Shown here: in pieces, positions 1 to 64,000 of the stretch
How the letters are laid out: each line of letters starts with the position of its first letter
Position numbering within the stretch: position 1 is the first letter of the stretch
NCBI GenBank assembly: GCA_017591395.1
Contig: WEDG01005593.1
Span: forward strand, 1-64,000
DNA: 64,000 nt
Source of the DNA: Schistocephalus solidus
Taxonomy: Eukaryota > Platyhelminthes > Cestoda > Diphyllobothriidea > Diphyllobothriidae
Reading direction: 5' to 3'
Notes under the pieces: model-generated
Told to the model about the DNA's origin: nothing
Seen by the model: the letters and a program-made list of their open reading frames with translations, nothing else
The model's database searches: none
Program-made: the position numbers and the translations under genes

Positions 1-3000
1 ACTTATCAGGCACTTTCCAAGCATTTTGGGAAAATGATTTAGAACGAACCTTTCCAAGTTTCTTCGGTTAGCTTTTCTACCCATCATCAAAAACTTCTAA
101 GGGATCGAGATCGGTCGCGCTTTATTTCACAACTTTTAGTCCTGTGGGGAACGGGCCCGTACCCAAATAGACGGTCTCGGATTGATCAGCAAAGCTTACC
201 AAGGTGCTCTGTTTACTAAAGGGTGCATTTTTCGTAGAAAACAAATGCTATGGCTGCAGTACTATTCTGTCTGCAGTCCTCCATAGATGACCACATTAGA
301 ACCACCGTCTTCATCGTTAACATTCCTTTGGTCAGTTGTCATCATTCCCTAGGCAAGGCTGATCCCGGACAAAGTATGCGCTGTCTAAGACATCGTCGGA
401 TCGGACTTTACATATTATTTGTTTCTTCTGTCTACTCTAATCACGGGACTTGGTGTACAACTACTCTATACAGGATTATTTGAGCGGAGACGCTCGTTTG
501 TTCGGTTTTCCCCTTTTGAATGCATGTTCGGGAATCAGGGTTATGACACTTCGGGTGGTAGCCAGATGAGAGGTGTGGAGTTACTGACCGACTGATTATA
601 TCTTCGGAGTACCATTACTCTCGGAAAAACGCAAGCTTAGTCGCATTCTGAGCGTCAAGACTTTATGACTGCGGCCCTGCTTCTCAGACCTTTTACTATG
701 GTGCCATAGTACGTCTATCGGATCGTGTGAGGCAAATTTTGGCTTGAGCAAGTGTGAACTTAAAGATCTAATCAGTAAGGCTATAGCGGTTGGTGAAACT
801 TGCGCAACCATAGGCGAACCAAAAACAGGAACTTTGTAAAAGGTAGCCTGCAGGCAAGAGGTCGTTTGCAAATGGATACATCACTGTGCAATTGTAAATT
901 ATGTGCTATTTACATTTATTCAGTAGCATAATTAAGTTAAAACGACTTATTCTTCACGAACGACTTTGGATATAAGAGCGAGAACTTATCAGGCACTTTC
1001 CAAGCATTTTTGGGAAAAATGATTTAGAACGAACCTTTCCAAGTTTCTTTGGTTAGCTTTTTCTACCCATCATCAAAAAAACTTCTAAGGGATCGAGATC
1101 GGTCGCGCTTTTATTTCACAACTTTTAGTCCTGTGGGGAACGGGCCCGTACCCAAATAGACGGTCTCGGATTGATCAGCAAAGCTTACCAAGGTGCTCTG
1201 TTTACTAAAGGGTGCATTTTTTTCGTAGAAAACAAATGCTATGGCTGCAGTACTATTCTGTCTGCAGTCCTCCATAGATGACCACATTAGAACCACCGTC
1301 TTCATCGTTAACATTCCTTTTGGTCAGTTGTCATCATTCCCTAGGCAAGGCTGATCCCGGACAAAGTATGCGCTGTCTAAGACATCGTCGGATCGGACGT
1401 TACATATTATTTGTTTCTTCTGTCTACTCTAATCACGGGACTTGGTGTACAACTACTCTATACAGGATTATTTGAGCGGAGACGCTCGTTTGTTCGGTTT
1501 TCCCTTTTTGAATGCATGTTCGGGAATCAGGGTTATGACACTTCGGGGTGGTAGCCAGATGAGAGGTGTGGGAGTTACTGACCGACTGATTATATCTTCG
1601 AGTACCATTACTCTCGGAAAAAAACGCAAGCTTAGTCGCATTCTGAGCGTCAAGACTTTATGACTGCGGCCCTGCTTCTCAGACCTTTTACTATGGTGCC
1701 ATAGTACGTCTATCGGATCGTGTGAGGCAAATTTTGGGCTTGAGCAAGTGTGAACTTAAAGATCTAATCAGTAAGGCTATAGCGGTTGGTGAAACTTGCG
1801 CAACCATAGGCGAACCAAAAACAGGAACTTTGTAAAAGGTAGCCTGCAGGCAAGAGGTCGTTTGCAAATGGATACATCACTGTGCAATTGTAAATTATGT
1901 GCTATTTACATTTATTCAGTAGCATAATTAAGTTAAAAACGACTTATTCTTCACGAACGACTTTGGATATAAGAGCGAGAACTTATCAGGCACTTTCCAA
2001 GCATTTTTGGGAAAATGATTTAGAACGAACCTTTCCAAGTTTCTTTTGGTTAGCTTTTTCTACCCATCATCAAAAAAACTTCTAAGGGATCGAGATCGGT
2101 CGCGCTTTATTTCACAACTTTTTAGTCCTGTGGGGAACGGGCCCGTACCCAAATAGACGGTCTCGGATTGATCAGCAAAGCTTACCAAGGTGCTCTGTTT
2201 ACTAAAGGGTGCATTTTTCGTAGAAAACAAATGCTATGGCTGCAGTACTATTCTGTCTGCAGTCCTCCATAGATGACCACATTAGAACCACCGTCTTCAT
2301 CGTTAACATTCCTTTGGTCAGTTGTCATCATTCCCTAGGCAAGGCTGATCCCGGACAAAGTATGCGCTGTCTAAGACATCGTCGGATCGGACGTTACATA
2401 TTATTTGTTTCTTCTGTCTACTCTAATCACGGGATTTGGTGTACAACTACTCTATACAGGATTATTTGAGCGGAGACGCTCGTTTGTTCGGTTTTCCCTT
2501 TTTGAATGCATGTTCGGGAATCAGGGTTATGACACTTCGGGGTGGTAGCCAGATGAGAGGTGTGGGAGTTACTGACCGACTGATTATATCTTCGGAGTAC
2601 CATTACTCTCGTAAAAAACGCAAGCTTAGTCGCATTCTGAGCGTCAAGACTTTATGACTGCGGCCCTGCTTCTCAGACCTTTTACTATGGTGCCATAGTA
2701 CGTCTATCGGATCGTGTGAGGCAAATTTTGGCTTGAGCAAGTGTGAACTTAAAGATCTAATCAGTAAGGCTATAGCGGTTGGTGAAACTTGCGCAACCAT
2801 AGGCGAACCAAAAACAGGAACTTTGTAAAAGGTAGCCTGCAGGCAAGAGGTCGTTTGCAAATGGATACATCACTGTGCAATTGTAAATTATGTGCTATTT
2901 ACATTTATTCAGTAGCATAATTAAGTTAAAACGACTTATTCTTCACGAACGACTTTGGATATAAGAGCGAGAACTTATCAGGCACTTTCCAAGCATTTTT

Positions 3001-6000
3001 GGGAAAAATGATTTAGAACGAACCTTTCCAAGTTTCTTTGGTTAGCTTTTCTACCCATCATCAAAAAAACTTCTAAGGGATCGAGATCGGTCGCGCTTTT
3101 ATTTCACAACTTTTAGTCCTGTGGGGAACGGGCCCGTACCCAAATAGACGGTCTCGGATTGATCAGCAAAGCTTACCAAGGTGCTCTGTTTACTAAAGGG
3201 TGCATTTTTTTCGTAGAAAACAAATGCTATGGCTGCAGTACTATTCTGTCTGCAGTCCTCCATAGATGACCACATTAGAACCACCGTCTTCATCGTTAAC
3301 ATTCCTTTGGTCAGTTGTCATCATTCCCTAGGCAAGGCTGATCCCGGACAAAGTATGCGCTGTCTAAGACATCGTCGGATCGGACGTTACATATTATTTG
3401 TTTCTTCTGTCTACTCTAATCACGGGATTTGGTGTACAACTACTCTATACAGGATTATTTGAGCGGAGACGCTCGTTTGTTCGGTTTTTCCCTTTTTTTG
3501 AATGCATGTTCGGGAATCAGGGTTATGACACTTCGGGGTGGTAGCCAGATGAGAGGTGTGGGAGTTACTGACCGACTGATTATATCTTCGGAGTACCATT
3601 ACTCTCGGAAAAAACGCAAGCTTAGTCGCATTCTGAGCGTCAAGACTTTATGACTGCGGCCCTGCTTCTCAGACCTTTTACTATGGTGCCATAGTACGTC
3701 TATCGGATCGTGTGAGGCAAATTTTGGCTTGAGCAAGTGTGAACTTAAAGATCTAATCAGTAAGGCTATAGCGGTTGGTGAAACTTGCGCAACCATAGGC
3801 GAACCAAAAACAGGAACTTTGTAAAAGGTAGCCTGCAGGCAAGAGGTCGTTTGCAAATGGATACATCACTGTGCAATTGTAAATTATGTGCTATTTACAT
3901 TTATTCAGTAGCATAATTAAGTTAAAACGACTTATTCTTCACGAACGACTTTGGATATAAGAGCGAGAACTTATCAGGCACTTTCCAAGCATTTTGGGAA
4001 AAGGATTTAGAACGAACCTTTCCAAGTTTCTTTGGTTAGCTTTTCTACCCATCATCAAAAACTTCTAAGGGATCGAGATCGGTCGCGCTTTATTTCACAA
4101 CTTTTAGTCCTGTGGGGAACGGGCCCGTACCCAAATAGACGGTCTCGGATTGATCAGCAAAGCTTACCAAGGTGCTCTGTTTACTAAAGGGTGCATTTTT
4201 CGTAGAAAACAAATGCTATGGCTGCAGTACTATTCTGTCTGCAGTCCTCCATAGATGACCACATTAGAACCGCCGTCTTCATCGTTAACATTCCTTTGGT
4301 CAGTTGTCATCATTCCCTAGGCAAGGCTGATCCCGGACAAAGTATGCGCTGTCTAAGACATCGTCGGATCGGACTTTACATATTATTTGTTTCTTCTGTC
4401 TACTCTAATCACGGGACTTGGTGTACAACTACTCTATACAGGATTATTTGAGCGGAGACGCTCGTTTGTTCGGGTTTTCCCTTTTTGAATGCATGTTCGG
4501 GAATCAGGGTTATGACACTTCGGGGTGGTAGCCAGATGAGAGGTGTGGGAGTTACTGACCGACTGATTATATCTTCGGAGTACCATTACTCTCGGAAAAA
4601 ACGCAAGCTTAGTCGCATTCTGAGCGTCAAGACTTTATGACTGCGGCCCTGCTTCTCAGACCTTTTACTATGGTGCCATAGTACGTCTATCGGATCGTGT
4701 GAGGCAAATTTTGGGCTTTGAGCAAGTGTGAACTTAAAGATCTAATCAGTAAGGCTATAGCGGTTGGTGAAACTTGCGCAACCATAGGCGAACCAAAAAC
4801 AGGAACTTTGTAAAAGGTAGCCTGCAGGCAAGAGGTCGTTTGCAAATGGATACATCACTGTGCAATTGTAAATTATGTGCTATTTACATTTATTCAGTAG
4901 CATAATTAAGTTAAAACGACTTATTCTTCACGAACGACTTTGGATATAAGAGCGAGAACTTATCAGGCACTTTCCAAGCATTTTGGGAAAATGATTTAGA
5001 ACGAACCTTTCCAAGTTTCTTTGGTTAGCTTTTCTACCCATCATCAAAAACTTCTAAGGGATCGAGATCGGTCGCGCTTTATTTCACAACTTTTAGTCCT
5101 GTGGGGAACGGGCCCGTACCCAAATAGACGGTCTCGGATTGATCAGCAAAGCTTACCAAGGTGCTCTGTTTACTAAAGGGTGCATTTTTCGTAGAAAACA
5201 AATGCTATGGCTGCAGTACTATTCTGTCTGCAGTCCTCCATAGATGACCACATTAGAACCGCCGTCTTCATCGTTAACATTCCTTTGGTCAGTTGTCATC
5301 ATTCCCTAGGCAAGGCTGATCCCGGACAAAGTATGCGCTGTCTAAGACATCGTCGGATCGGACGTTACATATTATTTGTTTCTTCTGTCTACTCTAATCA
5401 CGGGACTTGGTGTACAACTACTCTATACAGGATTATTTGAGCGGAGACGCTCGTTTGTTCGGTTTTCCCTTTTTGAATGCATGTTCGGGAATCAGGGTTA
5501 TGACACTTCGGGGTGGTAGCCAGATGAGAGGTGTGGGAGTTACTGACCGACTGATTATATCTTCGGAGTACCATTACTCTCGGAAAAAACGCAAGCTTAG
5601 TCGCATTCTGAGCGTCAAGACTTTATGACTGCGGCCCTGCTTCTCAGACCTTTTACTATGGTGCCATAGTACGTCTATCGGATCGTGTGAGGCAAATTTT
5701 TGGCTTGAGCAAGTGTGAACTTAAAGATCTAATCAGTAAAGGGCTATAGCGGTTGGTGAAACTTGCGCAACCATAGGCGAACCAAAAACAGGAACTTTGT
5801 AAAAGGTACGCCTGCAGGCCCAGGAGGTCGTTTGCAAAATGGATACATCACTGTGCAATTGTAAATTATGTGCTATTTACATTTATTCAGTAGCATAATT
5901 AAGTTAAAACGACTTATTCTTCACGAACGACTTTGGATATAAGAGCGAGAACTTATCAGGCACTTTCCAAGCATTTTTGGGGAAAAAGGATTTAGAACGA

Positions 6001-9000
6001 ACCTTTCCAAGTTTCTTTTGGTTAGCTTTTTCTACCCATCATCAAAAACTTCTAAGGGATCGAGATCGGTCGCGCTTTATTTCACAACTTTTAGTCCTGT
6101 GGGGAACGGGCCCGTACCCAAATAGACGGTCTCGGATTGATCAGCAAAGCTTACCAAGGTGCTCTGTTTACTAAAAGGGTGCATTTTTCGTAGAAAACAA
6201 ATGCTATGGCTGCAGTACTATTCTGTCTGCAGTCCTCCATAGATGACCACATTAGAACCACCGTCTTCATCGTTAACATTCCTTTGGTCAGTTGTCATCA
6301 TTCCCTAGGCAAGGCTGATCCCGACAAAAGTATGCGCTGTCTAAGACATCGTCGGATCGGACGTTACATATTATTTGTTTCTTCTGTCTACTCTAATCAC
6401 GGGACTTGGTGTACAACTACTCTATACAGGATTATTTGAGCGGGAGACGCTCGTTTGTTCGGTTTTCCTTTTGAATGCATGTTCGGGAATCAGGGTTATG
6501 ACACTTCGGGGTGGTAGCCAGATGAGAGGTGTGGGAGTTACTGACCGACTGATTATATCTTCGGAGCACCATTACTCTCGGAAAAACGCAAGCTTTAGTC
6601 GCATTCTGAGCGTCAAGACTTTATGACTGCGGCCCTGCTTTCAGACCTTTTACTATGGTGCCATAGTACGTCTATCGGATCGTGTGAGGCAAATTTTGGC
6701 TTGAGCAAGTGTGAACTTAAAGATCTAATCAGTAAAGGCTATAGCGGTTGGTGAAACTTGCGCAACCATAGGCGAACCAAAAACAGGAACTTTGTAAAAG
6801 GTAGCCTGCAGGCAAGAGGTCGTTTGCAAATGGATACATCCTGTGGGGAACGGGCCCGTACCCAAATAGACGGTCTCGGATTGATCAGCAAAAGCTTACC
6901 AAGGTGCTCTGTTTACTAAAGGGTGCATTTTTTTCGTAGAAAACAAATGCTATGGCTGCAGTACTATTCTGTCTGCAGTCCTCCATAGATGACCACATTA
7001 GAACCGCCGTCTTCATCGTTAACATTCCTTTGGTCAGTTGTCATCATTCCCTAGGCAAGGCTGATCCCGGACAAAGTATGCGCTGTCTAAGACATCGTCG
7101 GATCGGACGTTACATATTATTTGTTTCTTCTGTCTACTCTAATCACGGGACTTGGTGTACAACTACTCTATACAGGATTATTTGAGCGGAGACGCTCGTT
7201 TGTTCAGTTTTCCCTTTTTGAATGCATGTTCGGGAATCAGGGTTATGACACTTCGGGGTGGTAGCCAGATGAGAGGTGTGGGAGTTACTGACCGACTGAT
7301 TATATCTTCGGAGTACCATTACTCTCGGAAAAAACGCAAGCTTAGTCGCATTCTGAGCGTCAAGACTTTATGACTGCGGCCCTGCTTCTCAGACCTTTTA
7401 CTATGGTGCCATAGTACGTCTATCGGATCGTGTGAGGCAAATTTTGAAGCTTGAGCAAGTGTGAACTTAAAGATCTAATCAGTAAGGCTATAGCGGTTGG
7501 TGAAACTTGCGCAACCATAGGCGAACCAAAAAACAGGAACTTTGTAAAAGGTAGCCTGCAGGCAAGAGGTCGTTTGCAAATGGATACATCACTGTGCAAT
7601 TGTAAATTATGTGCTATTTACATTTATTCAGTAGCATAATTAAGTTAAAAACGACTTATTCTTCACGAACGACTTTGGATATAAGAGCGAGAACTTATCA
7701 GGCACTTTCCAAGCATTTTTGGGAAAAGGATTTAGAACGAACCTTTCCAAGTTTCTTTGGTTAGCTTTTTCTACCCATCATCAAAAAAACTTCTAAAGGG
7801 ATCGAGATCGGTCGCGCTTTATTTCACAACTTTTTAGTCCTGTGGGGAACGGGCCCGTACCCAAATAGACGGTCTCGGATTGATCAGCAAAAGCTTACCA
7901 AGGTGCTCTGTTTACTAAAGGGTGCATTTTTCGTAGAAAACAAATGCTATGGCTGCAGTACTATTCTGTCTGCAGTCCTCCATAGATGACCACATTAGAA
8001 CCGCCGTCTTCATCGTTAACATTCCTTTGGTCAGTTGTCATCATTCCCTAGGCAAGGCTGATCCCGGACAAAGTATGCGCTGTCTAAGACATCGTCGGAT
8101 CGGACGTTACATATTATTTGTTTCTTCTGTCTACTCTAATCACGGGACTTGGTGTACAACTACTCTATACAGGATTATTTGAGCGGAGACGCTCGTTTGT
8201 TCAGTTTTCCCTTTTTTAATGCATTTTCGGGAATCAGGGTTATGACACTTCGGGGTGGTAGCCAGATGAGAGGTGTGGGAGTTACTGACCGACTGATTAT
8301 ATCTTCGGAGTACCATTACTCTCGGAAAAAACGCAAGCTTAGTCGCATTCTGAGCGTCAAGACTTTATGACTGCGGCCCTGCTTCTCAGACCTTTTACTA
8401 TGGTGCCATAGTACGTCTATCGGATCGTGTGAGGCAAATTTTGGCTTGAGCAAGTGTGAACTTAAAGATCTAATCAGTAAGGCTATAGCGGTTGGTGAAA
8501 CTTGCGCAACCATAGGCGAACCAAAAACAGGAACTTTGTAAAAGGTAGCCTGCAGGCAAGAGGTCGTTTGCAAATGGATACATCACTGTGCAATTGTAAA
8601 TTATGTGCTATTTACATTTATTCAGTAGCATAATTAAGTTAAAACGACTTATTCTTCACGAACGACTTTGGATATAAGAGCGAGAACTTATCAGGCACTT
8701 TCCAAGCATTTTGGGAAAATGATTTAGAACGAACCTTTCCAAGTTTCTTTGGTTAGCTTTTCTACCCATCATCAAAAACTTCTAAGGGATCGAGATCGGT
8801 CGCGCTTTATTTCACAACTTTTAGTCCTGTGGGGAACGGGCCCGTACCCAAATAGACGGTCTCGGATTGATCAGCAAAGCTTACCAAGGTGCTCTGTTTA
8901 CTAAAGGGTGCATTTTTCGTAGAAAACAAATGCTATGGCTGCAGTACTATTCTGTCTGCAGTCCTCCATAGATGACCACATTAGAACCACCGTCTTCATC

Positions 9001-11030
9001 GTTAACATTCCTTTGGTCAGTTGTCATCATTCCCTAGGCAAGGCTGATCCCGGACAAAGTATGCGCTGTCTAAGACATCGTCGGATCGGACGTTACATAT
9101 TATTTGTTTCTTCTGTCTACTCTAATCACGGGACTTGGTGTACAACTACTCTATACAGGATTATTTGAGCGGAGACGCTCGTTTGTTCGGTTTTCCCTTT
9201 TTGAATGCATGTTCGGGAATCAGGGTTATGACACTTCGGGGTGGTAGCCAGATGAGAGGTGTGGGAGTTACTGACCGACTGATTATATCTTCGGAGCACC
9301 ATTACTCTCGGAAAAAACGCAAGCTTAGTCGCATTCTGAGCGTCAAGACTTTATGACTGCGGCCCTGCTTCTCAGACCTTTTACTATGGTGCCATAGTAC
9401 GTCTATCGGATCGTGTGAGGCAAATTTTGGCTTGAGCAAGTGTGAACTTAAAGATCTAATCAGTAAGGCTATAGCGGTTGGTGAAACTTGCGCAACCATA
9501 GGCGAACCAAAAACAGGAACTTTGTAAAAGGTAGCCTGCAGGCAAGAGGTCGTTTGCAAATGGATACATCCTGTGGGGAACGGGCCCGTACCCAAATAGA
9601 CGGTCTCGGATTGATCAGCAAAGCTTACCAAGGTGCTCTGTTTACTAAAGGGTGCATTTTTCGTAGAAAACAAATGCTATGGCTGCAGTACTATTCTGTC
9701 TGCAGTCCCTCCATAGATGACCACATTAGAAACCGCCGTCTTCATCGTTAACATTCCTTTGGTCAGTTGTCATCATTCCCTAGGCAAGGCTGATCCCGGA
9801 CAAAGTATGCGCTGTCTAAGACATCGTCGGATCGGACGTTACATATTATTTGTTTCTTCTGTCTACTCTAATCACGGGACTTGGTGTACAACTACTCTAT
9901 ACAGGATTATTTGAGCGGAGACGCTCGTTTGTTCGGTTTTCCCTTTTTGAATGCATGTTCGGGAATCAGGGTTATGACACTTCGGGGTGGTAGCCAGATG
10001 AGAGGTGTGGGAGTTACTGACCGACTGATTATATCTTCGAGTACCATTACTCTCGGAAAAACGCAAGCTTAGTCGCATTCTGAGCGTCAAGACTTTATGA
10101 CTGCGGCCCTGCTTCTCAGACCTTTTACTATGGTGCCATAGTACGTCTATCGGATCGTGTGAGGCAAATTTTGGCTTGAGCAAGTGTGAACTTAAAGATC
10201 TAATCAGTAAGGCTATAGCGGTTGGTGAAACTTGCGCAACCATAGGCGAACCAAAAACAGGAACTTTGTAAAAGGTAGCCTGCAGGCAAGAGGTCGTTTG
10301 CAAATGGATACATCACTGTGCAATTGTAAATTATGTGCTATTTACATTTATTCAGTAGCATAATTAAGTTAAAACGACTTATTCTTCACGAACGACTTTT
10401 GGATATAAGAGCGAGAACTTATCAGGCACTTTCCAAGCATTTTTGGGAAAATGATTTAGAACGAACCTTTTCCAAGTTTCTTTGGTTAGCTTTTCTACCC
10501 ATCATCAAAAACTTCTAAGGGATCGAGATCGGTCGCGCTTTATTTCACAACTTTTAGTCCTGTGGGGAACGGGCCCGTACCCAAATAGACGGTCTCGGAT
10601 TGATCAGCAAAGCTTACCAAGGTGCTCTGTTTACTAAAGGGTGCATTTTTTTCGTAGAAAAACAAATGCTATGGCTGCAGTACTATTCTGTCTGCAGTCC
10701 TCCATAGATGACCACATTAGAACCACCGTCTTCATCGTTAACATTCCTTTGGTCAGTTGTCATCATTCCCTAGGCAAGGCTGATCCCGGACAAAGTATGC
10801 GCTGTCTAAGACATCGTCGGATCGGACGTTACATATTATTTGTTTCTTCTGTCTACTCTAATCACGGGATTTGGTGTACAACTACTCTATACAGGATTAT
10901 TTGAGCGGAGACGCTCGTTTGTTCAGTTTTCCCTTTTTTAATGCATTTTCGGGAATCTGGGTTATGACACTTCGGGGTGGTAGCCAGATGAGAGGTGTGG
11001 GAGCTACTGACCGACTGATTATATCTTCTG
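1..11030. repeat. ~990-bp tandem satellite array (12 units, left end outside window)
   Basis: The same unit recurs head to tail. Using the landmark ATGGCTGCAG, copies start at 250, 1241, 2236, 3229, 4218, 5207, 6206, 6952, 7949, 8935, 9679 and 10671. Ten spacings are 986-999 bp and two are about 745 bp. The two short units share the same deletion junction (GGATACATC joined to CTGTGGGG near 6841 and 9571). Copies differ by few substitutions and by many +/-1 changes in A and T runs. Each unit carries short ORFs of 73-85 codons on both strands. I do not call them genes: the three variable sites in the 77-codon ORF all change the amino acid (T/A, R/L, T/I), and indels break frames in several copies. 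I did not recognise rRNA, snRNA, spliced-leader or tRNA sequence in the unit. The function is unknown. Confidence 0.97.
151..710. repeat. Short inverted repeats within each satellite unit (coordinates of first copy)
   Basis: Four small dyads recur in most units. They are ACGGGCCCGT at 151-160 (a perfect 10-bp palindrome), CTATGGCTGCAG at 248-259 facing CTGCAG at 271-276 and CCATAG at 281-286, GAGCG-gaga-CGCTC at 482-495 (a 5-bp stem closed by a GNRA-type loop), and ACTATGG-tg-CCATAGT at 695-710. They are directly visible in the sequence. Any role as protein-binding sites or RNA structure is inference. Confidence 0.8.
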
Positions 11031-11505
11031 AGTCGAACCGAAAACCGGAACTTTGTAAAAGGTAGCCGGCAGGCAAGTCGTTAGCAAATGATTTATCGCT
11101 GTGCATATTGTAGATTATGTGCTACTTACATTTGTTCAGTAGCACAATTAAATTAAAACAACTTATTCCTCACGGACGACTTTGAATAGGAGATGCGAGA
11201 ACTTATCAGGCGCTTTCCAAACATTTAGGACAATGATTTAGAACGAACCTGTCCAAGTTTCTTTGGTCAGCTTTTCTACCCATCAGCAAAAACTGCTAAG
11301 GGATCGAGATCGGGTCGCGCTTTATTTTACAACTTTTAGTCCTGTGGGGAAGGGGCCCGTACCCAAATAGACGGCCTCGGATCAATCAAATAAAGCCTAC
11401 CAAGGTGCTCTGTTTTACTAAAGGGAGCATTTTTCGTAGAAAACCAATGCCATGGCTGCAGTGCGATTCTGTCTGCAGTCCTCCGTAGATGACCACATTA
11501 GAACC
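11031..11505. repeat. Decayed edge copy of the satellite unit
   Basis: From about 11031 the last unit loses roughly 200 bp (the segment between TATATCTTC and CGAACC is missing). What remains differs from other copies at many positions, ending near the motif CCACATTAGAACCG at 11492-11505. A diverged terminal copy is typical of tandem arrays, where recombination homogenises the interior but not the edge. This marks the right end of the array. Confidence 0.85.
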
Positions 11506-12347
11506 GTCAAGTGAACGCTTGAACGTCACCGCCGTCAATAACAATTATAGATTACCGATTGTTCTTCGCTATCTGACTGTCTGCAAGGGTCCCCGCCTGA
11601 AGTCACAAGATAGGGTGTAAATATATTGGCTTCCGCTTGCGAACGGGAGGCGCACCCCCATGCGACTTTGCGGCCCCATTGCTACAAGCGCCTCCCGAGC
11701 GCACGAGGAGTTTTATGGATCGGCAGGATTCACCCTTAGCTCTACAGTAACTGAAGACTAAACGATATAGGTAGTCAGCACGTCAAGCATTCGAGGTTCG
11801 GAAACTTAAACAGGATTAAATGCATGCGCCCCCAAAAACGGAATGAAGGGAGATTACGATCGTTGGAAAGAGCTTGTACCGCGATGCTTAACAGGCTGTA
11901 CTTTTGAGCAGATGAGAGGGACGACATTCGACATGAAACCTCGTCTATTGGCTAGTTCCACGTGGCAGGTCATCATTATCCGCCTATCAGACGCTGGAAT
12001 ATAAAGAACCAATGTACTACTTGGCTGATGCACTACCTGAAAATCAAGCCCCATGGAGGACTTAATCTGACTGCACACACAACCAACGATGGTCGCATGA
12101 AAGCCGTGTTCCTTTTCTGAATTCCTTGGTTATCACCCATGAAATCGGACGCGTACCCAATTAATGAAACCGAACCCATGCAATCGAACATCATACCGGA
12201 GGTAAGAATGCTCGACTGAGCTCAACGAACGGGCGCCTACACGCTAAAATCTAAACTGTAAAAAGTGCATACAAGAAAATACTAGAAGCGCTGGGTTAGT
12301 AAAAAAAAAGACAAGACAAGGCGAAGGGGGAAGGGTTAGGCTCCTCT
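11506..12347. other. Unassigned sequence between satellite and CMC1-like gene
   Basis: I see no recognisable gene or repeat here. It should contain the 3' untranslated region of the minus-strand CMC1-like gene just below 12348, but I see no clear AATAAA-type signal on that strand close to the stop codon. A 74-codon minus ORF at 11854-12078 has no recognisable motif. Confidence 0.5.
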
Positions 12348-15300
12348 TCACTCCTCTTCATTCATCTGTTTTAGCTTTTCTTTAGTCATGTAGCGTTGGC
12401 CGACACCCGTGCGACGGAACTCCGACCTCCGCTCGAGGTACTCCTCTTCAAACCTCTTCATCTGTTCAGGATCCAGAGCAAGTCTGCAGCAGAGGGAGGA
12501 AGAAAGGGAGAATCAGCAACCCGAGGAAATGTGGAATCACAACCTGTTCTCAGAATGTCAACAATGTCGAGAGTTCTCTTAGGGGTTTCCTCAGTTTCGT
12601 ATGCAATCGACCAGTTTTCAGCTTTTTGCCACTTCGATAAGGGTTGGAAGGAGGATTAGTAGGGAACATATCCTCAACCCAATTATCACAAAGCAGTGCA
12701 CCTGATTTCGGTTAGATATCTTTAAATCAACCTGTGTGAAGCATACTCGCGAGAAACGCGCCACCGAAAACAGTCGTACTGATCTTATTTATTTTGGACG
12801 CCCATGTAAACCTCGATCATGTTTACCAAAGTCGTATTTAGTACCAATTTTGTGAGAAATGGCGGTTTCATAAGTGGATAAAGGGACCACAATACATCGC
12901 CTGGCATTCTCGTTACCTGACTATTACCTGCCTAGTTAACATCCCGAGATACTTTTTCAATTTGATACCACAACTCGCATGTACAAAAAGGCAATTCAAA
13001 GGTAACTCACCTACATCTCTCTCAAATATACTGATACTGAATATTCATTAACGTCGGAGTGGGTGCAATGTAAATTAGAAGGGCAGAGATGACAGAAATG
13101 CAAGAATAAGCGCCCGATCTACGGCGGGAGAAAATGGTAGGTGGCGAGGGACTGATAAACTGCGGTTCGATGATGTGTTTCCGACTCCTCTATGGATCAC
13201 CTGTGTCGGGTGCCCTCGGTAGGTGGCGAGGGACTGATAAACTTCGGTTCGATTATGTGTTTCCGACTCCTCTATGGATCACCTGTGTCGGGTGCCCTTG
13301 GTAGGTGGCGAGGGACTGATAAACTTCGGTTCTATGATGTGTTTCCGACTCTTCTAAGGATCACCTGTGTCGGGTGCCCTCGGTAGGTGGCGAGGGACTG
13401 ATAAACTTCGGTTCGATGATGTGTTTCCGACTCCTCTATGGATCACCTGTGTCGGGTGCCCTCGGTAGGTGGCGAGGGACTGATAAACTTCGGTTCGATG
13501 ATGTGTTTCCGACTCCTCTATGGATCACCTGTGTCGGGTGCCCTCGGTAGGTGGCGAGGGACTGATAAACTTCGGTTCGATGATGTGTTTCCGACTCCTC
13601 TATGGATCACCTGTGTCGGGTGCCCTCGGTAGGTGGCGAGGGACTGATAAACTTCGGTTCGATGATGTGTTTCCGACTCCTCTATGGATCACCTGTGTCG
13701 GGTGCCCTCGGTAGGTGGCGAGGGACTGATAAACTTCGGTTCGATGATGTGTTTCCGACTCCTCTATGGATCACCTGTGTCGGGTGCCCTCGGTTGTTTT
13801 TGTTTCCCGTGCCATGCCAGACTGAATGAAGGCATAATAAATCTGGAACAGTTTCTCGTCAGTCTACTGCTGTTCTTGATCATCACCCTATCTGGTATTT
13901 TAGCTTGGTCACGTGCAGTCTGACGGGTGGTTACCTGTTCATGACCCCGGCCACCGCTAAAGAGTTTGTTTGGATCGGGTAGGCTCATTTCATGTTTACT
14001 GCAGCAGTGTAGGGGTTGCAGAAAGACCTAGATCAACACGTTGAGTTATATAAATGTCCTTCACAGAATCGACGGAGCATGTAGACATAAAAACGAACAA
14101 AAGCCCGGTATGTAACTCTTTTCAAAACGATTTTCTTCAGATATAAAACGCTAGGGTGTACGGATAAAATTAAGAAACTAAGTAAATTTGTTCTTTACTT
14201 GAGCTGGCTGTTGTCGTTGCTGCTGCTGACATCGAACCCCTCGCTGCAACAGGCTGTTGGCACGCATCTCAGCCATCCAGTCGCCTAAAAGCCGTGACTG
14301 ACCAGATAGTGATTGCTTTTTCTGTGGTTGCTGAAATCGATAGTAGATATGGCCATCCGCCACCCACGGAGCATCGGTTTAGGGTATCAGCATCGAGAAT
14401 GAGGTCCTTTCGCCATAGCTCGTGAACTCTTTGCTGATAAACTATTTGCGAGATTTGTGCTCAGTCACGCCCGACATGTTCACCAAGACGTGGAAGTGCT
14501 TCTGGCGTCTTCTGTGATCGGTCTGTTCTCCAGATCCTCTTCCACAGAAAACCTCGGCTAGAGAAGGACAATTCGCGACAACAGGTACGATCACATCTGT
14601 GCCAAATGCAAGTACGCTTGAAGACGTTACTGCACTTCGTGCAAACGTCTGCTTTCTGCTAATCAGCCACTGCTGATAGAACAAGCTGAAGCCTTAGCTG
14701 TGCGGTGTTTTAGTGTCTTACTCGGCGAACCAGCGCTGTAAGACCATCGTGTCCCAAACAGTCTCCTTTTGGCGCTAGTATAGAGTAAGCTGGAGTTTCT
14801 ATAATCAACGGTCAATACAAGGAATGTACCGCTATTAACTTATCCCTTAGCAGACATTGAGGATATTCAGGGAAAAAACAGCTTCGATAACGATGACAGG
14901 ATGATCCACGGGATCTGTGGTACTTTATAGGACAGACCACAGCTATCCGCGAGCTGGTGGCTCTGTCATTGGTGACCTGAAACTAATTATTCATCAATGT
15001 GGATGCGTCCAGTAGCCAGCAGCTGAGTTAGGAGGGCCTCCAACGCGCTGTTGGTGATATGCATCAGTTCAGCTGTGAAGCCCTTCAGCAAGCCGGCAGA
15101 GGAAACAGAATGCTGAAGTTGGTTAAGGACAAAAAATGTCTACCAAGTGCTTAGGCTGGCAAAAAATGTAAGTAAACTCGCTATTACTCGACAAAGAGCA
15201 CCAACATTTTGTTCTAGATCACCAAGAACATTTGAAGCTGCGTTAATAAAACTGTGTATAGGGCAGGTACGAGAGTGAATTCGCGTTATGTAAGGAAATT

Positions 15301-15614
15301 TTTTACAGGTCTAATGCGCTCCCGAAGTGCGACATAGACCCCAGCACCCATGCACACATTGAGTTGACTTACTTGGTCTGACAGTCGTTGACAGCAGCAA
15401 ATTCGAGTTTGCACTTTCGCGAAGGGATCCAACTATCTTTATGCTGACGGATGCACCGTCTCCAGAGACTCCACTGTTCAGCACAGAGATCAAACAGTAA
15501 GCGCTCTTGTACAAACTTAGAGAAGATCGTACTTCGCTCTGTGTCCGCAATCGTTTTGTCGTCAGGGTCGCCGTAGCCGACAGGTCCACCCTTGTAGCCC
15601 CTATAAACTGCCAT
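12348..15614 (-). CDS. CMC1: CMC1-like twin CX9C COX-assembly protein, 2 exons
   Basis: Exon 1 is 15614-15373 and exon 2 is 12483-12348 on the minus strand, giving 125 residues. Exon 1 ends at an ideal GTAAGT donor after two bases of a Lys codon. Exon 2 follows a CTGCTGCAG acceptor and supplies the third base, so the frame is continuous to TGA at 12350-12348. The protein has C44-x9-C54 and C68-x9-C78, the twin CX9C helix-hairpin of intermembrane-space proteins imported through Mia40. A GDPDD motif at residues 15-19 precedes it, and a charged FEEEYLERRSEFRRTG segment follows, matching the CMC1 tail (EYLxERxxFRxTG). CMC1 family members help build the COX1 module of cytochrome c oxidase. Human CMC1 is slightly shorter (about 106 residues). 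The start is the first ATG of the frame in exon 1. A TTTCAG about 30 bases upstream could be a further splice or trans-splice acceptor. The spacer between the CX9C motifs is 13 residues, against about 11 in human. Confidence 0.8.
12484..13135. other. Intron of CMC1-like gene, 3' part
   Basis: This part of the minus-strand intron lies between the minisatellite and exon 2. It begins (at its low-coordinate end) with the AG acceptor at 12484-12485, preceded on the minus strand by a pyrimidine-rich tract. I see no other feature. Confidence 0.6.
13136..13791. repeat. 82-bp minisatellite, 8 copies
   Basis: Eight direct copies of an 82-bp unit beginning GGTAGGTGGCGAGGGACTG run without gaps (13136 + 8 x 82 = 13792). 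Copies differ by only a few substitutions, most of them in the first three units. The unit contains in-frame stops and 82 is not a multiple of three, so the overlapping 64-79-codon ORFs are artefacts. The array lies entirely within the CMC1-like intron. Confidence 0.97.
13792..15372. other. Intron of CMC1-like gene, 5' part
   Basis: This is intronic sequence between exon 1 and the minisatellite. Minus-strand ORFs at 14178-14363 (61 codons, Gln-rich end), 14442-14684 and about 14990-15145 look mildly protein-like. They show no recognisable domain and no phase-consistent splice pair with the CMC1-like exons, so they are not called. Confidence 0.5.
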
Positions 15615-17423
15615 TGCAAGGCGGTGGGGCGTTTGTTGCTGAAATTCACAGAGGTCAATTTTTCAAAAGATTAAGGACTCCTTGGCGGATAAACTATAAA
15701 AATAATACATTTTATGAGGAATATATCAGACTGAAGGAGACGCGCAAAGTAAACGAACAGTTAAAAGAATTCTGAAGGAGGGAGATGGAGGAGATGGGTT
15801 TCTCTACCGCGGAACGCACTAAATTATGGAAACGACCTAGCAGTTACTTGTCAAGGAAAATGCACCATATGTTAGGAACCATGCGTATGAATGTCTAGTC
15901 TCTGAAGAAAGGTAGGAGAAATCGTTATTCTAAACGTCAGACCTCAAACAGAACTATCTCGACGAACGTCTTATTTTCTCTTGGCATCTACTTAAGCCTA
16001 AATGTTGATTCGTACTTTCATGTTAACATGTGGATCTCCCCGACAAGAGGTAAATACTGAACAGATAAAACTCGGCCGGTTTCATTTGTTAAGCACATCT
16101 GAGGAAAACTTGGTGCTTTTCTGCCTCACATGCATTTGCTCGGCGAGCGCCCATTTAGAGTATATAGAATTTCCCTGTAAATTACATGGTAACCTCATGC
16201 GCGTTTTGTGAAGTATTATTCAAACGAACGGAAACACTCTGGTCAGCGAAGATGTGGGTACACTTCAAGTTTTAACAATAGCTCCTGGAAAACAATTCTT
16301 AGGTGCATCTTAATATGTTTTGTGAGACAGTTGCTGAAATAAAGGACATTCAATATTGTAGAAAAGTAGTCGCGGCTTTTTATTGGCAAACGGCCTACGA
16401 GCAGCGCCACCAAAGCCCTGCCCATTTACTGGAAGGCGGCACAGAAGTCGACGAAACCACGACGGACATAGGTCTCCAGAACATAAATGATTTAGCTATT
16501 GGCAGGCAAGGAAGAGCAATTTTGAGATTTACTTAAACCGCCGTCTCTGCGTGCACCCTTTACGGCTTCTACCCCGGCTGTCCCCACGAAGTCCCCTGTG
16601 TTGCCGCCTGCTATTAGGAGTTTTATAGCAATCCAGCCTCTAGAAAGACAGATCTAGAAGCTACCATTTGACAAAAGCCTTTTCAGAGCAGCTTGAGGGA
16701 GCATTTCGGCGAGGATGGGTCACAGAGTGTCGTCAATAGTTCTGAGGCAATACCGCTTTACTGCCTTTCTTCATGAAGGTAGGCAGAATTCCGCAAGTAA
16801 AGAGACGTTAGCCTACTATGAAGTTGGCTCTAAGATATGTATCAGTATCGATTTTGAACAGCTTTACTCTGTCGAAAAGTAAAGCGAGCTTTGCCTTGAC
16901 AGAGACCGTGTAAACAAATTATGGTCCAGGGAAAAATTCAAAAACAGCCATATTTATCGATGGTAGATGGTACAGAGTTTAACCTAGTAAACTGATTTGT
17001 TTCATGGAACTGTGTTGAGGCTTATCGCACGCTCTCGGCCTCATTAATTTAATTAAGGAAAACCTCAAAATTGCGAAAATGAAAGTAGGGGCTATTGTGA
17101 GAAACTCAAATATTTTTATAGCCGCGCCAATGTCCGATAAATTTTATATACTTTGTTCTGCCACAGAATTGCAGGACTGCTAGGGCATTTAGATACGGCA
17201 GACATATACCTGATCTTAAATATCTAAAAAATACTGAACTAGCCTCGGTCTAGCCTTGCAGTAACAGTTCAGGTTTTCAGGCTTGTCTGCGGCCAGAGAT
17301 AGGTTGGCTGACTGAGTGCAGTCTGCGCTAGACTCGCCCGAGATTGCTGAGTAGAGTTTGCCTTCAGGGCCTACTAAAAAGAGTAACCCTATCACAAAAA
17401 TAGCCGCAAACTAACCGACTGTA
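15615..17423. other. Unassigned intergenic sequence
   Basis: This should contain the promoter and 5' untranslated region of the minus-strand CMC1-like gene (just above 15614). No core element could be assigned. ORFs of 60-77 codons at 16002-16536 have no recognisable motifs. I see nothing else. Confidence 0.5.
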
Positions 17424-17481
17424 GGGGCAAGTCCTGGGCGATTATCAGATTATACCATGATAATCACCCAGGACTGGCCCC
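17424..17481. repeat. 24-bp inverted repeat with 10-bp loop
   Basis: Arms 17424-17447 and 17458-17481 pair over 24 bp with two mismatches. The core is GTCCTGGG/CCCAGGAC plus ATTATCA/TGATAAT. The loop is about 10 bases. It lies 51 bp from the larger foldback repeat, so the two may be parts of one element. Confidence 0.9.
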
Positions 17482-17532
17482 TGTGTTGAATGATTGTACT
17501 TAAGGGTAGCGAAAATTCCCAATGAAAAATTC

Positions 17533-17742
17533 AAAAGACAATTTGGTGAGCATACGTTAGCTTTCGATAAATTCTCATTTTTACATTTTACATTTATATC
17601 ACTGTGTAACTAAGTCAAATATATGGGTAAGTAGAACAAATTGTACTTACCCGCATATTCGACTTAGTAACACAGTGATATAAATGTAAAAGCCTGATGA
17701 AAATTTATCGAAAGCTAACGTATGCTCGCCAAATTGTCTTTT
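17533..17742. repeat. ~100-bp-arm foldback (inverted repeat) element
   Basis: The left arm (17533-17633, from AAAAGACAATTTGG) is nearly the reverse complement of the right arm (17644-17742, ending CCAAATTGTCTTTT), around a 10-base centre. The right arm lacks about 8 bases. A related segment occurs once at 38613-38651, inside a LINE fragment. That suggests the foldback arose by inverted duplication of LINE sequence rather than being a DNA-transposon MITE. No clear target-site duplication was seen. Confidence 0.88.
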
Positions 17743-19057
17743 GGATTGTACTTTAGTAAAAATCGTTCAATACAAATGGACATATTAGTTTTTTAAATAT
17801 AAAAGTTATGCATATATATTCGGACTGTCTTTATAGCAAAATATCTGGATGTAACCAACAATCAAGGTAAACAATAAACGAAATGAGAAAAATATCAACG
17901 CACAGCAAACGCTGTTTTGAGTTGTTGTCTGAATTTCAGGCTATTAAAATGCCAGGCTATCGAAAGATGTGCGCAAGGTCTGTTTTAGAAAATCCACAAA
18001 CGTAGACCGTAAAAATCTCACTAATTTTCTCCTCGACGTTTCACATATGTGAATTCATGGCCAGCACCAGAGCTTTCAACTATAGAAAACGAACTTCTGC
18101 ATAAACGCACGCGGTGGAAGGCCTTCCATTGTATATACGCCCCTTTCTATGCACGCAGAACCCTATTCGTACTTCCCTTGTACATATTTATCCATTTTTT
18201 CTTTGCGACGTTAGATTTTTTTACATTTTTTGGACTCATAATACCTAAAAACATGGCTTGAGATGTATGGGAGGGCTTCGTATTTGCAGATGGAGAGCGC
18301 TGCAGCTGGTTAACCAACATACATTATCATTGTCTATGTTAAAACTTCATGTGCTGGTAATTTGTTGTCATTTAATAACGCATCGAGTTTAAAATTTATT
18401 CTTAACAGACACCTATCACTCGCGGTTATGGTGTTTCTTCCGTTTCACTTCGCTCGCTCGCAGGTACGAGGTGCTTGCCTGCGTCCGCAAAAAATATGCA
18501 CGCTTAAAATACACTATCATGTGTTTGTGCAAACTTACTGCAAGTTTAGTGCAGCTAATCCATTCGCAAAGTTCCCCGCACCCTAAGGCTAAATTTTCGC
18601 TGTATATTAGCTTAGTGTACATCGAATTTACTATCAAAAAGACGATAACCCGTGGCAAAAATCTCAAGAAGAACACTGTTCAACTAGAGTTTTATGGAAT
18701 TTTTTGATAAATGAAGGAAGGTGGATATAACAGCGGAGTAATAAACATGTTAACATGACATTTTGGTGAAAATGGTACTGTTACTCTAAAAAAAAATATC
18801 GAACCAAGCAGCGTTCTATTGTAAACGAGATAAAAATACCATATGAGAGATAGAGTGCAGTATTTTTGATATGTGGGTAAACTACAAACCATTGGCTGAT
18901 AGTGGCAAAATTGAGAAAGCCGGTTAATAGACAGAGGAGTAATTTAATTAATCTGTAATTCGCGATCCACACTGGATCACGGCAACAGATGCAGTAGCAC
19001 AAAAACTACAGTAGTCATCAAATATTAAGTCTTTTAGAGTGCATGCATCACAGGTTA
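17743..19057. other. Unassigned AT-rich sequence
   Basis: Overlapping short ORFs on both strands (18049-19002) have no recognisable motif and look like chance. There is no tRNA or repeat that I can support. Confidence 0.5.
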
Positions 19058-19274
19058 ATAAATAAATTGTATATTTAAGGCCCAGAGAGCTTCGTCATGT
19101 CAAACTTAGTATCGTGGTATAAATAAATACAAAGTGGATAATTGCTGCACTGTGTGAGCAGCCATACTAATAGCAGAAATGAATAATATGGTAGGCATAT
19201 CCGATTCAGAACGATTTGCCATTTTTAAAACAATAGTAAATAATCTTTGACATATACGGAGAACTAGAAAAAAA

Positions 19275-19354
19275 GCAGTAAAAACACTCCTGCGGTTAAA
19301 TCGGAGGCGGAGTTCGGCAAGCCGCCAATTTAAAAAAAATAGGAGAAAAACTGC
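19275..19354 (-). repeat. 3'-UTR hairpin of the LINE (copy 1 of 6)
   Basis: On the minus strand: GCAG, T-run, CTCCT, an inner stem that includes AAATTGGCGG facing CCGCCTCCGATTT, a GAACT-containing loop, AGGAG, T-rich run, CTGC. The same frame occurs at 35693, 40315, 43717, 45426 and 55940 with different but still paired inner stems. Confidence 0.85.
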
Positions 19355-19936
19355 TTCACTAAATAATTAATAGCTAGATGCAATGGGATAGTATTATGAT
19401 GTTGTTGGCAACGTTTGAGGGTTCGGAACGCTCCTTGTCGTGTGAGGGATTATATAACAGTCAGAGCTACTGTTTGTAACCACCAGTGGAGGTGAGAGAG
19501 GAGGAACTCATTGTGGACACCAGGGTGAAAACGAAGAGGGTACAGACGAGGTCATTAGATCATCATCGAGATGCGACCTTGCTGACTACATAGTCCACCA
19601 ATCAAAGAGGCAAAACCATCAGAACCCGCATTTGATCATCAACTGAACCTGGAGACCATCTTCGGGGTTGCAAAATCGGAGGAAGGTTTCAAGGTTGTCA
19701 AGAGTTGGCGATGCTAGTTTAAAAGAGTGGGGAAGAAAAAAGTGAATGCATAGATTGACTCTGCAGAGGATGATGGAAATATAATTAGAGACCAATATTA
19801 TATCAAGGGAGCTGCCTCAAATACCAGGAGGACCCTTTTCAAAATCCAAAAAGTTGCGAGTTTGGGAAGGAAACAGGCAATAAGGACTTTATATCTTCCG
19901 AAGTTAAATCTTTGCGTTATTTTCTTTTGAAAATAA

Positions 19937-21944
19937 CTAATGTAGACGACAACCTAATTTGCAGTGGAAGGTTATTCCATATGAAAGCATATTTGGAGGC
20001 AAAAACTGAGAACGGTTAGTTGTGGAGCTAAGGGGTGGTGAAATGATCATGGAGGAATTACGAGTGGCATAGGGTCGATCTACCGGTGTGAGAGCTTTAA
20101 TTCGTGGGAGCTTTTGGCTAGAGTTAACGCGAAAATGGAAGCTGAGACCGGCTTCGAGTCTTCTAACCAACAGAAATTTTATATTTGCTAACTGGCATCT
20201 ATCCGTATAAGAGATAATGTATCCAGGAAGAGAAAACAGTCTTCGAGTAAAAACCCTCTGAAATTTTTCAATCTTACTGCGGTCAGATGCGTTCATCAGC
20301 CCAAAGAGGGGACAGCAGTATTCTAGGATAGGAAGAACAAACATGCGGTACAGGTTTAACTTATTTCCGGAAGGAAGAAATTATGTGATATAAAACTACA
20401 TATCTGTGCAGCCGTTGCAGAAATTCAATCTGCATGAGGCGATAATGCTAGCTTATTCGTGTAACTTAGACCTTAGTCTCTTATAGTTGGTCGTTCTAAA
20501 AGTGTACTATTTTGAAATACTAGGGGTCCAGAAAGCTTGGCGGGGCCAAAACACATGAAACTACTCTTGGATGGAGAAACTTCCATCTTCCAACTAGAGC
20601 TCCAAAGTGAGAGCATAAGTAGATCAGTGTTGATTTTATCAACGCAACTATTGGCAGTGTCTTTAGAAATTGAATAAATGCACTTGAGATCGTCAGCGTA
20701 AACGAAAATTTGTGAATTTGTGAGTAAAAATGAAATTTCGTTTATTTACAGCATGAAGAGAAGGGAACCTAGAACCGTGCCTTGAAAAACGCCACTCGTG
20801 ATCGGCTGAGGCATCGAATAGCTATTACCTACTAAGACCTTCTGGCTGCAATTAGACAAGTAGGAACCAATGAAGTCAAGGAGATGAGGCCGGATGCTGA
20901 GGGCTTCCAGTTTCACCAGAAGACGTCTGTGCAGTACCTTGTCTAAGGCTTTGCTCAAGTCAAAGTAGATCACAACCACTGACTATTACTCATTACGAAT
21001 GGAAGTGACGAGGTTAAGAAAAGCTAAGTGACACACTTTGCATGATCTCCTAGGTAGAAAACCGTATTGAGAGTCGCTTATGAGCTTATTTTCTAAGCAA
21101 AAGTCGTGAATTTGATTAAAAATAATTGTTTCAATAAGTTTTGCAACAGCAGGGGTTTTGTGAACGCCTCGATAATCATTTACGTCCAAACGAGATCCCG
21201 ACTTGAAGACAGGAAGAATAATAGATGTCTTCCATGAGTCAGGAAAGAATCCGTTTAAAAGATACACTGAGAATACATGGCTAAGCAATCGGAGAAAGCT
21301 CGCCACTCTCTTAATAACTGAGTTTGGAATACCATCAGTCCCCGAAGTGTGCGAGTTTTTCAGACGCATTATTTGCTTACGAATTAGTTCTATGGAGAAA
21401 TCAATTGTGCTGATAACATTAAATGAGGATGCCTGAAACGTCGGAACCGGTTCAGATTCCATCGCAAGATGATTTACAAAGAATGCACTAAACAATTCTG
21501 CCTTGTCAGAGTCTTCGAGAACGAAGTTCTTAGCTTCATTTAGTAATGGAGGTATGTCATAACTCGTTTGGATCAAGATCGACGGTGGAACAAATAAGTA
21601 ACAGATTTTGCAGAGTTTGGCTCGCTGAGTGCGTAAGATTCCGTCTCTCTGTCACGTGCAAAACGAATCTTAGAGGCTAATTCAAAAATCTCTGCAATCC
21701 TCAGATGTTCAGATAACGAACTAGTATATTGATCTTTTAATTGCTTCCTCAATTTCTTTAGTCTTGGCAAAAGAAAGTGAGGGACGGTGGATTCTGAAGT
21801 GTAGGGCTTGACAATTTTGGCTGGCACAAATTCCAGGATGTTATTTGAAACGAGTTGTATGAAGTCAGAAGGACATGCTGCATGTTTCATGAAGGAGAGA
21901 TGCTGCCAGTTCAATAAGTCCAAATAGTTGTTAATTAAGCTCAT
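19937..21944 (-). pseudogene. LINE reverse transcriptase (broken into four frames)
   Basis: The pieces 21944-21573, 21576-20986, 20979-20746 and 20344-19937 on the minus strand are consecutive parts of one polymerase. They include SGTDGIPNSVIK, SDSQYGFLPRRSC, YFDLSKALDKVLH, SGVFQGTVLGSLLF and YADDLK (the last in the gap near 20700), then a thumb region with PILEYCCPLFG. In-frame stops and frameshifts separate them. The polymerase would copy its own RNA at the nicked target. It is not functional as it stands. Confidence 0.87.
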
Positions 21945-21949
21945 ATCTG

Positions 21950-22928
21950 CGAGGTCAAAAGCATGGTAGGTACGAACGGCGCTAGCCTTTTTCGATGAGA
22001 CAATTGGTAAGCAACAGTGAATTAATGTATGGTCACTTTGGAAGAGACCCTGCTTAAAATCAACGAAGAGGGGAGCAATGTCGTTTGTGAAAATCAGGTC
22101 TAAAATATGCTTGTCTCTCGTTGAAGAACGGACAAGCTGGGACCAATTTGAAAAATTAATGGTATCTAGGAAAGGCTGAAATCTGGGTGAACAAAAGTTT
22201 GAAATTCAGTCAATTTCAGGAAAATTAAAATCCCCAGCGATTATTTTAATTTTAAAATTGGACTCCGAAACCAATTTAAAAATTTCACAAAGTTTTGCAT
22301 CATCATCGGATGATGAATTAGGTGGGTTGTAAATACATCCAAGAATAGCCTTTTGCTGGGGCGACAGGATAATGGATGCGAAGCAGTAATTACTACAGAA
22401 TGACGTAACGTCGAGATCATATGGGAAGTGCTTAAATGGAGCTTTAATATAGAGAAGACAACCACCACCACGCTTACAAGTGCGGTCTTGACGGTAGAGA
22501 TCATACTGGTCTATGACAAGCAAAGAGTCGGAAATTAATGGTTGGGTCCAAGATTCAGGCATTAACTCGAAAGCAATGGCTCTCAGTTGAGCCATCTTAT
22601 TTATAACAGATCTAGCATTAAGTAATATGGCATCTAGGGTAGTTCGAGTATACAAACTAGGGTTATCGTTATTTATAATAAAAAAATTTGGAGGTGGGTA
22701 ATTAAGTTGGAAGTTATTGTGGCTTGGAAAGTAATTGCCAACTGCGTCAGAACGATTGGTATATGGAACGTCATTGACAAAAGGCTGAGAGGGATATATA
22801 AAAGGTGTAGGAATAAAACATTCCGGTATTGAAAAACCGTAGGGGTTATGACCGGGATATGCCTGTTGGTATTTAAAACGGAATGACGGGAAGTAAGATG
22901 GAATATAGAGGCTGTTGGGAGAGGGCAA
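21950..22928 (-). pseudogene. LINE endonuclease domain (broken)
   Basis: The frame 22928-22206 carries a Pro/Tyr/Phe-rich leader, then ILLNARSVINK, a shortened TE(S)W region, RGGGCLLYIK, GCIYNPPNSS and AGDFNFPEID. It stops at a TGA where family members have Trp. The domain resumes past the stop and continues to SDHTLIHC near 22030. These are the conserved blocks of LINE apurinic-type endonucleases, which nick target DNA to prime reverse transcription. This copy is inactivated by the nonsense change and by a small deletion between the LRAIAFE and ESW blocks. Confidence 0.85.
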
Positions 22929-23345
22929 GCAGCTATAAGAATTAAGTGCTGGAAAGTTGGGTCTTGTATATCGGTTAACAAGATCGTAATGTTTGTATTA
23001 TTTTGATGGTTATTTATTAGCTCCTGAAATATTTGCGCTATTTGCTTGGGAAACTAAGGCAATGTCTTCTGCAGCTGGATTTTGCGTTTCATCCAGGTTA
23101 GTTGCTTCTTCATAAATTTCTCTAAATCATTGTAGTATAGACAATTAACTAGCGTACTTAACTGACGTCATGGATATCTAGCTTGCTGAAGTATCTCGAA
23201 TGGTATTTGGAAGAGAGCATGGAAAATTACCAGCTTCTGTGGGGCATTTTGTTAGAAGGGATGATCTCCAGTCTACTGGAACGATAGGGTTGCTTATGTA
23301 GGCTATGTGGAGTTTTCTTGGATTTATGTGTGTTGCCCTCCTGTT

Positions 23346-23732
23346 GTGTCATTTATGTGCCCCCTAAACGGGCCACGTGGTAGATGCGTTGGACCAACAC
23401 GGGGGCCACATCAGGGCACGGCATGCGTTATTCGGGTTGCGCTCCCATAACAAATGCTGAACATGGAGGTGTGGTGGCACGCCTAGGGGCGGCTTGGACT
23501 TAAGGGACCCAGCCGCGCCAGACACCTGCGTCCTCTCCCGCCTCTGGTCTTCTTGACTCTGTCTTGACACCGGGCTCAGGTGGGGGAGGAGGAGAGAGTG
23601 CGGTAGATGCAGCGCAAGTCTACTATCGCTTTAAACTAAATCACGCGCAAGTCACTGTCCCTGCTCCACTTTCCCATGGAGCATACGGTGGACATCGTCG
23701 GACTACGACGGTCGAATTGTCGTGTCATTTAT
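23346..23732. mobile_element. GC-rich SINE-like insertion flanked by 11-bp direct repeats
   Basis: The sequence GTGTCATTTAT occurs at 23346-23356 and again at 23722-23732. The 365 bp between (23357-23721) is clearly more GC-rich than its surroundings. Such flanking direct repeats are the expected target-site duplication of a retrotransposed element. I could not identify a convincing A box, B box or poly(A) tail, and no second copy occurs in this window. The SINE label is therefore inference from size, GC jump and the duplication. A 62-codon plus ORF and a 68-codon minus ORF inside look like chance. Confidence 0.6.
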
Positions 23733-26700
23733 ACACTTTGTTAAAACACTGATATTTCTATTAAGTGAGCATATTTTAAGGTAATTTGGTACTAATGCGT
23801 ACACCTAGCTCAACTGGCACTTAGAGTCAAAGGCAAAGCCTATCGAACTTGAACCGGCAGCTCAATAGTTTCCTGCAGCCGCCTGCACAGACCTTCAGGT
23901 AAATTTAAAGCGTTATTAGAAAGAGGCTGTATTTTCGCTGACGCTTTTGAGAGCTTGTCTGGCGCACGCCACCGCGAGTTGTTGATGATGGCCACATAAT
24001 GTTTATGTCCCTGAATCCCTTTATTTTGTGCAAAATCCACGGGGATTTTTCTTCTCCGCCACGCCTTTCCAGACATTTGTACCTCAACGCAAAAAGCAGA
24101 TTCAACTTAGATTACCAAAAACAGGATCTTGCAACAGGAACGTTTACTAACCTGGATACTAAAGTTGTACAGTAGCACTCATTCAGTTTTATCATATCTT
24201 TAGCTCTGACGTTCTTCCTAAACCAAACGTAAAATTGTCTGATTTACTGAAAATTTTCTCGCGCATCGTGCTTTTGTAATTGTTATTATTTTTTACATTA
24301 CAAATCTGCAAAGGATTAAATTTTTAAGGTGTGGGTGTTTCAATACAATAATGGCGGGTTATTCCATTGTCCTCCGGTCAGCAGAGCACATGAGACTGAA
24401 TTATTTGAACAGTGTTCTAGTTAATACCTAAGGTCTTCAATTTTATAATTCTGCGCGTTTTAAGGTCATTCACGGCGAACATCTCCGTACGTCTCTGAAA
24501 CTTTTGGAATTTTACACACCGGGTTATTTAAAAACTCCTGGTAAATATTTGACTTAATCTTTTATCCTTATCTGTCGCAGACAATCTTCACTAGCAATAA
24601 TAATTGACGATCGACGACAAGAACTGGAAAATTTTACGTGCGGTACCACTCAGCAAAAGCCGAAATGTCGTTTTACAAGTGGCTGTTAGTATTCCAGGTT
24701 TTCATCGGTAGATGAACTCAGATCACTAATAAACACAAAGGCCTACAATTCAAAAGCAAATTTCCGGTGTTATACAGAAATTGCCTGACAGGAATGGGCA
24801 AAGCATAGTACTCTCAATAAATCCACACCACACGCAAGTGTGGTTGGATGTGAGACTGAATATCTTAACATTCTGGGTGAGGCAGTCCTAAGAAGAGGAT
24901 AAGGCAAACAAAAGTCTCCTATAACCGGAGAGTTGAACAATTAAAGAAGATACATGTATGGTCAGAAATATCTAAAGCCATATTAAAATAAACCGTACGA
25001 ATTGCGACTCCTGAGTTTTACTCTGAGAAAATAATAAAAAATGAAAGCTTGCAGGCTTCAAGGAACATAGGCTGAGCCGCAATTAACAGGTTAAGACGTA
25101 TTAAATGACATACTAGCTTATCCTTGATCAATCCCTCCGAGAGTTGTAAATATACTGGGAGAGTTTTTATTAACTGCATACTGTCCAATGACATAGAAAT
25201 TTTGTGATTGCGGAGACAGGATCTGTTATACCTTTTACAACCTGCAAGGGGTTTTGCTTTCGAGAGCGATTTTAAATATCACACATAAGAGGGCAAGAAG
25301 AGTCTCACTTTTGACCGTTTGGATTTTGGCTTGGACGTTATTTGGATCTGGGATATAAGATTTTGGCCAACTTTGACCACTTCAATTACATTCCGTGGAT
25401 GGCAACGGTCCAAATTTAGATGTTTCGAAGTTTGACAATCAAAATTTCCATATCACTTCCGGGCATGAAAAAATCATGAATTTATCCGGGTTCATTTTGG
25501 CGCCTGTAGTGGTATTTCTGACAGCGGTTCGTACAATGGCAATGTTACGTTTTCTTTAAACCGTTTTCCTTCGAGGAACTTGTTGCGCAAAATTTACCGA
25601 GTAATTTCGGCAATTTTACCAATTTCGGCCATCTGTTTTTATTCGAAGTGCCTCCAAGCCTTTTCCAAAATAAATGGATAAAGAGGAGAATGGAAATTTT
25701 TTGCAGAGATAATTCGATCTTTACAGCAAAAAGACAAATGAGGAAATAGACTCAGTCACATTACTTATATTCCTATATAGTAAAAGCTAGGGGTGTGTGA
25801 ATTCACAACTTCATAAAGTTTATCACTTAAGAAGTTCCAAATGGATAGGAAGATTATAGAGGATCATTCGTCGAAATAATTTGTTCCACTAAATCTTCCG
25901 GAAAAGTCTATCGGAATTCAAATAAAACACATGTTCTTAATGGAAAAATCCCATCAGCTTTGACTGTTAACGTAGAAACAATCATGTCACGGTCAGAATG
26001 TAGCCGACGCCAAACGATGTCATCCATATCCAGCTTCCTCGTTCAAGCTTAATGGCCTCAAAGTCATGCAACTTCACCGCGAGCGCTTTCAGACTCACTG
26101 ATCTGCAGACACTTGACCAACTTACACACGCACACGCACGTACGTCCTGATAGTCATGGATGCCCAAGTGCCACTTGAATACCTCTTCCCTTGGCCGACG
26201 CGTAATGGGCCACTAGACACGACACAACTCGGGTAATGCAACAATTTCCGATTGGACAACACTTAACTTGCCCCACAGACCCATTTAAGCAGCTGCCACC
26301 ACTGGGTCTTCCTCTCAGTCATGGTTGGACTCAGGCAACACTTGCCCTGGCTTCGTTGGTGGCTACCGCTGCCTGCGACAGCAACTCAGGGGTCTGTGCA
26401 CAATAAATCCCCCATACTGGTACCGTCGGCCTTTTAATTATAACGGAGATTGGTTTGATAATTGTAGGGCTCTGAACATACTCGCTGTTATGGCCCTAAA
26501 AGAGTCTACGAAAGGCTTAAGATGACAATAAAAACGTAGGGTGTCTCTACAGAGGAGATTTAGTATAGTTTATCGTCTGATGGGAAGTTTGACTGGCTTA
26601 TTCTGCTTTGCGGTCTACATAGCTTTGAGTAAGGCCAAGAATCTAATAAACCGGAAAGCGAAAGCCATCAAACTTAAGGAAGACTGAAGTCTTCCGCAAT

Positions 26701-28007
26701 TAACTGATATTTAAGCATTTAATATATGGTAGTAGAAAATACCTGCAAGATACAAGGAATGAAACTCCCGCTAAGTATACGATAAAATTAATCGACGAGT
26801 AAACATAACTTTACCCGTTATTGCAAATTCAAGCGCACAGCTACTTCCTATCGCAAAAATAGATGGAAGATTCAACGTCGGTATTCTAAATGCTTGCATC
26901 GCACGGATGCACATTTACTCACTATGGTTTGTCTAAATATTCATTCCGAACGCAATTCCTATACTTTTCTCCAAGCAAATAAGTCGTTGCCTTGCTATTA
27001 TCTGTGATAATTCTGTATGCTGGTAAGATGCCTTTATTTTTTACCATAAATTGGCTGTTAACAGTGTCATTTGAAATTGGTTTCAGATTTCAATTCTGTT
27101 GGGCTTAATAAGTTTAAGTCACTTCCTTAGTGTAGATGACACGTTGGTTCGAAATAAGTCATGAGCGGATTGCCTATTCTCCAATGTTGGGAGTTATTTA
27201 CATTGAACATAACGATTCTGTAGCTTTCAAGATATTAATATACTTTGATTTATTCTATGTACCAGGGTTATTCCGTACGAAAGTAGAAGCTTCAACGTTT
27301 ACCTTCTTCCAAAATTTATGCCGTCGGGATGCTGTTTGAATATGTTCTCAATCATGGAAGGCGAAGTCACAACAAAAGTACAGTCGATACATGCTTCTTA
27401 CAAGTCGGACTGCTGTATATTATTGCCACCTCATCCGTTTATTTAAGAATATTTAGAAAATGCATCTGTATAGAATTTTAAGAGGTATGGCGAAGACAGA
27501 TGCTTACGATTTATCTGCGTGGAAAATTTCGACACCGCAGTTGGGAGTCGAACCTGCGCAGGAAACATGTGTAGAAACCTCTAGGCAGGAAAGCGACACC
27601 TCGAAGCGTTTGGACATATTTGCACGGAAGGTTAACAAATATTGAAAAGAAACAGAAAATGATGGCAAAACAGATATTCTGTTCTTAGTTATCCTGACAA
27701 GCGGGCAAAAAGCCTGATAAGATTGATGATTCTCATCTACAAGGACGTAATGTATATGGGGTTTTCGATTAGTAGTCCTTTGCTTCCAAAAGATTTGGGC
27801 TTTTTTCAGAGGACTCTAGTGCCCGGCGTTCCGCTGCTATGTTCTAATTTGATTCTATTTTTTGAACTAGGTCATTAATTTTCCTAATTCATTTGAGTGT
27901 AGATAAATAACTAACTGAGGGATCCTGAAGTTGTTTTTTTTTGAGTTTTTTAGCCTCTTGGAAAGGAAGTTAGGAATTTTTTACTACATATCCGAGGATC
28001 TGTCATC
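23733..28007. other. Unassigned sequence, 4.3 kb
   Basis: No gene is recognised. The most protein-like frame is minus 24076-23840 (78 codons, starting MSGKAWRRRKIPVDFAQ), with basic residues first and a charged middle. It matches no family I know and could be chance or an exon. A tRNA B-box-like GGTTCGACTCCC on the minus strand near 27541-27556 lacks a matching A box and clover-leaf. Nothing else stands out. Confidence 0.45.
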
Positions 28008-28270
28008 TATCAGTATCATTATCAGTATTTTTGAGGGAGATATAGGTGAGTCACCTTTGAATTCCCTTTTCGTCCACGCGAGTTGTGGTATTCAAAAAAT
28101 AGTATCTCGATATGTTGGCGAGGCCGACATAGTGTAACATAGTTGAAAAAGAGCAAACAGTTAAAAAAAATCCCGGTGATATTTAGGAGAAAAAACGTGT
28201 TGTTCTTTGGGAGAGGGGGGGTCCAACGGTGGGCATTGCGCAGGTTACATGAATCAGCCAGATTATCCCT
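28008..28270 (-). mobile_element. 5'-truncated 3' end of a CR1-like LINE
   Basis: On the minus strand this ends with a short hairpin (AGGT-gactc-ACCT, 28044-28056), TCCCTCAA and a degenerate TACTGA/TGATAC tail at 28008-28030. A second, diverged copy of the same 3' UTR lies at 53501-53755, sharing GAGCA(A/G)ACAGT and GTGATATTTAGGA. No coding sequence remains. Confidence 0.75.
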
Positions 28271-28524
28271 TGCTGATTCGAGAGTCCGTTGAGGGATTTC
28301 AAAGGCGGAAATATATGCCCAGATCATCCTCGGTCCATTACGGTTAAAACCAAGGGAGAACGTTCATAAACCTCATGGAAGACGGCCGCCAGGTTCAGCT
28401 ATTGCGAACACTCACGGCGTAACCAAGGTGTGCAAATAATTAAGCAGCGAAGACCTCGAGGATCCCAGCTGGGGAATTATGGGAGAGTGCAAGACCTCAA
28501 ACAAAAATAACAAACAAAGAAATG
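28271..28524. other. Unassigned spacer between LINE ends
   Basis: I see no recognisable feature. It may be more of the upstream LINE 3' UTR or older host sequence. Confidence 0.4.
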
Positions 28525-30530
28525 TTCAGTTCAGTTCAGTTCAGTGTATTTGAGGAAAATAGGCTTACGCCTTTGAAATCCCTATTTGTTACATAAAAGT
28601 AGCAAGAATAAGAAGCAAATTAAAGGAAGTAACAGTCAAGTGAATGCAGGCAGGTTTACGTGGTACACTGATATTGTTAATGTTAAGTAGTCACATAGTC
28701 TTCATGGTACTGTAACATGTGTATGTCAAGCCGATGTTTGAATGTATACACAGACTGGGACATAACAATCGCCTCAGGTAGGTTATTCCACGGTTCCACG
28801 ACACGGTTGGTGAAAAAATACTTCCTCACATCCAATCTTACTTGGGGCACACTTAGTTTGAATGGATGACCTCGGAGATTTTTCGTAGTGGCAAGTTGGA
28901 AAAAAAGTCATCACATAGGAGGGCGCAATCCATGCCACGCACGATACGGAAGGTTTGAATCAAGTCTCCGCGCAACTGCCTATAACTCAGAGGATAGAGC
29001 TTAAGGTTATTTAGACGAATCTCATATGGCAGTTCAGCTTGACCTCTTACTAATTTTGTGGCTCGCCGCTGCACCCTTTCGAGCATGTTGTAGTCCTGTT
29101 GGGTCCACGGTCGCCAGGCTTGGATCGCATATTCAAGATGTGGCCTTACAAACGTACCAAAGACTTTAGAAAAGCAGTCTTCATCGAAAACTTTAAATGC
29201 CCGCTTGATAGCGTACAGTATTGAATTGGCGGATTTAGCTGCCTTGGAACATTGCGTAGAAGGCTTCAGGTTGTCTTTCATCCAAACTCCAAGATCCTTC
29301 TGTGTGTGTGCTTCTCGGAGTGGCAAACCGTTCAAATAGTAGGGTCGCATATCAGTGACCTGATTTCGATTTCCCAGACGTAGCAGGGTGCATTTGTTTG
29401 AGTTGAAGGACAAGAGCCATTTGCGGGACCACTCGTCCAATCGACGAAGATTTTCTTGGAAATTGTCTGCATCAGCAGCATTGTGGATAACTTTCCAGAT
29501 TTTTATATCGTCCGCAAACATAGCAAAGTTACAGTCCAATTCCTGTACACAATCATTAATGAACAAGAGAAATAGGATCGGTCCGAGCACTGAACCTTGT
29601 GGGACTCCACTCTTGATGGCTGTGCGCTTTGATCGCGATCCGCCTACGCAGACCACTTGGGAACGACCGACGAGAAAATTCTTGATCCACGTAAGAAGTT
29701 TGCCGCCAATACCGTACATTCTCAACTTGTAAAGGAGACGCTGGTGTGGAACACTATCGAAGGCCTTCTGGAAATCAATGTAGGCCACATGCACAGTGTC
29801 TTTTGCATCGAGTGCTTTTGTCCAGCTTTGCATCGTATAAAGTAAGTTCGTAACACACGATCTTCCCCTACGAAAGCCGTATTGTGCAGTCGATAAGAGG
29901 TTACGGGTTTCTAAATAAATCATCAATTCCTTTTTGACAACCTTCTCCATAACCTTGCAAGAGATTGAGGTCAGGCTGACAGGCCTGTAATTTGTAGCAA
30001 ATGCACGACTACCACTTTTGTGAAGCGGTGCGATGTGGGCTGTTTTCCAGTCGGTAGGAAGAATTCCCGTATCGAACGATTTCTGGCACAGCAACGATAG
30101 CGGTTTCGCCAGCTCTCGAGCAAGTTCGAGGAGTAGCTTTGCTGGAATCTCGTCGGGGCCAGGGGATTTGCATGCCTTCAGACTTTTTAGTTCTTCAAAG
30201 ACCGCCGCTTCTTGAAAGAGCATATCCTGAATAAGTGGCACTCCTGTAGTCTCGTAACTTGATGGAATAAAAACAGCTTCTCTAGTGAAAACCGACTGAA
30301 AGAACTGGGAAAAGTGTTCAGCTTTGTTTTTATTTTCTGATATCTCGAAACTGTCATCGTTTCTCATAACAGGAATCGGGTTCCTGTTACGTGTGGTTTT
30401 TCTTACATAGCTGTAGAGTAATTTTGGATTGTGAACTGCTCTCTGGAGCAAATCCCTCTCGTAATCCCGTCGGCTTTGGAATATCAAGCTTTAACCTTGT
30501 TCCTTTGAGTTTTGTACTTACATATAGCTA
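28525..30530 (-). mobile_element. 5'-truncated CR1-like LINE with long intact RT frame
   Basis: Minus strand. The 3' end carries a (CAGTT)n tail (28525-28545 on plus), a hairpin AGGC-gtaa-GCCT (28561-28572) and TTTTCCTCAA. The element starts abruptly near 30530, at a point equal to about 36545 in the longer copy, so ORF1 and the endonuclease are absent. It abuts the 3' end of another LINE copy at 30531. Confidence 0.9.
28853..30487 (-). CDS. LINE reverse transcriptase, 544 residues
   Basis: This is the longest open frame in the window. Blocks in order: SPGPDEIPAKLL (about residue 110), NYRPVSLTSI (about 166), QYGFRRGRSC (about 202), YIDFQKAFDSVPH (about 235), SGVPQGSVLGPILF (about 293) and MFADDIKIWK with the catalytic FADD motif (about 323). 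A thumb/C-terminal region with FVRPHLEYAIQAWRPWT follows. All polymerase motifs are intact. The frame shifts near an A7 run at 28900-28906: the C-terminal family block (ATTKNLRGHPFKL and a PWNNLP motif) continues in another frame down to about 28700. One homopolymer change would explain the early stop. Translation of a 5'-truncated copy is doubtful, so this is a recent insertion fossil rather than an expressed gene. Confidence 0.9.
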   Translation of the reverse strand: MIFQSRRDYERDLLQRAVHNPKLLYSYVRKTTRNRNPIPVMRNDDSFEISENKNKAEHFSQFFQSVFTREAVFIPSSYETTGVPLIQDMLFQEAAVFEELKSLKACKSPGPDEIPAKLLLELARELAKPLSLLCQKSFDTGILPTDWKTAHIAPLHKSGSRAFATNYRPVSLTSISCKVMEKVVKKELMIYLETRNLLSTAQYGFRRGRSCVTNLLYTMQSWTKALDAKDTVHVAYIDFQKAFDSVPHQRLLYKLRMYGIGGKLLTWIKNFLVGRSQVVCVGGSRSKRTAIKSGVPQGSVLGPILFLLFINDCVQELDCNFAMFADDIKIWKVIHNAADADNFQENLRRLDEWSRKWLLSFNSNKCTLLRLGNRNQVTDMRPYYLNGLPLREAHTQKDLGVWMKDNLKPSTQCSKAAKSANSILYAIKRAFKVFDEDCFSKVFGTFVRPHLEYAIQAWRPWTQQDYNMLERVQRRATKLVRGQAELPYEIRLNNLKLYPLSYRQLRGDLIQTFRIVRGMDCALLCDDFFSNLPLRKISEVIHSN

Positions 30531-32006
30531 GTATTTTCATAAATAATTTATTTGCTGACGTGACTCTTGCAGCTTTTTGTTCGTGTTGTAGCTCGCACCA
30601 TTATATCGATCTAACTTTCGCTTAAAAACCTTCAAGGAGTCCGACATAACAACATCCAGAGGTAGATTATTCCAAGCTTCAACTACTCTTTTGGAGAAGA
30701 AGTACTTCCGAGTGTCTAGCCTTGATCACACGTAATTTGAGAGGATGACCTCTCAAGTTGGTTGTTGTTGCTAACTCGAAGAAATCCCCTGGGACGAGAC
30801 AACAGTCTTGGACGCGTAGTATGCGGAATGTTAGTATCAGTTCCCCCGAAATCTGTCTATAGTACAAGGGAAATAGATTGAGATTCAACAGCAGTGTTTC
30901 ATAAGGCTGTGAGCCATGTCCTAGGACAAGTTTGGTTGCTCGCCTTTGGACCTTTTCGAGGATGTTGATGTCCTTCACTGTCCAGGGTCTCCAAGCTTGG
31001 ATAGCGTACTCCAACTGTGGCCGAACAAATGTTCCGAAGACTATAGCGAAGCAGTCGGTAGTGAATGCTGCAAAAGCTCGTTTAACGAGGTTCAGAATCG
31101 ACATGGCTGACTTCACTACCTTTGCGCAATGTAGGGAGGTTTTAAGCGAGGGCGTGATCCAGACTCCCAGGTCCTTTTAGGCATCCACTACTATCAATGG
31201 AATGCCATTCAGACTGTTAACCGTACGGTTCGAAGGATTGCTTTTTCCGACTCGTATGATGTTGCACTTGCTCTCATTAAATGGCAAGAGCCAGTCATTT
31301 GACCATTTCTGGAGCCGATTTAAGTTGGCCTGCAAGTTATCTTGGTCAGCTGCAGTTTGAATGACGTGCCAAGGTTCGAGATCATCGGCAAACATGGCAA
31401 TATCACAGTCCAGTTCGTTGGTACAATCGTTGATGTAGACAATTAACAAAATAGGGCCGAGAACAGAGCCTTGGGGAACACAACTCTCAACCTCAACCTT
31501 GGTCGACTGTTTGTCGCTGATATGGACAGTTTGCGAGCGACCAGTTAAGAAGTTTTCTATCCATGTCAGAAGCCTACCACTTCAGCCTATGCGGTTGAGT
31601 TTATAAAGAAGGCGGTTGTGTGACACGCTATCAAAAGCCTTTTTGAAGTCGATATAGACTGCGTGCACCGTATTTCCTCTATCGACCACTTCAGTTCAAA
31701 GTTCTAAACAGTAGAGCAAATTTTTGACGCAGGATCTACCTCTACGGAAACCTTCTGGACCTCGGATAGCAGATAGTTATGTTCTGCGAACTGCATTAGT
31801 TGTTGCTGAATTATTTTTTACATGATTTTGCAGCAAACTGAAGTTAGGCTGAACGGTCGATAATTGTTTGCAGAGACCCGGCTTCCACTCTTATAAAGCG
31901 GCGTAATCCATGTGGATTTCCAGTCGGCTGGTAGATTTCCGGTCTGGAAGGATGTTTGGAAAAGCGCAGAGAGTGGTTTGGCCAACTCTCTCGAATTATA
32001 TAAAGT
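30531..32006 (-). mobile_element. CR1-like LINE fragment, RT middle and C-terminus (broken)
   Basis: The minus-strand frames 31449-31177 and 31116-30679 are parts of one RT. They show the FADD motif (MFADDLEPW), then thumb and RRATKLVLGHG, and a C-terminus reading FKRKLDRYNG near 30610. A TAA at about 31178-31176 replaces the Gln/Glu codon before KDLGVW. Upstream pieces reach 32006. The copy at 34730-35517 is almost identical and has the same stop, so both descend from one already-broken parent or by local duplication. Confidence 0.88.
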
Positions 32007-33420
32007 GTAAAGTATAAAAGGTTAACAGCTTCGGTCGGGGATGCTGTTAGAAGTTATGAACTCCAGTCCAATGACTTAACATAGTTGTTCATTTAGCCAA
32101 TGAAAAATTTTTTGGGTTTATGTAAGCGTAACTAGTATCAGATGTTAGTTTTATGTTTAGAGGGAGTTTGTTATTATTGCCTTATGATCACCTTCAGAGG
32201 TTTTGCTGTCGTAATGCATATAAAGGGGCCAGATGTCATTTAAAAGAATACTGTGTAGTACGTTGTTTCCTCGGGTCAGTTTATTAATTATTTGTGTCCA
32301 GTTATGAAATTCAATTGAGGATAGCAATTCAACGTGTCTGGTGGGGGCGAATAGCTCAACCCAGTTTATTTTCGGATGGTTTAGGTCACCCGCAATTATC
32401 TTATATTCAGATCGAATATTTGATATGATATATATAAGATTAGTTAGGCTAGTTTCATCATTACTTCATTCTGGAGGAGTGTAGAGACATCCGACAAGTA
32501 TATTTTTGTGTGACAGGGATTTTCATGTGGCAAAGCATGCCTTGCCAGTGAAAGTTTCATGTGAAACATGTAACCTCTTTGTTTTATGGTATTTTTGATG
32601 TTTATCATACAACCATGGAATGCCCTCCCTGAAGACGTTGTGATGTCACCATCGCTGGAAAGTTTTAAAAGGAACCTTGACAGTTTTATGTTCCACAACG
32701 AGCCTGGGCGATGAGGAATTTATCTTAACCCTTGAGAGTCGTACACCACTTGTCATATTTTATGACCGCCTTTTGTACCTTTGCAACCCACACGGTTTCT
32801 CTGCATACCGCACTTAATTTTACGTTACAAATAGGGTACTTAAAGGCCCATGCCTATTTCCCTCAATAAATTGAATTTAATTTAATTTAATTTAAAAACC
32901 GCCGCCTAGTTCGTTTATACGATCTTGTCGATAAAAACTGTAGTTTGTGACAAAAAGCGAAGCATTTGATGTTAATTCATTAACCCATGTTTCTGTTAAC
33001 CAAACTATATCGGGATTATAGGCTTCAACGAATGTCTTAAGTTGTGGTTTTTTATGTACTATCGGTCTGGCATTAATAAGGGCAAAACATAGGATGTCGG
33101 ATAGGGAAGAGGCCAGCTGTTGAAAAAAATGATTTTTTAAAGTGTTTTGATTGTGCGATGGGCTAATGTAAGGAAATAGTGTAGCCGTTGGAAGGTATGG
33201 TGATGTGCATAGTGAGATATGAATGAATGGGTAAGAATGTATGTGTTGAGTGGGGGTGGGATTTGAGCGTATGGCTTAAAGTGTATGGGTTGTGTGTATG
33301 TGCTACAGTGCATGGGTTTAGTGTAGAGGTTATGCCCCATTTGGAGGGGAGGATTAAATGGGCAGTATTTGTAACTACCTGGGGTTTCTGTAGGGATGGT
33401 TCGCCAGCCTAGGTAACTGG
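32007..33420 (-). mobile_element. LINE leader and endonuclease fragment, interrupted at 32601-32895
   Basis: On the minus strand a Pro/Tyr/His-rich leader (33400-33130) is followed by LSDILCFALINARPIVHK, NPDIVWLTETWV and ELGGGF, ending at 32896. After a foreign insert the endonuclease resumes at 32600 (KNTIKQRGYMFH), then KIIAGDLNHPKINW and EGDHKAII (about 32180). It resembles the leader and endonuclease of the LINE at 19058-23130 but is more diverged. Confidence 0.82.
32601..32895 (+). mobile_element. Nested ~295-bp CR1-like LINE 3' end (plus strand)
   Basis: It begins inside the C-terminal coding end (PWNALPEDVVMSPSLESFKR, stop about 32713). It continues through a 3' UTR with hairpin AGGC-ccat-GCCT (32844-32855) and TTTCCCTCAATAAA, and ends in an (AATTT)n tail at 32870-32893. 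It splits the endonuclease frame of the minus-strand element on either side. Confidence 0.85.
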
Positions 33421-33535
33421 TTTTTTTGCCATAATTTGCAACGATGTTTGGAAGGGTAGCGTGCGTTGGTTTATTCCTATGCCATGCAGTTGGAGTTGGG
33501 AAGTTGAGGTGTTATTATAATAGTTTATTCGTGTC

Positions 33536-34200
33536 TTATGCGATTTTGCAGAGTTTGGAACACTCATATTTCTTAGGTTGACATTTTGTGGCTTTTCGGA
33601 GTAATGGTGTGCTTAATAAAGCCTTTTGTGTAGGAAAGCTAACTGGGAGACTAATTGAGTTTTCTTTTGGGCTTAAAGTGATTGACACGTATGTCATAGA
33701 ATTTGTATGAGTTACTCGGTCGAGATTTTCTGCTACTCGTTGTTCGTTTTGCAGAGTCGTAGTAACACTTATATTACAATCTAATATTGTGACTTGACTG
33801 GATCCAGAATTTATGTCATCAGTCTGTTCCAGAGAGGTTGTAGCGTTTTGAGGTATAACTAATGCAGAATTTTTTAGGTTATAAGGAAGAATAACAGGGG
33901 TAATTACAGAAAACTTGGGGAAATTTGAGAAATTATTAAGTCGAAAAAGGAGACAAAAGCCTGCTCCCGGTCTCCTGATCCAAAGAAATTTTAGCTTCGT
34001 CAGATGGGATCTACCTGAGTAGGAAGTATTTGAAAGAGTCGGATACAGGAGTTTTTGTGAGATGCCTTTAAACATTTTCAATTTTTGAACGGCTAGATTC
34101 GTTCATTAAACCAAAGAAAGGACAGCAAAATTCAAGAATTGGTAGCAAAAGCATACGCTTAAGTCTTAATTTTATTTAACGAAGATATAAATAATAAGAA
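33536..34200 (-). mobile_element. LINE RT C-terminal fragment
   Basis: The minus-strand frame 34081-33536 plus upstream residues (LLLPILEFCCPFFGLMN at about 34150-34100) matches the thumb/C-terminus of the 19058-23130 LINE. Shared order is PILE-CCP-FG, then the K-FLxxRRPxAG-type block and RLN. A stop splits it near 34082. No polymerase core is left. Confidence 0.78.
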
Positions 34201-34439
34201 ATAAAGCCACAAAATCTGAGGCGCTTTGGCCGTAATTCTATCGGCATGAGTCGAAAAATATAATTGTTGGTTTAGCTTAAGGCCAAGTCCTTGATATAGG
34301 AACAGTCAGTCATAAGGCAACCTTTAAAATAACAGGTTGTGGCAGCCAAATGCTAAACCATCTGACAAACGATAACCTCCAACCTTCCACTTAACACGTT
34401 TTCTTACTTCAAAAGTCATGTCAGTCCTGACATCTTACC

Positions 34440-34654
34440 TTCTTTTAATTCTTTTTAAGTAACAAGGACGACAGAAACATGGTGGCTACGATATACTTTG
34501 CCTAAAAAAGCGTTTGACAAAGTCCTCATAATAAGTCATGGCATTAGGTCTCCCCTTCTCGAATTTATAAAATCTTACCTTCAAAACCGATATCAGATAG
34601 TACAAATTCGAAATGTGGTCTCAGAACAATCTCATATTAGTAGTGGGGCATTCC
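34440..34654 (+). mobile_element. LINE RT palm fragment on plus strand
   Basis: The plus-strand frame reads KKAFDKVL, GIRSPLLEFIKSYLQNRYQIV and SSGAF, the FDLxKAFDxV to SGVPQG part of a reverse transcriptase. It stops exactly where the 3' tail of the minus-strand LINE begins (34655). Here a LINE apparently inserted into, or recombined with, an older oppositely oriented one. Confidence 0.75.
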
Positions 34655-35517
34655 GTATCAGTATATTTGAGGGAGATGTAGGTGAGTTACATTTGAATTC
34701 CCTATTTGTACATGCGAGTCGAGTGTAAGGGAAAGAGATTGAGACTCGACAGCCATGTTTCATAAGGCTGTGAGCCATGTCCAAGGACAAGTTTGGTTGC
34801 TCACCTTTGGACCTTTTCGAGGATGTTGATGTCCTTCACTGTCCAGGGTCTCCAAGCTTGAATAGCGTACTCCAACTGTGACTGAACAAATGTTCCGAAG
34901 ACTAAAGCGAAGCATTCGGTAGTGAATGCTGCAAAAGCTCGTTTAACGAGGTTCAGAATCGACATGGCTGACTTCACTACCTTTGCGCAATGTAGGGAGG
35001 TTTTAAGCGAGGGCGTGATCCAGACTCCCAGGTCCTTTTAGGCATCCACTAATATCAATGGAATGCCATTCAGACTGTTAACCGTACGGTTCGAAGGATT
35101 GCTTTTTCCGACTCGTATGATGTTGCACTTGCTCTCATTAAATGGCAAGAGCCAGTCATTTGACCATTTCTGGAGCCGATTTAAGTTGGCCTGCAAGTTA
35201 TCTTGGTCAGCTGCAGTTTGAATGACGTGCCAAGGTTCGAGATCATCGGCAAACATGGCAATATCACAGTCCAGTTCGTTGGTACAATCGTTGATGTAGA
35301 CAATTAACAAAATAGGGCCGAGAACAGAGCCTTGGGGAACACAACTCTCAACCTCAACCTTGGTCGACTGTTTGTCGCTGATATGGACAGTTAGCGAGCG
35401 ACCAGTTAAGAAGTTTTCTATCCATGTCAGAAGTCTACCTCTTAAGCCTATGCAGTTGAGTTAATAAAGAAGGCGGTTGAGCGGCACGCTATCAAAAGCC
35501 TTTTTGAAGTCGATATA

Positions 35518-35811
35518 TTCAGAATTTCATAATTTATATTTGGTTAGCACCGGCAAGGCACTTTCTAAGCAAACATTAGTAACGAAATAAAGTTATGGAA
35601 ATTTGTGCAGATAAAATGTACAAATACATAACTTGTCCTGCTATGTCAACAGTTAGCGATGTTTTAAAATTAATGATGAACTAGAAAAATAGGCAGTGAA
35701 AAAACTCCTACCATAAAAATTGGGGCAGAGTTCAATAAGCCTTCATTTTTTAATAGAAGGTAGGAGAAAAAAACTGCTAAGTAAAAAATGGTCAGGTGGT
35801 AGAGTAGCATT
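35518..35811 (-). mobile_element. Nested LINE 3'-end insertion (hairpin copy 2 of 6)
   Basis: The related LINE at 30531-32006 reads uninterrupted across this point (GTCGATATAGACTGCGTGC near 31655). Here about 294 bp intervene between CGATATA and TGCGTGCACC. The insert, on the minus strand, carries the GCAG/T-run/CTCCT hairpin (35777-35693) and ends AACCAAATATAAATT. It is homologous to the insert at 43290-43983. The original GAC at the site is gone and no clean target-site duplication is visible. Confidence 0.82.
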
Positions 35812-36831
35812 TGCGTGCACCGTATTTCCTCTATCGACCACTTCAGTTCAACGTTCTAAACAGTAGAGCAAATTTTTGACGCAGGAACTACCTCTACGGA
35901 AACCTGCTGGACCTTGGAAAGCAGTTGGTTACGTTCTAGGAACTGCATTAGTTGTTGCTTATTTATTTTTTCCATGATTTTGCCGCAAATTGAAGTTAGG
36001 CTGAACGGTCGATAATTGTTTGCAGAGACCCGGCTTCTTCCCTTATAGGGCGGTGTAATCCATGCGGATTTCCAGTCAACTGGTAGACTTCTGGTCTGGA
36101 AGGATGTTTTGAAAAGCGTAGAGAGTGATTTTGCCAGTTCTCTTGCGAGCTCTTTCAACGGCTTCGCAGGTATTTCATCGGGACCCGGTGACTTAGATTC
36201 CTTTAACCCCAAAATTTCCTTGAGGACAGTAGTCTCAGTAAAATGAACAGTCTTGACTATTGTTTCCACTTTGAAGCCATTGGTTAGGTAATCTTTATTC
36301 GTTTCCTTTGTGAAAACAGATTGGAAAAATTCTGAGAGATTATCAGCCTTCGCTCCGTCTTTAGTAAGGTCTATGCCCTCGGTGGTCGTCAGCAGGGGTA
36401 TCGGATCCTTGTTCCGTGTTTTCTGCCTGAGGTTACCGTAAAACAGTTTCGGGTTCACGGTGGCCCGGGTCAGCATGTCCACTTTGAAAGCCCGTCTTGT
36501 TCTAACAATAAGGCCCTTGACTCGATTTCTCTGAATTTTGTACGCATTTAGAAATGCAGGAGTTCCGTCTGTAAGCGATTTTTTCCACAATCTCCGCTTT
36601 TTGTTAACTTCGATTTTTAAAGGCCTGCGTAAGCCATCGTGGTGTGTTGGTTAACCTTTTTCTCAAAATCGGACAGTGATTTTCGATGAGCCTGTGCAGT
36701 ATGTCCCGGAACGTTTCCCAGTCCTCGGTCATGTTTCCAACGAATAAAGGCTCCCACTGAGTTCGCGTGAGTTCGGACCTTATTCCACCGAAATTGCCTT
36801 GCCATATATTTCTTCTGACTGTTGTGGGTTT

Positions 36832-37493
36832 TTATGGTATAGAAAATTGTGAGTACCCCCATCGCAGTACCGCATGGTAACTTTTACCTAGCGGCGGTAA
36901 ACATGACACTTCGTCGATGCTGTCCTGCGACTTCGTGAGAACTATGTTCAGGTAATTGGTCTGTTGTCCTTCGCACACCCTTGTTGGAAAAGTAACATGC
37001 TGTCTGAGAAGAAGCTTTAACGTCGTGCTCAGAAGACAACCGTTAAAGGCTAGATCAGAACTATGTGCGCAAGCCGAGCTCCAGTCGATGTGAGGCGCAT
37101 TGAAGTCACCCATGATCAGGATATCCAACCATGTAGCAATCTTTTCAAGCTCCTCTAGCAGGTAAGCATCGGCTACGGGGTCTCTTCTCAGTGGACGGTA
37201 GACTGTCAGGACATCTAGACTTGATGAACCTGTCACTTTTATGGATAGCCATATCGCCTCGGAAGTAGACACCAGTTTATAAGTTTTGTCTAACACTGTA
37301 AGTTTGCATTTTTCACATATGTGAGTACGCCGCCTCCTTGGCGCTCTTTCCAGTCTTTTCTAACAAGTTGGTAGCCAGCCATAGTTACCTCCCGGTCGTC
37401 CACATGTTGAGACAACCAAGTTTCTGTTAGGGAAATTATATCAGGATATAGATCGCAGACATGATTCTTAAGCTCTTCGAGCTTCGTTAGCAT
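36832..37493 (-). pseudogene. LINE endonuclease domain (two frames)
   Basis: The frames overlap near 37290-37296, so one small frameshift splits a domain that otherwise holds the family blocks TETW, RQGGGVL, VYRPLRRDP, GDFNAPHIDW and the SYHAVL block in place of SDHxVL. The final catalytic His neighbourhood is changed (SDH to SYH), which together with the frameshift points to inactivity. Confidence 0.83.
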
Positions 37494-38117
37494 ACTCTGT
37501 GTACATGAATGTTAGTTTTCGGTTTACCCGGGAAGTGCTTACGGTCAGGCGCGAGCGCCCGTTTACTGGGCCGACAGCGTGGTAATCTGGAACGGGCCTC
37601 TCTAGGGAGAGAACATTGGACGATGGATCACTTGGTTGTTGTATATAACCAAATTTGTTTCCCATTAGCTGAGCCATCGTCTCAGTCCAATGACAAGTTG
37701 ATTGGGTTTTTTCCGCTCCGTAGGTGAGAAATCCTAATAAAAAAACGGCAGAGTTTGAGTTTTTTAACTTAAAGTGCCTAGACAGAATGAGACTGGCTTC
37801 CTGGCTACTGGTCAAGATAACTTTTAGAGGCCTAGGACGTTTTGATTCAGATTGGCTCTCGGGCCATTTTCCAATGCGGAAGGATTTTTCCAGTTCAATC
37901 GACGTATTGGGTTCCAGCATATTGTTCAAAAGTTCATGAAAGTGGTTCATGTCTTCGGAATATCGGTCCACTGGAGTTGTAGCTGTTGATTCAGGTAGTC
38001 CCTGTATTATGAAACCTTTTTTCTGTCAGTGGCATTTGTTGTACCTACGACGCTATCTTCTACTATCTGGTGGGAAGGTTTTACGTTGCGCACTGTTGAG
38101 GATGAAACTATCAGGGA

Positions 38118-39055
38118 ACTATCCTAGGTCCTCTCCTATTTCTTATATACATTCACGACTCATCCTCTATATCAATGTCAGCTAAAACATTTTTATATGC
38201 TGATGACCTAAAACTTGCATTTGCATATAAAAAGCATACAGTAGCTAGTATGCACCGAAAAATTGAAAATGATCTTAAAAAATCTAAGCGAATGGAGTAT
38301 TCAATGGCAAATGCCATTCTCCTCAAGTAAATGTAATCTCCTGACTTTTGGTCCACAAAAACTTCCCCCATAATTTTCAATAATCAGGAAATAACAGAGA
38401 CACCCTCAATAAAAGACTAGGTCTTAGCTATACATATAGTCTTGCTTTATCCCCCAGTCGATGAGGATGATATGATATGGATGGATGGATGGATGGATGA
38501 TATGCATACCTCTCAGACAACCTGCACAAACGGACGAATATTATAGATTTCATCTTTTAAATTTCTACAAAGTTCCAACGTTTCCCTATAAATGTACTGG
38601 CTTGAAGAGAAGTTATCGAAAGCAACGCGTATGCTCGCCAAGTCGTCTTTTTAATTCTAATAAGTCGGCAGACTCCACACTGGAATCGACTGCACTCGCG
38701 TCTGATTGGAAGTGCTTATCCCTTCAAACCGACCGCAGACGTTTCTACCTCAGTCCAATGAATACTCTCAAACGTCTATAACAGACGATTTTTGACCCTA
38801 ACAATTCCTACCCAGATACATTTGTCCCCATTCTGTATAGCTGTTTTATTTTCAAATTGTGCTATTTCTAAACCTTGGAAGTCAGGTTTTTTGCTTAAAA
38901 CAAACTTTTCATTTCAAACACAGCTATTTAAGCATTCAAGCAAAACAAAGCTAAAGTTGTAACTGAAAAGAGGAGTTTCTTTTAGGTTTTTTCCTGTGTT
39001 CAAAGGATTTGAGGGCACTTAAGAAGTGCCCAATGAATAAACCTATTTATTGTAA
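38118..39055 (+). mobile_element. LINE fragment: RT palm, C-terminus and 3' UTR (third subfamily)
   Basis: Plus strand. LGPLLFLIYIHD and LYADDLKLAF lie at 38128-38220, with further RT to about 38445. A (GGAT)n run follows at 38479-38498, then a C-terminal frame to the stop at 38779-38781 (DRRRFYLSPMNTLKRL). The 3' UTR ends with a perfect hairpin GGGCACTT-aag-AAGTGCCC (39013-39031) and AATAAACCTATTTATTG. Relatives of this tail are at 52726-52840 (minus) and 54303-54415 (plus). It abuts the truncated 5' LTR of the Gypsy element. Confidence 0.8.
38479..38498. repeat. (GGAT)n microsatellite
   Basis: Five tandem GGAT units lie within the LINE fragment, in the region between the YADD block and the C-terminal frame. 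Confidence 0.9.
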
Positions 39056-39179
39056 CTATCATCGGTCATTTTTTAACATCCATTTAACGTTTTGTAGTTG
39101 AGACACACATTTCCCCCCCTTAGGTTTAGTTTTTTGTACACATTTGTTCTTAGTAATTTTAATCCTCGTTTACACTACA
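39056..39179 (+). repeat. 5' LTR remnant of Gypsy element
   Basis: The last 124 bp match the end of the 3' LTR (46020-46148): shared blocks are CATTTCCCC, TTTTTGTACACATT, CCTCGTTTACA and a terminal TTACA. The LTR start is missing. A LINE 3' end lies directly upstream. The two LTR ends differ at many of about 75 alignable positions, so the insertion is old. Confidence 0.85.
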
Positions 39180-39183
39180 AAAG

Positions 39184-39194
39184 TGGTGACCCCG
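39184..39194 (+). promoter_or_regulatory. Primer-binding site complementary to tRNA-Trp 3' end
   Basis: TGGTGACCCCG lies 5 bases after the LTR end and is the complement of the CGGGGTCACCA 3' terminus of eukaryotic tRNA-Trp. tRNA-Trp priming is characteristic of CsRn1-type elements. Confidence 0.75.
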
Positions 39195-39226
39195 TTTTTC
39201 TATCATTACGCAGCAAATCACTTTCT

Positions 39227-39993
39227 ATGACCGACACTGAAATTAACATAGACTTTCTTGACATCAACACCCTCTCTTTCAAATTGCCCTAATTTATTTC
39301 GAGCAACCCCCGCGTATGGTTTAGGCAGACCGAGGCCATCTTCTCGACACGCCGTATCTCCAGTGAATGCAGGCGTTATTCATACGTAGTGCAATCACTT
39401 CCCTTCTATGTTGCTGTTGATTTTGAGGATCTCCTTGATCCGATTTCTGATGAGGAGCCATACATGCGGTTGAAGGACTCTGTAATTTAGTGTGTGGCCA
39501 AGTCGGCAATCACATGCTACATGAGCTTTTCACGCAGGTTGAACTCGGTGACCAAATGCCTTACCAACTAATGTGACACATGCTTTCTTTGCTTGCTGGT
39601 CGTCTTATGGATGATGCAAGTTTCAGAGAGATCTGGCTTGATAAATTTCCCCTTCCCATGCAGCAGGTATTGACTATGTTCGACACGTTCACCTCATTAG
39701 AGAAACTAACCATTCATGCAGATCGAATCATGAAATGCTTCCCTGGTGATACCGCATGTTCTAGTCATAAACAGAAATCGGTCTCCACGTCAGGATCCGA
39801 TAATTTTGGCACTTTTGCTCATGAAAGCACTCTAAAGCCAGAACGTGACACTCCATATGTGGAATTGCCACCGTGCTGTTGCATCTTTTGACGGGCCGCA
39901 CCATCATCAGGCCATTTGCAAGCGCCAAATAGCGTGCGCAGCAGTGACTATGAAGACTTAAAGGACACATTACGCCTCTTATGCACGCAAGTC
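39227..39993 (+). pseudogene. Gypsy gag (broken)
   Basis: The frame starting at ATG 39227 has one early stop (39293). It then reads SSNPRVWFRQTEAIF, RYSYVVQSLP, VDFEDLLDPISDEEPY. After another stop it continues with ELFTQVELGDQMPYQL and RHMLS-type LSLLAGRLMD, then FREIWLDKFPLPMQQVL. This is the capsid-region layout of flatworm CsRn1-like Gag proteins. The zinc-finger part resumes after the LINE insert, at about 40695. Confidence 0.8.
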
Positions 39994-40598
39994 GATTTTG
40001 CAACCCTGACAATAATCTCTCGGTTCAGTTGATGATCGGTGCGGGTTCTGATGGTTTGACCTCTTTGTTGGTGGACTATGCAGTCAGCAAGGTCGCATCT
40101 CGATGATGATCTCGTGACCTCTACTGTCCCCTCTTCATTTTGACCCTGTTGTTCACGAGGAGTTACTCCTCTCTCACCTCCACTGGTGGTTATAAACAGT
40201 AGCTCTGAATGCTATATTTTCTCTCACCCGACAAGGAGCGTTGCAAACCCTCATACGTTGTCAGCAACATCACAATACTAACCCATTGCATCTAGCTATT
40301 AATTTTTTAGTGAAGCAGTTTTTTTCTCCTTGTTTTTTTAAATTGGAGGCTCACCGAACTACACCTCCAATTTAACCGTAGGAGTTTTTTACTGCGTACT
40401 TTTCTAGTTCACCGTATGTGCCAAATATTTTTACTGTTGTTCTGAATCGGATATGCTTACCATACTACTCATTTCTGCTATTTGTATGGATGCTCAAATA
40501 GTGTAGCAACTATCCACTTTGTATAAATTTAAACTACGATACTTAGTTTGTAATGATGGGGCCCTCTGAGCCTTAAATAAACAATTTATTTATTTATT
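39994..40598 (+). mobile_element. Nested LINE 3'-UTR insertion (605 bp, hairpin copy 3 of 6)
   Basis: AAGTC at 39989-39993 and 40599-40603 flank the insert as a target-site duplication. The insert matches the 3' UTR of the LINE at 19058-23130 (its plus-strand coordinates about 19058-19665) from CGATTTTGCAA to the TTTATTTATTA tail. It contains the hairpin at 40315-40395 and the terminal GGCCC-tct-GAGCC element. No coding sequence is present, so it is a 5'-truncated integration. Confidence 0.9.
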
Positions 40599-40603
40599 AA
40601 GTC

Positions 40604-41107
40604 AGCACCATGTGTTCCGTCATTAAACATCTTCAGTCAACCAGACGTCAAGCATCTCGACGCCGACGTTCCCAATCACGAGAATGGCAGCCACAGACAC
40701 TTTGCTGGTACCATCGGACCTACGGTGTGCACATTCCCACAGCCACCGCAACAGTTAAACGACAACGCAATCCAGTATCAGCGACGACTGCTACTGGCCA
40801 GTCACCATCCATTCGCCTCTCCTATTTTGCCGATAAGTCAAGTGGTCTCCGTTTTCTTGTCGATATCAGTGTTGCGGTAAGTTTTATCCCACCTTCTAGG
40901 CGCCACCACGTCAAGCCTTTGCAGTTCTCATTACAGATCTCTAGCAGCACCACAATACACACATACGGACAGCAGTCCCTGACTTTTGACCATGGTCTGA
41001 GGCAACGTTTCCATTGGGTCTTGATTCAAGCCGATGTTCAGTCACCTATTATTGGGGCTGATTTCCTGTCGCATTTTGGCCTTGCAGTCGATTTAAAACA
41101 TCGTTGA
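40604..41107 (+). pseudogene. Gypsy Gag zinc finger and aspartic protease (broken)
   Basis: Frame 40610-41107. A basic Arg/Ser-rich stretch precedes LCWYHRTYG, the C-x2-H start of the CHCC knuckle of CsRn1-clade Gag. The later two Cys are not visible in this frame. The protease follows: LRFLVDISVAVSFIPPS, where the expected D-T/S-G triad reads D-I-S, then the hydrophobic IIGADFLSHFGLAVD flap partner block. The triad change implies loss of activity. Confidence 0.82.
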
Positions 41108-41164
41108 CTCATTGATATCGCAACCAAACGTTTCGCTGTTGGTACCGTCACCTCTTAACATTCG

Positions 41165-42540
41165 GTTGGCATACACTCGACTATCCCAAGTTCGCCATTC
41201 ACTGATATTTTGAAGGACTATCCGTCCCTGGCTAAACCTTATCAGTTTACCAAACGAGTGCAGCACACAGTCCAACATCACATCCTTACAAAAGGGCGAC
41301 CCGTTCATGCACATCAACACAGGCTTCATCCAGGAAAGTTACAGATAGCTAAAAATGAGTTCGAGCACAGGATAAATTTGGGGATTATTCGCCGTTCTTC
41401 CAGCCCATGGGCCTTTCTACTGCGCATGGTCCCCAATAAATCGACCGATGATTTGAGGCCATGTGGTGATTATCGCGCTTTGAACAGAGCAATCGTCCGC
41501 AATCGGTATCCCATTCCCCATATTCACGATTTCTCTCACATGTTGGCTGAGAAGACCATTTTCTCCAAACTAGATCTCGTGAGAGCACATCGTCAGCTAA
41601 CCGTCGCTGACGAAAACATCCCCAAGACCGCCGTGATGACGCCCTTTGGTTTAATCGAATTTCTTCGCATGCCCTTCGGCTTGCGTAATGTGGCCCAATC
41701 CTTCCAGCATTTTATCGATGAGGTCTTGCGAGGTCTTCGTTTACGTTTGTCTATACTGACGACATACACGTCACAAGCTCCTCGCCAGCGGAAAACGCAT
41801 CGCAATTGCGTCCAGTTTTGAATCGTTTCCAGCAACAAAGCTTGCAACTAAACGCTGACAAATGCCTTTTTGGCGTTGATTCTCTTGATTTCCTCGGTCA
41901 TTACGTTGACCAGCATGCAATCACACCACTTTCAGAGAAGGTGCAAGGCATGTTGACTTTTCCGGCTCCCAAGACCCTTACACAGCTGTGACATTTCATT
42001 TGCCTTATCAATTACCACCGACGTTTCATCCCCAACTGTGCGTCAACACTGGCTCCCTTGACTGATCTTTTGAAGTTGAAAGCCAAGCCGATTGAACTTT
42101 AACCGATAGCTCACTCAGCTTTTGACGTAGTCAATAAAACCCTCACTGATGCAACCATTCTGCACCATCTCAACTCTGATGCTTTACCCAGTTGATTTTG
42201 ACCACTGATGCCTCCAAAAGTGCTGTCGGTGCAGTATTGCATCTACAGGTGAATAACCAATTGCAGCCCTTGGCTTTCTTTTTACAGAAACTACAACCAG
42301 CGCAGACTCAATACAGTATTTTCTCTAGCGAGCTCATTGCTATATATCTGGCTATTCGTCATTTTTTCCACCTTTAGAGGGAAGAGATTTTCGGTTTCAT
42401 ACCGACCACAAACCTCTCAATTATGCCTTCAAAGTCAAGCCAGATTGTTACGCTCTCAGAGAAGTGTGTCACATTGACTACACTTCGCAGTTTACTGATG
42501 ATATCCGATACGTCCGAGGCAGCTACAACGTCATTGTTGA
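41165..42540 (+). pseudogene. Gypsy reverse transcriptase and RNase H (broken)
   Basis: The main frame 41210-41821 has the blocks [50 protein letters not shown] and [18 protein letters not shown] lies just past a frameshift (about 41755). Then LNADKCLFGVDSLDFLGHYV (41806-41991). RNase H begins LTTDASKSAVGAVLHL (42192-42377) with the usual D-A-S start, then FHTDHKPL at about 42390. At least five stops or frameshifts separate the pieces. Confidence 0.87.
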
Positions 42541-44430
42541 TGCATTATCCACACCGGACATCAACACCCTGTCATCCAAATTCGACCTGACGAAGCTTGC
42601 AGACCTCCAACAAGAAGACGATTCCATTCCTAACCTGCGTTCATCTAATAATCTGCAGCTCCAAGATGCACCACTTCCAGCATCACCAGATACGATTTTA
42701 TGCGACTGGTCCAAGGCACTCCCTGACCTGCTGTTCCACTGTTCTACCGTAAAGTAGTGTTTGACAATTTTCACTCTCTGTCACATCCCGGCATTCACGC
42801 TGGTCGCTAAAAAATTGCTACTCGCTTTTTCTAGCACTGCAATTTGGACTAGGAAATGTCTAGGGTGCCAGAAAAAAAGTTCATCGCCATACCTTTTGCC
42901 CACCGAGCACATTTTCCGTTCCGCACGTTCGATTCCATCACGTCTACTTAAACTTAGTTGGGCCGTTACCACCTTCACATGGGCACACACATATTCTCAT
43001 AGCAGTCGAACGTTTCACGCGATGGCCAATTGCAATTCCGATACCAGATACCTCAGCAGAAAATATCACCATGGTCTTCCTGAACCACTGGATTGCCCAT
43101 TTTGGTGTGCCAGCCACCAGTGTCACTGACCGTGAAAGCCAAATTTCAATCTAGTCTCTTCCGTGAGTTCACTAAACTGCTCAGGTTCACGCACATCATG
43201 ACCACAGCATATCTTCTTGCTTCCAACGGCCTTGTAGAACGCCTGTACCGTCAACTCAAGACAGCACTGATGTTTTACTCAGTCGAACTAGTCTATCTAC
43301 ATTCAAGGGTAGACTGTAACTCTATCTTAACACTGATTATATTAACCTTTTATTTTCCTCATATTTTTCGAGCAGCTTTCTCCGTGACGCGGAGAAAGGA
43401 CCATCAGGGATTTAAGTGACCTTATTGGAAACTATTTTTTCTCTACCTCGAGTTCCCCAGGAACCATGACGTCTCCTTATACCCCCATTTATTCAAAAGA
43501 TGAGGTCATTCGGACGTACACAGTCTAAAATTCTCCCGTTTCATTGGACCCTTAACAGCATCAAAATTCAATTCTGGATCCTAAGATGCTGAGGCCTCAA
43601 GTTCACTCATGCCTTTCGCAAGATTTTGTTTCGTGCGCCTAAGTGATCAGGAACGAACAATATCGGCGTTTCATTATCTAATTCTGAAATGCTACTGAAG
43701 TTTTAGCCTAATCTTAGCAGTTTTTTCCCCCATCCTCTATTCGAAAATAAAGGCCTTTTGAACTCTGCCTCTATTTTAAAAGAAGAGGTTTTTTCACTAT
43801 CTATTTTCTAATTCACACTTAATTTCAAAACATCGCTACCTATTGCCCTAACAAGACAGGTTCTGCCTACATTATTAAATATTTTTACATTTTATCTGCA
43901 CACTGTCATAATTTTATTTCTTTACTAATGTTTGTTTTGAAAGTGCATTTCCGGAGCCAACCAAATATAAATTCTAAATTGTAAACTGCGTGGAGTGACA
44001 ACCTAACACTAGTACTTTCGGGTATTCGATCAGCTGTCAAGGAGAACATTCAAAGCACTGCGGCTGAACTTGTAAATGGTACACCTCTTCACCTGCCGGG
44101 CGAACTTTTTCAGTCCTCCACTGTAAGCACGAGCATCTCAAAGATTTGCTTCCAACAATGGAAACAACGCATGTCTCAAATGCGCCCAAGTCCAACTAGC
44201 CTGACACCCAAACACGTGTTTGTGCAAGACGACCTCAAATCGGCTCCATTCGTTTTCGTTCGGCACGATGCAGTTCGCAAGCCTCTTTGTTACCCTGAAG
44301 ATGGCCTTTACAAGGTTCTTCAACGGATGAACAAGTATTACATCATTCATTACACTAAAAAGACGGACAGAGACTCCATCAACAGGCTTAAGCCAACCTA
44401 CCTTGAGTGCTTCCTGCCGCCCGTTGTTCC
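42541..44430 (+). pseudogene. Gypsy integrase (broken, split by a LINE insert)
   Basis: A zinc-binding region with HPGI and CLGCQ (about 42785-42880) is followed by the catalytic core. The first acidic position reads LNLVGPL (Asn for Asp, about 42950), then TDRESQ (about 43125) and NGLVERLYRQLK (43235-43265, catalytic Glu). After the 43290-43983 insert it resumes with WSDNL, GIRSAVKEN and LHLPGELF (about 43991-44110). A GPY/F-type C-terminal module runs from HVFVQDD to INRLKPTYLE (44212-44406). The substituted catalytic residue and frame breaks show loss of function. Confidence 0.83.
43290..43983 (+). mobile_element. Nested LINE 3'-end insertion (694 bp, hairpin copy 4 of 6)
   Basis: AACT at 43286-43289 and 43984-43987 flank the insert. 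It contains a short inverted repeat CTTTCTCCG/CGGAGAAAG (43376-43398), the shared hairpin (43717-43800) and an end reading AACCAAATATAAATTCT. The last 290 bp are homologous to the insert at 35518-35811. No polymerase coding is recognisable. Confidence 0.85.
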
Positions 44431-44570
44431 ATTCAATCCCCCGCACCATCACCACCCAATCCACCCACTTCAGTTCCTCCCACTCAATCTTCACACTCGG
44501 CCACCCAACCCACCAATTTTGCTACTCATTTTTCACCACAATGCATTTTATCTCATTCTGGTAGACATAT

Positions 44571-45554
44571 ATCATATTCTAGTAGTCTTAATCTGTCGGA
44601 GCACTGCGCCCTGATTGTCTCTAAAGCACGCCAAACCACTGGGTTTATTCTCAGAAATTTTAAAACCCTCAATATTAGGACCAGCATTTATAAAAAATAT
44701 GTCAGACCTAGTCTGGAATACTGCTCGTTTCTATTTAGCCTTCTGCACGCGAGTGAACGGAGGAAGATAGAATCAGTCCAGCACTTCTTTACTAAAAGAC
44801 TTATTACTTCAGAGCACAGAAACCTGTCCTACCAACAACGCTGTGAGCTTACAAGCCTCGACCCGTTGTGGCTTCGTAGATTACAGAAGGGACTATTTTT
44901 ACTGTTCAAGCTTTTTAAACGGTTTTTACCTTTAACCCCTTACATCCCTGAGACAGCTCAACCACTGTCGGCACACCAATCATAGAGATGTATTCTTATT
45001 TCTTCCTTTGGCACGCAACGTTAAATACCGTCAGTTTTTTTCGGTAAACGCTATAGCAATCTGGAATAAACTACCCAGAAGTATTAAAATTCAGCAAAAC
45101 TATCCTTTGTTTACGAGAGCTGTAACTATTTTTCTACATTCAGGACACCTTCCACGAATTTTGGGTGCTGATTCTCTGGAAGCTCTCTTCCGTTCAGATG
45201 GCGTCCACGGACTCTGAATCCTATGCCGGACTTCATGCTGAAGGCAATATTGCTGACTCTGCAGTCCGTAATCGGGTTATTCCTCAGTCAACAGCTAGCA
45301 GCCGCTCGCCGGCATACTTGCTGCTAGTACAGAAGACCAGATCCACAACACCGAAAGGAGAAGTACTACACCGTGCACCTGTGTCAACACTTCCCTGTCC
45401 TAAACTTTAATCTGTTCAACAAGCTGCAGTTTTTTCTCCTGAAAAATACTTTAAAGAACGATCAGGAGTTTTTTTCACTGTCAGCTTGACCCCCTACTGT
45501 ATATATCCCTTTTGACCTTGCCTGTAACCTGGCAATAAATAAATAAATAAATAA
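44571..45554 (+). mobile_element. Nested LINE insertion with RT C-terminus (984 bp, hairpin copy 5 of 6)
   Basis: ATAT at 44567-44570 and 45555-45558 flank it, and the Gypsy C-terminal frame is continuous once it is removed. It encodes EHCALIVSKARQTTGF, the thumb block RPSLEYCSFLF and QQRCELTSLDPLWLRRLQKG, then NAIAIWNKLPRSIK (45040-45090) across one frame change. A 3' UTR with the hairpin (45426-45480) and an (AAAT)n tail follow. A sister copy is at 54420-56070. Confidence 0.9.
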
Positions 45555-45654
45555 ATATCCATTTTCCCACCAATCTGAAGGATTTTTTCGTGTAATTTTT
45601 TTGCATTTTTTTATCGAGCGTTTTTTTGTACATCAAACGCTCTGGTGGGGGAGT

Positions 45655-46148
45655 TGTGAAGGTATCTGTAAAATTTAAATTTTCGTATGTTTAATGTTCA
45701 CCTTAACCTTTATGTACGCTTGTTTGTATGTGCTAAAAACAAATACACACAGCGAACTTCAACTAGAAACTGGGCGTCTCCTGTTTTCGCTGCTGCAGTT
45801 CTTCCGTGCTTTCTCAATTGTGTTAATCTGCCTCAATCATTTGCAGTCAATTGCAACGATCGATCTTCATTACTTGATCGCATGCCACTGGAAGTTATCT
45901 CAATTGAACTACTGACTCTCTTCATCGTCCTTGGTGCACAGCTTTCTGGATCAAGTCTAGAGATGTTTACAATCCTCAGCACTTGATACCTAAGAAGGCT
46001 CCGTTTGCATGAGTGTGTATTCTAACTATCCTCCGTCACTTTTTACCGTTCTTTTGTCGTTTTTTTATTAAATACACGCATTTCCCCACTTAGCATTAGT
46101 TTTTGTACACATTAGTTCTCAGTACTTTTAAGCCTCGTTTACATTACA
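45655..46148 (+). repeat. 3' LTR of Gypsy element
   Basis: It starts TGTGAAGG directly after the purine tract GGTGGGGGAG and ends TTACA, which matches the end of the 5' LTR remnant. The length is 494 bp. ORFs inside (45687-45986) are chance. The 3' flank begins AGTCT. The matching 5' flank is lost, so no target-site duplication can be tested. Confidence 0.83.
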
Positions 46149-47180
46149 AGTCTATACCACATTCATAAAAATTCGCGCGATTCTTTTCATATCATATATG
46201 GCTATAGCCATGATTTGATGCACCCGACACAAAAAATAATTTCGGCAACAATTATTAAGATCATCGTGTGCAAAGGAACCACGTATCTTTTTGTTCTCCG
46301 ACTTGGACAGTTTGAAAATCGTTAACACTTCGCTTGTTCTGATTCTGGCATTAAAACTGCCACTGCACGAACGTAATTGCTCTTTGGAATTTTCTGGAAA
46401 TTTTCTTGTGCCGAATTACCTCACAAAACGACATCAAATTGGAATTTGTTTATCACCTTCGTCGACTTGATAAAAACAGCCTCTACACCAATAAATTCTG
46501 TCAACCGCTCAGTGAACCAAAAGTGCAAAACCCCTTGAAGATCTGAAGTTATCCAGGACCTTTGACCTCTACAAACGGCTGAGTCGTTCCTGAATATTCT
46601 TCCTATCATTTATTGTTTTTTTAAAGTGGTTTTGAACGAATAGGCGCATTTATTGCTCATATTGTTTCAATAGCGGCGTCGTTGGACCTCCGTTTGAAAT
46701 TCGCTCGTCTCCAAGCTTTTGATTTTTGGCCAATAATCTGTTCCCAAAGTCAGGACTAAACGAAATAAGTTGTCATTGGATCATATATTGTCTGTTTATC
46801 AGGATCAGCCTATAATTGTTTATAGACATTGTGATATTCAGGCACACGAAAATTGATATCGGAATCTTGAATAATAAGCTAACTCAGCTTCATTTGGATC
46901 CTGCCTCATACGGGCTTCAGAAAACAGTCTCTCGCCAGGAAAGGTGTCTACATCAGAAAGGAACGGAGAACCACTGGCAAACTCACTTCGAAGGCTGCAT
47001 CATTCTTTGCTTCGTATTAACATTCGATAGTGAATTCGGTTCGGAAAAAGCACTTCTTTTGTGCTCAGTAAACTATTCGCTTGATAATTTAAGCTGCTCG
47101 TTAAAACTTAATGCATCCTCGTAGAGATCTTGCTGGCATGGGAAACGCAAATGTTCACGACCCGACCACGCGAGAAAATT
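46149..47180. other. Unassigned sequence between Gypsy LTR and LINE
   Basis: I see no recognisable gene or repeat. A 102-codon plus ORF at 46816-47124 has no known motif. Confidence 0.5.
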
Positions 47181-47265
47181 ATTCACCGCTTCAGCCAGGA
47201 CTCGAAACACCAACCTCTCGATTAGCTACCGATGCTCTTGACCGCTCGGCCACGCCCGGGAAGCC
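47181..47265 (-). repeat. Degenerate tRNA-like sequence (Ser-type) or SINE head
   Basis: On the minus strand GGGCGTGGCCGAGCGGTCAA resembles the acceptor/D-arm and A box of a serine or leucine tRNA. TAGCTAA could be an anticodon loop (GCT), and TTTCGAGTCC resembles a B box. The T-arm stem and acceptor stem do not pair well. It is therefore a tRNA pseudogene or SINE head rather than a working tRNA. It lies immediately upstream of a LINE. Confidence 0.5.
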
Positions 47266-48763
47266 AGCAGAAAAAAACAAATAGTATACACTACAAAAAT
47301 AATGATCTCTCCTATCTTTGTAAACCGTTTTCGATTTCATGTGACAAAAACTTACCAGAAATACTCAAGTCACTCTCAGCAGACCGAGAAGAACCACAAA
47401 GCAGCAATAATGAAGAAAGCAGTGCACTACTGAACATTACCAAAACTAAGCTAAACAGCGAAGGGCTGGCACACTGTGATGGATGCCGAGGACTCACAAC
47501 CAGAGTTTTGAGATTAGAAGGAGACCTCGATCTCCTATCGGAAATAATATCAGTCCTCATAAAACATAATAAAATTAACTCGCCGAAACACGATGCAAAT
47601 GAGCCGAAAAACATCAGCAAGCTAGAACATAATCATCGAAAGGAAACGGTAGAAGTCAATAGGCACAACATTAAGCGAAACAAAAAGAGAAAAAGAACGA
47701 AGTCATTAGAACAAACCTCTGAGTCAGTTGAAATACAGATGACCAGAAAGAAAATAAGCGAGGAGGAAATTGTGTCTTGCGTTTCCCCAGGTTCGGGAAA
47801 TCTGGTGCACATAGAATCCGACTGCACAAAAGTAAATCAGCGATCGACGGTCTCTGAAAAGTCGAAAAACAGTAATCGTAAGGTTTCTTTACTGCCACGG
47901 ACGAGCGACAGCAGCATGCTCTTTACATGTCCATCGAACAACAATGAAGCAGGGGCATGGTAGCCAGCAAAGTAATGGCGGAAAAGTGGCCTACGACTTA
48001 TCGACAGACCTGGATGCCATAAACCAAAATTCAGGTTTTCCGGGTGCTATTCGTGCAAACGCATTGTCAGGAGAACTCACGCTGTTTGAAAGGTCCATAG
48101 AGATGTCTGAAAATCAACCAACAGGCTCATCGATGAAGACAAATTTGAACACAGTATTAAAGACTGTATCAAAGGGTATGATTCAACCTTCAATCACTAA
48201 AAGAAAGCAGGATGCAGAAACGAGTTTTTTTCCCTGACAGGTCATTTTGTCTGGTAGTTCAGGGAGTCTCAGAGGCTACTGGGGAAACGCCAAAAGAAAG
48301 GGTAAAAAAAGGATCTGCTGACATTCCAAAATTTATTGAATGATACGCAAGAAACTGGTGTGACAGTCGACATCAAAAAGATCTTTCGATTGGGGCCTCT
48401 CGTTACAAATGAAACGCATGAGGTTCGACCAAGACCATTAAAAGTCGTTTTGGGGAGTAAACAGCAGGTAGATCTATTGCTCTCTCGAAAGTCCCAACTA
48501 CGAAAGAATCATCGTGGAGTTTTTTTCAGCCGGATTACTCTCCCACCGATCGGATGAAAATGAGGACACTGGTAGCAGAATTGAAAAGACGATCAATACG
48601 AGGGGAACAAAACTTGAAAATAGTAGACAACAAAAATAGTCAAAACGGTGCGCTCGTTTTTATGGGAACATCCGGTGAAATTGACGGCAACCACGCCGGT
48701 CAAAAAGCCCTACCAAATGCCTATAGATTTGAACCCAGACAGGAGACTGGATATATCTTGTGA
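47232..48763 (+). pseudogene. LINE ORF1 (broken)
   Basis: The frame 47232-47963 (243 codons; the element-specific part begins about 47290) shows HCDGCRGLTTRVLRLEGDLD, a Cys pair followed by a likely short coiled coil, then a Lys/Arg-rich stretch (KRNKKRKRTK). It continues in frames 47944-48237, 48336-48557 and 48554-48763. The third has IFRLGPL and RPRPLKVVLG, an RRM-like block also present at 37468-37971. ORF1 proteins coat LINE RNA and help strand transfer. At least three frame breaks make this copy non-functional. Confidence 0.75.
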
Positions 48764-48840
48764 AATATCCAGCAAAAATCTCCATGTGGAAGAAAAGAAC
48801 TAAAAATCTTCAGAAATCGAGGCAAGGAAACAAGATTAAA

Positions 48841-49876
48841 ATGATGTACACAAATGTGCAGAGTCTATTGAACAAAATGGATGAAATTAAACTGGTCGTG
48901 GACCATTTACAAACCTGACTTCATAGCTCTAACTGAAACATGGTTAAATGAACAAATCGCAGACACAGAAGTCCGAATAGACGGTTTTCAGCTTATCCGC
49001 ATGGATAGAAACGGACGTAGGGGTGGTGGAATCGCAATGTTTATACGAGAAGGCATTGACTTCATTCCGGATGTGCCCTTGCTAAATAGGATCTCGTCTT
49101 GCGAAATACTTTGTTGTAAACTGAAAGTCCCAAACCAACCAGACCTCCATATTGCCGTGGTATATCGACCCCCAGGACAGCGAACGGACACGGACGAAGC
49201 ACTCATCACAGAGGTAAAGCAAATCTGCCGTAGCAAAAATTTATTAATACTTGGAGATTTCAACGCTCCCGATATCGATTGGGTGTCAATGTACTGCTCG
49301 CGATCGGAAAATTCATTCGAACAGAAATTACTTCAGTTGGTAAATGACGAGTTTCTTACCCAACATGTCACAATGAAGACGCGGTTCCGAAATGGGCAGC
49401 AGTCAAGCTGTTTGGATCTAATCATTAGTAGAGACGACAATTGCATCCTTGCATTAAGTTCTTACGTGCCGCTTGGACGAAGTGATCATTGTGTTCTTGC
49501 TTGGGAGTACAGTCATTTTTCTGTACCCAAACGTCGTGCAGTTAGGCAGAGAAATGTATGGAAAGGGGATTATCCCAAAATGAAAGAATTACTGAATGGG
49601 ATAGACTGGAGCCCTGCACATGTACCTGACCCTAATGCTGCCTGGTTCTTCATTAGTAAATTGATTCACCAATTGGTAGAGAAATTCTGCCCACTTAAAA
49701 GGCAATCATGCGTCTCCCGACCCGAGTGGGTGACATCGGAAATAAAAAGGAATCTCAAGAAGAAAAGAAGACTGTGGAGAACATATGCCAGATATCAACA
49801 ACCCGAACATTTTTCCGCTTTTAAGAAACAGCGAAATCGGTGTCGGAATCTTCTGAGAAAAAAGATCAGCCTTTGA
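48841..49876 (+). pseudogene. LINE endonuclease domain, nearly intact
   Basis: An ATG at 48841 opens YTNVQSLLNKMDEIK, which shifts frame near 48900. The frame ending at 49876 (331 codons from the internal ATG 48881) then holds ALTETWLN, RRGGGIAMFI, VYRPPG, LGDFNAPDIDW and GRSDHCVLAWEYSHF. These are all the catalytic blocks (E in TETW, D/N in GDFN, D/H in SDH). A linker rich in Lys/Arg leads toward the RT. A single indel near 48900 is the only damage in the domain. Confidence 0.87.
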
Positions 49877-49879
49877 GTC

Positions 49880-51658
49880 AGAAATAGTCAAAGACATACC
49901 AAGAAATTCGAAAAGGTTTTTTGCTTACGTTAATAAGGCAAAACGAAATCGCGACTGCATTCCTTGTCTTAAAGACAATCAGGGAAACAGGTTAACTGAT
50001 AACTCTGATAAGACCTGCCTCTTATCCAATTTCTTTATGTCCGTGTATACCGAGGAACCATTTTTGACGAGGATGAATACTACAGTACTGCCACATCTAC
50101 AAACAAAATAAGCACGGTGTCGTTCCCAATGGACACAGTAAGAAAAAAACTCTGAAACAGCTACAGCCCACTAAATCACCTGGCCCAGATGGTATATCCG
50201 CAAAAGTTCTCAATGAACTCACAGAACAGCTGGCCTCTCCGCTCTCAAGATATTTGAAAGTTCGATGGAGGCGGGGGCTCTGCCTACCGAGTGGAAGATA
50301 GCCAACATAACCCCCATCTATAAAGGCGGAGAGGACATCACCAAACAGTTTCCGACCAGTCAGCCTCACAAGTATCTGTTGCAAAATGATGGAGAAGATA
50401 ATCAAAACGGAACTGATGAGGCATCTTGAAGAGAATAACTTGCTTAGTTCATATCAACATGGATTTCGAAGTGGTCGATCCTGCCTCACAAACTTGCTCA
50501 CATCCATGGAAAGTTGGACAAAATCATTAGAAATGGGTTTGTCAGTCGATGCAGTCTACATTGACTTTAGCAAAGCCTTGACAGGGTTCCACACAAACGT
50601 CTGATCTTTAAGCTCCGTCAAATGGGTGTGACTGGCAACCTACTCAAATGGTTGGCCGACTTTCTCTTAGACAGGCGCCAGCGTGTTTGTATCGGAGACA
50701 CCAAGTCTCACTGGGAAACCGTTCACAGTGGAGTTCCGCAGGGCAGCGTTCTGGGTCCCATTTTGTTTCTGATATACGTAAACGACTGCCTGGATTGTCT
50801 GACATGCGAGAAGGTAATGTTCGCTGACGATTTGAAGTTATGGAACTCGATTGAAAAACCGGAGGATGCGCGAAAATTACAACAAAATTTAGATCGCTTG
50901 CAAACATGGTGTGATGAGTGGCTGCTGAACCTTAATCTTAACAAATGCCAAATAATCCGACTGCGGTCTAGTTCCAGAAGGCTGATTGAGTTTGAATACC
51001 AGTACTCCATCAGTGGTCACCAACTCCAGGAGGAAAACATTCTAAAGGACTTGGGTATATGGATAACACCAACTCTCAAACCATCGTCGCACTGTGCGAA
51101 TATCGCAAAGAAAGCTATGTGTATCTTAGGCGCAATCAGGAGATCCTTCGTTAATTTTGACGGAGAGCTTTTTGGGCGCGTGTTTGGAACATTTATCCGG
51201 CCGGTGTTGGAATATTGCGTTCAGGCGTGGCGCCCTTGGACGAAACATGACTACGCTCTGCTGGAGAAAGTTCAACGGAGGGCAACGAAACTAGTCAGCG
51301 GATTGGAATGCCTACCCTATGAGGGTGGCCTAGAAAGACTTAAAATTTTTCCTCTCTCTTATAGGCAATACAGAGGGGATATGATCTTAGTCTTCAAACT
51401 GGTCAGAGGAGTTGATTGTGCTCTTCAGATGGCCAACTTTTTGAATTGGCAAACATGACAAGTCTCCGAGGTCACCAATACAAACTGAAAAGAAATCACG
51501 CCAAACTTGAAGTTCGGGCCAACTTCTTTTCCCAACGGGTGATTGACGAATGGAACAAACTGCCAGCCTCAGTTGTTCAGGCTGAAAGCGTTGAAAAGTT
51601 TAAAAGAAGACTTGATGCATTTTTACTTGATGAACATATAATTAGTCGACAGCAATGA
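49880..51658 (+). pseudogene. LINE reverse transcriptase (broken)
   Basis: The pieces in several frames are SPGPDGIS-type block (about 50175), ALPTEWKIANITPIYKGG (50275-50330), SYQHGFRSGRSCLTN and VYIDFSKAL (50386-50604). They continue with SGVPQGSVLGPILFLIYVND, MFADDLKLW and FIRPVLEYCVQAWRPWT (50622-51458), then LANMTSLRGHQYKLKR and WNKLPASVV (51416-51658). The polymerase core with FADD is intact in one 278-codon frame. The fingers region is damaged. Confidence 0.87.
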
Positions 51659-51782
51659 TTGATATACTAAAACGACTATCGCCATGTAACATTTGCTTGT
51701 TTTGCTAGCATCTATCTGTAAATAGGGTTTTCAAAGGCTCTGCCTATCTCCCTTATATATACTGAATTATACTGAATTAAGA

Positions 51783-52728
51783 TAACTTCAATAAACCGAT
51801 AAATATCTGACGCCACCAATTACAGGATCAACATCATGTTATAAACAAACAATTTTTGCATATCGCATAAACACAATAAATGCATAAACGCACCATACAA
51901 AATAAAAAAATAAATAAAAATATTTAATCCGTTCCTTTCTTATCAAAGCCATCAGTTGACCTAGCAGCCACTAAAAATAATTTCAGCAACAAATATTGTA
52001 ATAATCGAACAAACTTCCAATAATAGTAATTTTCTATTTTTATTTTCTTATCATAACCATAAGTTTAACTTTCTGACACTAAAGTACTACCATAGCTTCA
52101 ATTAACCTATAGAGATCTGATTACACCAATTCCATGATCAACACAAGGTTACAAACAAGCAACTTTTTATTTTACATATCGTATAAACACAATAAATGTA
52201 CAAAGGTTACATAATCATAAATATTTAATATCTTCTTTCCTTATCCGATCACAGACATCAGTTGAGCTATCAGACACTAAAAATACTTTCAGTAACAAAT
52301 ATTTACATAACTGCATAAACGTCCCATGATAATAAATTTCCGTTTTCATTACTTATAATAGCCATAATTTGACCTTTCTGATACTAAGCACAATTTCCTA
52401 TAAAATTACTACCATTTTTTAAATTTATTGAGGGAAATGGGCATGGGCCTTTGAGTATCCTAACTCCGATAAACCTATAGATATCTCAATATACAAATTC
52501 CACGATCAACACCAGGCTAGGAACAATTTTTTTATTTTGCAAATCATATAAACACAATAAATGTATAACGATACCATAATCATTAATATTTAATCTCTTC
52601 CTTCCCTATCCGATCACAGCCATCAGTTGACCTATCGGACATTAAAAATAATTTCAGTGATAAATATTGACATAAATTCAAAAACGTCCCATAATCATAA
52701 ATTTCCGTTTTTCTTCTCTTATCATAAA
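51783..52728. repeat. ~315-bp AT-rich tandem repeat, nearly 3 copies
   Basis: Unit starts can be set at about 51783, 52096 and 52461. The motifs (C/G)ATCAACA(C/T)(A/C)A, ATAAACACAATAAATG, ATATTTAAT, CATCAGTTGA and ACTAAAAATA recur in order. The spacing is 313 and 365 bp, the extra being a 46-bp LINE tail inserted in copy 2. Copies have diverged considerably. There are no ORFs of note. Confidence 0.85.
52415..52460 (-). mobile_element. Ultra-short (46-bp) LINE 3'-end insertion
   Basis: Between CTACCA and TAACTCC, where sister repeat units run straight on, lies a segment whose minus strand reads CAAAGGCCCATGCCC, ATTTCCCTCAATAAA and a short T/A tail. This is the last ~45 bases of the CR1-like 3' end seen in full at 32840-32893. 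Confidence 0.85.
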
Positions 52729-52840
52729 TAAATAAAAAAGAAAAAAAGGTTTATTGATTTGGCACTGCTTGGGTGCCGTGAGTTAAGCATTCTAATGCTT
52801 AATATAATTTAATCAATAAATACCAACATTCCTTCACTAA
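52726..52840 (-). mobile_element. LINE 3' tail fragment (third subfamily)
   Basis: On the minus strand GGCACCCAAGCAGTGCC-AAATCAATAAACC is followed by a T/A-rich tail. The hairpin plus AATAAACC arrangement is that of the element ending at 39055. Confidence 0.65.
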
Positions 52841-53500
52841 ACCCATTATTGTCTGCTGTATACAGTCACGCTCTATTTTATGCTCTTCGAATCGACGACT
52901 CGACTCAGCGGACACTCAAAATTATTTCAGCATTTATCCCGAGAGTAGCGATTGCTTGAGCAAAATTACTAATATTTTGAGGGTATATCTCCTTAATTAG
53001 CTAACAGACATTAATTGTTCATAAATTATTTTTAATCGAGATCAGTCAATAACCAATCTCATATTATTAAACACAAGATACCCACTGGCTGGTGGCATTG
53101 TAATTGTCTTGCAGTTGAACGTTTCAGGCTCATAGGCCGTTTATAACATTTTAGAGATCAGTTCAACTAAGTTTAAGGAATGTGCCTAGAAGATGGTAGC
53201 TGTGACCCAGGGAGGGAAAGGAAGACGTTAGTGAATACAACATACTAATAAACCTAAGTGCAATGAGAAACTGTGGAAAGGGAGAAACCTAGGTACAAAA
53301 ATAATCTAAATCCGAGGAAAGATGGTCCAACAGGGATCCGGAAGGAGCGAAGGACGGGCAGCAACGATGAATCCTGATCGTCGGACTCGGCTGAAAATGG
53401 GATTCCTGGAGTTCATTCCTCGCCCGCATTTATAGCTTCTCCAGTATCAAGGTTTGATCCTATCGATGATGATTGGTTGAGATGTACTAGGGAAGAGAGG
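52841..53500. other. Unassigned sequence
   Basis: I see no gene. The GC-richer stretch 53190-53480 (purine-rich, with CGTCGGACTCGGCTG) differs from its AT-rich flanks and could be another SINE, but I have no second copy or flanking repeat to support that. Confidence 0.4.
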
Positions 53501-53755
53501 TTATTATCAATATCAATATATTTGAGGGTGATATAGGTGAGTTACCTTTGAATTTCCTTTTTGTACATGCGGGTTGTGGTATCTAAAAATAGAATCTCGG
53601 GATGTTGACAAGGCCAATTGATATGAGCCAACTAGAGGGAACATAATTAAAAAAGAGCAGACAGTGAAAAAATCTCCCAGTGATATTTAGGAAAATAACT
53701 GTCACTTTTGAGGGGTGTCAAACGGGGGCATCGTGGAGGTTACCTGGATCATCAC
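53501..53755 (-). mobile_element. 5'-truncated 3' end of a CR1-like LINE
   Basis: This is a diverged copy of 28008-28270: on the minus strand the hairpin AGGT-aactc-ACCT (53535-53547) is followed by ATATCACCCTCAA and a TATTGATA-type tail. Upstream UTR blocks (GTGATATTTAGGA, GAGCAGACAGT) match in order. Confidence 0.75.
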
Positions 53756-54009
53756 CGAAATGCGGAAGATGCAGGTTAAACAAACTTAAGCTAGGTATAA
53801 TTTCTCTTAATTAATATTTAAATTATATTATTATGGTTAAAAACTTTATAAAAAACCTTCATTGTGTTTAAGTGCCAGTCGCATAAATACAATAAAGAAT
53901 ATTGCGCGCACCTCTTCGGGGCCGAGCTTTACAGATGTTCTATGGACGTGCGTGGTTCTAGAACTTTCTATCAGGAACACGGGATTAGAACTTTCTACAC
54001 TAACTAATT

Positions 54010-54415
54010 GCTGAACCACAAGCCAGAAAGATGCGCTCGGAAGCACTCGGAGCTGAGTGGATGTAATGGACAATCGAATAGCCCGCGATCGACTCTACCC
54101 CAGTCGAATGAACACTCGAAAATCCATAAGTGGCAGACTAGTCTTGGCTCCAATTTTTTACAGAAAACATTAATTTCAATGCTATTAAAGTTAATTATTT
54201 TCATATTTTAATATAAATGTGCCTTGGAAGACAAATTTTCTTTACTTAAAACAATCTCCTAACTTCGCACACTCTTAACCAAACAAAAAAGCAAAACTTA
54301 ACCAACGTGGCAGCTGAAAGAAGGAGATTGTTTTAAGTTTTTTTCCTGTGTTCTAAGGAGATTGATGGTGCCTAAGAGGTGCTATATAAATAAATATATT
54401 ATATTATATGTGTTA
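54010..54415 (+). mobile_element. LINE C-terminal/3'-UTR fragment (third subfamily)
   Basis: The 3' part (54303-54415) matches 38944-39055: GGAG, T-rich run, TTTTTTCCTGTGTTC(T/A)AAGGA, GGTGCCTAAGAGGTGC and a short ATAAATAAATAT tail. The upstream portion with CCCAGTCGAATGAACACTC resembles the C-terminal coding of that element, but no frame survives. Confidence 0.6.
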
Positions 54416-56070
54416 CCTAATAGATAATAACCTACTTAATGCTGTTCAGTATGGGTTCCTCAAAATAAGATCATGTGACACCTGCCAGCTCTCTTTCTTT
54501 GATCATGTGCTACAAACTAGATACAGCGGTTTTGCACTTTACACCGTTTATTTCGATTTCCATTAGGCTTTTGATCATGTTGACCAGGATCCTCTCCAGC
54601 TGAAACTTTTCCTTCAGCATGGGTAGCAATATTCTGAACTTAATATCCTCCCATTTGGATGCTCGCACACAACAAGTTAAAATTTCCAATATTACTCCCA
54701 ATCCTACAAATTGAGGAGTGGAGTTATTCGGGGTAGCGTGCTTGGCCCGCTCATATTTTACCTTATTTTAAACGATGTTCCTAATTGTTTTCAGTATGAA
54801 AGGCCCTTTGCGTACCCTGACGATTGAAAAATTGCCTATTTATATAAACCGGCTGATCGCAACATCGTGCTTGAGCTCTTAAGGAATGATCTTCAGGCCT
54901 TTGCTCAGTGGTGTTGCACATATTGCCTTTCCCTTTCTTGGCACAAATGCTCCGTTATGGTTGTTGGTGACAACCATCAGCCCCAGCTAAGGATAAAAGG
55001 TCAGGATATAAATGTGCCTGGCATTATAAAGGATCTGGGCATATCTTATTCTTATGGTTTTAATATGTCAGAGCACTGCGCCCTGATAGTCTCGAAAGCA
55101 CGCCGAAGTACTAGGTTTATTATCAGCAATTTTAAAGCCATAAATCGTAGAACCAGCTTTTATGAAATATATGTCAGATGAAGTCCCGAATACTGCTCGT
55201 TTCTTTTTAGCCTGTTGCACGCTACTGAACGGAAGAAGAAAGAATCAGTTCAGCATTTCTTTACTAAGCCAGTTCTCTTTTCCAGTTTACCGAAAGCTCT
55301 CCTACCAAAAACGATGTGAGCTTACTAACCTCAACCCGTTGTGGCTTTGCAGATTACAGTAGGGACGATTTTTACAGTTTAAACTCATACACAGTCGTAC
55401 AGTAAACCTCCTTATTACTCTGAGTTAGCTCGATCGCTCTCGGCACACCAGTCATCGAGATGTCTTTTTATTTCTTGCTCTGGCATGCACAGATATATAC
55501 CGTCAGTTTTTTTCAATAAACGCCATAGCGATCTGGAATAAGCTGCCCAGGGGTATCAAAATGCAAAAAAGCTATAATTTGTTTAAGAGAGCTGTTTTCT
55601 TCATTCAGGATACCTCTCACGAATTTTTAGTGCCGACTCGGTTGAATCTCACTTCCGTTTTTCTGGCATTCGCGGACTCTAAATCCTGTACAAGGCTTCA
55701 TGCCGAGGGCAATATTGCTGGCTCTGCTGGAATGATGGGGCCCTCTGGGCCTTAAATATACAATTTATTTATTTATTTAGTCCGTTATTGGTTAATTCCT
55801 AAGTTGACAGCGAATAACCGTTCACCAACACATATGTAGCTAGTCAAAATACCAGATAAATAGCACTGAAGGGAGTACGACTACACCGTGCACTTCTGTC
55901 AACCCTTCCCCCTCCCGAACTGTAATCGTTCAATGAGCTGCAGTTTTTTCTCCTGAAAAACACTGGAAAGAACGATTAGGAAATTTTTTCATTGTCAGCT
56001 CAATCCCAATAATGCATATATCTTTTGACCTTTCCTGTAAACTGGCAAAATACGAATAAATAAAATAACG
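54416..56070 (+). mobile_element. Degenerate LINE with RT and hairpin 3' UTR (hairpin copy 6 of 6)
   Basis: Plus strand. NAVQYGFLK-RSC (about 54440-54480), SGVIRGSVLGPLIF (about 54717), a YPDD where YADD is expected (about 54815), the frame 54867-55181 with DLQAFAQWC, IIKDLGISYSYGFNMSEHCALIVSKARR, then LEYCSFLFSLLHA-type sequence and NAIAIWNKLP. The 3' UTR has the hairpin at 55940-55995 and an AATAAATAAAAT tail. It is a sister of 44571-45554 and extends further 5'. Many stops and the A-to-P change in the catalytic box mark it as dead. Confidence 0.85.
55730..55778 (+). mobile_element. Ultra-short (~49-bp) LINE 3'-end insertion
   Basis: The sister copy at 44571-45554 reads CTCTGCAGTCCGTAAT across this point. 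Here a segment AATGATGGGGCCCTCTGGGC ... ending in TTTATTTATTTA intervenes. It equals the last ~50 bases of the element whose 3' end is at 40598. Confidence 0.82.
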
Positions 56071-57223
56071 GCCACAATCATTTCAAAATCTATTTTGACA
56101 GCTAAGATGAGTACTCATTTGAAATTCAGCTGGCACACAGAGCAGTATGAATGAAACCCATTTCAATTAAAGGAATTAAATAAATCGGTATTTGAAGTAC
56201 TACTGACAACCATAGGAAAATTGGCGTGACAGGATTTGCTTAAACATCTTCATCGATTAATTCGTTGCATACCGGATGTTCATACTCGTATCAATTTATA
56301 AGCAATGGCAGTCTTACAGCGCATTAATTCCCTTGCTTAAAGTCCTTTGATATCCAAATTATTTCTTCCGTGGGATTGGCCTGAAACCGATTTATAATGA
56401 CTGTTGCTCGAAACTTAATACTTCTTTAGATTCGAGAGCGCTGATTTCTCTGCGTCCGATTATAATTCGACGGTTATAACAGGGAACTATTGACGTATTA
56501 TGGTGGCTTGATTCTGGTGCCTCTTTTATTTGTGGTGAAGCATCTCAGTTTGTTGAAAACCAATCTTTATGCAGTCGGCTGAGTCAGCTCTGACAATTAT
56601 CATGCTAAATCCCTGCGTGAATTGGAAGTATGCAATCGGTATATTTTAACTAATTATACACAATAACTTCCCAAATAATTAACGCCCAGTTTAATCTTAA
56701 GAGCACAACAGTGTAAACGCCAACATAAACCAGGATAACTCCTTAATATTTTACATTCAACAGAGCCATGTGATAATAAGAATAAAACTACTAGGTCAAT
56801 TTTTATAGGGCCTCTCGTGGGTGGTTTATCTACGAAAACACGGGAAAATGCGTGCATTGATTAACAGCTGATCATTCAATTTACCTGATCACCATGGCTG
56901 CCAACATACGTACAAGTAACACCCTTAGTTGATCCACTATAACGTGTCTTAGGCTTAATTTTGAATTGGTATCTTCCCGTAGTCGGCTATTCACGAACGT
57001 GATATTCTGTTAAATTCCAAATGTTAATGCACTGTGGTTCTATTATTAAAATAATCTGAGAACTTAAAGATCATACATGAAAAAGTATTTATATATTAAA
57101 TAAAATAATTCTTTTGGTGAGCGTGCCAACTAGATAGTCTTGTTTAACTTAACCATTTTCTATCAAGGGTAAATGAGCGTCCCCGGTGGTTAGTTCAAAG
57201 TGGAAAGTTGTGACGCTCTGACC
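56071..57223. other. Upstream region of the SLC25A11-like gene
   Basis: This holds the presumed promoter and 5' untranslated sequence of the carrier gene. I can assign no TATA box, spliced-leader acceptor or conserved element with confidence. ORFs here are short and without motifs. Confidence 0.45.
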
Positions 57224-60200
57224 ATGTGTGAGGCGCAAGTACACAAACAGCCCTCCAAGCTCATGAAGTTTGTCTTAGGAGGTACAGCAGGGTAATGTTG
57301 AATCTGTGAATTTTCTTGTTTTTTATTCCGCCGCATAATATCTTGTTACCGCTCTTCCTTATGTTATTATTAGTTATATTAAGGTACTTTTCGGTTAATT
57401 AGGCCATTTGTGCCTCTGGGTCGCGCTTATTGACCTGTCAGGAGAGATAGTAAATTGTCGGTTCAAAAAGTAAGGGTGGAAGAGGGATGCTGGGGTGTTT
57501 GCTCGTTGGGCAACAGTTATTTCTTTCTGGTCGAAAATTTTTGTGTAAATATTTCTAGGTGATAATGACAAACACCCTTCCCTCACATAAAAATATGCTT
57601 TATATGGATCTTGATGTTTCCATTTACCAACAAAATACGCTGCACTTGTCATCGTAAATGGGCTTAGTTAACTGGTGTTTAAACATGGACAAATACTTAT
57701 AATGCAACAGAAAAAGTCGGTTAAGTGGGATAGGCGGTGTTCAACCATGTCAATAAATGCATTGAAAACGTTAATTGGAAGGAAATAGCACATGTTGGGG
57801 AACCGTCAGTTGATTATTTTTGTCAGTTGATTAATTTTACAGCCAAAATTAAAAGACTCAATTAAATGACTCAATCGTGTGAATTTGAAGTAAACATCGG
57901 TTTGATTGGCTGTACAGAAAATCAAGGATCATAAACATCATGACTAAGTGGTGATGAACTAATAGCATAAACGCTGACTGCAGGAAATCATTAAGTTTCT
58001 CGGAATCACAGTTCTTTTTAGTAGAGCTGACGCCCTTGCTCTTATTTCCAAGTTCGTAAACGCAATCGATCCTCTCGTGTACTCCCGCGGGAAGTAATTT
58101 TATAGAAGGGACGCGCCCAAGTACGTACCAAAGTCTTCTCCAGATAGAGTTTCGATACAATTTTCAGTTTATTCGTTGCGTAGACTTACTTACTTACACT
58201 AATAAGCATACTTATCCGATTTTATCGTTATTGATCCGAACAGATCACTTTTCGTCCATTAAGTTTTGTGATCTTTTGGCTTAATTTGGTTAAAACGTCT
58301 AGGTCCACCATGATACAATTAAGCACAGTCCACTGTGCATTCAGTTCACATTATGTTATCACGGGAATTACATAAATCATCAATTTTTCAAAAGGACATT
58401 TCTTTGCCTGTGTTTTGAAATGGCATTAGGACCTTCGTGGAAATCTACTCTTCTCATAAATTGCCTTGGTTTATTCTGTTGTCCTCATTTGAGTTCCTTT
58501 CTACTACCTTAGTAACCGTTATTTATTTGCTGTTAGCTAGATGAATAGTAGTTAATATTTAATTGAACAGTTTAGTTTAGTAAAATTTGACTGAAAATTT
58601 ATCAGGATATTTCATTTCCCTTGTCCGATGGAAAAATGCAACCAGTAAAAATGCGCGGTTGACCTTCCGCGAAAAGTTGGTTTTCTTTGATATCCCTCCC
58701 ATTCGTTAAGGAGCTCTAAAAAATTTCCTTTAAATTATCTATGTGCAATTTTCATTTCCGCCAAATAATCATCAAGTTAATTTATTGTATCACTAAGGTG
58801 GTGTTATAAACAGCTTTATCCAACTGATTATTATGATTTATTTTATATTGTGCATTTATTACCGGTATTCGTACCCGTACCGGGGAATACGGCAAGCTCA
58901 CAGCAAACCCCGTTTTGCGAGAATTCTTCCTAACTATTTTTGAATCAGCCTTAATCTGTTATTCCGAAACGGTTTATCTCACTGCAATGATTTAATGCGA
59001 AACGACCTGCCAACTTTAAGTGATTTTTGGCTGGTCGAATAAATGTAGGTCAGGTATCTACTTTTTGAGGTAAATTTGTTGAACAGAATATTTTGTCTTT
59101 TTTTTTCCAGTATGATAGCCACATCTACGGTGCAACCCTTGGATTTGGTGAAAACGCGCATGCAGATGAGCGGTAAGTGAGCGACTTATTTTATCCTCTG
59201 CTCCAAATTTGCTTCCAAATAAAATTTATTCTTCGAATAACCTGTCATGCGGCTTCGTGTCTGCAGTTTTTTAAAACTATCAGTATTTACTACTGTCTGT
59301 CAGTAAATATCCATCCTATTATCTTCGTTTATCTGAAATTCCATCAATAGTTTGTTGAGAGCGCTTTATAATTTCCATTCTCCTTGCACTTTTTGAGTTC
59401 AAAGCCACCATATGCTTGTGTTCTGATCGTAGGAAACTCGTACATATCCAGCAGTAAGTTGACCGTGACTTAGGTTTTGAAAGTCGGCTGCACCTGTCCA
59501 TCGAGTATGACCGCTTCCTATGATCTTGGGTCAATTCTCTTCAGATTTCTAACTTCCTCTTAACTTTTTTCCCACCTTTACGAAATCCTCCTATACTGAT
59601 ATCACAAAAACTTACTTTAGAAGGTGTTTTTTCTGCAAACTTGAAGCTTATGCAGTATCATAAGTATACCATGTTTGACAGTCGCCTGATTTCTTTACTC
59701 GAGGTCTTTCCTGTTTATTCTCACATCAAGATGTTTTAGTATCCCTTGATTACTGCTTGACAAGGTTCTGCCTCACAGCACGACCGGGAACATTTGTAAT
59801 TGCAATAATCAATTCTTATGCATAACAAGAGTAAACTTAACTAAGACTGCTGAGTCATGATCCCCGTCGTTTAGTTTCGGTTCTCTGTTACCAGGGCCGC
59901 GCTAACTTTTAAAATTTCTACTGTTTTTTCCCATAATAATAAACCATACAGCAGCAACTGAATCATATTTTTATTACCCATCTATACTGTTAGCAGCTTT
60001 GAACGATGATTCAGCGTGCCCGTATTTGGCCATTCTCAACCTTTGTGACAGGACTGTTCTTTCAAAATTACGGTGTAGTAAAAAACTAAATCGGAATCGG
60101 AATGGAGTGCAGTGTTACTCACTAATTAAAGGAGTCAGATGTTGGTTTTTACAATTCTGTGTCATGAAATGTAGAAAGTGAAATTTTTTGAACTCCTAAT

Positions 60201-61863
60201 CGGCTAAATGATTTAACTGCAAGTTGGCCAGAATAGAAAGCATGTTTGCCGCCCAGAAAAATATAGCCAGCAGACTTTCTGGTTGCCGAGGCTCGCTTTT
60301 CAATGGTTACACCTATAGCCGGGAGCAGAAGACGGCGACGTACTGGTGGCATGTGCGTCAATGTTTTCATAGATAAACAGTCATACGCTGCATCTTCCTC
60401 ATTCTATCTTCCGTGGTCGTACAAAACTAAAACGACTGAAGGCAGACCCGGACGCATTAAATGGCAAAACTAAACAGTCCGTTTACGTGTTCCACACGTG
60501 GACTGACTCCAATTCCCCTGCTTGGCTACATTGAGCGAGCCTCGGGGCATGCATGTAACTGCCACTAGTAAACATGCTTGTAGGCTTGAGGAAGCCAATT
60601 TATACCGTTGGTTGGCAGCCTTCCAAACCAATACTCCTTGAGCAAGGTGATAGATTCAAGCGCTTTGGATTTAATATAATGAGAAATGCGCTAATATTTC
60701 GGCCCCGCTCTTTCTTCCTGCTTCCACGCGTCTGACTGGGAATCGCAATGGGATTAGACGCGTTGTCTGACAAAGCCAAACATCCGCTCATCGAGGCAGG
60801 TGCGAATAAACCTTTACAAATACGTACTCCTAACTGCGCGCTTATTTGGCTGAAACTAATTAATTTACTATCAGATAGTTAGTACAACTCTTGATCCGAA
60901 CTTTAACACTACCTGATTTCTCCAGGTTTATGCAAAAATGTGGAATACAGTACACACCGGAGTATGGCTCGAAGACCCCAGCGTATTTTGTTGTGCACTG
61001 CTGCTCAAATTGCATTAAATTATCTCTATGTCAACGGATCAAAAAGAGTTTTGTACTAAACAGTGAAATGATTGGCATTTGTTGGCAGAAATGTTCACGC
61101 ACTTACTATTAGGTCATCGGCGTAGTCTCAAAATACCCCGGGTTTTTTTCCTAGATCGTTCATAAGCGACCACCACTTCACGCGTTTTAATGTGATATCA
61201 TTTTGGATTAAATTGCTGCTACAAGCGTCATCGGCATATTTGATGGCCTTAAGCTAGCCAAAAAAACGCCTTCTTGAGCAGGGTTTCCCAGATTATCCGA
61301 TGGAGGCACGTATTTTCTCAGATGCCTGGCTTGTGTCATTCAGTTAGTCTGTTCATTCTGTCATCCCCTCGTCCCCTAACTGATGTCTTTAACTCTTAAA
61401 GTAAAATATCCTCTTTGAAGGAGTTCCTTTGCCCTGAATAAACTCCTCCAAGTGGCGAACAAACAACCAGACGTAGGCAGATTCCGTACTTCTTTTGCAC
61501 GTTAACCCCACGCCTAGCATCAATAGGAACCAGGAATAATCTCAGCGTAAAGTTGCTAGCCATATTCGACCCAGTAGAGCACAACTACTATCGGCATCAA
61601 ACTTTTCAAGTCATGCTCCGTTTCTGTATTTACCTGTGACATTATCTTCACTTAAGCCTAACACTCCTTAGTAGCCTACGTAAGCAACGTTTGCACTTTG
61701 TGCAGTCAATGTTGACTCTCTACGCTTCGTCGCAGTCACCATGGTTTTTATTTCATTACTGTTGTACGTTAGGTGAAGGCGGAAGTACAAAGGCTCACGT
61801 CAGCACACTGCAAGTCATCAGGGCAATTGTGGCCAGAGAGGGCTTTTTCAAACTGTACGCTGG
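57224..61863 (+). CDS. SLC25A11: Mitochondrial 2-oxoglutarate/malate carrier, first 3 coding exons (continues right)
   Basis: Exons 57224-57291, 59111-59172 and 61773-61863 join with agreeing phases: each junction splits a Gly codon. Donors are GTAATG, GTAAGT and GTATGT. Acceptors are TTTTTTTTCCAG and TACGTTAG. The 73 encoded residues plus a split Gly cover the first carrier repeat: KFVLGGTAG (first transmembrane helix with small-residue motif), VQPLDLVKTRMQ at residues 30-41 (the P-x-[DE]-x-x-[KR] signature), MQMSGEGG, then REGFFKLYAG. MQ(L/M)SGEG is particular to the oxoglutarate carrier among SLC25 members. The carrier exchanges cytosolic malate for matrix 2-oxoglutarate across the inner membrane, as part of the malate-aspartate shuttle. 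The start ATG at 57224 (context GACCATGT) gives a short 13-residue lead before helix 1, similar to other carriers. Remaining exons (about 230 residues) lie beyond 64000. Confidence 0.85.
57292..59110. other. Intron 1 of the SLC25A11-like gene
   Basis: An intron of 1819 bp from GTAATG to a long pyrimidine tract and CAG. I found no nested gene or recognisable repeat. Confidence 0.7.
59173..61772. other. Intron 2 of the SLC25A11-like gene
   Basis: An intron of 2600 bp, GTAAGT to TTAG. The stretch about 60230-60600 is GC-richer than its surroundings and may be an old dispersed repeat. No partner copy is visible in this window. Confidence 0.7.
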
Positions 61864-62341
61864 GTATGTCAGCTCTTCGGATCTTTTTCATTGTTTCCAC
61901 ATTTCCTTTCTTATTTTGAACGCACACTTATGGCTTTAACCGACCATTTATGTTACAAGTGGCGTAGCTGAGTATTGCGTGAACTGTTGAATTAGTACGT
62001 TAATGTGTGCGGCGACCAGCTCCTCGCTAACTTCACCGCATCTTCCTTCCGAAGCTGTCCTACTTATTTTCGTATTCAGTAGGTGTTTAATTCGTCCGCT
62101 TAATGGCTCGTGTCTTGTGTGCTCAACGGTCGTCTTTGCTCTGCCGCCTGCATGATGACGCCCGATTTCGCTTCTTAACAAGAGATCGCATGGTAGAAAT
62201 ACATTACCATAAACGAAAAACGGCTACTGGTTGGGCTGGAGCGTGAGGTCGAAGGCACATCGAGACGAGCAGGTCCCCTAACGCGATCGGTTAGCCTCCT
62301 GTACCATTGCTAATACACCTGATTTCAATCGACAGCATGAC

Positions 62342-62500
62342 GGGCCCGTGTCTCAATGGTTAGGGCATTAGACTTCTAAGTCATAGGTCGCGAGTTCAAT
62401 CCTTGGTTGTTGTAAAACCTCGAACTAGGTATGGCTGGCTGCTGACGGGCAGTAAGCCAGAAATGGTTATTCCCGTTTCTATTGGTTTTGTCGGTAGCGT
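62342..62500 (+). mobile_element. tRNA-derived SINE, plus copy
   Basis: GGGCCCGTGTCTCAATGGTTAG looks like a tRNA 5' half with A box and D arm. It is followed by GAGTTCAATCC, a B box matching GWTCRANNC. A non-tRNA body follows with CTGCTGACGGGC and AAGCCAGAAATGG. The body occurs again, inverted, at 62700-62790 and 63000-63085. The head is not a good clover-leaf, so it is not called a tRNA gene. Confidence 0.65.
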
Positions 62501-62699
62501 AACTCTCCCATCACCCATTCGCCAGCGCGGCCACCATCACAACCGATCCTACAGCCCCCCAACCTACTCTGCTTTCATAGCCACTGCACATTCATTCAAG
62601 CGTCGGCCCGGTCGGTTGCTTGTGAATCTATCGCATAGCGACTGGCAAACTAGTGTCAGGACTGAAAACGATACCTTGCGCCATTGGCAGAAAAGCATT

Positions 62700-62860
62700 C
62701 CCGACAAAGACAAGGACGACTTGAATGACCATTTCTGGCTTGTTAGCCGTCGTCAGTCGGCCACCCCCTACCCCTCAGCCTCAGACTCACGACCCGTTAG
62801 TTAGCAGTCCAGTCCTGAAACCATTGAACCATAAGCTCGTTGTCCTTTCGGTTGCGATCG
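62700..62860 (-). mobile_element. tRNA-derived SINE, minus copy
   Basis: The minus strand reads GGTTCAATGGTTTCAGGACT (head, about 62840-62815), CGTGAGTC and then a body with AAGCCAGAAATGG (about 62747-62727). The head and body are in the same order as at 62342, with substantial divergence. Confidence 0.55.
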
Positions 62861-62999
62861 AGTATGTTAAAATCGGTGGATGGGTGCTCATCGATCGCGT
62901 TACGGAACATGCTCGTCCCGATGCGCCTTAGGGCTTGCTCTAGAACCCTGCCAGCAGCCGCAGACTGACCAGTATTTTTTAAGCCAAATGAGACATTAC

Positions 63000-63085
63000 C
63001 AACAAAGCTAGGGGGCACTTTGAATGGCCATTTCTGGCTTATTAGTAATCATCAGACAGCCACGCCCACCCCAAGTGTTGCACCA
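63000..63085 (-). mobile_element. SINE body fragment, minus copy
   Basis: AATAAGCCAGAAATGGCCATTC on the minus strand and flanking GTCTGATGATTA match the body of the two SINE copies nearby. No tRNA-like head was recognised. Plus-strand coordinates 62719-62770 and 63019-63070 form visible direct repeats. Confidence 0.5.
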
Positions 63086-64000
63086 CCGGATAATCGTATG
63101 CTCTCACGGAAGAGCTTAGGCCTTCTTGCCCCTCAAACCTCTATCCGCAGGAGGCTAGTCAGGGGCGGAAGGAGACTCGATTGTGGGTGCAAAGGTTGCA
63201 CTGCGCACCGGTCCTGTGCAAAATAATCATTTCCGCGTTCATCGCAGCGAGTTGTGTTGGGTGTGACGACTGTTTTATCGCCCGCAGCTGAGCCATGACC
63301 GGCTGGGTTGTAGCGGTTGGGGTACCGTTGGAAAAATTGCTAAGAGCTATGGAGAACTAGATGATAAGCTTTAGTTTTAGACCAGAACTTGAAAATTTTC
63401 CGCAAAATGGTAGAGATATAATGAACTAAGTGGAGAATTAATGAAAAATGTAACCTTGAACGGTGTGACTACTCTGGCGACAATTCTATTTTGTGTTTCT
63501 GCATTTCAATCTCACTAAACGACAGAAGTCTGTCATCGTTGATATAAATTGCCGTTTATATCCCGCTGTACGACGGTCGATACGTAGGAAGTCACGCCGG
63601 TCCGGGTGGAGCGACTTGGCAGCAATTCTGTTGGAGTGAGGAGTAACGTCATTGAGAATAGGTGATGGCATACAAAGGACGTGCCTTTAGATGAGCATAC
63701 GCCTGTCTAATGAAGCAGGACAAATAAGAGAAGCACATCGTAAAGAACAAGAGGGGAGATAAAGCCATCAGCAAATCACCAGGTATGGGACTGGGGGCTA
63801 TGGCCGGATTATAAACGCCGAATGTACTAAACATCTTCCCGAATATCATTAAAAACAGATTGGAAGTGAAGGAACGAGGCTAGATTGAAAGAAGGGTAAC
63901 AAGTGGGTCAAAGGAATTATTCAAATCTGCCAAAATCCTTTACTAAAAATAGATTTGTAGATCGTGAACGGACATTCGAAGTTTTAAGGTTGCTAGGGAC

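Follow-up and report, generated by a model that had tools for sequence, protein, structure and literature searches.

Several tapeworm LINE families carry in their 3' UTRs a hairpin whose two U-runs face each other as an internal loop, and we interpret this hairpin as an ENE-type RNA stability element, a reading to which we give a probability of about 0.62. An internal U loop between two stems is the anatomy of an ENE (element for nuclear expression), which stabilizes an RNA by holding its poly(A) tail in a triple helix, and it is because the U-runs face each other that the form can be recognized as ENE-like. In the window (the whole stretch of Schistocephalus solidus DNA that was analyzed, 64,000 nucleotides) the hairpin lies on the sense strand of the LINEs, at a family-specific distance to the RT end and to the tail; it is present in thousands of copies in the genome and persists across divergent LINEs. 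The proposal of an earlier reading made from the letters alone (the sequence-only reading), namely that the LINE 3' UTRs contain a conserved RNA element, retained while the surrounding sequence changes, is supported. The features of the window, by family, are as follows.

19275..19354, minus strand: family A copy 1 U-loop (ENE-like) hairpin; the lower stem reaches 19272-19357
19057..19096, minus strand: family A copy 1 LINE 3' end, AATATA and (TTTA)n tail
20374..22619, minus strand: family A LINE degenerate endonuclease/RT frame, upstream in sense of the hairpin (P0008 aa 11-347 and 362-771, 27-32% identity)
40315..40395, plus strand: family A copy 2 U-loop hairpin, 84% identical to copy 1 over 625 bp
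40555..40598, plus strand: family A copy 2 3' end, AATAAA and (TTTA)n tail
35693..35777, minus strand: family B U-loop hairpin, upper stem CTCCTACC/GGTAGGAG
35518..35811, minus strand: family B insertion of about 290 bp, which splits the RT frame of another LINE
43717..43800, plus strand: family B copy 2 U-loop hairpin, decayed
45426..45481, plus strand: family C U-loop hairpin; the outer stem extends both sides as AAGCU/AGCUU
44488..45136, plus strand: family C LINE RT C-terminus remnant, ending 290 nt before the hairpin
45518..45556, plus strand: family C terminal stem-loop (TTGCC..GGCAA), distinct from the U-loop hairpin, and tail of (AATA)n containing AATAAA
55940..55995, plus strand: family C copy 2 U-loop hairpin, decayed
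56031..56068, plus strand: family C copy 2 3' end and A-rich tail
28156..28201, minus strand: family D copy 1 U-loop hairpin, damaged lower stem
28007..28058, minus strand: family D copy 1 3' end, small hairpin AGGTGACTCACCT and CTGATA-like tail repeats
53660..53703, minus strand: family D copy 2 U-loop hairpin, lower stem GACAGT/ACTGTC
53501..53549, minus strand: family D copy 2 3' end
28524..30490, minus strand: LINE E2 (contrast case), RT frame (Pfam RVT_1) and own 3' end, (ACTGA)n tail
48805..51781, plus strand: LINE E (contrast case), endonuclease, RT and 3' end

The sequence-only reading had reported one frame at six sites (the hairpins of families A, B and C above). All six are located where it placed them, and their sequence agrees with its description in outline. 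Four of them fold as the U-loop hairpin at minimum energy, whereas the other two are decayed: at 43717 the lower stem is broken (GCAG versus CTAT) and no intact upper stem stands flush with the T-run, and at 55940 AGGAA replaces AGGAG. The two family D hairpins, 28156-28201 and 53660-53703 (both on the minus strand), are further sites beyond these six. The core common to five families reads CAGU, U-run, CUCCU ... RGGAG, U-run, (C)ACUG, and the lower stem adjoining the U-loop includes A-U pairs. The T-runs had been described as paired; folding instead puts them opposite each other, unpaired, as an internal loop, and RNAfold kept the U-runs in this loop in 4/5 copies folded with their flanks. 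It had also been held that the inner stems differ yet pair. The stems compared are not all equivalent, as AAATTGGAGG/CCTCCAATTT at 40315 forms a second stem inside the CTCCT stem, whereas CTCCTACC/GGTAGGAG at 35693 and CTCCTGA/TCAGGAG at 45426 are extensions of the CTCCT stem; pairing-preserving differences do exist, mainly in the outer lower stem, which that description did not include. GAAC in the loop is present at all six sites but absent from the family D and F copies inspected.

The carriers were recognized as LINEs by an endonuclease/RT frame upstream in sense and short tail repeats at the 3' end. Pfam RVT_1 and Exo_endo_phos_2 are present on LINEs of the window, and the RT is nearest to those of Spirometra and Schistocephalus among the named matches. 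Across 31 loci, an RT match was found upstream in sense at 22, eight had no match and one had an antisense match only (two of these loci are the same place, some matches come from a neighboring LINE, and L014 was left out of the count). Where the RT match reaches the C-terminus, the hairpin follows after 267-294 nt in families C and F, 391-429 nt in D and 492-565 nt in A. A loose hexamer motif at the tail follows the hairpin after 50-59 nt in 15/17 copies of C and after 123-138 nt in 14/18 copies of D; the distance from the hairpin to the tail motif is 55 nt in 5/5 copies of F and 191-213 nt in the 8/12 copies of A where the motif matched. Hexamers of the AATATA type are short and lie in AT-rich sequence, so their presence alone carries little weight. 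The genomic tails consist of (TTTA)n, (ATT)n, CTGATA-like or 8-nt repeats and are A-rich only in C; clear poly(A) was not seen in the genomic copies inspected.

A blind scan of the window for a lower stem, U-run, GC-containing upper stem and U-run returned five sites, whereas 40 block-wise dinucleotide shuffles gave 0.35 on average and never more than 2; the reversed window was useless as a control because pairing survives reversal. Four of the five sites belong to the six of the sequence-only reading. No LINE 3' end was recognized around the fifth, 57626-57721 on the minus strand, which may be a chance match. In the 604-Mb genome, two exact patterns matched 2,227 and 597 copies, counts that leave out the lower-stem-free pattern TTTTTTCTCCTN{14,44}AGGAGTTTTTT and GCAGTTTTTTN{40,70}TTTTTTCACTGC, so that families F and B are uncounted; the reversed-pattern controls matched 0 copies. 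A control with an A-C mismatch at the fifth pair gave 12 matches versus 597 with A-U, a contrast that mainly mirrors family D and is not independent evidence. A pattern free of the upper stem (GCAGTTTTTTN{18,48}TTTTTTCACTGC) had 36 matches in the genome, nearly all of which resemble A, B, C or F by eye, with a doubtful case on C1256. Of these 36, 22 have a flush upper stem of at least 4 bp and 14 do not; allowing one offset changes these numbers to 26 and 10. A hairpin pattern had no match in viral contigs and bacterial genome contigs, and an RT search of the viral contigs showed no related locus. Rfam gave no match for the whole window at the gathering score, nor for 45380-45560 at E up to 5. 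This result counts against the ENE reading, as do the A-U pairs in the lower stem beside the U-loop, the matches in which the upper stem is missing, the genomic tails without clear poly(A), the shuffles that reach the covariation score (below) and LINEs E and E2, which are without the hairpin.

The sequence-only reading had suggested that the hairpin might be the signal at the 3' end recognized by the LINE reverse transcriptase, with eel UnaL2 as its example; UnaL2 and ZfL2 are stringent-type LINEs. Like the stem-loop of ZfL2-1, ZfL2-2 and UnaL2, the hairpin sits in a LINE 3' UTR, and stringent LINEs require a 3' stem-loop (PMC4176376, in its available part). However, those stem-loops lie in the 3' tail, adjoining its repeats, and are described as LINE-specific in the same part of PMC4176376, whereas the U-loop hairpin is found about 50-210 nt upstream of the LINE 3' end and has a core common to three lineages whose RTs are 26-39% identical. 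It is another, family-specific stem-loop that adjoins the tail: UUGCC/GGCAA in C, AUGCC/GGCAU in F and AGGUGACUCACCU in D (folded), and GGCCCUCUGGGCC in A (by eye). LINEs E and E2 likewise have a terminal stem-loop at the tail (by eye), and the U-loop hairpin was not seen in these two LINEs of the window. Because a separate small stem-loop adjoins the tail, reverse-transcriptase recognition is the less likely role; we do not favor it and regard it as quite improbable.

When the UTRs were compared (one or two copies per family), all matches between unrelated families overlapped the hairpin, and between A, C/F and D there was no UTR match off it; along the UTR, A is related to B and C to F. The outer stems differ between families and still pair: GAAGCAGU/ACUGCUUC in A, AAGCUGCAGU/ACUGuCAGCUU in C, GGGCGACAGU/ACUGUCuGCUC in D and AGGCGGCAGU/ACUGCCaGCCU in F. 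The joint outer pairs of these four families (one copy each) beat all 50,000 random four-flank draws, and the outer pairs of family B alone gave a P of 0.22. A covariance check had been recommended by the sequence-only reading; pairing is indeed kept in the differing outer stems, but the covariation is modest when judged by shuffles, since there is little variation in the core: the score was reached in 28/500 shuffles for 15 hairpins and in 21/500 for 21 lower stems. ACTG forms the 3' arm in 46 of the 50 rows of the hairpin comparison, having been preset by the search pattern for the D rows and L054-L056. In one A-like locus (L045) the arms do not fit, and this is probably a chance match.

Sequence similarity as an explanation of the pairing, which the sequence-only reading had set against its own proposal, explains most of the pairing, as most core pairs are invariant. 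The hairpin might accordingly be a stretch of 3' UTR with no function that LINEs inherited or exchanged and that was passively multiplied. That most of the pairing follows from similarity, and that A with B and C with F are related along their UTRs, would suit such a history. Against it, the two arms and the two U-runs persist where no other UTR match was found between A, C/F and D, and pairing is kept while the outer stems differ; we consider this the least probable of the explanations weighed here. U-runs are common protein sites, and the element could be structured but form no triple helix, its U-rich loop serving as the landing site of a protein (a stability, export or localization factor, or the LINE's own protein). 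Conservation and position suit any 3' UTR RNA element, and the genomic copies inspected show no clear poly(A), as this explanation would allow. A linear U-rich site, however, needs less than two kept, facing U-runs flanked by stems, and we think a protein landing site unlikely.

If the hairpin is an ENE, then in the LINE mRNA the U-runs would form the internal loop between the lower stem (CAGU/ACUG with family-specific pairs) and the upper stem (CUCCU/RGGAG), and about five A's of a downstream poly(A) tail would sit in the loop, where one U-run would pair with them and the other would hold them through Hoogsteen bonds. Since the genomic tails are mostly not A-rich, the A-strand would need to be added after transcription. 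We infer such polyadenylation, the triple helix and protection from decay: the triple helix would conceal the 3' end from deadenylases and leave more LINE RNA to be translated and reverse-transcribed. To start copying, the reverse transcriptase would use the separate terminal stem-loop and the short tail repeats, and we propose that this is why poly(A) is absent from genomic copies.

About 200 ENEs were reportedly described by Tycowski, Shu and Steitz in 2016 in transposons of plants and fungi, with which the tapeworm hairpin shares a U-rich internal loop in transposon RNA. To our knowledge, a transposon ENE occurs among animals in only one fish, and we found no ENE in LINEs or flatworms in the literature searched. 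As the available part of PMC12501189 has it, transposon ENEs come mostly from plants and fungi and are strongly associated with LTR retrotransposons. Evade/Copia93, an Arabidopsis LTR retrotransposon treated in that text, resembles the present case in having a stem-loop in which U-rich tracts form internal loops flanked by stems, and in the location of this stem-loop in the 3' UTR, upstream of a poly(A) tail (a tail presumed here). Its triplex melting depends on the U-runs and adjacent G-C pairs, and deletion of its ENE lowers RNA stability and mobility (PMC12501189, same part). Triplex and stabilization are demonstrated for Evade, whereas here they are predicted; moreover, Evade is a plant LTR element with four U-rich tracts, whereas the tapeworm LINEs have one facing pair of U-runs. 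The KSHV PAN element is named as an ENE in the portion of PMC12501189 available. KSHV PAN and MALAT1 (available part of PMC11411715) are non-coding RNAs, whereas the carriers here are LINEs, and in the MALAT1 triple helix the A-rich tract is supplied by the 3' end of that RNA itself.

We would more tentatively entertain the idea, which we hold at somewhat less than even odds, that several animal LINE lineages, though deeply diverged, have a poly(A)-clamping ENE in common. It would be a module whose retention or exchange does not follow the RT tree and which works beside a separate terminal stem-loop for the RT, so that the two hairpins of one 3' UTR would do two jobs, tail protection and copy priming. 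Tapeworms are reported to be without the canonical piRNA pathway (PMC6880638, in its available part), and RNA decay could therefore be an important transposon brake in these parasites. If the ENE reading is true, tail-protecting triple helices would extend to animal LINEs, and there would be a case of a LINE whose investment in RNA stability is separate from recognition by the reverse transcriptase. Whether polyadenylated RNA is made by LINEs whose tails are short repeats, and how poly(A) then escapes copying, also becomes testable.

Two kissing interactions of the loop, GAACT with a downstream CTAGTTC in A and B and GAACGAT with an upstream ATCGTTC in C, were considered and rejected: they were seen by eye at some of the six sites but only imperfectly at others, and the D and F copies inspected lack GAAC. 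The family B insertion at 35518..35811 (minus strand) is absent from the paralogue at 31656/31660 and terminates in two 8-nt repeats, ATTATGAA ATTCTGAA.

A reading of the sequence alone held that six retroelement 3' ends in the window share one hairpin (19275 and 40315, family A; 35693 and 43717, family B; 45426 and 55940, family C), and the sequence at each reads as it stated. RNAfold forms the hairpin at 19275, 40315, 35693 and 45426, but not at 43717 and 55940, where the stems are damaged. The two T-runs, which had been described as paired, are left unpaired in an internal loop in all four folded sites; we refer to this arrangement of lower stem, facing U-runs and upper stem as the U-loop hairpin. 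Two additional sites, of a further family, were found by reading LINE 3' UTRs by eye:

28156-28201, minus strand, family D hairpin
53660-53703, minus strand, family D hairpin

A structure-only scan of the window returned five sites, against a mean of 0.35 and a maximum of 2 in 40 shuffles, and four of them were already among the original six. The fifth, at 57626-57721 (minus strand), is a U-loop hairpin with a 9-bp upper and a 6-bp lower stem; no LINE 3' end was recognised around it, and it may be a chance occurrence.

The core is nearly constant in five families (CAGU/ACUG, U-runs of 5-9 and CUCCU/RGGAG), while the outer lower stem has a family-specific sequence with its pairing kept. Both sides of lower-stem pairs 5, 6, 7, 9 and 10, numbered outward from the loop, vary between families. 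Families C, F and B also lengthen the upper stem, with GA/UC, GAAUA/UAUUC and ACC/GGU respectively.

Tails and outer lower stems of the hairpin-bearing LINE families (lower-case letters, bulges)
Family A: tail (TTTA)n; stem GAAGCAGU/ACUGCUUC
Family B: tail of 8-nt repeats (window copies only)
Family C: tail (AATA)n; stem AAGCUGCAGU/ACUG-u-CAGCUU
Family D: tail of CTGATA-like repeats; stem GGGCGACAGU/ACUGUC-u-GCUC
Family F (absent from the window): tail (ATT)n; stem AGGCGGCAGU/ACUGCC-a-GCCU

With one copy per family and a null of random flanks drawn from the window and the fetched loci, outer-stem pairing gave P values of 0.024 (A), 0.006 (D), 0.024 (F), 0.006 (C) and 0.22 (B). The summed score of A, D, F and C lay above all 50,000 null draws, with the families not fully independent, because C and F are related (reverse transcriptases, RTs, 74% identical). 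The covariation proposed from the sequence proved modest: for 15 hairpins with the inner part cut out, 28 of 500 shuffles reached its score, and for the lower stems (n = 21, one damaged row excluded) 21 of 500 did. Since most core pairs are invariant, the main signal is sequence conservation.

Across the genome (603,688,359 bases in 8,019 contigs), the pattern GCAGTTTTTTNTCCTN{20,50}AGGAGTTTTTT matched at least 1,127 + 1,100 times and ACAGTTTTTTN{18,48}TTTTTTCACTGT at least 296 + 301 times; reversed-pattern controls gave 0 genome matches for both. Both are minimum counts: a copy with seven U's in front of CTCCT, for instance, escapes the first pattern. Although that pattern put no condition on the 3' lower arm, 26 of 27 copies among the matches listed have ACTG after the 3' T-run, either directly or one base away (the exception is locus L014).

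Of 31 oriented loci, 22 have an RT match upstream of the hairpin in the sense direction, a count in which L005 and L009 represent one place, L014 is left out and some matches belong to a neighbouring LINE; eight others have no RT match inside their short flanks, and one has an antisense match only. Where the match extends to the RT C-terminus, the hairpin follows it by 267-294 nt (C, F), 391-429 nt (D) or 492-565 nt (A). Downstream of the hairpin, 15 of 17 C copies carry a loose AATAAA-like tail motif 50-59 nt away (one of the remaining two has it at 88 nt, the other lacks it). In D, 14 of 18 copies (two duplicate places) have one of the hexamers AATAAA, ATTAAA and AATATA at a distance of 123-138 nt. 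A tail motif stands at 55 nt in all five F copies (one duplicate place) and at 191-213 nt in 8 of 12 A copies, those where the motif matched. The hexamers are no proof by themselves, because the sequence is AT-rich. Spacing to the RT end and to the tail is family-specific.

The RTs of A, C/F and D share 26-39% identity over the pieces compared, and that of D is nearer to the hairpin-less window LINEs E2 (52%; 65% over a shorter piece) and E (45%; 58%). In permissive blastn comparisons of 3' UTRs (E up to 0.5; one or two copies per family), all matches overlap the hairpin (e.g., D-F, 27 nt at 89%; A-D, 15/15), except within the related pairs C-F and A-B; the hairpin therefore outlives its surroundings. 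Its distribution is discordant with the RT tree, implying either loss in E and E2 or exchange of UTRs. We consider the U-loop hairpin very probably a real, conserved 3' UTR RNA element.

What the element does is best approached through two known systems. One is the ENE, an RNA stability element that grips the poly(A) tail in a triple helix. According to PMC12501189, the Arabidopsis LTR retrotransposon Evade carries an ENE in its 3' UTR. Triplex melting of this ENE requires the U-runs together with the G-C pairs next to them, and removing it reduces both RNA stability and copy number; the same paper places around 200 earlier ENEs mostly in plants and fungi, with a strong LTR retrotransposon association. 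The tapeworm hairpin has the same anatomy and also lies near the 3' end, whereas the poly(A) tail and triplex are what we infer here. Should reverse transcription begin at the tail repeats, genomic copies would be expected to lack poly(A), and this lack does not count as evidence. The other system is the 3' stem-loop of the LINEs ZfL2 and UnaL2, which LINE proteins recognise (PMC4176376). A second stem-loop, adjoining the tail, occupies that same place here: UUGCC/GGCAA in C and AUGCC/GGCAU in F, each with an 8-nt loop, and AGGUGACUCACCU in D (all by folding), and GGCCCUCUGGGCC in A (by eye). By eye, E and E2 have such a tail and a stem-loop of this kind, and neither eye nor the structure scan of the window found a U-loop hairpin in them. 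Because the tail stem-loop takes the recognition position, the U-loop hairpin most likely has a role other than recognition by the LINE protein. By its anatomy and 3' position, it is most likely an ENE (probability roughly 0.6). Full-text searches of open-licence literature listed no paper describing an ENE from a LINE or from a flatworm, and Rfam holds no family matching the hairpin; if it is an ENE, both the kind of carrier and the host group would be new.

LINE fragments, which we take to be CR1/L2-like, are abundant throughout the window. The best named relatives of the RT frame at 28856-30490 (minus strand) are from Spirometra, Sparganum and Schistocephalus (59-79% identity), and RT pieces of neighbouring LINEs at loci L007 and L008 match a Schistocephalus solidus entry with up to 99% identity, which places the window in a tapeworm of that group. 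A family A 3' end (55734-55779) lies upstream of the C hairpin at 55940, so that the insertion order is readable. The insertion at 35518-35811 lies inside an RT frame, with no clear target-site duplication, and the paralogue at 31656/31660 is empty. Upstream of the hairpin at 40315, 39200-39900 could, by eye, encode an LTR-element gag-like protein. Directly after the 3' end of E come three diverged direct repeats, each about 300 bp long (51782-52727). A tandem array spans 1-11500 (unit roughly 990 bp, some spacings about 745 bp), with a reference stretch in 12 copies, some 99-100% identical. A family D 3' end fragment (12930-13040) adjoins a tandem repeat at 13136-13794 (82-bp unit, 8 copies, 98%), and 17423-17759 holds imperfect palindromes of 60 and about 220 nt (83-84%).
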